The notes below the pieces were generated by a model. That model was not told the origin of the DNA. It worked only from the letters and a program-made list of their open reading frames with translations, and searched no databases. A stretch of 33,167 nucleotides of DNA from a virus, in IMG/VR virus record IMGVR_UViG_3300025162_000015, positions 1 to 33,167 of that record; one strand, 5' to 3'. A program made the translations under genes and the position numbers. Shown piece by piece: positions 1 to 33,167 of this stretch (its first letter is position 1; every line of letters begins with the position of its first letter).

Positions 1-127
1 AGACTTTTAGACCCTGTACCAGAAAATAGAGAACAGCAAGTTGCTGAACGTGCTAGTGGCATACAAAATTACTATATGACACCAAATGAAGCACGTGAAC
101 AAATGGGTCTTGAACCAATTGATGGTG
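1..127. repeat. Terminal direct repeat identical to 33041-33167 (circular join)
   Basis: Bases 1-127 are identical to the last 127 bases of the window. The repeat lies inside the portal coding frame and has the length of a common assembler k-mer, so it is best read as the overlap of a circular or circularly permuted contig, not as a biological terminal repeat. The unique genome length is then 33,040 bp. Confidence 0.93.
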
Positions 128-996
128 GTGATGTGTTATATATCCCAACTACAGTTATGCCTTTTGGTTCTAGTTATGAGCAACCAACCGAACCAACAAA
201 ATCGGTAAAAAAAAAGACATTTAAGCACTACAAATTCCCTGTAAACAAAAGCAAACAACAGGCAAGACGCGCTGTATACCTAAATAAACAACGTGTAGCA
301 ATGCATGATAAGTTTGTTGAATTTAATGGACAACTTAAAAAGACAGTTCTAAAGAATTTAAAATCCAAAAGTGGGCGTGCTAATTTAGTTAAGGCAAGAA
401 CCGACGACGTAATCGCTAAGTCAAGTTTTATTGATAACTTATTTAAAGGTTGGAAAGCACTCACCGTGTCGCTTGGCGCAATTATAAAAGTCAACCAGTC
501 AGAAGTAATGGCACATGCTGGAACGGAAGCACTTGTACAGGTTGGTGTAGAAACTGAATTTGATTTAGCTAATACAAGGGCGGCTAACTGGCTAAAAGAT
601 AACGCGTTGATGAATTCAACATCTTATACGGGTACAGTACGTGATGAAATTACAGCTATAGTTGAATCAAGTATTGCAGACGATAGGTCGGTTGACGAGA
701 TTACAGCAGATTTATCACAATATTTTGATGACAGTTCTGAATACAAAGCTGAAAGACTGGCACGTACAGAAACAATTGACGCATACAATCAGGGTTCACT
801 CGAGGGCTATATACAATCCGATGTGGTTGTTGGCAAAGAGTGGTTAACAGGTGGCGATGCTTGCGATGACTGTCAGGGAAACGAAGACGAGGGAATGATT
901 GGACTTGATGAGGACTTTCAAAGCGGCGATGATGCACCTACTGCACACCCGAATTGTGAGTGTTCATTGCAACCTGTAACAGCAGATGACTATTAA
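1..996 (+). CDS. Portal protein C-terminus fused to MuF-like head morphogenesis domain (continues from 32021)
   Basis: This is the second half of a frame that begins at 32021 and crosses the circular join; bases 1-127 equal 33041-33167 and the codon phase is preserved. The whole protein is about 671 residues: about 340 from the other end plus 331 here. The first ~60 residues finish an HK97-type portal. After a lysine-rich linker (about residues 400-430 of the full protein) comes a MuF/gpF-like domain, shown by a conserved R-x-E-T-x2-A-Y pattern near position 770 and a C-terminal cysteine cluster (DACDDC ... HPNCECSL). The portal forms the dodecameric DNA gate at one capsid vertex. MuF proteins are minor head proteins often ejected or needed for assembly. 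In many phages these are two adjacent genes; here they are one. The first internal ATG at 76 is not a likely start because the portal homology runs through it. Confidence 0.85.
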   Translation, partial: RLLDPVPENREQQVAERASGIQNYYMTPNEAREQMGLEPIDGGDVLYIPTTVMPFGSSYEQPTEPTKSVKKKTFKHYKFPVNKSKQQARRAVYLNKQRVAMHDKFVEFNGQLKKTVLKNLKSKSGRANLVKARTDDVIAKSSFIDNLFKGWKALTVSLGAIIKVNQSEVMAHAGTEALVQVGVETEFDLANTRAANWLKDNALMNSTSYTGTVRDEITAIVESSIADDRSVDEITADLSQYFDDSSEYKAERLARTETIDAYNQGSLEGYIQSDVVVGKEWLTGGDACDDCQGNEDEGMIGLDEDFQSGDDAPTAHPNCECSLQPVTADDY

Positions 997-1000
997 AAAC

Positions 1001-1031
1001 GTATAAAATTGTCTAGCACGTTACTTATAAT
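1001..1031 (+). promoter_or_regulatory. Late-type promoter P1
   Basis: GTATAAAAT at 1001-1009, then 16 bp, then TATAAT at 1026-1031. The -10 box ends 7 nt before the protease ATG at 1039, so the mRNA is predicted to start at or next to the start codon. The same layout with identical spacing occurs at 3335, 8302, 10173, 11896 and 15875. Confidence 0.65.
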
Positions 1032-1038
1032 TACTTAA

Positions 1039-1926
1039 ATGGATATAACCAAAGAAACAAAAATATACAAAAACTTCGATGCTGAAACAAAGGCTGTAGA
1101 TGACACAAGTAAAAGAACATTTATTGTTCGTATTTCAACACCAGCAGTAGACAGGTCGGGTGATGTAGTAATGCCTTTGGGCATGGACGCTACAAACTTT
1201 ATGAAGAACCCTGTTGTTTTATTTGCACACGATTATTCTGAATTACCTATTGCCAGATGCATTGACCTACAAGCGGACGATACTGGTGTACTGGCTACTG
1301 TTGAATTTATGCCAGAGGGTACATACGACAAATCCGATTTGGTTTATAACATGATTAAGTTGGGTTTTATGAACGCATGGTCAATTGGGTTTATGCCAAA
1401 GACATGGACTGAAAACGAAACAGGTTATATATACAATACATGGGAGATATATGAATTTAGTGCCGTACCAGTACCAGCCAATCAAGAAGCGTTAACAATT
1501 ATGCGTAGTAAAGGAATTGATACCGCTTTGCTTGAAGTAAAAGAAGTTGAAGAAGTCAAAAAAGAACCTTATACAGTCGACGAAGTGAACGAAACAGAGG
1601 AAAAAGATTTAAACCTTGATGGAAAAGTTGAGATGTCAGTTGCACAATATTTAGAATTGAAACAAGAACTTATTGAAGCTAAATCAGGCAGGACAATATC
1701 TGCTAAGCATGAGGATTTATTAAAAAATGCATGTGACCAAATGGGTGGTGCTATTGGTTGTATCAAAGGGGTGTTGGATACTGTTGCCGAAACTGCTGAA
1801 CCAACAAAAAGTGCTGAAATGACACCATCGTTACTTGAAAGACTATCCAAACAATTAAAAGGTACTGATAAATCAGTAGGACTTACATTACGTTTATTAA
1901 AAGAGATTGAACAACGAAACAAGTAA
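1039..1926 (+). CDS. HK97-family prohead maturation protease with extended C-terminus
   Basis: A 295-residue protein. Residues ~25-155 match the HK97 prohead protease (peptidase family U35): the catalytic His is probably H64 in FAHD, the Ser S115 in NAWSIGF, followed by the conserved WEIYEFSAVPVPAN segment near 135-148. It would cleave the N-terminal delta segment of the capsid protein and the scaffold during head maturation. The tail from ~160 is highly charged and probably coiled, longer than a minimal protease, and may act as the scaffold since no separate scaffold gene is seen. It sits between the portal fusion and the major capsid gene, the usual order. The ATG follows promoter P1 with no Shine-Dalgarno, consistent with leaderless translation. 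Confidence 0.88.
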   Translation: MDITKETKIYKNFDAETKAVDDTSKRTFIVRISTPAVDRSGDVVMPLGMDATNFMKNPVVLFAHDYSELPIARCIDLQADDTGVLATVEFMPEGTYDKSDLVYNMIKLGFMNAWSIGFMPKTWTENETGYIYNTWEIYEFSAVPVPANQEALTIMRSKGIDTALLEVKEVEEVKKEPYTVDEVNETEEKDLNLDGKVEMSVAQYLELKQELIEAKSGRTISAKHEDLLKNACDQMGGAIGCIKGVLDTVAETAEPTKSAEMTPSLLERLSKQLKGTDKSVGLTLRLLKEIEQRNK

Positions 1927-1962
1927 TAATTTTTTTGAAAGTAGGTGAATAAATACAAATAT

Positions 1963-3090
1963 ATGCAAGAAGATAAAAAAGAATTAGAAACAATAACAAA
2001 TGCGGTAACCGAGGAAGTTATTAAGCATTTTGAAGCCGAAAAGGCTGTCCGCAAAAACATTTTTGGTGGCGAAGATAAGGACATCAAGTCCGAAATTGAA
2101 GCTAAGAAAAAAGATGCAGCGGAATACTTGAAGGCACTCGCTAATAACGATAAGGCAACTACTAAAGCACTATCATCTGGTGGTTCTACAAGTGGTGCTG
2201 AATTAGTGCCAACCTACGTTTCCGACCAATTCATCACAGTAGCTCAAAAATATGGTTTAGTTAGACAATATGCAAACAAATGGCCTATGCAAGGTATAAA
2301 CGAAAATATACCAACCATTAGTAACATTACTTCGTATCGTTTAGCTTCCGACACAGCAGCCGTCACAGCTTCCGAGCCAACGACTGGTGCTTTACAATTG
2401 AGAGCCAAAACTGTTGGTGTAATTATCCCAGTTTCCAAAGTTTTGCTACAAAATAGTTCTATCGCATTGGTGGACGCAATCACCATGTTAGCTGGTAAAG
2501 CTATAGCAAAATTAGAAGATCAATGGGGTTTCTTAGGTTTGGGCGCAGGTGAGGGTATTTTCCAGACTGTTGGAGTTCCAACTGTCAATCTTGGTTCTGG
2601 TAACACAACTTACGCTAAGGTAACAGCAGAAGATCTATTGTCATTACAGGACGCAGTAGACGAGAATTTCTTCGGTGACAGAATGAGATGGATTATGTCC
2701 AGATCAATTTTGAACAACTTTAGAAAATTGAGAGCTAACGTCAGTACAGATAAACAGGGATTTTTGTTCGAAAACTTTGGTGGAACAATGCCCGGAACAA
2801 TGTGGGATATACCATTCGATACTTCGGCAGTAATGCCAAAGAATTCAGATAATTCACAAGCTGGTAAACCATTTATGGCACTTGTTGACTACGATAACTT
2901 AGTTCATGGTGATGCAATGCAATACACAATGGAGATAAGTGATCAAGCAACAATAACTGACACAGATGGACATACCTTAATCAACTTATTCCAACAGAAT
3001 ATGGTTGCTTTAAAGGTTTGGGGATTAGTTGATATCGAAGTCGCTAACCCAACAAAGGCACATGCGATTCTAGCAGCCGCAAATAGTTAA
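1963..3090 (+). CDS. Major capsid protein, HK97 fold
   Basis: About 375 residues from this ATG. The N-terminal ~65 residues are charged and helical, as expected for the delta/scaffold segment removed by the protease encoded just upstream. The body has the HK97 family plan: a segment around SGAELVPTYVSDQFI opening the shell domain, an E-loop region rich in T/A, then RMRWIMSRS (the typical W-x-M-x2-S before the spine helix) and a C-terminal VALKVWGLVDIEVANP strand. A GTG at 1945 in frame would add six residues; the ATG at 1963 is preferred only because it is ATG, as neither has a well-spaced ribosome site. A strong palindromic hairpin follows the stop. Confidence 0.9.
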   Translation: MQEDKKELETITNAVTEEVIKHFEAEKAVRKNIFGGEDKDIKSEIEAKKKDAAEYLKALANNDKATTKALSSGGSTSGAELVPTYVSDQFITVAQKYGLVRQYANKWPMQGINENIPTISNITSYRLASDTAAVTASEPTTGALQLRAKTVGVIIPVSKVLLQNSSIALVDAITMLAGKAIAKLEDQWGFLGLGAGEGIFQTVGVPTVNLGSGNTTYAKVTAEDLLSLQDAVDENFFGDRMRWIMSRSILNNFRKLRANVSTDKQGFLFENFGGTMPGTMWDIPFDTSAVMPKNSDNSQAGKPFMALVDYDNLVHGDAMQYTMEISDQATITDTDGHTLINLFQQNMVALKVWGLVDIEVANPTKAHAILAAANS

Positions 3091-3106
3091 TATTTGCTGA
3101 CTTACT

Positions 3107-3132
3107 CTAACCATTAGTCGACTAGTGGTTAG
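3107..3132 (+). other. Near-perfect palindrome / hairpin after the capsid gene
   Basis: Arms 3107-3117 and 3122-3132 pair over 11 bp around a TCGA loop, with a single wobble (U3114-G3125) that only pairs in the + strand transcript. It lies 17 nt after the major capsid stop and 10 nt before the next ATG. No T-tract follows, so a classical terminator is unlikely. An mRNA 3'-end stabiliser, a processing site or a dyad operator are all possible. Confidence 0.6.
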
Positions 3133-3141
3133 GTATAAGTT

Positions 3142-3333
3142 ATGAAATGTGTTGTTAATCATAATGGAATATGTAGCGGATACGCTTTTAAGATGGGCGT
3201 TGAAACTGATTTACCGATTGAAGTTATACACGCTATAGGTGTTCATAATGTGAAAATGCTGGAAGCACCTGTTAACGAGATGATAGACGAAGCACCAAAA
3301 GATAAGATGATTCGTAGGTCTGTTCGTAAATAA
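3142..3333 (+). CDS. Small hypothetical protein of the head module
   Basis: 63 residues with no recognised family. It begins with a short Cys-containing strand region (CVVNHNGICSG) followed by LPIEVIHAIGVHNVKMLEAP, a layout seen in many tiny phage proteins next to capsid genes that read as a small beta-rich domain with a final helix; the last ~15 residues are basic. It resembles in style the product at 10214, which also precedes a major structural gene. The start codon follows the palindrome at 3107-3132 with no clear ribosome site. Role unknown; a minor head protein is a guess from position. Confidence 0.5.
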   Translation: MKCVVNHNGICSGYAFKMGVETDLPIEVIHAIGVHNVKMLEAPVNEMIDEAPKDKMIRRSVRK

Positions 3334-3334
3334 T

Positions 3335-3365
3335 GTATAAAATTGATTCGCTAATACATTAAACT
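3335..3365 (+). promoter_or_regulatory. Late-type promoter P2
   Basis: GTATAAAAT at 3335-3343, 16 bp, then TAAACT at 3360-3365. Unlike the other copies it is followed by a real leader of about 25-30 nt containing TTAGAGGA before the ATG at 3398, which suggests that the gene at 3398 is made in large amounts. Confidence 0.65.
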
Positions 3366-3397
3366 TTATTTAGTAGTTAATTAGAGGAATTTATAAA

Positions 3398-3955
3398 ATG
3401 GCAGCAACGTTCGCATGGCTTGAAGATACAGGAACAGCAACAGGTTCACCAGCAAAGGGAACAACTAGGACTAATCCTGCAACAGACGCAAATTGGAAAA
3501 ATAGCGGTGTCGTAACAGACGCTTATTCTACTTATCCTATTACAGCAGGGCAGAATTCTTATCAAAAAGCATTATTTGGAAAGTTTACAACTGGAACATT
3601 TACAAACATTTTATCTGGGTTGTTTGCTCATACTTCAACTTCATTCGCTTCTAATTTGACTTTAAAAGGTGTTAAGGCAATGACAGCTGACGGTGATAGA
3701 TGGTTATATGTAACACCAGCAACAACTGCTGATTCTAACTTAACTACGGACATGACATCTGCAATTGCAATTGGTTCTGGTGTAGCGGTGTGGTTTGGTC
3801 CGACTGGTCCAGAAGCTACTGGCAAAGCGGCGACACAAGCAACAGGTGCAGACCAATATACAAATTATTTAACTACTCAATTACAAACTGCGGTTGGTGC
3901 TGCGGCAGGTGATACTGCTAATGTCACTTTGACCTTACAGTATTCGGAGAACTAA
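3398..3955 (+). CDS. Probable abundant virion protein (decoration or head-surface candidate)
   Basis: 185 residues, very rich in Ala, Thr, Gly and Ser and almost free of charge clusters, as seen in capsid decoration or tube-like structural proteins. No family is recognised. It has its own late-type promoter (3335-3365) and one of the few good Shine-Dalgarno sequences in the late region (TTAGAGGA, about 10 nt before the ATG), so high expression is inferred. It directly follows the capsid gene and a 63-residue ORF. The alternative is a minor tail protein. The N-terminus is not a signal peptide and no membrane segment is visible. Confidence 0.5.
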   Translation: MAATFAWLEDTGTATGSPAKGTTRTNPATDANWKNSGVVTDAYSTYPITAGQNSYQKALFGKFTTGTFTNILSGLFAHTSTSFASNLTLKGVKAMTADGDRWLYVTPATTADSNLTTDMTSAIAIGSGVAVWFGPTGPEATGKAATQATGADQYTNYLTTQLQTAVGAAAGDTANVTLTLQYSEN

Positions 3956-3957
3956 AT

Positions 3958-4200
3958 ATGGCAGATATTAAAAAAATTATATTTTGTGCAAATGAACAAG
4001 TAGAAACAGAACACGTTTTAAGTGTTTCACCTAGTGGCGAGATAATAGCCACATGTTCTGTATGCGGTAGATTCTTAAAATTCCCAGCTGGCGTTACTAG
4101 AGCCGAATTTGATATGCAGGTTGCTGAACATAAAACATCAAACGAGGGGCAAGTTTCCGTTGAGGAAATGGAAAAGAATTTGTCCGAACTTGGTGATTAA
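3958..4200 (+). CDS. Small zinc-ribbon-like protein
   Basis: 80 residues. A CSVCGRFLKFP motif in the middle, with a single upstream Cys (residue ~9), His ~18 and a His near residue 59, gives a plausible zinc-binding site of the ribbon type. It starts 2 nt after the previous stop (TAAATATG) so translation is probably coupled. The C-terminal 25 residues are acidic. Function unknown; position in the structural cluster suggests a virion or assembly factor. Confidence 0.5.
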   Translation: MADIKKIIFCANEQVETEHVLSVSPSGEIIATCSVCGRFLKFPAGVTRAEFDMQVAEHKTSNEGQVSVEEMEKNLSELGD

Positions 4201-4230
4201 TTGCTAATTCAATAGCAGAAAGGCAATACA

Positions 4231-4638
4231 ATGCAGTATAAACTCAAATACCTACTCACAGTAGAAACTGCCGACAAGGTTATTAAACAAACTTCCGACG
4301 ACATTTCAACAACTGGTGGCGGTTCTTTTTATTACGATATTAAAGATTTAGTTATTACTAAAGCAACTTTATCTGGAAAAGGTAAGGTAATTTCAATTGA
4401 TTTGACCGATGGCGATATTGAAATAAACGGGGTCACAGTTTTGTCACCATACGACATTCCACCACAAACACAGTTACGACTCATCTATTACAGAAAAGTG
4501 CAACAGAGGACCAGTTTTAACGTAAATAGTGGTGTATTTGGTAAGCGTTACGACCTTGAACCTCTAGTAAGGTATTTTATAGGTTTCCAGTATCTATTTA
4601 GAGGTCACAATTACGAGTGGCAGATTGGGGTTGAGTAA
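4231..4638 (+). CDS. Hypothetical structural-region protein
   Basis: 135 residues, predicted mainly beta (alternating hydrophobic strands such as VISIDLTDGDIEINGVTVL) with an aromatic, basic C-terminal third (YLFRGHNYEWQIGVE). No family recognised. An AGAAAGG Shine-Dalgarno lies about 7 nt before the ATG. The stop overlaps the start of the next gene (TAATG). It may belong to the tail-surface protein cluster that follows. Confidence 0.5.
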   Translation: MQYKLKYLLTVETADKVIKQTSDDISTTGGGSFYYDIKDLVITKATLSGKGKVISIDLTDGDIEINGVTVLSPYDIPPQTQLRLIYYRKVQQRTSFNVNSGVFGKRYDLEPLVRYFIGFQYLFRGHNYEWQIGVE

Positions 4639-4907
4639 TGCCTATAATGACACAGCAATCACAGCAAGACATTGTTACAGGTACAACAGCGTTATTTGCA
4701 AAATATGGTATTGATATTACAAGTCTTGGAGATATGTATTCACAGTTCTGGGGTGAATATTTTAGTTATATTCAAACACTAACAAAACAAGAGGGAACGG
4801 ACTTACTTACAAAACTTAAGGTGAATAATCCAGTTGCGTATACAGTAATTAAGAATAGTAAGTTGTTTACTACAATTTACGATGATGTATTTACAAAGTT
4901 AGGATAG
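4638..4907 (+). CDS. Hypothetical protein before the large tail-surface protein
   Basis: 89 residues, mainly helical and amphipathic with many aromatic residues (MYSQFWGEYFSYIQ). No known domain, no transmembrane segment. The start overlaps the previous stop by one base (TAATG) and its end is 3 nt from the next ATG, so the three genes 4231-8300 look co-translated. It could be a chaperone or attachment partner for the repeat protein downstream; that is inference only. Confidence 0.45.
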   Translation: MPIMTQQSQQDIVTGTTALFAKYGIDITSLGDMYSQFWGEYFSYIQTLTKQEGTDLLTKLKVNNPVAYTVIKNSKLFTTIYDDVFTKLG

Positions 4908-4910
4908 CAG

Positions 4911-7900
4911 ATGGCATTTCCTACTGGATTTATACGACTTGGAAAAATTACACTACTTGCCAGTAAAGTATCGGGCGGTGCTAACTTAACTAATTTTCCA
5001 GTTCTACTAAAAGACGCTAATTTCTCCGCTAACATGTATCTGTCAATGGATAATGGCGGCGGTGACTTACGTTTTTCGTCTGATATTGCTGGTACAACAC
5101 AGTTAGCGTGTGAGGTGGTTTCGTTTGACACAGTAAATTCAAAAGCAGAGGTTTACGTTAAAATACCAACGCTTTCATATACTACAAACACTATTATCTA
5201 TGTTTGGGGCGGTGCTGGTGGTACTACGCAACCGTCGGTAACAGACACGTATGGGCGTAACGCCGTTTGGACACAATACAAGGCGGTTTATCACTTTCAG
5301 TCATCTGGTACAGATTCTACTGGTTATTGTGATGTTACTGGCACGAACTCGCCTACTTATGCAGCGGGTCAGTTAGGCAATTGTGCAGTTTTAGATGGTT
5401 CTACACAAGGATTTGAAAACGAAACCGCTAATATAATGCGACCTGACGTTAACAGTCCGTTTTTTTGGGAATGTTGGGTCAAGAATTTAACAGGCTCGTA
5501 TTCAACTATCTGGGAAACTGGATATGAGGGTACAAACCCAAACATGGACGGACAATATGTTTGTCAGGCTATTAATGCCCTAAAGGTTGTATCTAATACC
5601 CGTAATGACGCATGGATAAGTTCTACTAATGCGGTAACGTCTAATACGTGGACACATGTGGTGGGTGCTTTTAACGGTTCATCTACAATCTCATTTCTAA
5701 AAAGTGGTGCTGCAAACGGTACACCAGCAGAAAATTCAATAAGTTCACAACTAACGACTCGCGGTATCCATATAGGATATTATGGCGGTTCTGGTTCTAA
5801 TAGTTATGTTAATGGAAATTTTTTTAGTGGCTCGATGGACGAGTTGCGTATTTCCTATAACAATCTTGGGGTAGGTTGGGGAACAACACAATACAATAAT
5901 CAAAATGGACCAACAACATTCGCAACAACTGTCGATGAAATGACTACAGTAGCTAAAGCGACAGCGGGTTCGGCATCTTGGGTTTGTCCTGTTGGTGTCA
6001 CGACATTACTGGTTAAACTTTGGGCAGGTGGCGGTGCTGGTGGTTCTGTAGCTTCTGCGATTGGCGGTGGCGGTGGCGGTGCTGGTGGACAGTTTGTAAA
6101 AAAGACAATCGCTGTAACTGCTGGAACTTCCTACAGTTATGTAGTCGCTGCAACTAAGGCTGGAACTGCTGGTGCTAATGGCGGTGCAGGTAATGACTCG
6201 ACTTTTAACTCTACAAGCGTTGTTGCAAAGGGTGGTGCTGGCGGTTTGTCTTTTGCTAATGGTGGAACTGGCGGTGCTGGTTCAACTGCAAACGCTGTAG
6301 CAGATTTAGTTATACGAGGTGGAAACGGTGGAAGTTCTACAGGAAGCACAAGTTCTGGTGGTGGCGGTGGTGGTGCTGGTTCTGCAACACAGGGCGGTGA
6401 TACTACAAACAATGTGGCAGGAATTGCTGGTACAAAGTCAGGCGGTGCTGGTGGTGCTGGACGTACAACAACGAGTGCTGGCAACGCAGGTACAGGTTGT
6501 GGCGGTGCTGGTGGTGGTGCGTTATGTACAACAGTCACGTCTACCACAGGTGGTACCGGTGCTATTGGTAGATCGGAACTTATTTTTACAACACCAACAA
6601 TAAGTGCTTTAAAAGATAATTTCGACGATAATTCAATTGATTCTAAACTTTGGACATCTGCAAATACTGCTGAAACGGGTGGACAACTTGTAGTAACGAC
6701 CGACGCTACGGCTACTTATTATGGTGCTGTATCTGTAAATTATTTCGACCTAACTGAATCTAATATATTGGTGCAATTGACTGACGCAGGTGATCAAACT
6801 ATTGCAAGCAGAAATACAGTTTTTCAATTAGTTAAGGACGCTTCAAATTCGATAGCAATATCTGTTGAGGGTGGTGCAATAATGGCAACTAAGATTGTTG
6901 CTAGCACTTGGGCGATGGTAGGTTCTTCGCAGTCTTACGTTCCTGCTACACATCAATGGTTAAGAATTAGAGAAACTGCTGGAACAGTCTATTTTGATTA
7001 TTCGGCAGATGGAATTAATTGGAATAACTTGGCTTCTGTTGCCGCACCTTTTGTCGTTTCCGCATTACAGGTTGAACTATACGCAGGGTGTGACGCTGTT
7101 AGTCAGACTGTAGATACATCATCATTCGACAATCTGAATTACCCACCAACACAACAAACGATAACAGGTAAGGGTAAGTTGGTCGCTGTTACTACAAAAA
7201 CTCTGACTGGTTTATCTCGCATCACAATATCGACACTTAAAACAATTACAGGTATAGCAAAAATAAACACACAAGCGTCAACAACTAAAACAATAACTGG
7301 TTTGGCGAGAGTTCAAGTATCAACATCTAGAACCTTGACGGGTCTATCGCGTATAACTGCAAATGCTGCTAAGGCAGTAACAGGTAAAGCGAAAGTTACA
7401 GTCGCAACTCTAAAAACTATAACTGGTGAATCTAAATTAACTGTTGCAACAACTAAAACAATAACTGGTTTAGCGAGAGTTCAAGTCCTATCAAGTAAGG
7501 GTATTGGTGGAATTTCACGAATTCAAATAATAACACAACAAGCGTTGCAAGGTGTGGCAAAATTGACGGTATCGAATGTGGCTACGTTACAAGGAAAAGC
7601 ACGCGTTACAATTTTAACATTAAAGAATATATCTGGAATATCACGGGTTCAAGAAGTTTCTGTCAAAACGATAATGGGTGTGGCAAAAGTACAAAATGCG
7701 GTGGTTTCTACTGCAAAAACCATACAAGGTTTAGCACGAATTACTGTATCGAGTATCCAGTCTATTGTTGGTAGTGCAAAGATAACTGTATCCAATAATA
7801 GTTCAATATTTGGAAAATCTAACATCTTAAAAGTTCAATTCCAGTTCTTACAGGGTAGGGCAAAAATAACTGCTGTTAATTTAAAAAATATATCTGGAAA

Positions 7901-8300
7901 AGCTACTTTAATTTTAAGAAATACACAAGATATACTAGGTATCGCTAAGATACAGAAAAGTGCAACAGCGACCATTCTAGGACGTTCCAGAGTACAACAA
8001 ATCGTAGCTAAGACATTACACGGAATTTCAAAAGTTACTGCAAAAACACTTCAAACGATCACGGGAAAAGCCAATTTGTATATTTTTGGAATACAAAATA
8101 TCGTTGGTGTTTCCCGTGTGTATGTACCTACCGAAAAATGTATATCAGGTAAGGCTAAAATCAGGGCGGCGTATGGAATGTCTTTTATTAAGTCAGAACC
8201 TACAACATCAACAGGGGATACAAATGACGCTTTGTCTGGACTTACTGAATCAGGCGGTACAACTGGCAACAGCAACGGTGAACCCTATTATGTGTCTTAA
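4911..8300 (+). CDS. Large multi-domain surface/receptor-binding protein (DUF2341-LamG-Gly-rich-14-residue repeats)
   Basis: 1129 residues, the largest single uninterrupted gene here. In order: a DUF2341-like domain (~8-105, with the LTNFPVLLKD signature), a LamG/concanavalin-like jelly roll (~115-320, ending in MDELRISYNN), a glycine-rich domain (~345-555, beginning WVCPVGVTTLLVKLWAGGG), a second jelly-roll-like domain (~565-745, DNFDDNSID start), 24 short repeats (~748-1085) and a Ser/Thr-rich tail. LamG and DUF2341 domains bind glycans; the Gly-rich module resembles known tail-fibre domains. A role in host or matrix binding is inferred. It sits in the head module, before the connectors, so it might decorate the capsid instead of the tail. 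AGGA precedes the ATG. Confidence 0.7.
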   Translation: MAFPTGFIRLGKITLLASKVSGGANLTNFPVLLKDANFSANMYLSMDNGGGDLRFSSDIAGTTQLACEVVSFDTVNSKAEVYVKIPTLSYTTNTIIYVWGGAGGTTQPSVTDTYGRNAVWTQYKAVYHFQSSGTDSTGYCDVTGTNSPTYAAGQLGNCAVLDGSTQGFENETANIMRPDVNSPFFWECWVKNLTGSYSTIWETGYEGTNPNMDGQYVCQAINALKVVSNTRNDAWISSTNAVTSNTWTHVVGAFNGSSTISFLKSGAANGTPAENSISSQLTTRGIHIGYYGGSGSNSYVNGNFFSGSMDELRISYNNLGVGWGTTQYNNQNGPTTFATTVDEMTTVAKATAGSASWVCPVGVTTLLVKLWAGGGAGGSVASAIGGGGGGAGGQFVKKTIAVTAGTSYSYVVAATKAGTAGANGGAGNDSTFNSTSVVAKGGAGGLSFANGGTGGAGSTANAVADLVIRGGNGGSSTGSTSSGGGGGGAGSATQGGDTTNNVAGIAGTKSGGAGGAGRTTTSAGNAGTGCGGAGGGALCTTVTSTTGGTGAIGRSELIFTTPTISALKDNFDDNSIDSKLWTSANTAETGGQLVVTTDATATYYGAVSVNYFDLTESNILVQLTDAGDQTIASRNTVFQLVKDASNSIAISVEGGAIMATKIVASTWAMVGSSQSYVPATHQWLRIRETAGTVYFDYSADGINWNNLASVAAPFVVSALQVELYAGCDAVSQTVDTSSFDNLNYPPTQQTITGKGKLVAVTTKTLTGLSRITISTLKTITGIAKINTQASTTKTITGLARVQVSTSRTLTGLSRITANAAKAVTGKAKVTVATLKTITGESKLTVATTKTITGLARVQVLSSKGIGGISRIQIITQQALQGVAKLTVSNVATLQGKARVTILTLKNISGISRVQEVSVKTIMGVAKVQNAVVSTAKTIQGLARITVSSIQSIVGSAKITVSNNSSIFGKSNILKVQFQFLQGRAKITAVNLKNISGKATLILRNTQDILGIAKIQKSATATILGRSRVQQIVAKTLHGISKVTAKTLQTITGKANLYIFGIQNIVGVSRVYVPTEKCISGKAKIRAAYGMSFIKSEPTTSTGDTNDALSGLTESGGTTGNSNGEPYYVS
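7153..8175 (+). repeat. 24 tandem 14-residue protein repeats (TITGxAKI type)
   Basis: The coding sequence encodes about 24 units of 14 residues with consensus [TN]-I-x-G-x-[AS]-[KR]-[IV]-x5-[KQ]; two units are stretched to 16 and 17. The regular G and K/R positions suggest a beta-solenoid or rod. Units at 7279-7318 and 7447-7486 share 39 of 40 bases and are exactly 168 bp (four units) apart, which points to a recent internal duplication or gene conversion. Confidence 0.85.
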
Positions 8301-8301
8301 T

Positions 8302-8332
8302 GTATAAAATACGGACTGATTTTCACTAATAT
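8302..8332 (+). promoter_or_regulatory. Late-type promoter P3
   Basis: GTATAAAAT at 8302-8310, 16 bp, TAATAT at 8327-8332, then 8 nt to the ATG at 8341. It begins right after the stop of the repeat protein gene and would drive the connector genes from an essentially leaderless message. Confidence 0.65.
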
Positions 8333-8340
8333 AAATATAT

Positions 8341-8976
8341 ATGGCATACGCATATTGCACACAATCAGATGTTGAAGCATATTTAGGTATCACGATGACA
8401 GCAAACGGAATTGCTTTGTTTAACTTATTGTTGCCAGCAATGTCTATGGCAGTTGACCAGTATTGCAACAGAACTTGGAACTTTAGTGGAACAGTAACAG
8501 AAAAATTTGACGCTTTGGCTAATACGTTAACACCTTTTGCAAACGATACGTTTTATACAAAAGCTCATATATCGGATACACCAGTAAACCCACTTTACCC
8601 ACTTGCTGGCGGTATTACCGAAGTATCTGTTAATGGTTCAATTTGGGATTTAAACTACGTCTACACTTACGGGTACTTTGCAAGGATTTGGGCGAGAGCG
8701 AATACAATAATTTTACCGAACCCGTTAGGCTATAAGTCTGTCACTATTAAATATGTTTCCGACGATGCGCAGAACTTACCGGCACTTGTTAAATACGCCT
8801 TAGTACAATGGGTCGGTAGACAAATACAAAACTCCGCTGATAGTGGGAAAGAATTACTGTCCGCTAATGTGGGAACAGTTGCAACACGATTTAAACAAGA
8901 CAGCATGGACGCTGTACCTGATTTTGTTCGATTAGCACTTGACCCATATAGGCTTGCGCCAATCGATAAATTTTAA
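8341..8976 (+). CDS. Head-tail connector (adaptor) protein
   Basis: 211 residues. The start, with CTQSDVEAYLG followed by a helix ending AVDQYCNRTW, is typical of gp6/gp15-like adaptor proteins that dock under the portal; the C-terminal helical segment (PALVKYALVQWVGRQI) also fits. It would form the ring that extends the portal channel once the head is full. It is the first of four small neck/tail-completion genes in the order usual for siphoviruses. Its stop is 1 nt before the next ATG. Confidence 0.7.
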   Translation: MAYAYCTQSDVEAYLGITMTANGIALFNLLLPAMSMAVDQYCNRTWNFSGTVTEKFDALANTLTPFANDTFYTKAHISDTPVNPLYPLAGGITEVSVNGSIWDLNYVYTYGYFARIWARANTIILPNPLGYKSVTIKYVSDDAQNLPALVKYALVQWVGRQIQNSADSGKELLSANVGTVATRFKQDSMDAVPDFVRLALDPYRLAPIDKF

Positions 8977-8977
8977 A

Positions 8978-9295
8978 ATGCGATTACCAATAACAGACAC
9001 AGTAGACATTTACCATCAAAAACGTACTGTAAATACAGAAGCGTATGAGGTGATACCAACGTATTCCAATATTAATGCTTGTATTTCACCTACTGGAACG
9101 GATATACAGACTTCTGGTGATGTACCAGCCTTTCAGGCTTTTGAAATTTATTTATATGATGTGACTTTGAATATTGCTAGCGGTGACAAACTTATTACTT
9201 ATAAGGGTACGAAGTATTTAGTTAGTGGAATTCCGTATGTGGTTAATAATACTTATATGCGCTATATAAGATTGTTGGCACATCAGATTTTTTAA
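8978..9295 (+). CDS. Head closure (head-tail joining) protein
   Basis: 105 residues from the ATG in TTTTAAAATG, 1 nt after the previous stop; longer starts would lie inside the connector gene. The opening DTVDIYHQKR and the beta-rich body with GDKLITYKGTKYLVSG resemble the small SPP1 gp16/HK97-type head-tail joining family. It would bind the connector ring and plug the channel. The stop touches the next start (TTTTTTAAATG). Confidence 0.65.
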   Translation: MRLPITDTVDIYHQKRTVNTEAYEVIPTYSNINACISPTGTDIQTSGDVPAFQAFEIYLYDVTLNIASGDKLITYKGTKYLVSGIPYVVNNTYMRYIRLLAHQIF

Positions 9296-9730
9296 ATGTT
9301 TGATATTACTTTAGAGGGCGCAGATAAGTTGATAAGTAACATTGCTAATGTTTCTAACATTATTCGTGATGAAATGAAAAAAGCCATGACAGCGTGTGCA
9401 GTTGATGCTGAAAGATTTGCAAGGGCGCAAGCACCTCACGATACTGGCGCACTACGTTCCGCCATACACTACGAACCAGCAGTTGTGACCTCTAATAATG
9501 TTATTTCAAAGGTTGGTGTTAACAGAGCAATTAAATATGCTAGGGCGCAAGAGTTCGGAACGCAGGGAATGGTTATACACAGTCACAGTTCTAAGGGCAA
9601 ACAATTTACTTATATTGGGAATATTAGACCGAAATGGTATATGCGTGACGCTAAAATAAAAGTCCAACCCATTATTAAAGCACGCGTTACACAGGCTGGT
9701 AGGAATATTGTGAAAGGACTTGCTAAATGA
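9296..9730 (+). CDS. HK97 gp10-like neck/tail-completion protein
   Basis: 144 residues. The central APHDTGALRSAIHYE followed by YARAQEFGTQG is the signature of the HK97 gp10 family, a tail-completion or neck protein. N-terminal helix rich in Lys/Ala. The end overlaps the next gene by four bases (ATGA), so translation is coupled. No separate Shine-Dalgarno. Confidence 0.8.
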   Translation: MFDITLEGADKLISNIANVSNIIRDEMKKAMTACAVDAERFARAQAPHDTGALRSAIHYEPAVVTSNNVISKVGVNRAIKYARAQEFGTQGMVIHSHSSKGKQFTYIGNIRPKWYMRDAKIKVQPIIKARVTQAGRNIVKGLAK

Positions 9731-10167
9731 GTTACGGATATAAAAGCATTAAAGATCAAATAGTTGCAGTTTTATCTGGTGTCACATCACTTAAACATGT
9801 GTATTCAAAAGACCCAAAATCAGTTGAACAGTATCCGTCCGCTGGTGTATTTGCAATGGGTCATACTGGTAGATTTGATTCGATGGGTTTAAGTGGAACA
9901 AATGAACGTGTCGTACAGCACGTTATACGCCTGTATTTTAGAACCGATGAAACAAATGACCCTGACTACGAAGATGTGTTGGAAACTGTAGCCGATGACG
10001 TTTTAAAGGCATTGGAAGCTAACGTAACTTTAAATGGCAGTTGTGAATATTCTCTACCGACAACAGGCAATTGGTCTTATGGACAAAAAGAAACGCCAGT
10101 AAGAATATTCGATATCGTTCAGACTTCTACATTGCATTTAAGACGCGACACAGGTGAATTGATTTAG
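9727..10167 (+). CDS. Tail terminator-like protein
   Basis: 146 residues, alpha/beta, with an N-terminal helix (YKSIKDQIVAVLSGV), a middle VIRLYFRTDE strand and a helix DVLETVADDVLKALE, the arrangement of minor tail/terminator proteins (gpU or gp17-like) found at this place between gp10-like and tail tube genes. It would cap the tail tube and set its join to the head. Family assignment rests on position plus fold pattern and is not certain. Confidence 0.6.
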   Translation: MSYGYKSIKDQIVAVLSGVTSLKHVYSKDPKSVEQYPSAGVFAMGHTGRFDSMGLSGTNERVVQHVIRLYFRTDETNDPDYEDVLETVADDVLKALEANVTLNGSCEYSLPTTGNWSYGQKETPVRIFDIVQTSTLHLRRDTGELI

Positions 10168-10172
10168 AAAAT

Positions 10173-10203
10173 GTATAAATAAGGTATTTTTGTTCGTTAT
10201 ACT
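10173..10203 (+). promoter_or_regulatory. Late-type promoter P4
   Basis: GTATAAATA at 10173-10181, 16 bp, TATACT at 10198-10203, then 10 nt to the ATG at 10214. One mismatch in the distal box compared with P1-P3. Confidence 0.6.
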
Positions 10204-10213
10204 TTATTCAGAT

Positions 10214-10375
10214 ATGAAATACAGATACACAGGACAAACAGAAGTCTATTTACCAGTACAAAAAGTGTTGGTTGAGCCAAACGATGTTGTTGAGGTAACA
10301 GAACCTATATTTAATATGGAATTTGAGTTAGTTGAGGAAGTAAAACCCAGTAAAAAATTGAAAGTCGAGGAATAA
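10214..10375 (+). CDS. Small hypothetical protein before the tail tube gene
   Basis: 53 residues from the ATG at 10214. An in-frame TTG at 10190 lies between the promoter boxes of P4, so the ATG is preferred. The sequence (MKYRYTGQTEVYLP ... VEPNDVVEVTEPI) looks like a small beta domain of the type that often accompanies tail or capsid genes, with an acidic then lysine-rich end. The role is unknown. It is followed after 2 nt by the tail tube gene. Confidence 0.5.
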   Translation: MKYRYTGQTEVYLPVQKVLVEPNDVVEVTEPIFNMEFELVEEVKPSKKLKVEE

Positions 10376-10377
10376 AC

Positions 10378-11328
10378 ATGTCGGCAGGAATTCAGTCAGT
10401 AGTATCTTTTATAAAAGAAGCATCTTGGGGTGTAGCGTTAACACCAACTAAATCATTACCAGTTAAATCAGGTGGTGGAATTGAAGTCAAGAAAAATGTA
10501 AAAATGCAGTCGGCTATAAAAGGTCAGTTGCAAAAGAATTACGCACAAATTGCTGGTCTTACGACTTTAGATGGTTCTTACACTTTTGACGCTTTCGCCG
10601 ATTACTTGGGTTATTTTTTATTATCTGCTTTAGGAACTGATACACCTGCTTTAAAAGGTGGAGAAACTATCGTATATGACCATGTATTTACAGAAACAGC
10701 ACCAAAGACATCGTTAACAGTTGAGCAAGCACAGGGCGAGAATGTTCAGAGATATGCTGGAACAATCTGCAACGAATTAAAATTTGTTGGCAAGGTTGAT
10801 GAAATGTTAGAAGTGACGGCAAATTGTGTAGCCAAAACATACGCAACAGCTACAGCAATAACCCCAGCATTTTCAACAGTACCAGCGTTTAATTGGTCAC
10901 AGTTAGCGGTCAAAATTGGTGGTGCTTCAATTGGTGAAGTTGAGTCTTTCGAATTGAATTATAAGAATGGTGCTGAAATGGTTGGCTCATTAAACGGGGT
11001 CTTAACACCATCATATACAACAATTAAAAGTGGTTCAGAAGTATCTGGAAAACTTGTAATGTATCTTGATGCAACAGCACTTACTAGATTTACAAACTAT
11101 CTAGCCAATACAACCGAAGCATTGGAAATTATCGCAACAGGTGGTTCGATTGGTAGTGCGTCTACATATAAATTAGATATAACAGTACCAGTAGCGGTTT
11201 ACACAACTGGTGTAACTAAGATAACCGATGATCATAATCTTTTAGAAGTAGATTTTGAAGGCATTTACGACGTGTCCACATCTAAAATGATTGGTGTTAC
11301 ATTAACAAATCTTGTAACCGCATATTAA
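10378..11328 (+). CDS. Major tail (tube) protein
   Basis: 316 residues. The N-terminal IKEASWGVALTPT, the GSYTFDAFADYLGYFLLSALG segment and repeated beta strands match large phage tail tube proteins, in which a ring of hexamers stacks to form the tail. It lies directly before the frameshifting chaperone pair and the tape measure, the invariant order in siphoviruses. The start follows the previous stop by two bases (TAAACATG). Confidence 0.8.
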   Translation: MSAGIQSVVSFIKEASWGVALTPTKSLPVKSGGGIEVKKNVKMQSAIKGQLQKNYAQIAGLTTLDGSYTFDAFADYLGYFLLSALGTDTPALKGGETIVYDHVFTETAPKTSLTVEQAQGENVQRYAGTICNELKFVGKVDEMLEVTANCVAKTYATATAITPAFSTVPAFNWSQLAVKIGGASIGEVESFELNYKNGAEMVGSLNGVLTPSYTTIKSGSEVSGKLVMYLDATALTRFTNYLANTTEALEIIATGGSIGSASTYKLDITVPVAVYTTGVTKITDDHNLLEVDFEGIYDVSTSKMIGVTLTNLVTAY

Positions 11329-11350
11329 TATTTTACACTAGCGGTATAAT
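11320..11350 (+). promoter_or_regulatory. Weak late-type promoter P5 with consensus -10
   Basis: TATAAT at 11345-11350 ends 6 nt before the ATG at 11357. At the conserved distance upstream (11320-11328) is GCATATTAA, only a partial match to GTATAAAAT, and it overlaps the end of the tail tube gene. A leaderless start for the chaperone gene is likely; use of the late -35 element is less sure. Confidence 0.45.
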
Positions 11351-11356
11351 GTAAAT

Positions 11357-11692
11357 ATGATTAATTTTAAAGAATTCACAACTACGAATGGTTATAAATA
11401 TTGTTTGGCTAATTATCTGACGTATGACCAGTTCATGGCTATGCAAGAACTCGTTACACGTGACCAAATAGCAGGTCAAGACGTACAGATTACAGGTTCT
11501 AAGGCACTTGCAGTCAATAAACTAGTTTTGACTTTTCTACTCTTATCCTTAAAAGATTCTAGTGATGTTGAAGTGGTACGCGAAGCCGATTCGTTGCCAA
11601 TACCTGCTGTTGATGGTGCTGACATTATGGCCGAAGTTAGTAAGATAACAAACGAAGCTTCCGAAGCATTTACAAAAAAAAAGGGGATTTAA
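11357..11692 (+). CDS. Tail assembly chaperone, short form (G-like)
   Basis: 111 residues. It sits between tail tube and tape measure and ends in a run of lysine codons with a slippery site, as lambda gpG-type chaperones do. These proteins bind the tape measure and recruit tube subunits, and are absent from the finished virion. Most ribosomes would terminate at the TAA 11690-11692 and give this form. No Shine-Dalgarno; ATG 6 nt after a TATAAT box. Confidence 0.75.
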   Translation: MINFKEFTTTNGYKYCLANYLTYDQFMAMQELVTRDQIAGQDVQITGSKALAVNKLVLTFLLLSLKDSSDVEVVREADSLPIPAVDGADIMAEVSKITNEASEAFTKKKGI

Positions 11693-11889
11693 TCGAATTT
11701 GAAATATTTAGAGCATTTCACGACGAAATTTCTATCCGTTCTACTGACTCGAACCTATCTACAGTCCACGTTTGCGCTTCATTAAACATTACTTATACCG
11801 AGTTGATGCAACAACCTGCATGGTGGGTTGCGTATTACATGTCATATCTTTCAGGCAAAACTAAAGCCGAGAAGTCCAAAAACAAGTAG
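11357..11889 (+). CDS. Tail assembly chaperone, -1 frameshift fusion (GT-like)
   Basis: A shift of -1 at the in-phase A AAA AAG heptamer (11677-11683) joins the short chaperone to an open frame that runs to TAG at 11887-11889, adding 68 residues (total about 177). The added part has a dense aromatic segment (QQPAWWVAYYMSYLSG) and a lysine-rich end. The downstream frame has no plausible start of its own after 11690 that would include its conserved-looking N-terminal part, and without the frameshift the 200-bp gap before the tape measure would be empty. The GT form is the one that contacts both tape measure and tube in lambda. Confidence 0.8.
11677..11683 (+). other. Programmed -1 ribosomal frameshift site A AAA AAG
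   Basis: Zero-frame codons are ACA AAA AAA AAG GGG ATT TAA. The heptamer A AAA AAG is in the phase required for tandem tRNA slippage, lies 6 nt before the zero-frame stop, and sits in a run of nine A followed by four G. I see no strong downstream stem; polymerase slippage on the A run is an alternative route to the same product. Confidence 0.8.
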
Positions 11890-11895
11890 ATTATT

Positions 11896-11926
11896 ATATA
11901 AAAAAATGGCGTGGTTGCCATAATAT
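11896..11926 (+). promoter_or_regulatory. Late-type promoter P6
   Basis: ATATAAAAA at 11896-11904, 16 bp, TAATAT at 11921-11926, then 6 nt to the tape-measure ATG at 11933. Distal box matches GTATAAAAT at 7 of 9 bases with exactly the same spacing. A small ATGGC/GCCAT hairpin lies between the boxes. Confidence 0.5.
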
Positions 11927-11932
11927 TAATGT

Positions 11933-13753
11933 ATGGGCGAAGATAGCGTTTTAAATATTATCCTAAAAGCAAAAGACGAAGCCAGTAAAACTATTGAGGG
12001 CGTTTCTGGTAGTTTGGAAAAAGCAAAAACCAACGTAACCAATCTGTCGGAATCATTCAAAATCGCTGGCGGTATCATTACGGGAATTGGTGTGGCTGGT
12101 ATTGGCGTGTTGGGTATGCTTGCTAAAAGTGCAGCAGAAGAACAAAAAGCACAGGCAAATATCGGTGCTACTTTAGACGTTGTTGCTAGTAAGTCAAAAA
12201 TTTCAATTGATAAATTAAGGGATTCCGTTGATAAGGCTTCCGATTCTTATTTGAAATTAGGCTTTGATAATACCGAAACAAGTTTGGCAATGGCGCAAGC
12301 ATTAAGAATGACTAATAATGTTACAGATGCGCAGGCTATGTTGGCTGCATCTAGCGATTATGCACGTAAGAAAGGTATATCGCTGTCGGATTCTGTCGAA
12401 ACGATGTCGAAAGCATATACGGGTATGCTTAAATCAACAAAAGACTTGGGTATTGAATTGCCTAAAGGTGCTAAGGGTATGCAAGCGATAATTGCAATTG
12501 GGGAAGCTACAGCAGGACAGGCTGACGCTTATTCACATACGTTTGCTGGTGCTATGGAAACTGTTAATGCTGAGGTTGGCAAGTTTAAGGAAACTTTAGG
12601 TGCTAGATTGTTGCCAACAATTACAGATATTATAACTAAAGTTGCAGATTTTACTGACAAGTTAAATAAATTATCACCAGCAACATACGATACGATTGTT
12701 AAAGTGTTGTTATTTGGGACTGCATTTTCACTTGTTGTTGGTCCATTACTTATTTTTATTAGCATGATACCCGCTTTAACTGCTGGATTTACCGCGATAT
12801 CTGGCGTTGCATTGCCTGTTGTTGCGATACTTGCATTGGTTGCTCTTGCTGGTTATGAAATATATACAAATTGGGACAAAATATCGCCAATATTTAATCA
12901 AGTAAAAGACGCTGTTATTGCATTTATTCCTACACTTATTAGTCTTTGGGACAATATTAAAATGCAAGCCGTTGGTGTGTTTAACGCGTTATCTTTATTT
13001 GTAAAAAACATGGTTGCTAAATTTAAAGAATTCTACGATAACAACAAAGCAACTTTTGATGCTATGGCTATAGTTTTAAAAATAACATTTGATTATCTCG
13101 TTGCTACAGCAAAACAATTTTGGAATAACATAGTGTTCGTGTTTAACATATTCGCACCAATAATCACTTCCGTTTGGAAAGGTATGTGGACAGGCATTGT
13201 TGATGTGTTAAAAGGTGTATGGGAAACGATAAAAGGTTTAATCACTATTGGTTGGGGTGCTGTTACAGTTGTCACCAATTTCTTTTTAGGTGTGTTGACT
13301 GGTGATTGGGATACAGCGTGGAAAGGTATGTCAGATGGCTTGGCTATTGTTTGGACGGGCATTGCTAATGTTGTAATAGGCATGACTAATGCAATAACAG
13401 GAATAATCGAGGGGTTTTTAAATGGAATTATTGGCATGATTAATGCACTACTTTCGGAAGTTGATAAAGCTGCACAAGCGTTAGGTCAAAAGGCAAATAA
13501 ATTTCAGATAGGCAACATTTCAATTCCACGTGCCACTATGGATTCGTTTGGTGTTTCTTCTAGTGCGAACATGTCTAAAGTTTCCGACAATAACGCCGTA
13601 AAGAAAAACACGTCATCTGTATCTACTAATTACAACCCAACAACTTCGGCAACAAGTACGCCAGTCAATGTTTACGTCGATAAAGTTACTTCGGATATGG
13701 ATTTAACAAATCTTGGGTACAAAATTGGTTTTGCAGTAAGGAACGCTAATTAA
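11933..13753 (+). CDS. Tail tape measure protein
   Basis: 606 residues. The N-terminal ~230 residues are helical with Ala/Lys/Ser-rich heptads (KAKDEASKTIEGVSGSLEKAK), followed by several strongly hydrophobic segments (about 260-310 and 420-510) and a polar C-terminus. This pattern, plus its place after the chaperone pair, identifies the tape measure that sets tail length and helps DNA entry through the membrane. By the usual ~1.5 A per residue it would give a tail of roughly 90 nm. No lytic peptidase or transglycosylase domain is visible inside it, which may matter given the separate transglycosylase at 22643. Confidence 0.9.
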   Translation: MGEDSVLNIILKAKDEASKTIEGVSGSLEKAKTNVTNLSESFKIAGGIITGIGVAGIGVLGMLAKSAAEEQKAQANIGATLDVVASKSKISIDKLRDSVDKASDSYLKLGFDNTETSLAMAQALRMTNNVTDAQAMLAASSDYARKKGISLSDSVETMSKAYTGMLKSTKDLGIELPKGAKGMQAIIAIGEATAGQADAYSHTFAGAMETVNAEVGKFKETLGARLLPTITDIITKVADFTDKLNKLSPATYDTIVKVLLFGTAFSLVVGPLLIFISMIPALTAGFTAISGVALPVVAILALVALAGYEIYTNWDKISPIFNQVKDAVIAFIPTLISLWDNIKMQAVGVFNALSLFVKNMVAKFKEFYDNNKATFDAMAIVLKITFDYLVATAKQFWNNIVFVFNIFAPIITSVWKGMWTGIVDVLKGVWETIKGLITIGWGAVTVVTNFFLGVLTGDWDTAWKGMSDGLAIVWTGIANVVIGMTNAITGIIEGFLNGIIGMINALLSEVDKAAQALGQKANKFQIGNISIPRATMDSFGVSSSANMSKVSDNNAVKKNTSSVSTNYNPTTSATSTPVNVYVDKVTSDMDLTNLGYKIGFAVRNAN

Positions 13754-14586
13754 TGATTACCCAAATTACTTTAGGCGGTTACGCCTTAACAACAAATCAA
13801 GTATTTTTAAACGCTATCCGCAATGGCTCGTTCCCTGCCACAGTTTACACAAAATCAAAACGTGGTGGTTATCAAGGTTCAAAACTTGTAACGCCTACGT
13901 TTGCTAGTTATTCGCTTGTTATGGAATTTACAATTGTTGGACAATCTTTTTCTGATTTAACCACGCAGCGATTTAACTTTTTTGAAATATTAGGTCTTAT
14001 CCATTCGGTAGGTTCTGAAACTTTAATTATTACAAGGTCAAATGGTGTTGGAGTACAGACAGATATCAAAGCGGTGTCCGTTACTGGCGACTTAACCAAA
14101 GATGATGGACTGTCTTGCAACGTGCAAGTGACATTGGAAACTGAATATCCGTTTTTAGTTGGCACATCGGCTTATTCAGATCAAGTATTAATCAATAATG
14201 GTGGTGGTTTTGCTATACCTTTTGCTATACCTTTTGCAATGAACGTCAACCAATCGCAAGCTGTAACAGTTACGAATTTAGGTAATTATTCTGCATTTCC
14301 TATTTTTACATTTACAGGTCCGCTAACTAATCCTAGTATCGGCAATAACACTACTGGAAAAACTTTATCTGTTGCGTACACGTTAACCGACTTGTCTAAA
14401 ACACTAACAGTTGATTGTTATAACCGAACCGCTGTATTTCAAGATGGAAATAATGCCCGACAATATGTTTCTGGTGATTTTTGGACAATTCCTTTTGGTA
14501 CGTCTACAGTTACACTTGGAAATTCAAATGGTACTGATAGTGGAAACTGCACCGTAGTGTATAGAGATACATTTTTAAACATTTAA
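13753..14586 (+). CDS. Distal tail protein (Dit-like)
   Basis: 277 residues. The N-terminal domain with the SFPATVYTKSKRGGYQGSKL region and the following VMEFTIVGQSFSDL pattern matches siphovirus Dit proteins, which form the hexameric hub at the tail tip; the C-terminal half is a galectin-like beta domain. A short tandem repeat (FAIPFAIPFAM, 12-bp units at about 14210-14241) sits at the domain boundary. The start overlaps the tape-measure stop (TTAATG). Confidence 0.75.
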   Translation: MITQITLGGYALTTNQVFLNAIRNGSFPATVYTKSKRGGYQGSKLVTPTFASYSLVMEFTIVGQSFSDLTTQRFNFFEILGLIHSVGSETLIITRSNGVGVQTDIKAVSVTGDLTKDDGLSCNVQVTLETEYPFLVGTSAYSDQVLINNGGGFAIPFAIPFAMNVNQSQAVTVTNLGNYSAFPIFTFTGPLTNPSIGNNTTGKTLSVAYTLTDLSKTLTVDCYNRTAVFQDGNNARQYVSGDFWTIPFGTSTVTLGNSNGTDSGNCTVVYRDTFLNI

Positions 14587-14587
14587 A

Positions 14588-15637
14588 ATGATACAGGTAT
14601 TAATTAAAAATACATTGACTGGTGATATTTACGAAGTGCCTTTTACTTCAATTAATTATGTTGAAGAATTAAATAATGGCAGGTCTGGTACGATTGATTT
14701 TGACTACATGGCAATTAAAGCTATTGCTAGTATTTACAAGAAAACTGTCACAGATTTATTTACGGCAGTATTGACTGAAATATCTATATTACTTGATGGC
14801 ACTATTATTTTTGTCGGTGTAGTTTCTGAATACAGACGTAGCCTTGATGCTTCTGGTAATTACTCACTAACCGTCGCGGTTGTTGATTATTTTGCGTTAC
14901 TTCAAAAGCGTAGAACTGGATCGACAACTATTACGTTTACTGCAACTGACCCTGCAACAATTCCGTGGTCACTTATTCATGCGTCACAAATATTAAATGC
15001 TTACTCTGATTTGGGTATTACACAAGGCGTGGCACAAACTACTGCCACAACTGTAACCATTGATTACAAAAATGCTGAAATAAAACAAGAAATTGTTAAT
15101 CTTTCAAACGCCAATGCAAATAATTCTTTTGACATTGACATTGATAACACTAAGAAACTAAACGTGTACGTGCCATACAAAGGAACTCTAAGACCTGAAA
15201 TAATTTTAGACGTGAGCAATATTATTACTCAATCCGTTGATATACCGCTTGTTCTTAATATGACTAACTCGGTATTTTACACAGGTCAAGGGATTAATAA
15301 CGACATTGCTATTGCTACAGCGCAGTCACCCAATTCGGTAATGAGTGCATACAAATTGTTGGAAGATGTTGTAAGTAATTCGACAGTTTCTGATTCTACT
15401 TTACTGGCTTCACTTGCGTTACGTTACCTAATGAATAATCAAGCGCCATTATTACAGGTCACACTTTCGCATTTTAGTGACACGTTAAAGATTACAAATT
15501 ATGACGTGGGCGATTTTTTAATTATAAATATCCCAGAGGAAAATATCTCAAATGGTCAGTACAGAGTTAGGCGAAGAACAGTTAGTATCGATTCTGCTGG
15601 AACAATAACAGCCGAATTGTACATGCTGATTTTTTAA
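14588..15637 (+). CDS. Tail hub / baseplate protein (Tal-like)
   Basis: 349 residues. Its position after Dit and its beta-rich start with a charged turn (INYVEELNNGRSGTIDFDY) fit the N-terminal hub domain of tail-associated proteins; residues ~300-349 (YDVGDFLIINIPEENISNGQYRVRRRTVSID) fit the closing barrel of gp27-like hubs. It has no C-terminal lysin or fibre extension, so it is a short hub. It would close the tube and hold the fibre proteins encoded next. Confidence 0.65.
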   Translation: MIQVLIKNTLTGDIYEVPFTSINYVEELNNGRSGTIDFDYMAIKAIASIYKKTVTDLFTAVLTEISILLDGTIIFVGVVSEYRRSLDASGNYSLTVAVVDYFALLQKRRTGSTTITFTATDPATIPWSLIHASQILNAYSDLGITQGVAQTTATTVTIDYKNAEIKQEIVNLSNANANNSFDIDIDNTKKLNVYVPYKGTLRPEIILDVSNIITQSVDIPLVLNMTNSVFYTGQGINNDIAIATAQSPNSVMSAYKLLEDVVSNSTVSDSTLLASLALRYLMNNQAPLLQVTLSHFSDTLKITNYDVGDFLIINIPEENISNGQYRVRRRTVSIDSAGTITAELYMLIF

Positions 15638-15639
15638 AT

Positions 15640-15873
15640 ATGGAAGAAATAAAAAAACTTTTCAAAAATATATTTTATAGACTTGAGGTGTTAGAACGCG
15701 GACTTGTTATCAAGAAGATTACAATTCCGTCTGACACGTCTGGTTTTCTTATCATTAAACGCGTCACAACCGACCCAGTTGCGCCTATCGATGGCGAGAT
15801 GTGGATTAATACTACTTCTAAACAATTAAAGTGGCGTAACGGTGCTACAACGCAATATGTCGCTTTTTCTTAA
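15640..15873 (+). CDS. Short tail fibre / tip connector
   Basis: 77 residues: an N-terminal helix likely to form a short coiled coil (MEEIKKLFKNIFYRLEVLERGL), then a small domain with PIDGEMWINTTSKQLKWRNG, a motif repeatedly found at the ends of phage tail-fibre proteins. It probably trimerises on the hub and presents or anchors the fibres. Start 2 nt after the previous stop. Confidence 0.55.
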   Translation: MEEIKKLFKNIFYRLEVLERGLVIKKITIPSDTSGFLIIKRVTTDPVAPIDGEMWINTTSKQLKWRNGATTQYVAFS

Positions 15874-15874
15874 T

Positions 15875-15905
15875 GTATAAAATTATTAGGGTTTTTCGTT
15901 AAACT
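15875..15905 (+). promoter_or_regulatory. Late-type promoter P7
   Basis: GTATAAAAT at 15875-15883, 16 bp, TAAACT at 15900-15905, then 8 nt to the ATG at 15914. Best match to P2 (identical boxes). It would give a separate message for fibre and lysis genes. Confidence 0.65.
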
Positions 15906-15913
15906 TACTTTAT

Positions 15914-16747
15914 ATGTCGATATACACTATAAGAACGGGTGCAACAGCAATGGTAGAGTCTGCCTTTTTATCATTGGCAACAAAACTTATAAGAGGTTCA
16001 GGCGTGATGGATATTTACTCCGCTAGCGGTGACTTTTCTGTTTCCGCAGGTTCTGGCTTAGCTGTAAATATTGCGGCTGGAACTGCTTTTTTAACCGCTA
16101 CAAGTGGTAGCACTTATCCAGTAATAATGGACGCTACACAATCTAATCTGGCTATAACTTCAAATTCTTCTGGAAACCCACGTATATCGTCAATCGTCTT
16201 ATATGCGAATTTGGCAACGTCTGCTAATACTGCTGCAACTAATGTTTGTAGTATTGTTTCCGTAGATGGAACGCCAGCAGGTTCACCAACAGCGCCATCA
16301 TCTGCAACTATTCAGTCTGCAATTGGTGCGTCTAATCCTTACACGATTTTGGCAAATGTGACTGTCAATTCGGGTTCGTCAGTTCCTAATACAATTACTG
16401 ATACAAGAACAACACCACTTTTAAGACCAACAGTACCTAATGTGTTAACAGATACTTATGCTTCAACAACGACTTTTGATGTGTCTACTTACAATGTTCA
16501 TAATCTTGTTTTGACAGGCTCACCAACACTTGCAGTTTCTAACGTTACCTTAAACCAGCCATTTTTTATTCGTTTAATTCAAGACGGAAGTGGAAACCAT
16601 ACAGTTACTTGGTTCACTACAATTAAATGGGGAAATGGCGGCTCCGCACCCGTACTTTCGACTGGTGGCAATAAGTCAGATTTATTCTGCTTTATTATGA
16701 CATCGGCTGGTAATTACGAGGGACACGTGGTCGACCAAGCTATCTAA
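15914..16747 (+). CDS. Tail fibre / receptor-binding protein candidate
   Basis: 277 residues, Ser/Thr/Ala-rich and predicted all-beta. The N-terminal half (SGDFSVSAGSGLAVNIAAGTAFL ... DTRTTPLLRP) is typical of baseplate-attached fibres; the C-terminal 90 residues (LNQPFFIRLIQDGSGNHTVTW ... GHVVD) look like a compact jelly-roll head domain. It would recognise the host surface. Its own late promoter precedes it. The stop overlaps the next start (TAATGG). Confidence 0.6.
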   Translation: MSIYTIRTGATAMVESAFLSLATKLIRGSGVMDIYSASGDFSVSAGSGLAVNIAAGTAFLTATSGSTYPVIMDATQSNLAITSNSSGNPRISSIVLYANLATSANTAATNVCSIVSVDGTPAGSPTAPSSATIQSAIGASNPYTILANVTVNSGSSVPNTITDTRTTPLLRPTVPNVLTDTYASTTTFDVSTYNVHNLVLTGSPTLAVSNVTLNQPFFIRLIQDGSGNHTVTWFTTIKWGNGGSAPVLSTGGNKSDLFCFIMTSAGNYEGHVVDQAI

Positions 16748-17370
16748 TGGCAATCACAATCGATGCAATATCGGGATCTGGTGCAAAAAGTAACGTTTCC
16801 AGCTTTACATGGAATCATACATGTGCCGCTAATACCATCTTAGTAGTAACTGCTTCTGGATATGATGCTGCTGGAGGCACTAGCGTTAGCGGAGTTACCT
16901 ACAACGGAGTTGCACTAACAAAACAATTAGATTCTCTAACAAACAGTAATCAAATAACTACATCCATCTGGAAATTAAATACCCCTGCAACTGGAACTCA
17001 TGCTATTGTTGTAACGTTCTCCGCATCCGGATATGACTGGACATCCGGAGGTGCAGTTTCTTTCTTTGGAGGTCTTGGAACTACTGGAAACACGGGTACA
17101 TATTTCTTATCGGGTACACCCTCCATAACTGTTACCACCACTACCGGTTCCTTAGTTGTGGACTCAATATTCAATGCTCAACAACCTATTACTTGCGGTC
17201 AAACTCAAATACAACAAGCTAATATTAATAGTGACTCAAGTGCTTCTTCCTATAAGATAGCCACTACAAATAGCACAGTAATGTCTTGGACAGGTGCGGG
17301 ACAATGCGCACAGACAGCGGTTGAGTTTTTAGCAACCCGAACTGGTGGGAGTCTATTATGGCTAATGTAA
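16747..17370 (+). CDS. Second tail fibre-like adhesin with atypical composition
   Basis: 207 residues, all-beta, with the VSGVTYNGVALTK segment and a closing EFLATRTGGSLLWLM typical of small carbohydrate-binding-like domains carried by phages and environmental bacteria. The DNA looks unlike its neighbours: more GC, and many GGA and TCC codons where neighbours prefer GGT and TCT, which suggests later acquisition. The last 13 bases overlap the next gene. Likely an exchangeable host-range module; exact role unknown. Confidence 0.55.
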   Translation: MAITIDAISGSGAKSNVSSFTWNHTCAANTILVVTASGYDAAGGTSVSGVTYNGVALTKQLDSLTNSNQITTSIWKLNTPATGTHAIVVTFSASGYDWTSGGAVSFFGGLGTTGNTGTYFLSGTPSITVTTTTGSLVVDSIFNAQQPITCGQTQIQQANINSDSSASSYKIATTNSTVMSWTGAGQCAQTAVEFLATRTGGSLLWLM

Positions 17371-17693
17371 GAGAACCCGATGTAATAAAGATGTTAATGG
17401 ATAATCAATGTTCGACTGTTGAAGCGTTAACTAAAATTTCAGAAGCACAACAAAGCACGTCAAAAAGTTTAGATAATATCGGTGAAGCCTTAACTAAAAT
17501 AAATGATTCTAATATTTTGCATTTGCAACTAACACAAGACATCGCTACGCAGGTAAATTCCACTAAGGATTTTTCTATAAGATTATTAGATTTAATCAAG
17601 TGGGTTGTCGTTGCGTCAATAACTACAATGCTGTTTATACTTGCGCGGTCTAATGGTTTGGATATTGCCCAACTCTTACCGCACATATTTTAG
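17358..17693 (+). CDS. Membrane-anchored coiled-coil protein of the lysis module (XhlA-like)
   Basis: 111 residues. Residues ~5-75 form an amphipathic helix region (repeated EALTKI ... LDNIGEALTKI), then a single transmembrane helix at ~83-100 (WVVVASITTMLFILA) and a short tail. This matches the plan of haemolysin XhlA-type proteins that work with holins. It is next to another membrane protein, an endolysin and a holin. The family is inferred from topology, not from a clear motif. Confidence 0.5.
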   Translation: MANVREPDVIKMLMDNQCSTVEALTKISEAQQSTSKSLDNIGEALTKINDSNILHLQLTQDIATQVNSTKDFSIRLLDLIKWVVVASITTMLFILARSNGLDIAQLLPHIF

Positions 17694-17699
17694 GGTGCT

Positions 17700-18053
17700 A
17701 TGGTCGAATTTTTGACCGAAGCAATTAGCGTTTTAAGGTTTGGGTTATATATATTTATAGCTGTTGAATGTATGTCTATTTTTATTTTGTACAAATATGG
17801 TTATCAACGCCACGCACCTAGCCCAATTATAAAGGCTTTATCCAATATATTTTTGTTTTCTGGAATATTTTTTGTTGTAGCTTCATTACTACCACTTGCT
17901 AACTCGTTTAGAGGTGACTTATATACGTTGGTATCTATTTCAGTTTTAATTATGGGCGTATTTATGGTCATATTTTTAGACATTTTCAGAACCGAAAGCA
18001 TGAAAGACCAGAAGAAAAACGTACCAATTTCAAAAGGAGATAAAAATGCTTAA
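17700..18053 (+). CDS. Integral membrane protein of the lysis module
   Basis: 117 residues with three predicted membrane helices (about 12-32, 46-66 and 74-95) and a charged, lysine-rich C-terminus. No family recognised. It overlaps the start of the endolysin gene by 8 bp, and an AAAGGAGA ribosome site for that gene lies in its last codons. A holin or holin-regulator role is a reasonable guess, since a second small holin-like protein follows the endolysin. Confidence 0.5.
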   Translation: MVEFLTEAISVLRFGLYIFIAVECMSIFILYKYGYQRHAPSPIIKALSNIFLFSGIFFVVASLLPLANSFRGDLYTLVSISVLIMGVFMVIFLDIFRTESMKDQKKNVPISKGDKNA

Positions 18054-18732
18054 TTATGCAGATTTTAAGGTTAAATATTTGGGTGTTCGTTGCGGTGATA
18101 CAGATGCAAATTTTGGCGAGTGTGTCGGTTTAGCAGAATTGTGGATTGATAACTTAAATTTAGGTCATGTTTGGGGAAATGCTAAGGATATTTTCGACGT
18201 CGCACCAGCAACAGATTATCTAAAGACAGTATACAAAAAAGGTGTATTTCCCGTTACGGGAGATATCATTACTTGGAACAAAACATGGGGCGGTGGCTTT
18301 GGTCATATTGCAATTATTGATTCGGTAGATAAGGTTGCAAATACATTTACTGTACTTGAACAGAATAATCCGTTGCATAACCCGCCACGTGTACATACTT
18401 ACACATCTTGGAGTGGTGTTATAGGCTGGTTACACCCCTATGTTTTAGATCAAATTAGCACTACCAACCCATCGAGTGCTACTAGCGACAATACGTTGCA
18501 ACAGCAACTAGATGATATGCGAACGAGTCGTAATGCTTGGAAAGACAAGTGTAATGAGTACGAGGGTGCTATAACAACACTTAATCAAACTATAACCGAT
18601 TTAAAGGCGAAAATAGAAACTTTGCAGCTATCAGTTTCAACAAATAAGACACCGCTATCTGAATATTCTACATCGGATAAATTGGCTAGTGTGTTGGAAG
18701 ATATAAAGGCGGTGATATTTCATGCAAAGTGA
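18046..18732 (+). CDS. Endolysin with CHAP-like amidase/peptidase domain
   Basis: 228 residues. The CHAP fold is indicated by ANFGECVGLAELW (catalytic Cys ~26), GDIITWNKTWGGGFGHIAII (catalytic His ~87) and VLEQNN (Glu ~105/Asn ~107), ending at W123LHPY. Such enzymes cut peptidoglycan stem peptides or cross-bridges. Residues ~150-195 are a predicted coiled coil (LQQQLDDMRTSRNAWKDKC), perhaps replacing a cell-wall binding domain or allowing multimers. A good AAAGGAGA site precedes the ATG, and the end overlaps the holin gene. Confidence 0.82.
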   Translation: MLNYADFKVKYLGVRCGDTDANFGECVGLAELWIDNLNLGHVWGNAKDIFDVAPATDYLKTVYKKGVFPVTGDIITWNKTWGGGFGHIAIIDSVDKVANTFTVLEQNNPLHNPPRVHTYTSWSGVIGWLHPYVLDQISTTNPSSATSDNTLQQQLDDMRTSRNAWKDKCNEYEGAITTLNQTITDLKAKIETLQLSVSTNKTPLSEYSTSDKLASVLEDIKAVIFHAK

Positions 18733-18922
18733 AAAATACAATTTGAATAAAGAGGATTTAAAGAAAATCGCTAAAGGTGCTGGTATTGCTTGCGCTGGTG
18801 CTTTGTTAACTTATATAGGTCAAAACCTAACGAATATGAATTTTGGGGAATATACGCCAGTCATAGTTGCCTTAGCGTCTATATTGGTCAATGCTGGTCT
18901 AAAATTCGTTAGTGGTAAATAG
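18722..18922 (+). CDS. Holin
   Basis: 66 residues. After a charged N-terminus (~17 residues, KEDLKKIAKG) come two hydrophobic stretches, about 18-34 (AGIACAGALLTYIGQNL) and 44-60 (PVIVALASILVNAGLKF), with a short polar turn between. It overlaps the endolysin gene by 11 bp. Size, topology and location all fit a small class II holin that lets the CHAP enzyme reach the wall. Confidence 0.7.
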   Translation: MQSEKYNLNKEDLKKIAKGAGIACAGALLTYIGQNLTNMNFGEYTPVIVALASILVNAGLKFVSGK

Positions 18923-18995
18923 TACCGCCTTTTAGATTAAAATCGATTCTAGCTAGTGTTTTGACGCAAATAACGTACAAAAAGGAGAGTGTATC

Positions 18996-19190
18996 ATGTT
19001 GCGTTTACTTTGGTTTGGAAAGTTCGAGGATTGTGACGGAAAGATACACGAAGTCCATAAATGGTTTTTTGGTGTAAGTCTTGACGCAATTCATGTCGAG
19101 GTTTTGGACTTTGTAGCCGAGAAAAAAGACAAGCAGGATTTGTGTTTGTTTTTTACGCAAATCGAGGACGTGATAGACGAAAGGAACTGA
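18996..19190 (+). CDS. Small hypothetical protein
   Basis: 64 residues, no recognised family; hydrophobic-aromatic start (MLRLLWFGKF) then a mixed charged helix. A strong GGAGAG ribosome site lies 7 nt before the ATG. The 73-bp gap upstream, after the holin, shows no clear promoter. The stop overlaps the next start (TGATG-like, one base). Confidence 0.45.
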   Translation: MLRLLWFGKFEDCDGKIHEVHKWFFGVSLDAIHVEVLDFVAEKKDKQDLCLFFTQIEDVIDERN

Positions 19191-19396
19191 TGAAACCAAA
19201 CATGCCCGTTATTAAGTGGATTGGTGTTTTCTCGTATTCAGGTGAAGAACGGCAAGTGTGTTTATGGCTTAATCCCGATAAGGACAATGCTAAGTTGTTA
19301 GCAGAGTTCAAAAGCTATATGAAGTATTCGGGTCACACATTTGTCAGGGAAATATCCGTTAAAAGAATGACGTTTGAGGGTAGGTATTCGCTTTGA
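19190..19396 (+). CDS. Small hypothetical protein
   Basis: 68 residues from the ATG that shares its A with the previous TGA. An earlier GTG in frame (19142) lies deep in the preceding gene and is unlikely. The protein is alpha/beta with VCLWLNPDKDNAKLLAEFKSYM and a basic end; no family is recognised. It overlaps the HNH gene that follows by 4 bases. Confidence 0.45.
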   Translation: MKPNMPVIKWIGVFSYSGEERQVCLWLNPDKDNAKLLAEFKSYMKYSGHTFVREISVKRMTFEGRYSL

Positions 19397-19665
19397 TTCC
19401 AAAAAACCTTGCACGGATTTGGGGTAAGGAAAAGAAATGGCAATGTGAAATTTGTGGCAGAAAATGGAAAGATGGCTTCCTGCTCGAATTTCACCATCGC
19501 AGACCTACAAGTGCAGGTGGAACTGATGAATTGGAAAACATAGAACTGTTATGTATTTTCCACCATTGGATAGCTCATATTGAACTTGAAAGACGCAACG
19601 TAGGTCATAAATCCGCTAATATTGTGGGAGCAAGATTTAAGCGAACACATGGAAAGTGGAAATAA
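19393..19665 (+). CDS. HNH nuclease-like protein (TTG start)
   Basis: 90 residues. A CEIC knuckle, then EFHHRRPTSAGGTDELENIELLCIFHH: HH for the first histidine, an Asn, and the last CxxHH complete a zinc-supported HNH fold. The only usable start is TTG at 19393, overlapping the previous TGA; upstream the frame is closed by stops at 19375 and 19381. It is the last gene before a strong terminator. HNH proteins of phages help terminase cut DNA or act as homing nucleases; since another HNH gene lies near the terminase, the role of this one is open. Confidence 0.7.
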   Translation: MIPKNLARIWGKEKKWQCEICGRKWKDGFLLEFHHRRPTSAGGTDELENIELLCIFHHWIAHIELERRNVGHKSANIVGARFKRTHGKWK

Positions 19666-19666
19666 A

Positions 19667-19705
19667 AACCCCATCGGATTTTGTTGTCCCGTGGGGTTAT
19701 TTTTC
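19667..19705 (+). terminator. Intrinsic terminator ending the late operon
   Basis: Stem AACCCCATCGG / CCGTGGGGTT (19667-19677 with 19689-19698, one bulged T) followed by TTATTTTTC. It starts at the end of the HNH gene and closes the late transcript, just before the first early promoter. Confidence 0.85.
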
Positions 19706-19708
19706 GTG

Positions 19709-19737
19709 TTTACAAAAACTGGAAAGTAGTTTATAGT
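19709..19737 (+). promoter_or_regulatory. Early promoter of the replication operon
   Basis: TTTACA at 19709-19714, 17 bp, TATAGT at 19732-19737. The predicted start (about 19744) is exactly where the 5' arm of the leader RNA stem begins. A TTTACAA half-site overlaps the -35, as in the palindromes at 21186 and 22329. Confidence 0.7.
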
Positions 19738-19743
19738 AGTTTT

Positions 19744-19843
19744 TAACTACATCTCTTAATCCTTAAAAAATTAAAACCTTGTAGTCTGCCATCTTGTGCA
19801 AGAGGTGTAGTTACTTTTTATACACAGATGGCGGACTTTAAGG
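19744..19843 (+). ncRNA. Structured leader RNA with pseudoknot topology
   Basis: Two long-range stems are visible. Stem 1 pairs 19744-19757 with 19800-19813 (14 pairs, one wobble). Stem 2 pairs 19783-19793 with 19827-19837 (11 pairs, one wobble), extended by CCTT 19777-19780 with AAGG 19840-19843. The left arm of stem 2 lies inside the loop of stem 1 and its right arm outside, so together they form a pseudoknot, or they alternate. The wobbles fit only the + strand RNA. GGAG at 19847 serves the ATG at 19857, so the fold ends just before the ribosome site and could control it. Confidence 0.6.
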
Positions 19844-19856
19844 CTTTGGAGAATTT

Positions 19857-20555
19857 ATGGCGAATAAGAGAATGTTTAACAAAAGCATTGTACAGTCTGG
19901 CAGGTTTGTATCTATGCCAGCTACAGCACAACTTCTGTATTTTCACTTGGGAATGTATGCGGACGATGATGGGTATGCCGAAGCGTTACCACTTATGCGC
20001 ATGATAAATGCTAACGAACAAGATTTAAAAGTTTTAGAGTCCAATTTATTTATCAAAATATTCGACAATTTAGTAGCATTAATTATCGACTGGAAAGAAC
20101 ACAATAAAATTCAACCAGATAGATACAATAAGGGTATTTACATTGATTTATATCCTGTAGCAATGTTAACAAAATGTAAACAAAATGTTAACAAAATGTT
20201 TACACAGGTAAGGTTAGGTAAGGTAAGGTTAGGTAAGGTAAGAAAAGATAATATCTATAGCGATGCTAAAGCATCACCAGAATTAAACAAACTTATACAA
20301 CTATTTGAACCAATCAATCCATCTTATAAGCGATTGTATTCAAACACTACACAACGTAGCGCGTTGCAAAGAATGATTGATACACACACAGTTGAAAAGA
20401 TGGAGTCTTTGCTTAAAAGGCTACCCGAAGTTATATCTCGTCCTTATGCGCCTAGAATTACTACACCTATACAGCTTGAAGCTAAAATGGGCGAATTGGT
20501 TGTATTTATTGAACAGGAAAGGAACAAAAATGTTACAAGAATTGCAAAAATGTGA
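19857..20555 (+). CDS. Replication initiator / replisome organiser-like protein
   Basis: 232 residues. The N-terminus (MANKRMFNKSIVQSGRFVSMPATAQLLYFHL, then MYADDDGYAE) is typical of the winged-helix domain of DnaD-like replisome organisers in phages of Gram-positive hosts. The C-terminal part (~140-232) is helical. The middle encodes RLGKVRLGKVRK from a tandem DNA repeat that probably is the origin itself. Such proteins melt the origin and recruit the host helicase. GGAG lies 6 nt before the ATG. It is the first gene behind the early promoter and structured leader. No helicase, primase or polymerase gene is found, so host machinery would be used. Confidence 0.7.
   Translation: MANKRMFNKSIVQSGRFVSMPATAQLLYFHLGMYADDDGYAEALPLMRMINANEQDLKVLESNLFIKIFDNLVALIIDWKEHNKIQPDRYNKGIYIDLYPVAMLTKCKQNVNKMFTQVRLGKVRLGKVRKDNIYSDAKASPELNKLIQLFEPINPSYKRLYSNTTQRSALQRMIDTHTVEKMESLLKRLPEVISRPYAPRITTPIQLEAKMGELVVFIEQERNKNVTRIAKM
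20163..20241 (+). repeat. Candidate replication origin: 11-bp and 5-bp direct repeats inside the initiator gene
   Basis: Four 11-bp units ATGTTAACAAA-type (20163-20206; positions 4-6 vary) are followed directly by seven 5-bp AGGTA/AGGTT units (20206-20240, 15-bp super-period). Neither 11 nor 5 is a multiple of three, so the repeat is not a protein repeat and is probably kept at the DNA level. Iterons inside the initiator gene are the usual origin of such phages; the 11-bp period places each box on the same helix face. Confidence 0.65.
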
Positions 20556-20901
20556 CAACAAAGAATTCGTTGCGCTATCCGAAGAAAGAAAAGGCGTATC
20601 GTGGTTAATCGTATATGGTTTGGATAAGTTTTATTTAACTGATGATGAACGCCAGTATTTTCTGGACAGTATTGAGGGCGGTGCGAAGTTTGTACAAATT
20701 AAAGGCAATATCCTGACTGACAGGTTTTCGCACATAACGAAAGTTGAAGTCGAACACGAGGATTGGAAAGATGCCCGAATTCCGTTTAGACACGAAAACG
20801 AACCAGAAATTACAGACGAAGAACAAGCAAGACGCGATAAAGCCCGTGAAAAGTGTCGTAGAATTTTAACGGAGAAAGGTATTTTAAAAAAGAAAATATG
20901 A
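20530..20901 (+). CDS. Hypothetical early protein
   Basis: 123 residues from the ATG at 20530, which has AAAGGA 7 nt upstream and overlaps the end of the initiator gene by 26 bp. Longer in-frame starts have no ribosome site. A beta-rich first half (VSWLIVYGLDKFYLTDDERQYFL) resembles a small ligand-binding or PH-like domain, then a charged helical tail ending KKKI. Function unknown; probably linked to replication. Confidence 0.5.
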   Translation: MLQELQKCDNKEFVALSEERKGVSWLIVYGLDKFYLTDDERQYFLDSIEGGAKFVQIKGNILTDRFSHITKVEVEHEDWKDARIPFRHENEPEITDEEQARRDKAREKCRRILTEKGILKKKI

Positions 20902-21182
20902 CATGGGAACAAGCAAAGCAATACGTAGACAAAATGGAATATCCAGACTTTAAGTTGTTTGAATTGGAAAAGACCGATGAGTTTCACTTGTCTGGGAAAA
21001 GCCACCACCAGCTAAACCATTACAGCCTAAAAGACAAACACATTCTAGGTTTTTTAGCTGATTTAGAGTATGCAAAATGCCCTGAATGTAACGAGGTTAG
21101 ATGGCAACGTGCTGCAATTTTTAATTATGAAACAAACGACTGTTACCAGCGTTTTTGGATTAAAGACGGCAAAACAGTCTAA
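20898..21182 (+). CDS. Hypothetical early protein with partial zinc motif
   Basis: 94 residues. CPECNEVRW near the C-terminus gives one zinc knuckle; the partner ligands might be a late Cys (NDCYQRFW) and a His. Overlaps the previous stop by 4 bases (ATGA-type). No family recognised. Last gene of the first early transcript unit, followed by a 197-bp regulatory gap. Confidence 0.45.
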   Translation: MTWEQAKQYVDKMEYPDFKLFELEKTDEFHLSGKSHHQLNHYSLKDKHILGFLADLEYAKCPECNEVRWQRAAIFNYETNDCYQRFWIKDGKTV

Positions 21183-21185
21183 TTA

Positions 21186-21214
21186 TTTACAAGTTTTGTA
21201 ATAGGTGTTATATT
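21186..21214 (+). promoter_or_regulatory. Early promoter with palindromic operator over the -35
   Basis: TTTACA at 21186-21191, 17 bp, TATATT at 21209-21214. The palindrome TTACAA-GTT-TTGTAA (21187-21201) covers the -35. The promoter at 22329 has the same palindrome in the same register. Confidence 0.7.
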
Positions 21215-21261
21215 GTTAGTGCGTAAATTCTTAACTTGCCTAGCCAATGTTTTCTTGCAGG

Positions 21262-21366
21262 ATGAATCTTAATAAATTTGTTTTACAAGGAGCATTGACA
21301 CGCCACATATCGTTTTGCGGAATTTATTTATTTAAGTTCCACCCCACACGAAGCGGTATGTGGTAG
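21262..21366 (+). CDS. Possible small leader ORF overlapping the folded RNA
   Basis: An ATG at 21262 (AGG directly before it) or an in-frame TTG at 21295 (behind AAGGAG) opens a 34- or 23-codon frame that stops at 21364-21366, exactly after the 3' arm of the hairpin at 21303-21363. The product is basic and aromatic with no known family. It could be a regulatory leader peptide, or chance. Confidence 0.25.
   Translation: MNLNKFVLQGALTRHISFCGIYLFKFHPTRSGMW
21303..21363 (+). ncRNA. Folded leader RNA (15-bp outer and 8-bp inner stem)
   Basis: Bases 21303-21317 pair with 21349-21363 over 15 consecutive positions (three wobbles), and inside it 21319-21326 pairs with 21333-21340 (8 pairs, one wobble) around a TTTATT loop. 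An ACCCCACA stretch (21341-21348) stays single-stranded. All wobbles pair only as + strand RNA. It lies in the leader of the promoter at 21186, 16 nt before the next ATG. Confidence 0.6.
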
Positions 21367-21379
21367 GTCAGTTTGAACA

Positions 21380-21649
21380 ATGAAAATAAAAACATTGTTG
21401 ACTAAAACTGCCAAAACACACTTGCTGTCAAACACAGTAAGAACAAACGGAATGATGCATTGCTCATTGTGTAAAATTGGCATTGGGGTATCACTACAGC
21501 GAATTGACGGGGTTATGGTTAGGGTTGAACACGTAAACAAAATGCCACACTACGTTATCACGCGACATGGAAAAGAATTAGTCTTGTGCGATAGTTGTTT
21601 AGTTGAACATTTAGGAAAACATAATGGATCAAAACCTATTGAAAAATGA
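21380..21649 (+). CDS. Small zinc-ribbon protein
   Basis: 89 residues with two CxxC knuckles, CSLC (~28-31) and CDSC (~70-73), separated by a beta-rich segment (GIGVSLQRIDGVMVRVEH), a four-cysteine zinc ribbon. Basic N-terminus. Such proteins in early phage regions often bind nucleic acid or host RNA polymerase, but no specific family is recognised. No good ribosome site; the folded RNA just upstream may control its start. It overlaps the next gene by 26 bp. Confidence 0.55.
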   Translation: MKIKTLLTKTAKTHLLSNTVRTNGMMHCSLCKIGIGVSLQRIDGVMVRVEHVNKMPHYVITRHGKELVLCDSCLVEHLGKHNGSKPIEK

Positions 21650-22109
21650 ATGGATTGATGAATTACTCGTTGAAGTGTCCGAAATCTTCACAGAGGGCAT
21701 TTTTGGGGCAAATATGGGGCTTGTAGAAACGTACCACACCATCGGTTGCAGGATAGTAAAAGACATTGACGTTGATGACAGAGAAAAGATGTACGGGCAA
21801 CAGATTATGCAACGTATTGGAAAATCCTTGCATATTGGCAAAACGACTTTGTACACATGCGTGAAGTTTGCGAGGGAGTATCCGACATTGGATTTATTAC
21901 CACTCGGGAAAAATATTACGTGGACAAAGGTTATAAAATTATTAAACCCACCAAAAGAACAAGCGTTGCCAGCGTTACCTGACAAAGCGTATTTAAAAGA
22001 TGTAATTGAACGTAATTTGGATTTTTTGATTGATAATTTAACACAAGGAAAAAAAGGTGTTTCGTTGTACTTGCCTTATGAGTACATCGACATCAATATG
22101 AACTTATGA
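21624..22109 (+). CDS. DUF1016 N-terminal-like (YhcG-type) protein
   Basis: 161 residues. The segment GLVETYHTIGCRIVKDI ... YGQQIMQRIGKSLHIGKTTLYTCVKFAREYP follows the pattern of the DUF1016 N-terminal domain (L-x2-TY-x2-IG-x2-I ... YG-x4-x4-L ... G-x-LY-x2-x2-F...YP), a winged-helix-like DNA-binding module. The nuclease domain usually attached in YhcG is absent here. A role in DNA binding or regulation is likely; which site it binds is unknown. Overlaps both neighbours. Confidence 0.55.
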   Translation: MDQNLLKNEWIDELLVEVSEIFTEGIFGANMGLVETYHTIGCRIVKDIDVDDREKMYGQQIMQRIGKSLHIGKTTLYTCVKFAREYPTLDLLPLGKNITWTKVIKLLNPPKEQALPALPDKAYLKDVIERNLDFLIDNLTQGKKGVSLYLPYEYIDINMNL

Positions 22110-22300
22110 TCTATAAAAAAGTAACAGAACAACTTATACACGATGATGAATTATTTGACACAGCTGAAACCTTAAATGCTATGTCTAAACGAACGGGCAT
22201 ATCAACAAATATTCTGTCCGATATACGAAACGAAAAACGTATTGTCCGCGAAGAAACTTACAAGAAATATCGTGCTAAGATTTTAGACGTTAATCAGTAA
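22106..22300 (+). CDS. Small HTH (Cro/XRE-like) regulator
   Basis: 64 residues. LNAMSKRTGISTNILSDIRNEKRIVREETYKKY is a compact helix-turn-helix of the Cro/XRE type without extra domains. It is translated from an overlapping ATGA and ends 29 bp before the strong, palindrome-bearing promoter at 22329, so it is the leading candidate for a repressor acting on the shared palindromes at 21186 and 22329. Confidence 0.6.
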   Translation: MIYKKVTEQLIHDDELFDTAETLNAMSKRTGISTNILSDIRNEKRIVREETYKKYRAKILDVNQ

Positions 22301-22328
22301 TCCTTGTATCTAAAGCAAGTATTGCCTA

Positions 22329-22357
22329 TTGACAAGACTTGTTAAGTATGTTATATT
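22329..22357 (+). promoter_or_regulatory. Strong early promoter with palindromic operator
   Basis: TTGACA at 22329-22334, 17 bp, TATATT at 22352-22357. The quasi-palindrome 22329-22345 (core ACAAGACTTGT) overlaps the -35 in the same register as at 21186. Predicted start near 22364, giving a ~25-nt leader with TTGAAAGG. Confidence 0.8.
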
Positions 22358-22380
22358 TTATTTAGTACAAACTTGAAAGG
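22357..22380 (+). promoter_or_regulatory. Shared early leader motif, copy A
   Basis: TTTATTTAGT, 6 nt, TTGAAAGG, ahead of the gene at 22389. The same two blocks recur at 23622-23642 (3-nt gap) and 24155-24177 (5-nt gap). The second block contains the ribosome site; the first may be a protein-binding or enhancer element. Confidence 0.45.
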
Positions 22381-22388
22381 TTAAATTT

Positions 22389-22649
22389 ATGAAAGAACTA
22401 TTAGATTTTAATGATTTTGCCAGTCGTATTTACTATATATTTATTTCCAATGGTATGAGCAAATCCGCATGGGATTTTGCAGGTTTTCAGGTCAAAACAG
22501 AAAAGGAACTTTATAAAAACATGCTCAAAAAAGAATGTGTATGCTCTTGTGGTAAAAAAGTTACAGACCTAGACGAAGTTGAATGGCTGTTGGAGTTTGG
22601 TTACTGCTTATCATGTGACCATGTGAAAAGTGAGGTGCAATCATGTTAA
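22389..22649 (+). CDS. Zinc-ribbon early protein
   Basis: 86 residues: a helical N-terminal half (FNDFASRIYYIFISNGMSKSAW) and a C-terminal ribbon with CVCSCGKK and CLSCDH as two knuckles. First gene behind the strongest early promoter, with TTGAAAGG about 8 nt before the ATG, so it should be among the first products after infection. Candidates include host-takeover factors; no family recognised. Overlaps the next gene by 7 bp. Confidence 0.55.
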   Translation: MKELLDFNDFASRIYYIFISNGMSKSAWDFAGFQVKTEKELYKNMLKKECVCSCGKKVTDLDEVEWLLEFGYCLSCDHVKSEVQSC

Positions 22650-23248
22650 ATATCCACGAATTAAGAGATATAAACGGAAGATTTATTTCAACCAGAGTTT
22701 ATTTATTAAAAATGTTGTTTTGGTTTGTAATGTTAAGTGCTGGAACTTTTGCCGTAACTTCATTACTTGTAACCTTTAACGATTGGTCAGCAAGACATGT
22801 TGTACAGTTTCCTGTTGTCGTAACCACTAGACCCATAATTATTGAACGTGAACCACAGAAGATACTAACACCGCTTGCACAAGAGATTTTATCAAGTACC
22901 GAACCAGCCAGTACTCTAACGGTTGGAGAACAAGCAATAATGGACACATTTGGAAAAGATGAATACAGAGTTGCTCACGCTGTTGCTAAATGTGAATCAG
23001 GTTTAAGAGCAGATGCAGTTAATTGGGAAACACACGACGTAGGTTTAATGCAAATAAATATGCCTATATGGGAAAAACCAATTAAGGAAAAATTCGGATA
23101 CACGTTAAAGGATTTATTTGACCCAAAAAAGAACGCAGAAGTTGCCCATTGGATTTGGGACAGAGGTGATGGCATTGAGGGAAACGGCAAGGGAAATTAC
23201 ACAGCTTGGGTTGCTACTACAAGTAATTGTTTCGTAAAGGAGTTATAA
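22643..23248 (+). CDS. Membrane-anchored lytic transglycosylase-like protein
   Basis: 201 residues. A short basic N-terminus is followed by one membrane helix (~20-45), a ~50-residue linker rich in Val, Pro and Glu, and an SLT/lysozyme-like domain (~97-201) with AVAKCESGLRADAVNW (catalytic Glu ~118), VGLMQINMPIW and a closing NYTAWVATTSN. The enzyme would be tethered outside the membrane and cut glycan strands. It is encoded with early genes, far from the lysis cassette, and the tape measure has no wall-cutting domain. It might be a virion-entry factor, but early expression suggests wall remodelling or exclusion of other phages. GAGGTG precedes the ATG. Confidence 0.72.
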   Translation: MLNIHELRDINGRFISTRVYLLKMLFWFVMLSAGTFAVTSLLVTFNDWSARHVVQFPVVVTTRPIIIEREPQKILTPLAQEILSSTEPASTLTVGEQAIMDTFGKDEYRVAHAVAKCESGLRADAVNWETHDVGLMQINMPIWEKPIKEKFGYTLKDLFDPKKNAEVAHWIWDRGDGIEGNGKGNYTAWVATTSNCFVKEL

Positions 23249-23250
23249 GA

Positions 23251-23619
23251 ATGACTAAACTAAGAACACCGGAACTTGTGTTGCAGGATATTATGACGCT
23301 TGAAACAAAAATATTTGACTTCATCACACAGCTTGACGCTACCGACAAGGAAGAACTTGACAGCGAGCCAGCACACAGACAGATGATAACCGAAGTAATG
23401 AACATGGACGTGGTTGCTAAGCTAGGTAATCAAACACAACGTGATAACGCTTTAGAGGATTATATTTTAAACCGACCCGAATATGCTGAAAAACATAGAA
23501 CATATTTGGAGTTGAAAAACAAAGCCAAAAGCACTTACAGGAATTACAGGTTTTATGAGGAATGTTTAAAGGACAGACGTGCCGAATTGCAAATGCTCAC
23601 GTTTGGTGGCGACAAGTAA
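23251..23619 (+). CDS. Hypothetical helical early protein
   Basis: 122 residues from the ATG behind AAAGGAG (8 nt); an earlier in-frame GTG (23227) lies within the preceding gene. Almost entirely helical and charged (LETKIFDFITQLDATDKEEL ... YRFYEECLKDRRAELQML), likely a coiled-coil dimer. Comparable helical proteins precede SSB genes in other phages and aid recombination or replication, but the match here is only by shape and place. Confidence 0.45.
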   Translation: MTKLRTPELVLQDIMTLETKIFDFITQLDATDKEELDSEPAHRQMITEVMNMDVVAKLGNQTQRDNALEDYILNRPEYAEKHRTYLELKNKAKSTYRNYRFYEECLKDRRAELQMLTFGGDK

Positions 23620-23621
23620 TA

Positions 23622-23642
23622 TTTATTTAATTGTTTGAAAGG
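23622..23642 (+). promoter_or_regulatory. Shared early leader motif, copy B
   Basis: TTTATTTAAT, 3 nt, TTGAAAGG directly before the SSB-like gene (ATG 23651). See copies at 22357 and 24155. Confidence 0.45.
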
Positions 23643-23650
23643 ATTTTATT

Positions 23651-24040
23651 ATGGCAAAAACAAACGAATTACCGTGGAAAAATGCAGGAGATTTTACAAG
23701 CTGGGATTTTAAGGAACTTGGAAAAGGTGCAGTAATTAAAGGCATATACACAGCTAAAAAAGAACACGTGGGCGAGAATGACAGCACGGTTTATACGTTA
23801 CTTGTTGGGGAAGATATGATTGACGTTTGGGGTTCAACCTTGATTGATATACGTTTATCAAGAACGGAAATTGGAGAGGAAATACAAATAACATATTTGG
23901 GAACAAAAGACAGTTTGAAGCGTAAAGGGAAACAATATCACGACTTTGAAGTATTGCACCGCAAAGTAGCTTTTGAGCCTGTTGATGACAAAATAAATAT
24001 TGATGATATTGACTTGTCTGACCTCGATACAGTTAAGTAA
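23651..24040 (+). CDS. Phage single-stranded DNA-binding-like (OB-fold) protein
   Basis: 129 residues. A beta-rich OB-like core (VIKGIYTAKKEHV ... STVYTLLVGEDMIDVWGSTLID ... GEEIQITYLGTKDS ... YHDFEVLHRKV) is followed by a very acidic tail, DDIDLSDLD, of the kind SSB proteins use to contact partners. A WG-containing core and this tail are common in divergent phage SSBs. It would coat single strands made at the origin encoded upstream. Good GAAAGGA ribosome site. Followed by a 27-bp RNA hairpin. Confidence 0.62.
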   Translation: MAKTNELPWKNAGDFTSWDFKELGKGAVIKGIYTAKKEHVGENDSTVYTLLVGEDMIDVWGSTLIDIRLSRTEIGEEIQITYLGTKDSLKRKGKQYHDFEVLHRKVAFEPVDDKINIDDIDLSDLDTVK

Positions 24041-24062
24041 CAAACCGTGTTTGGTTGTCTGG

Positions 24063-24149
24063 GGTTTATACCCTAAACGCCATGTATCAGGCTTTCGGGT
24101 TTCATAGCCCTTAATCTTTCAACTGGTGCATGGCGTTTAGGGTATAACC
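24063..24149 (+). ncRNA. Long intergenic hairpin (27-bp stem)
   Basis: Bases 24063-24090 pair with 24123-24149 over 27 positions with one bulged T and two wobbles (U85-G128, U87-G126 in local numbering), closing a 32-nt loop that itself holds a short GGG/CCC or GGCT/AGCC helix. It is not followed by a T-tract. Wobbles fit the + strand RNA only. It separates the SSB-like gene from the HTH gene at 24192. Confidence 0.7.
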
Positions 24150-24154
24150 TAAAG

Positions 24155-24177
24155 TTTATTTAATTCACGTTGAAAGG
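24155..24177 (+). promoter_or_regulatory. Shared early leader motif, copy C
   Basis: TTTATTTAAT, 5 nt, TTGAAAGG before the HTH gene at 24192; begins 6 nt after the long hairpin. Confidence 0.45.
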
Positions 24178-24191
24178 TGGTGATTTAGATT

Positions 24192-24602
24192 ATGAGAAAA
24201 AAGAACAAACATGTAACACAAGCTGATATTGATTCCATGAAAGTGTTAAAGACAAGTGGTTTATCGGCTGGTGCAATCGCAAGGGCATTAGGCTACTCGA
24301 CTTGTACAGTTGGAATATGTATCAAAGCAGATTACAACTTTGAAAAGTATCACGAACTGTCGGTACTTAAAGATTCAAAGAAAACCAAAAACATAAAAAA
24401 GGCAGAACAGATGGTTTTGCCAATCAAGCATGTTGTTGGAAGTGAATATGCTGACTTGCATTTCGAGTTAACCGAAATTCACAAAGTGTTAACCGAATTG
24501 TTAAAGTTAGGGCAAGAGGGAACAGCAATATACAAGCGAATAATTAAGGAAAATAAGTTATTACCAGAGTTCGAAAACGCTGACGTGATTGTACAATCGT
24601 AG
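24192..24602 (+). CDS. HTH DNA-binding protein
   Basis: 136 residues. The N-terminal basic stretch (MRKKNKHVTQ) and ADIDSMKVLKTSGLSAGAIARALGYSTCTVGICIK form a homeodomain-like/resolvase-type helix-turn-helix. The C-terminal ~60 residues are helical and probably oligomerise. Likely a regulator of early or middle transcription; target unknown. It follows the 27-bp hairpin, whose DNA form is also a long inverted repeat it could bind. Confidence 0.6.
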   Translation: MRKKNKHVTQADIDSMKVLKTSGLSAGAIARALGYSTCTVGICIKADYNFEKYHELSVLKDSKKTKNIKKAEQMVLPIKHVVGSEYADLHFELTEIHKVLTELLKLGQEGTAIYKRIIKENKLLPEFENADVIVQS

Positions 24603-24609
24603 CAGTTAA

Positions 24610-24639
24610 AACATGCCCGTTCGAAAGGGCGGGTCTGTT
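24610..24639 (+). other. Intergenic hairpin
   Basis: AACA-T-GCCCG pairs with CGGGT-C-TGTT (24610-24619 with 24630-24639; one T/C mismatch, one wobble) around TTCGAAAGGG. No T-tract follows; an AAAGGA ribosome site for the next ORF comes 1-2 nt later. Possibly a weak attenuator. Confidence 0.45.
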
Positions 24640-24653
24640 AAAGGATTTTAAAA

Positions 24654-24806
24654 ATGGACATATTCATAACAGGTATAGCAATGTTTTTAATACTTTACTG
24701 GCTTTTTGAAGATGCGCCAGCTTCAACAAACGAAATTATAATTGTTTGCTTGTTTTTGGACTTTGTTTTCATGCTGGTAGCACAGATTGTAAGGTGGATT
24801 TTATGA
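24654..24806 (+). CDS. Small membrane protein (50 residues)
   Basis: 50 residues: a hydrophobic helix at ~3-18 (IFITGIAMFLILYWLF), a short acidic turn (EDAPASTNE) and a second helix at ~28-48. AAAGGA lies 8 nt upstream. The end overlaps the next start (ATGA). Too small for family assignment; small two-helix early proteins can act in exclusion or membrane-linked replication. Confidence 0.55.
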   Translation: MDIFITGIAMFLILYWLFEDAPASTNEIIIVCLFLDFVFMLVAQIVRWIL

Positions 24807-24904
24807 CAAACGAAAACGAGTCTGGTGGCTGTTGTGGTTGTTTGTTTTTTATTGTGGCAGTTTATGTATCAATTTTGATTTTGAAAGGTTTAAAACTTAT
24901 ATGA
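24803..24904 (+). CDS. Tiny membrane protein with CCGC motif (33 residues)
   Basis: 33 residues: polar N-terminus MTNENESGGCCGC then one membrane helix (LFFIVAVYVSILIL). It overlaps both neighbours by ATGA, which supports real translation. The CCGC run at the membrane edge could bind metal or be lipid-modified. Unknown function. Confidence 0.45.
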   Translation: MTNENESGGCCGCLFFIVAVYVSILILKGLKLI

Positions 24905-25275
24905 CAGATAACCAAACTGTGGATATAGAAAAACTAAAATATGATTTCACAAAGAAGTTTGGACTCAATGCTTATCTTGGCGGGGAGATGATGCCCAGCG
25001 GGAAAACCGATAATATCAGTATAAACGCTGTATTTGATTTCTTTAAACCCTATCTAACTACCAGTACAACGGTTGATGTAATGGACTTTGCGGTATGGGC
25101 ATCAGCTGATCCTGACACACACGTCGTAAAACTTGCCGAAAAGTATCTATCTAACAAACCTACCAGTACAAGTAGGGTACAAGAACAATGCTTCTGTAAA
25201 AGTTATTACGATGAAAACAATGAGTTGAAAGACTGTACCTGCGGCAGGTGTGGTTCAGACAAGAGGAGTAAATAA
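24901..25275 (+). CDS. Hypothetical early protein with C-terminal Cys cluster
   Basis: 124 residues from the ATG overlapping the previous TGA, with TTGAAAGG about 13 nt upstream. The body is helical and acidic; residues ~95-119 hold CFCKSYYDENNELKDCTCGRCG, a dense zinc-binding cluster. An earlier in-frame ATG at 24832 would begin inside the preceding gene and is less likely. No family recognised. Confidence 0.5.
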   Translation: MTDNQTVDIEKLKYDFTKKFGLNAYLGGEMMPSGKTDNISINAVFDFFKPYLTTSTTVDVMDFAVWASADPDTHVVKLAEKYLSNKPTSTSRVQEQCFCKSYYDENNELKDCTCGRCGSDKRSK

Positions 25276-25276
25276 T

Positions 25277-25576
25277 ATGAAAAAGCTAACTATAGGAAGT
25301 TTTAAGAGAGAAGTTTTGCAGGGTAGTTTTGGACATTACTTTAGTTACAAAGATGAGAAGTACGAGGTATGTCTTGAAAGTTGTCTTAATGGATATGATG
25401 TAGCCATCTACGATAACAACCAAAACTTAATCGGTGAAAAGGAGTGTACGAATACAGAGGGCATGGAGTTTCAAATAATACCCGAATTTTCCATAGCCAC
25501 AGGAGTTGCTCTTGAAGACGCTGTGAAGATAGCCAATGAAAAATACAGCAAGTTAATTAAGGAATCTTCTCTATGA
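25277..25576 (+). CDS. Hypothetical early protein
   Basis: 99 residues from the ATG behind AGAGGAG (9 nt). Antiparallel beta pattern (HYFSYKDEKYEVCLES ... GYDVAIYDNNQNLIGEKE) then a helix (LEDAVKIANEKYSKLI). No known family. Last sizeable ORF of the early run before the glycosyltransferase promoter. Confidence 0.45.
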   Translation: MKKLTIGSFKREVLQGSFGHYFSYKDEKYEVCLESCLNGYDVAIYDNNQNLIGEKECTNTEGMEFQIIPEFSIATGVALEDAVKIANEKYSKLIKESSL

Positions 25577-25638
25577 CACCAATTAACAATAATCAAATGA
25601 GTGAGAAGTTTGAGGGTTACTTAGCCGAAGAAAAATAG
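25573..25638 (+). CDS. Possible 21-residue ORF
   Basis: A 21-codon frame with ATGA overlap to the gene before and TAG at 25636-25638. Acidic, helical (EKFEGYLAEEK). Only the overlap supports it. Confidence 0.2.
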   Translation: MTPINNNQMSEKFEGYLAEEK

Positions 25639-25643
25639 GTTTT

Positions 25644-25671
25644 TTGACTGTAAATGTTATTGGCGTAGAAT
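25644..25671 (+). promoter_or_regulatory. Promoter of the glycosyltransferase genes, leaderless
   Basis: TTGACT at 25644-25649, 16 bp, TAGAAT at 25666-25671, 6 nt before the ATG at 25678. Ordinary -35 box, unlike the late class, but the same leaderless arrangement. Confidence 0.65.
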
Positions 25672-25677
25672 AAGGTA

Positions 25678-27090
25678 ATGGGCGAAATCGCTATACTAAT
25701 TCCAACGCTTGGCAGGTCACACAAATTGGAAAGTATACGGGACAATATAAATTCCACATGCAAACAAAATATCTATATAATTTGCAGCCCAACAGACACA
25801 CAGACAGTTAGCGAAGCAACTAGGCTTGGTCTTAATATCATTTTAAATCACGCTGGCACTTACGTTGCTGGTATAAATCAAGGTTATAAATCAACAACCG
25901 AGCCTTACTTGTTGTTCGGTGCTGATGACATTGAATTTACACCCAATTGGGACAAGAAACTTTTAAAATATTTCGACAATTTGGCTATCGGTATTGTTGG
26001 TTCACTTGATGATTGGACTGTATCGCAGACTGGTTTGCACGGCTCGCACCCACTTGTAAAACGTGCTTATGTACAGGAATTTTCTGGTACATTTGATGAA
26101 CCTAATACGCCCTATTCAACAAAATATATTCATTACATGGCTGATATTGAAACAGAACAAGTAGCAATGATGCGTAACGCTTGGGTACAGGCTAAGACCG
26201 AAATAAAACACCATCATTGGGTCAATAAACAAGCCGAAATGGACGAAACGTACAAACGTGGCTTAGTTAATTTGGAACGTGACAAGAAAACTTACGACCA
26301 AAGACGTAAGAATTTTGAACAGTATTATTATGACGCTTTGTTTAACGGACAGATTGTTAAAGTCCAACCAGCTAGACTAACAGTCGTGATGGGGTCTTAT
26401 AACGCACCAGAAGCTACCAGAGCCACAATTGATTCACTTTACGATAATACATACTATCCGTTTGAATTAATCGTTGTAGACGATTGTAGTAACGATTTAC
26501 GTACACGTGAATACTTGAAAGAATTGAGTAAATCCAATGCACAGAAATACCTGTTAAACGAACACACTTATACAAACGGAGTTTGGAATTTTGGGGTAGG
26601 TTTGGCGAAAAATGAATACGTTGTTGTTATAAATAACGATATAACGTTTTCTAAATATTGGGATTTGTTTTTGGTGGACGCATTACAGGATAAAGACGTT
26701 TATATTGCAAGCCCGTACCAGACTGACGCAGGTATGGCAGAACCTTACGGAAAACATGTCAGGGCTGGTGGTTGCGCGTTACGTGGTGCTTGTTTTGCAT
26801 TTAGACACGAAAATATACCCGATTTATTCCCAATACCTAAAAAATTAGTACATTGGTTTGGCGATTTTTATTTATGTTTAGAAGCTGAAAGATTTGGGAA
26901 GAAATGTGTTTTCACGAAAGACGCTGTTATCCATCATTTAGGTGAGGTAAGTACAAGGGCGGCAGAGAAAACATTCACACCATCGGTGGTTAGTTGGATA
27001 AAACGTAGCGATTCTTTTGAGTATGAAAAAATATCAGGTCAAGACATGACGTATTGGCGTGATGTAATTGATTTAGGACTTTTCAAATGA
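25678..27090 (+). CDS. Tandem GT2-type glycosyltransferase
   Basis: 470 residues with two GT-A (family 2-like) domains. The first (~1-130) has IAILIPTLGRSHKLESI and the acidic FGADDIEF metal site. A helical linker (~175-225) follows. The second (~230-440) has LTVVMGSYNAPEATRATIDSLY, VVDDCSND and VVINNDITF, and a HWFGDFYLCLEAERFGKK acceptor-side segment. It transfers a sugar from a nucleotide donor; the acceptor may be the virion, phage DNA or a host surface glycan. It forms an operon with the glycosyltransferase-like gene at 27087 (4-bp overlap). The first domain could be inactive as its motifs are less complete. Confidence 0.75.
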   Translation: MGEIAILIPTLGRSHKLESIRDNINSTCKQNIYIICSPTDTQTVSEATRLGLNIILNHAGTYVAGINQGYKSTTEPYLLFGADDIEFTPNWDKKLLKYFDNLAIGIVGSLDDWTVSQTGLHGSHPLVKRAYVQEFSGTFDEPNTPYSTKYIHYMADIETEQVAMMRNAWVQAKTEIKHHHWVNKQAEMDETYKRGLVNLERDKKTYDQRRKNFEQYYYDALFNGQIVKVQPARLTVVMGSYNAPEATRATIDSLYDNTYYPFELIVVDDCSNDLRTREYLKELSKSNAQKYLLNEHTYTNGVWNFGVGLAKNEYVVVINNDITFSKYWDLFLVDALQDKDVYIASPYQTDAGMAEPYGKHVRAGGCALRGACFAFRHENIPDLFPIPKKLVHWFGDFYLCLEAERFGKKCVFTKDAVIHHLGEVSTRAAEKTFTPSVVSWIKRSDSFEYEKISGQDMTYWRDVIDLGLFK

Positions 27091-27839
27091 AATTGGCTAT
27101 CCGTATACAGCACACACCGCGTAGACAAAGATACGTTAAAGAACTTGTACACATGTTAAACGATGACAGAGTTGAGATAATAACCGATGATAAGAATGAT
27201 TTGTGGAATTCTTGCGTTAAAACATTGTCCAATATATCGGAAGATGTTACGCACCTACTTGTCTTACAGGACGATATTTTACCTTGTATGGATTTTGTAC
27301 CTACAGTTGAACGATTAATTGATTTATTCCCAACCGAACCACTAACATTTTTCTGCAACAAAAAGACACAAGATCAAGCACGTATACAAGGTGTTCACTA
27401 CGTTATGTTGCAAAAATGGTTAATGGCACAAGCGTATGTAATGCCCGTTGCAATTATTAAGGATTTTTTAGTTTGGTCAGACCAACACATAAAACCAGAA
27501 TTATATTTTGACGATGGGAAATGGTCAATGTATTTATATTATAAAAATATTCAGGTTAGGGCTACAGCACCATCGCTTGTTGAACATTTAGGCTGGAATG
27601 AAACTACACTATCGGGGTATCAACAACAAAAACCAACAACAGTTGGAAGTGATGGAAGTATAATCAATGTGGACACACTACATTGTCCCGTACAACGTAA
27701 TGATTTTGATTATAACTGGCGTATGGCTAGATGGTTTATTGGCTTTGAGAATTCCGCCACAGATATAAATTGGGAGAATACCGCGTATTTACTTGATAGA
27801 GATACTGCCGAAGAATACAGGCGATATTATAAAGACTAA
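27087..27839 (+). CDS. Second glycosyltransferase-like protein
   Basis: 250 residues. THLLVLQDDILPCMDF carries a DxD-type acidic pair (QDD) after a hydrophobic strand, and SLVEHLGWNETTLSG later fits the closing loop of GT-A-like enzymes of the kind often encoded in phages. Starts in the ATGA overlap of the tandem glycosyltransferase, so the two probably act in one modification pathway. The residues AQAYVMPVAIIKDFL also match that group. Acceptor unknown. Confidence 0.6.
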   Translation: MKLAIRIQHTPRRQRYVKELVHMLNDDRVEIITDDKNDLWNSCVKTLSNISEDVTHLLVLQDDILPCMDFVPTVERLIDLFPTEPLTFFCNKKTQDQARIQGVHYVMLQKWLMAQAYVMPVAIIKDFLVWSDQHIKPELYFDDGKWSMYLYYKNIQVRATAPSLVEHLGWNETTLSGYQQQKPTTVGSDGSIINVDTLHCPVQRNDFDYNWRMARWFIGFENSATDINWENTAYLLDRDTAEEYRRYYKD

Positions 27840-28181
27840 ATGCCCACACTATATGAAATATTAGCTGCACAAATCGAGGACGTATCAATTGAGGACTTAG
27901 CAGATGATATTGGCGAAACTATTAGCGATTGTGGCAGACAGGCAGAGGATATGGAAGCAGAAGAAAATGCACAATCACTACTTAAACTGCTTACCAAAAG
28001 ACAACGGGACGTGGCTACCTTGTTGGCGCAAGGGTATGACAGACAGGAAATAGCCGACAACAGAGGTGTTTGCATACAGTCGGTACATCAAATTGTAATT
28101 AGGATTAAACATCGCTTGGCAAATCGTGCTGGCGTGTCAATGAAAGGTTGGCGTAGACAAAAAATATCACATGAGGACTAG
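27840..28181 (+). CDS. Sigma-70 region 4-like HTH protein (candidate late activator)
   Basis: 113 residues. The first ~45 are acidic and helical; residues ~51-97 (LTKRQRDVATLLAQGYDRQEIADNRGVCIQSVHQ) follow the region 4.2 pattern of sigma-70 factors, which reads the -35 element. Region 2, needed to bind the -10, is missing, so it cannot be a complete sigma factor. It would either replace region 4 of host sigma or bridge polymerase to new -35 boxes. It lies just upstream of the terminase genes, where late activators are common. LuxR-type HTH is the alternative reading. The start touches the previous stop (TAAATG). Confidence 0.65.
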   Translation: MPTLYEILAAQIEDVSIEDLADDIGETISDCGRQAEDMEAEENAQSLLKLLTKRQRDVATLLAQGYDRQEIADNRGVCIQSVHQIVIRIKHRLANRAGVSMKGWRRQKISHED

Positions 28182-28506
28182 CAAACGTGCCTTAACTTGG
28201 GATTATAAAATGCTTGCTGACTGGTCGCTGGCTGTTAAGAAGCGCGATGGTTGGTGTTGCGTTAAGTGTGGGAGTCCGCACATGCTAAATAGCCATCATA
28301 TTTTTAAGCGTGCATATTTAAACACGCGTTATGATGTTGATAATGGAATTACTTTGTGTCAAAACTGTCATACTGAAAGTGTGGGGTTTTCGGCGCATAA
28401 AACAATTATAAAATTTAGGGAGTGGCTCATAGCAAGAAATGGACAATCTTGGTATGACGAACTTAAACGAAAGGCAGATACAATTTCGTATGGACAATCT
28501 ATTTGA
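28171..28506 (+). CDS. HNH endonuclease
   Basis: 111 residues. CVKCGSPHMLNSHHIFKRAYLN (zinc knuckle plus HH), then DVDNGITLCQNCHTE give a complete HNH site with the conserved Asn and the final CxxCH. Basic and aromatic N-terminus. Overlaps the gene before it by 11 bp and the gene after by 17 bp. HNH proteins near terminases are often needed for DNA cutting during packaging; a free homing nuclease is less likely given the tight overlaps. Confidence 0.8.
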   Translation: MRTSKRALTWDYKMLADWSLAVKKRDGWCCVKCGSPHMLNSHHIFKRAYLNTRYDVDNGITLCQNCHTESVGFSAHKTIIKFREWLIARNGQSWYDELKRKADTISYGQSI

Positions 28507-29776
28507 AAAATTAAAAATAAATCCAAACAATCCTAGAACAATTAAGGGCGATAAGTTTGAAAAGTTAAAGAAGTCGATAAAAGAATTTCCGCAGATGTTA
28601 AAACTACGCCCAATTGTTTACGATGATAGTTATATCGTTTTAGGTGGAAACATGCGTCTTAGGGCATTACAGGAGCTTAAAAACGATGGTTTTGAAGTAT
28701 TAGACGGGTACTTTATAAAGGCAGAGGATTTGTCAGAAGAACGTAAAAAAGAATTCATAATCAAGGACAATGTACCATTTGGAGAATGGGACGATGACAT
28801 GCTGGCAAACGAATGGAGTGACTTGCCTTTGGAAGAATGGGGAATAGATACAAGCGGTTGGTCAGATAAGCAAACCCCCGAAGAAGCAAAAAAGAAACTA
28901 GCGGAAAGATTTATAATTCCGCCATTTACAGTATTGGATACACGACAGGGTTATTGGCAAGATAGGAGACGGTCGTGGTTGGCGTTGGGTATAGAAAGCG
29001 AGGCGGGCAGGAAGAAGACATTGCTTGGTTTTAGCCCTTTGGTCGCTACATTTGGCGGGGGTGGGGCAGAGGACAACACAAGTGTTTTTGACCCCGTGCT
29101 TTGTGAACTAGCATACAAATGGTTTTGTGTTGATAAGGGAAAAATACTTGACCCGTTTGCAGGTGGTAGTGTCAGAGGCGTAGTTGCTAACTACTTGGGT
29201 TATAGCTACTTTGGGAACGATTTGTCCGAGGAACAGGTAACCGAAAATAGGAAACAGGCAGAGGAAATTGTACCCGATAACAAGCCAACGTGGTCAGTTG
29301 GCGATAGTGCGAACATAAAAGAACTATGTCCTGCCGAATACGATTATATATTTAGTTGTCCACCTTATTTTGATTTGGAAGTTTATAGTGAGGACGCTGG
29401 GGAACTGTCCGCAATGGATTATGCCCAATTCCTAAAACAATACCGCCTTATAATTAAGGACAGCGTTTCCATGTTAAAGGATAATAGATTTGCCTGTTTT
29501 GTTGTAGGTGACATTAGGGACAAGAAAGGTTTTTATAGAAACTTTATATCCGAAACCATTAGCGCCTTTCAAGACGTAGGAATGACTTTGTATAATGAAG
29601 CAATCTTAGTAAATTCCGTTGGTTCGCTTCCCATTAGAGTAGGGAAGCAGTTCACAAGTGGCAGGAAACTAGGTAAATGTCATCAAAACGTACTAGTATT
29701 TTATAAGGGTGACCCAAAGGAAATAAAGAGTAATTATTTGGAAATAGAGGTTAGCGGCGTAGACCCCCAAATGTAA
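28490..29776 (+). CDS. ParB-like nuclease domain fused to DNA methyltransferase
   Basis: 428 residues from the ATG at 28490. The N-terminus (~8-95) is a ParB/Srx-like domain: NPNNPRTIKGDKFEKLKKSI, then YIVLGGNMRLRALQEL (the GGNMR/RAL signature). The C-terminal domain (~140-428) has SAM-binding DPFAGGS (221-227) and the catalytic SCPPYF (289-294), a variant of the (D/N/S)PPY motif of amino-methyltransferases. It would methylate adenine N6 or cytosine N4 and may protect phage DNA from restriction. An earlier ATG in frame at 28439 lies inside the HNH gene and lacks the ParB start. Its 3' end overlaps a minus-strand remnant. Confidence 0.78.
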   Translation: MDNLFEKLKINPNNPRTIKGDKFEKLKKSIKEFPQMLKLRPIVYDDSYIVLGGNMRLRALQELKNDGFEVLDGYFIKAEDLSEERKKEFIIKDNVPFGEWDDDMLANEWSDLPLEEWGIDTSGWSDKQTPEEAKKKLAERFIIPPFTVLDTRQGYWQDRRRSWLALGIESEAGRKKTLLGFSPLVATFGGGGAEDNTSVFDPVLCELAYKWFCVDKGKILDPFAGGSVRGVVANYLGYSYFGNDLSEEQVTENRKQAEEIVPDNKPTWSVGDSANIKELCPAEYDYIFSCPPYFDLEVYSEDAGELSAMDYAQFLKQYRLIIKDSVSMLKDNRFACFVVGDIRDKKGFYRNFISETISAFQDVGMTLYNEAILVNSVGSLPIRVGKQFTSGRKLGKCHQNVLVFYKGDPKEIKSNYLEIEVSGVDPQM

Positions 29777-29861
29777 CTATGTTTATAGGCTTCTTGCCGT
29801 ACTTTTTAGCAATTTCTTTAGCCTTATCATTGACTATATCCAAGACGTAGCCGATTGACAT
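29751..29861 (-). pseudogene. Inverted, truncated paralogue of the small gene at 29890
   Basis: On the minus strand, 36 codons encode a peptide with DKAKEIAKKYGKKPINIV, closely matching AKIAEIAKKHGKKPYRIT of the + strand gene at 29890-30081. The N-terminal half of the family is missing. Similarity ends about 29770, where a 12-bp direct repeat AATGTAACTATG (29770-29781 and 29881-29892) starts. It looks like an inverted duplicate left by rearrangement, though a translated micro-protein cannot be excluded. It overlaps the methyltransferase end by 26 bp. Confidence 0.55.
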
Positions 29862-29883
29862 AGGCTGTTAATAGTTATATAAT
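29855..29883 (+). promoter_or_regulatory. Consensus promoter, leaderless, with -10 palindrome
   Basis: TTGACA at 29855-29860, 17 bp, TATAAT at 29878-29883, 6 nt before the ATG at 29890. An inverted repeat ATAGTTA-N7-TAACTAT (29871-29891) spans the -10 and the start codon and may be an operator. Confidence 0.82.
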
Positions 29884-29889
29884 GTAACT

Positions 29890-30081
29890 ATGGACTCAAA
29901 CAAAGCATACGCAACAATTCAAATGCTGGCACAACAGGTGAAACTTGGTTTGATGACTTATGACGAGGGAAAGAAAAGGTCAGAACCATATATCGAAATC
30001 TGCAACGCCAAAATAGCTGAAATAGCTAAAAAGCACGGAAAAAAGCCTTATAGAATAACTTGGCTGGGCGTATCACACTAA
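29890..30081 (+). CDS. Small conserved phage-type protein (KKxxEIAKK-G family)
   Basis: 63 residues, helical: QQVKLGLMTYDEGKKRSEPYIEICNAKIAEIAKKHGKKPYRITW. The central YDEAK...PYI and EIAKK-G-K-P blocks recur in small phage and plasmid proteins of unknown role. It has the best promoter of the window and an ATG at the predicted transcription start, so it is expected to be well expressed. A truncated, inverted copy lies just upstream. Confidence 0.55.
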   Translation: MDSNKAYATIQMLAQQVKLGLMTYDEGKKRSEPYIEICNAKIAEIAKKHGKKPYRITWLGVSH

Positions 30082-30087
30082 CAAAAA

Positions 30088-30195
30088 CTGCCTATTGGCA
30101 AACCAGATGAAGTTTCGCAAGTTTTTGGAATACTTGTACTAGGTTATAAACTGGAACAGAATATCAATAAGCAAATAGAGGAACTAAATAACTAG
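30088..30195 (+). pseudogene. In-frame extension or decayed small ORF after the gene at 29890
   Basis: The frame stays open after the TAA at 30079: from CTG at 30088, 35 codons (PIGKPDEVSQVFGILVLGYKL ... EELNN) run to TAG at 30193. No ATG or ribosome site is present. Either a lost start codon, or a C-terminal part cut off by a stop. Remaining intergenic bases hold only the -10 of the terminase promoter. Confidence 0.25.
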
Positions 30196-30215
30196 AACTG
30201 TTAATCGGTTTAGAG

Positions 30216-30221
30216 TACAAT
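30216..30221 (+). promoter_or_regulatory. -10 box of the terminase operon, leaderless
   Basis: TACAAT, 6 nt before the ATG at 30228. No good -35 box, neither TTGACA-like nor GTATAAAAT-like, is found at the expected distance, so an activator may be needed. Confidence 0.45.
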
Positions 30222-30227
30222 ATTTAC

Positions 30228-30632
30228 ATGTCAAAAGAAACTAGCACGAAAGTAGCACGTGACCCAGACGGAAGATTGAAAAAAGGCGTGCAGTTAAACG
30301 CAGATGGCAGACCGAGAAAAGGTGAAACTTTAACAGATTTAATGCGTGCTTATTTAGACCAAAAGGAAGTGGGTCACGAACTTACCCGTAAACAAGAACT
30401 TGTACAGAAAATAGCTGCAATCGCCTATAAGGGTGATTTATTCGCAATCAAACTTATTTGGGCATATTTGGACGGTATGCCAAAACAAACAATCACAGTC
30501 GATACCGAAGATTCTAAAATAAACGTACTTGGTGACATTATTGATAAACTTTCAAAAGGAAAGACAGATGGAATTATCACAGGAACAACTGTTAGCCGCC
30601 TTACAGGTACTCCGACTATTTCGAGTAAATAA
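30228..30632 (+). CDS. Terminase small subunit candidate (DUF5681-like)
   Basis: 134 residues. RDPDGRLKKGVQLNADGRPRKGETLTDLMRAYL matches the start of DUF5681-type proteins (NP.GRP..G) and IAYKGDLFAIKLIWAYLDGMPKQTI the conserved helix-turn pattern usually encoded before phage large terminases. It would recognise phage DNA for packaging. It overlaps the large subunit start by 65 bp in another frame, so they are co-translated. Confidence 0.65.
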   Translation: MSKETSTKVARDPDGRLKKGVQLNADGRPRKGETLTDLMRAYLDQKEVGHELTRKQELVQKIAAIAYKGDLFAIKLIWAYLDGMPKQTITVDTEDSKINVLGDIIDKLSKGKTDGIITGTTVSRLTGTPTISSK

Positions 30633-31983
30633 TAAACCAGCCCTAGACATAATGTCGGCAGGTGAGTTTGATATATTTTGCGCCATTCTTTTTAAATTAA
30701 ATCCGCGTATTGCTTGTCTAGCGCCTACAGGCTATGGCAAGACTGAATTTATATCGATGGGTGTACTGGCACGAGTGGTGTTTTGTCATGAGGACTTCAT
30801 CATCGGTTCGGTTAAATTGGACACATCTGATTTGATTATGAGCAAAACAATCGGGCATATATTTGACGACCCTAGCTTTGTAATGCAACTCGAAGCTGAT
30901 AAAGACCAATCGTTTGACAGATTAAGACGTGAAAAGAAGAAAGACCATTTAACATTTAAAGGCGGTGGCTCAATCAAGATTGTTTCCGTACATGGTTCTG
31001 AATCTAATGTATCTAAAGCAATTGGCGAACATGTGCCAAACCTTGTACTGGACGAATCGCCATTACTAACACCATTACAGTATTTGGCTATTTTAAAGAT
31101 ATTAGAGGGAACGGGCGACTATAAAAAAACATTCCTTGTAGAGTTGGGCAACGCTGTTAATCGTAATCACTTTCTGCAAAATATAAAATACAATCCTCGT
31201 TATCTAAAAATCGATATAAGTTTAGAACAGGCAATTGCCGAAAAGCGTTTAGATGCGGAAAGTGTTGAAGAAAAACGAGGTCTACCTTTTTTTGAGCAGT
31301 TTTATGAATGTAAGTTTCCAGACGAAGATGATATAGATGCTCACGGCTACAGGCAGTTAGTATCACAAGACATTATACAACAGGCACAGATACCAGAATT
31401 CACAGATATTACCGCACCACTTAAATTAGGATTAGATGTAGGCGGTGGCGGTGATTTTAACGTGTTTTGTTTGCGTACATCAAAAGAAGCGTATTTTAGG
31501 AGCTGGAATAAAAGCAATGACACAATGTCCAATGTTACCGAAGTAGTAAGACTATTTGATGAGTGTATTACCACAAACTTTAATGGTTCAACTAAAGATA
31601 TTATCAAGTTACTAAAACCAATCGATGTATTTATTGACGATATTGGTATTGGGCGCGGTGTTACGGATAGACTTATTGAACTTGGTTATCAGGTCAATGC
31701 TGTAAATGTAGGCATGACAGCTACAGAGCCGGAGTTTAAGAATTCAAAAGCCGAATATTACTGGAACGCTATTCAATGGATTAAACAAGGCGGAAAACTT
31801 GTAGCTTCCGAAAAGTGGGTGCAGTTGTCGTGGATTAAATACAAAATATCAAGCGATAAGGTTTTACAGATTGAACCTAAAGACGAATTGAAGAAACGTA
31901 CTGGCAAATCACCAGACCATGCTGAATCATTTATGCTTACGTTTGCACGTTGTACGCCTTATGCTGATATTCGATTTATATAA
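30568..31983 (+). CDS. terL: Terminase large subunit
   Basis: 471 residues. ATPase: Walker A APTGYGKT (52-59), Walker B LVLDE (159-163). Nuclease: D290 in LKLGLDVGGGGD, FIDDIG (D357/D358), and D450HAES, an RNase H-like set of acidic residues. It pumps DNA into the prohead through the portal encoded next and cuts it. The start at 30568 has AAAGGA 9 nt upstream; a GTG at 30529 would lack a ribosome site. The last residues (ARCTPYADIRFI) are not truncated. Confidence 0.9.
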   Translation: MELSQEQLLAALQVLRLFRVNNKPALDIMSAGEFDIFCAILFKLNPRIACLAPTGYGKTEFISMGVLARVVFCHEDFIIGSVKLDTSDLIMSKTIGHIFDDPSFVMQLEADKDQSFDRLRREKKKDHLTFKGGGSIKIVSVHGSESNVSKAIGEHVPNLVLDESPLLTPLQYLAILKILEGTGDYKKTFLVELGNAVNRNHFLQNIKYNPRYLKIDISLEQAIAEKRLDAESVEEKRGLPFFEQFYECKFPDEDDIDAHGYRQLVSQDIIQQAQIPEFTDITAPLKLGLDVGGGGDFNVFCLRTSKEAYFRSWNKSNDTMSNVTEVVRLFDECITTNFNGSTKDIIKLLKPIDVFIDDIGIGRGVTDRLIELGYQVNAVNVGMTATEPEFKNSKAEYYWNAIQWIKQGGKLVASEKWVQLSWIKYKISSDKVLQIEPKDELKKRTGKSPDHAESFMLTFARCTPYADIRFI

Positions 31984-31988
31984 AAAAT

Positions 31989-32019
31989 GTATACGTTAAC
32001 ACTAAAATAGATGTATACG
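31989..32019 (+). promoter_or_regulatory. Weak late-type element before the portal gene, with direct repeat
   Basis: ATGTATACGT occurs twice, at 31987-31996 and 32011-32020, 24 bp apart. In the late-promoter register this gives GTATACGTT, 16 bp, TATACG, but the -10 would end 1 nt before the ATG. A TAAAAT at 32003-32008 is an alternative -10. Function uncertain; the repeat is real. Confidence 0.35.
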
Positions 32020-32020
32020 T

Positions 32021-33167
32021 ATGTCGTTTATATCAAATATTAAAAACTTTATAGGTAGCACGGCTCAAAAGTCTTTCAACTCGCAAGTGTTCGGTTATTT
32101 AAACAATGCGTCACGTCCTAGAATGGGTGAAAAGGAATATCTAAAAGCGTACCACGGTTGGGTTTACGCATGTGTTAATGCAATAGCCGAAGTTGTATCC
32201 CAAATGGATATTGTTTTGGAGAAAAAAACAAAAGATGGTTGGACTACAGTCGAGAAACACCAATCAACAGATGTTTTAAATGCGGTTAATAATTTCTATA
32301 CCTTTTCACAATTATTATTCAGTACACAGGCATTTTCAGAGCTTTCGGGTAACGCTTATTGGTATTGTCCGTCTAACTCTACAGGTACAGTTCCGAAAGA
32401 AATATGGCCATTAGACCCTACTAAAGTGGTAATAATAAAATCAAAGACCGATTATATCGACCACTACGAATTCACGAATGGTGCTGGTGAGGTTGTACGC
32501 CTTGAAACTTATGAAGTAATACACTTCAAAGATTTTAATCCCGAAGATGCGTTGCGTGGTGTAGGTCGTGTACAGGCGGCTGCAATTGCAATTGATACCG
32601 ATACTTTTAGTGCTGAATGGCAGAGAAACTTTTTCGGTAATTCTGCTATGCCGAGTGCGTTATTAAAAGTTCAAGGCAATCTAAGTCAGGAACAGTTCGA
32701 AAGAATCAAAGCCAGTTGGGACTCTAAGTTTCGCGGTGTACAGAATTCCGGAAAGATGGCGATACTTGAGGGTGGTACAGAATATCAAGCGCTGTCGCCA
32801 ACACAAAAGGAGATGCAGTATTCTGAAAGTAGAAAAGCCTTGCGTGATGAAATACTGGCATATTTTAGAGTTCCTAAAACTATACTAGGCATAACCGAGG
32901 ACGTTAACTTTGCTTCCGCACAGGTTACTGAATATGTATTCACTAAGTTTGTTTGCAAACCAAAAATGCAACGTATTGTCGATAACCTTAACGAATTCTA
33001 TCTGCCAATGTTTGGTTTGGTTAATTACGATTATAGATTTAGACTTTTAGACCCTGTACCAGAAAATAGAGAACAGCAAGTTGCTGAACGTGCTAGTGGC
33101 ATACAAAATTACTATATGACACCAAATGAAGCACGTGAACAAATGGGTCTTGAACCAATTGATGGTG
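32021..33167 (+). CDS. Portal protein, N-terminal part of portal-MuF fusion (continues at position 128 of the window)
   Basis: From the ATG at 32021 the frame stays open to the window end and, by the 127-bp overlap, continues through position 996. HK97-type portal features: YLKAYHGWVYACVNAIAEVV near residue 42-62, FSELSGNAYWYCPSN (~105-119), EVIHFKDFNPED (~165-176), GVGRVQAAAIAIDTD and the C-terminal YFRVPKTILGITEDVNFASA (~283-302). It follows the large terminase by 37 bp. ATG at 32011 is out of frame. Forms the dodecameric DNA channel and terminase dock. Confidence 0.9.
   Translation, partial: MSFISNIKNFIGSTAQKSFNSQVFGYLNNASRPRMGEKEYLKAYHGWVYACVNAIAEVVSQMDIVLEKKTKDGWTTVEKHQSTDVLNAVNNFYTFSQLLFSTQAFSELSGNAYWYCPSNSTGTVPKEIWPLDPTKVVIIKSKTDYIDHYEFTNGAGEVVRLETYEVIHFKDFNPEDALRGVGRVQAAAIAIDTDTFSAEWQRNFFGNSAMPSALLKVQGNLSQEQFERIKASWDSKFRGVQNSGKMAILEGGTEYQALSPTQKEMQYSESRKALRDEILAYFRVPKTILGITEDVNFASAQVTEYVFTKFVCKPKMQRIVDNLNEFYLPMFGLVNYDYRFRLLDPVPENREQQVAERASGIQNYYMTPNEAREQMGLEPIDG
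33041..33167. repeat. Copy of bases 1-127 (circular join)
   Basis: Identical to 1-127; see the first entry. Counting it once gives a 33,040-bp circle. Confidence 0.93.

Follow-up and report, generated by a model that had tools for sequence, protein, structure and literature searches.

Ltr-type late regulators of siphophages of Gram-positive bacteria are proteins of ~130 aa that activate late genes and whose own genes lie immediately ahead of those for terminase (PMC13123087). In the case of Phi13 Ltr, the target is one promoter, P23, that carries four direct repeats as potential binding sites (PMC13123087). The phage protein Xpf is listed with both sigma region 2 and sigma region 4, and in Bacillus subtilis two small proteins, SigO and RsoA, share the functions of a sigma factor (PMC10141391). 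In phage P23-45, extended -10 promoters escape the block that Gp39 imposes on sigma region 4, and no replacement box is reported there (PMC7403470). For the phage lineage studied here, whose host is probably a member of the Patescibacteria, our literature searches found no description of the transcription programme, and the words promoter and sigma are absent from PMC13059738.

Seven putative late promoters share a box at a fixed distance from the -10 element

The stretch of DNA that we analysed (the window; 33,167 nucleotides) contains seven sites at which the sequence [A/G]TATAA is followed, after exactly 19 nt, by a TANNNT hexamer, which is present at all seven, and usually by an ATG 6-12 nt further on. 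The putative late promoters, each a match to the matrix described below, are as follows.

1001..1031, + strand: GTATAA-N19-TATAAT; head maturation protease gene, ATG at 1039, 7 nt after the hexamer
3335..3365, + strand: GTATAA-N19-TAAACT; gene at 3398, 32-nt leader with an AGAGGA ribosome site
8302..8332, + strand: GTATAA-N19-TAATAT; head-tail adaptor gene, ATG at 8341, 8 nt; also supported by relatives
10173..10203, + strand: GTATAA-N19-TATACT; small gene at 10214 that precedes the tail tube gene, 10 nt; also supported by relatives
11896..11926, + strand: ATATAA-N19-TAATAT; tape measure gene, ATG at 11933, 6 nt
15875..15905, + strand: GTATAA-N19-TAAACT; tail fibre gene, ATG at 15914, 8 nt; also supported by relatives
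31978..32008, + strand: ATATAA-N19-TAAAAT; portal gene, ATG at 32021, 12 nt; overlaps the terL stop codon

The longer box GTATAAAAT occurs in exact form four times in the window, always on the + strand (1001, 3335, 8302 and 15875), against ~0.5 copies expected per strand. As an earlier, sequence-only reading of this DNA had stated, these copies are followed after 16 bp by TATAAT, TAAACT, TAATAT and TAAACT, respectively, and the site at 11896 is ATATAAAAA-16-TAATAT. The copy at 10173, which had been described as carrying one change, carries two (GTATAAATA-16-TATACT), and the site ahead of the portal gene (ATATAAAAA-16-TAAAAT at 31978) had been overlooked. All seven sites lie in gaps ahead of genes, as had been claimed for the first six; the site at 31978 overlaps the final 6 bases of terL, stop codon included. 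None of the seven was found among matches to a TTGACA-like -35 element placed 16-18 bp from the -10 element. The late timing of the genes concerned is deduced from their functions.

When up to three mismatches were allowed, the bare pattern was seen 42 times in the window with 42 expected, so that this absence of an excess would not, from the window alone, settle whether the sites are real. As an independent test, a matrix built only from 41 sites of related phages was run over both strands of the window. Exactly these seven sites took ranks 1-7 (scores 17.8 to 6.9; next, 4.4), and order-2 shuffles gave a mean of 1.4 matches at that threshold. All six box sites of the earlier reading (1001, 3335, 8302, 10173, 11896 and 15875) were thereby recovered; a weaker site proposed at 11320 fell outside the top 20 and was dropped as not belonging to the class. 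The motif search in related contigs that the same reading had put forward as a check found the motif to be strand-specific, fixed in spacing and ahead of the same genes in each relative, with 52 matches on the coding strand and 0 on the reverse strand of ten contigs at spacing 19, and 0-5 at other spacings. A promoter scan across the whole collection returned 28 stretches; several of these belong to the same phages, and the scan also gave many isolated AT-rich matches that resemble chance. These findings confirm the original observation and make it stronger than first stated.

The motif is conserved in relatives, with dialects

The general consensus that emerged from the relatives is wwwwTGTATAAg-N18-TATAAT-N6-ATG. 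The class proposed by the sequence-only reading is upheld and its details are revised: the core of the box is TGTATAA, 18 bp separate the box from the -10 element, and the general -10 element, dominant among the relatives, is TATAAT, with GTATAAAAT and TAWACT being the dialect of this phage within that consensus. The seventh base of the box is specific to the phage (A in 7/7 sites here, C in 6/6 in contig G001, mostly G elsewhere). That the box takes the place of the usual -35 element before late genes describes a real class, and the phages in which it is conserved have structural proteins that are only ~30-70% identical. The motif is held at a GC content of 51% (G001) and 58% (L082).

Individual promoters are conserved with their genes. 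The promoter at 1001 is kept at the same gene in eight relatives, and relatives carry the promoter at 3335 before the homologous gene, where it is mostly leaderless. The ATATAA variant before the tape measure gene is also found in G002, and wherever the start of the portal gene can be read in a relative (seven cases), a GTATAA box and a -10 element precede it. This phage has seven such promoters and the more complete relatives have roughly 6-10, so the arrangement is not one of a single late promoter per late operon. A DNA-level search of isolated phages gave no match, a first scan of bacterial genomes with the major capsid protein gave no relative, and the top results of a literature search that combined TGTATAA with phage and promoter were all unrelated papers.

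The gap between hexamer and ATG peaks at 6 nt and measures 5-11 nt at 54 of 71 sites. Because the ATG usually lies 6-12 nt after the hexamer in the window, the late mRNAs would be leaderless or nearly so. This layout had not been remarked on in the sequence-only reading. The resemblance of GTATAAAAT to an archaeal TATA box, together with the apparent lack of leaders, led us to consider an archaeal-type element; this was rejected because a rigidly spaced bacterial -10 element is conserved and the gene content is bacterial (a DnaD-like loader).

No early promoter bears the box, as had been claimed: sigma-70-type sites in gaps are of the TTGACA/TTTACA type and are confined to 19.7-29.9 kb.

19709..19737, + strand: early sigma-70-type promoter-like sequence, TTTACA-17-TATAGT; consensus match only
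21186..21214, + strand: early sigma-70-type promoter-like sequence, TTTACA-17-TATATT; consensus match only
22329..22357, + strand: early sigma-70-type promoter, TTGACA-17-TATATT; consensus match only
25644..25671, + strand: early/middle sigma-70-type promoter, TTGACT-16-TAGAAT; leaderless before the glycosyltransferase gene at 25678
29855..29883, + strand: sigma-70-type promoter, TTGACA-17-TATAAT; leaderless before the gene at 29890

A candidate late factor co-occurs with the box

The run of genes behind the promoter at 25644 includes a gene for a small protein with a helix-turn-helix (HTH).

27840..28181, + strand: candidate late factor, 113 aa, sigma-region-4/LuxR-like HTH; proposed from HMM matches, fold and co-occurrence with the box

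This gene lies about 2.4 kb upstream of terL, an order that is kept in relatives; among non-structural genes, it alone is conserved throughout the relatives that span its locus. Among 40 relatives by portal protein that reach >5 kb upstream, boxes are present in 4/4 with the factor gene and in 0/36 without it. A search for homologues of the factor that ignored promoters added five contigs, each of which carries the promoter (at spacing 19, 10 matches forward and 0 reverse), and a further homologue, in a Shapirobacteria bin, is likewise accompanied by it. A prophage relative integrated in a Patescibacteria chromosome has neither the factor gene nor the box. Since the phages are related, this co-occurrence does not amount to a set of independent events.

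PHROG sigma-factor families were matched by 10 of the 11 members of the factor family, as were, below the NCBIfam cut-offs, sigma-70 (9/11) and the positive control sigma-like factor (6/11). Matches of the factor to sigma region 4 HMMs were weak, and LuxR/GerE HTHs matched equally well. Scans of Pfam, NCBIfam and PHROG returned sigma/LuxR-type and other HTH families and no MotA or AsiA; Ltr, RinA and ArpU models were absent from the listed matches. The HTH core superposes on region 4 of SigD and SigR (TM 0.76-0.87 on target, E above 0.001), and no match in the fold search fell below E 0.001. Sigma region 2 gave no match to the factor, which has no room for it, and the matches to sigma models fall on the C-terminal HTH end. 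The recognition-helix residues Q80, H83 and Q84 are invariant; the protein has no match among isolated phages. Across 137 genomes that belong to the probable host class, the box showed no enrichment (11 matches versus 18 for the reversed pattern). The perfect co-occurrence of gene and box and this lack of enrichment lend circumstantial support to the earlier suggestion that a phage factor is involved, and the small sigma-like protein encoded at 27840-28181 is the most likely reader of the box.

A model for late transcription and its alternatives

Comparison of the sites places the box, wwwwTGTATAAr, at approximately -42 to -31, rigidly spaced relative to a -10 element that is sigma-70-like and directly before structural genes, whose start codons sit where transcription should begin. 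We favor the reading, to which we assign a probability of roughly 0.65, that the seven sites are late promoters at which the factor, bound to the box, brings in the RNA polymerase of the host. In the early phase of infection, this polymerase, together with the housekeeping sigma of the host, would initiate at the TTGACA-type promoters found between 19.7 and 29.9 kb, and the 113-aa protein would be made from one of the resulting transcripts. This protein, predicted to consist of a stand-alone sigma-region-4-like DNA-binding domain and an N-terminal tail, would bind the box as a monomer, substituting for sigma region 4 slightly (2-3 bp) upstream of where a normal -35 element would lie, and would recruit the host holoenzyme, whose own sigma region 2 would read the -10 element. 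The structural genes would then be transcribed from several separate points into largely leaderless or near-leaderless mRNAs, which would fit the leaderless promoters common in the probable host group.

Another phage protein might read the box, with the conserved HTH protein acting, for example, as a repressor or in a terminase-related role; the gene does adjoin the packaging genes, its association with the box is confined to one phage lineage, and its product resembles LuxR as well as sigma. We consider this unlikely, as conservation across all of the box-bearing contigs spanning the locus is shared by no other non-structural gene, and sigma-factor families are what nearly all members of the factor family match. 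It is more improbable that the box is read by an alternative sigma factor of the host, with the phage supplying only promoters. The spacing and layout resemble those of a sigma-dependent promoter, and GTATA is similar to the -35 element of some alternative sigma factors, but the box is not enriched in the 137 genomes of the probable host class, varies from phage to phage, and is missing from a prophage relative whose carrier genome belongs to the same phylum.

In most relatives, a small partner gene, whose product has no Pfam match, directly follows the factor gene, and in L062 and L064 the two are fused. This suggests a second player, although the window phage, like L063, has no recognisable partner gene. 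That the HTH protein and the partner form a split sigma factor that fully replaces host sigma, with the partner helping at the -10 element, has a precedent in SigO-RsoA (PMC10141391); the two phages without a recognisable partner and the ordinary TATAAT of the relatives make it highly improbable. Chance AT-rich matches within intergenic gaps, an explanation in keeping with the chance-level count of the three-mismatch pattern in the window, have next to no probability given that strand, spacing and position are all conserved across relatives, the 52-to-0 strand count at spacing 19 having already refuted it.

The preferred reading, in which the factor recruits host polymerase to the box, would offer a concrete code of promoters, together with a candidate for the factor behind late control, in an uncultivated phage lineage, a case of largely leaderless expression of structural genes from many promoters, and possibly a stand-alone region-4 fragment that works in place of sigma's own. 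In metagenomic contigs, the motif can also serve as a marker for locating late genes, the starts of genes and the factor. A broader notion, possible but doubtful, is that phages of Patescibacteria may use a minimal two-part switch, in which a region-4-only sigma fragment and a small partner, sometimes fused, would steer the polymerase of the host towards late promoters that are leaderless and have a -35 element of their own.

Comparison with known systems

The arrangement resembles the middle promoters of T4, which depend on sigma appropriation by MotA and AsiA, in that a conserved box other than a -35 element lies at a fixed distance from the -10 element. The T4 system, however, serves middle rather than late genes, its proteins are unrelated and its box is different; MotA is not known to be a sigma-4-like HTH protein, and no AsiA-like protein was identified in this phage. 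Like RinA, ArpU and Ltr, the candidate factor is small (113 aa), is predicted to bind DNA through an HTH and is encoded upstream of terminase. Unlike Phi13 Ltr, it would act at many promoters, each with one box at a fixed spacing. The factor also invites comparison with Xpf of prophage PBSX, a phage sigma-like positive control factor whose model (NCBIfam PRK06930) is weakly matched by six of the 11 family members; in contrast to Xpf, the factor comprises the region-4-like part only, and its score is far below the PRK06930 cut-off. SigO-RsoA is comparable to the pair of HTH protein and partner, with the difference that the partner lacks a Pfam match and is absent from the window phage. Finally, the middle and late promoters of Thermus phage P23-45 likewise form a phage class that is distinct from the -10/-35 promoters of the host.

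A conserved class of late promoter in the phage and its relatives

The window is a virus contig whose ends, positions 1-127 and 33041-33167, are identical over 127 bp; most likely, therefore, this is a whole phage genome, 33,040 bp long, that closes into a circle. It is organized as follows.

32021, across the join, to 996, + strand: portal
After the portal, + strand, in this order: head maturation protease, major capsid protein, head-tail connectors, tail tube, tape measure, Dit, fibre, endolysin (18046)
3' of the endolysin, + strand: early and middle genes, among them a DnaD-like helicase loader, glycosyltransferases and the genes listed from 27840 on
From 27840, + strand: helix-turn-helix (HTH) protein, then HNH, a ParB-like/methyltransferase protein and a presumed small terminase subunit
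30568-31983, + strand: terL
19709, 21186, 22329, 25644 and 29855, in gaps before genes: sigma-70-type promoters

At the end of gene 11357 there is an A9GGGG run, after which the -1 frame continues to 11889 and has homology in the related contigs G001 and G004; 11674-11889 is likely a programmed frameshift of the tail assembly chaperone genes. A long inverted repeat (TATACCCTAAACGCCATG ... CATGGCGTTTAGGGTATA, about 24055-24150) lies between genes 23651 and 24192.

The sequence-only reading had proposed that an upstream box and a -10-like hexamer form late promoters at six sites. Each of its four exact copies of the box (1001, 3335, 8302 and 15875) is present, with its hexamer, at the claimed position, and the site at 11896 matches its description; the site at 10173, said to differ from the box by one change, differs by two. 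Because a loose version of the motif counted in the window alone was not above chance, we made the case with relatives. With the major capsid protein as query, 13 loci were identified, for which whole records were then fetched. Long stretches of the structural module are common to these relatives, at roughly 30-70% protein identity, and homologous genes are preceded by TGTATAA, 18 nt and TANAAT, with the ATG mostly 6-15 nt further on. The genes so preceded encode the portal, protease, 3398 homologue, head-tail adaptor, 10214 homologue, tape measure (in G002) and fibre. Across ten contigs, window included, a spacing of 19 between [A/G]TATAA and the TANNNT hexamer gave 52 forward and 0 reverse matches, and every other spacing from 10 to 29 gave 0 to 5. 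Four A/T-rich bases open the consensus, followed by TGTATAA, G/A/C, 18 nt, TATAAT, T/A, A/G, A and then ATG. The seventh base of the box varies by phage, non-randomly, as expected if every phage brings its own reader, although mutation bias could play a part. Four other contigs of up to 65.7 kb (L042, L050, L059 and L060) carry one near-identical GTATAA-19-TATAAT-6-ATG site apiece.

When a matrix trained without the window was applied to both of its strands, the top-ranked positions were exactly seven, namely all six proposed earlier together with one overlooked, at 31978. All seven lie in gaps, and gaps account for no more than a few per cent of the late module. At 8302, 15875, 3335 and 31978 the box begins at, or a few bases past, the preceding stop codon (for example, TAATGTATAA), indicating tight packing of the late genes, with next to no spacer between them. 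The boxes span 31978, across the join, to 15875, and they and the sigma-70-type promoters occupy separate map regions without overlap. Given the identity of the genes behind them as virion genes, the boxes would direct late expression. Judged by these comparisons, the putative late promoter class is real and conserved.

Late genes are probably translated largely without leaders

The distance from hexamer to ATG peaks at 6 nt (71 sites in 18 contigs), which places the A of the ATG at +1 if transcription starts 7 nt past the hexamer. Six of the window's sites have distances of 6, 7, 8, 8, 10 and 12 nt, and the one before gene 3398 has 32 nt. A TTGACA-16/18-TATAAT-5/8-ATG arrangement is present in 92 of 137 genomes of the class containing G016, a Candidatus Shapirobacteria bin (the reversed control gave three matches), making leaderless promoters a normal style in that class. 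Most of the late genes would undergo leaderless translation.

The host is a probable member of the Patescibacteria, as argued by a related phage contig in the Shapirobacteria bin, an integrated relative in another genome of the phylum and the leaderless promoter style. The assignment is probable rather than proven, since few of the sampled genomes carry a capsid relative (1 of 374 and 2 of 380), and bins can be wrong. The box is not enriched in the 137 genomes of the class (11 matches vs 18 for the reversed pattern), which, provided that the host is assigned correctly, speaks against a host sigma factor as reader of the box.

A sigma-region-4-like protein is a candidate reader of the box

An all-against-all comparison identified the HTH gene (27840-28181) as the sole non-structural gene in every contig spanning the locus; G002, which seemingly lacks it, starts just downstream, at the gene for the partner protein described below. 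A search with the HTH protein that ignored promoters yielded five new contigs, all five with the spacing-19 promoter (10 forward, 0 reverse), and a homologue also lies on the contig in the Shapirobacteria bin, likewise accompanied by the promoter. Of 80 portal relatives, 40 reach more than 5 kb upstream; four of these 40 have the HTH gene, with 2 to 5 boxes apiece (L082, at 58% GC, is one of the four), and the 36 without the gene have zero boxes. The integrated relative, which sits on a 263-kb contig from a genome of the same phylum as G016, has neither gene nor box. This prophage (G530 contig C8, about 115-145 kb; L073, L074) has a related head-tail module.

The HTH is C-terminal in the 113-aa protein, and five residues of the recognition helix and the stretch following it (Q80, H83, Q84, R88 and R92) are invariant among its relatives. 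PHROG sigma-factor models are matched by 10 of 11 family members, with weak matches to NCBIfam sigma-70 and positive-control sigma-like models and to Pfam LuxR/GerE and Sigma70_r4. An AlphaFold model is confident in the HTH part only; in fold it comes closest to LuxR-type HTHs and sigma region 4 domains, with no match below E 0.001. Directly 5' of the HTH gene in L065 (5055-5142, G001) and L017 (about 5360-5450, G006) is a TTGAC-type promoter-like site, then an attenuator-like hairpin and T-run.

Directly 3' of the HTH gene in most relatives is a gene for a partner protein of 55-80 aa with a conserved W, L, Y, P pattern, no Pfam match and no known family. The partner is separate in G001-G006, L067, L068, L070 and L082 and is fused to the HTH protein in L062 and L064, which implies that both work together. 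No recognizable copy is present in the window phage or in L063; its absence from the window implies that the partner is not strictly required.

With the hexamer set at -12 to -7, TGTATAA falls at about -38 to -32, slightly upstream of the normal -35, at a distance unfavourable to ordinary sigma region 4 binding. The promoter class, its spacing, its placement and its co-occurrence with the HTH gene are established at the level of sequence. In the simplest reading, a monomeric region-4-like phage protein would occupy TGTATAA and recruit the host holoenzyme; we infer this binding and recruitment, as well as the timing and the leaderless translation. T4 MotA follows the same logic (PMC7403470). 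What we report is a phage late promoter class that was apparently undescribed and for which there is a strong candidate factor; in kind it is a variant of the strategies by which phages are known to replace the -35 contact.
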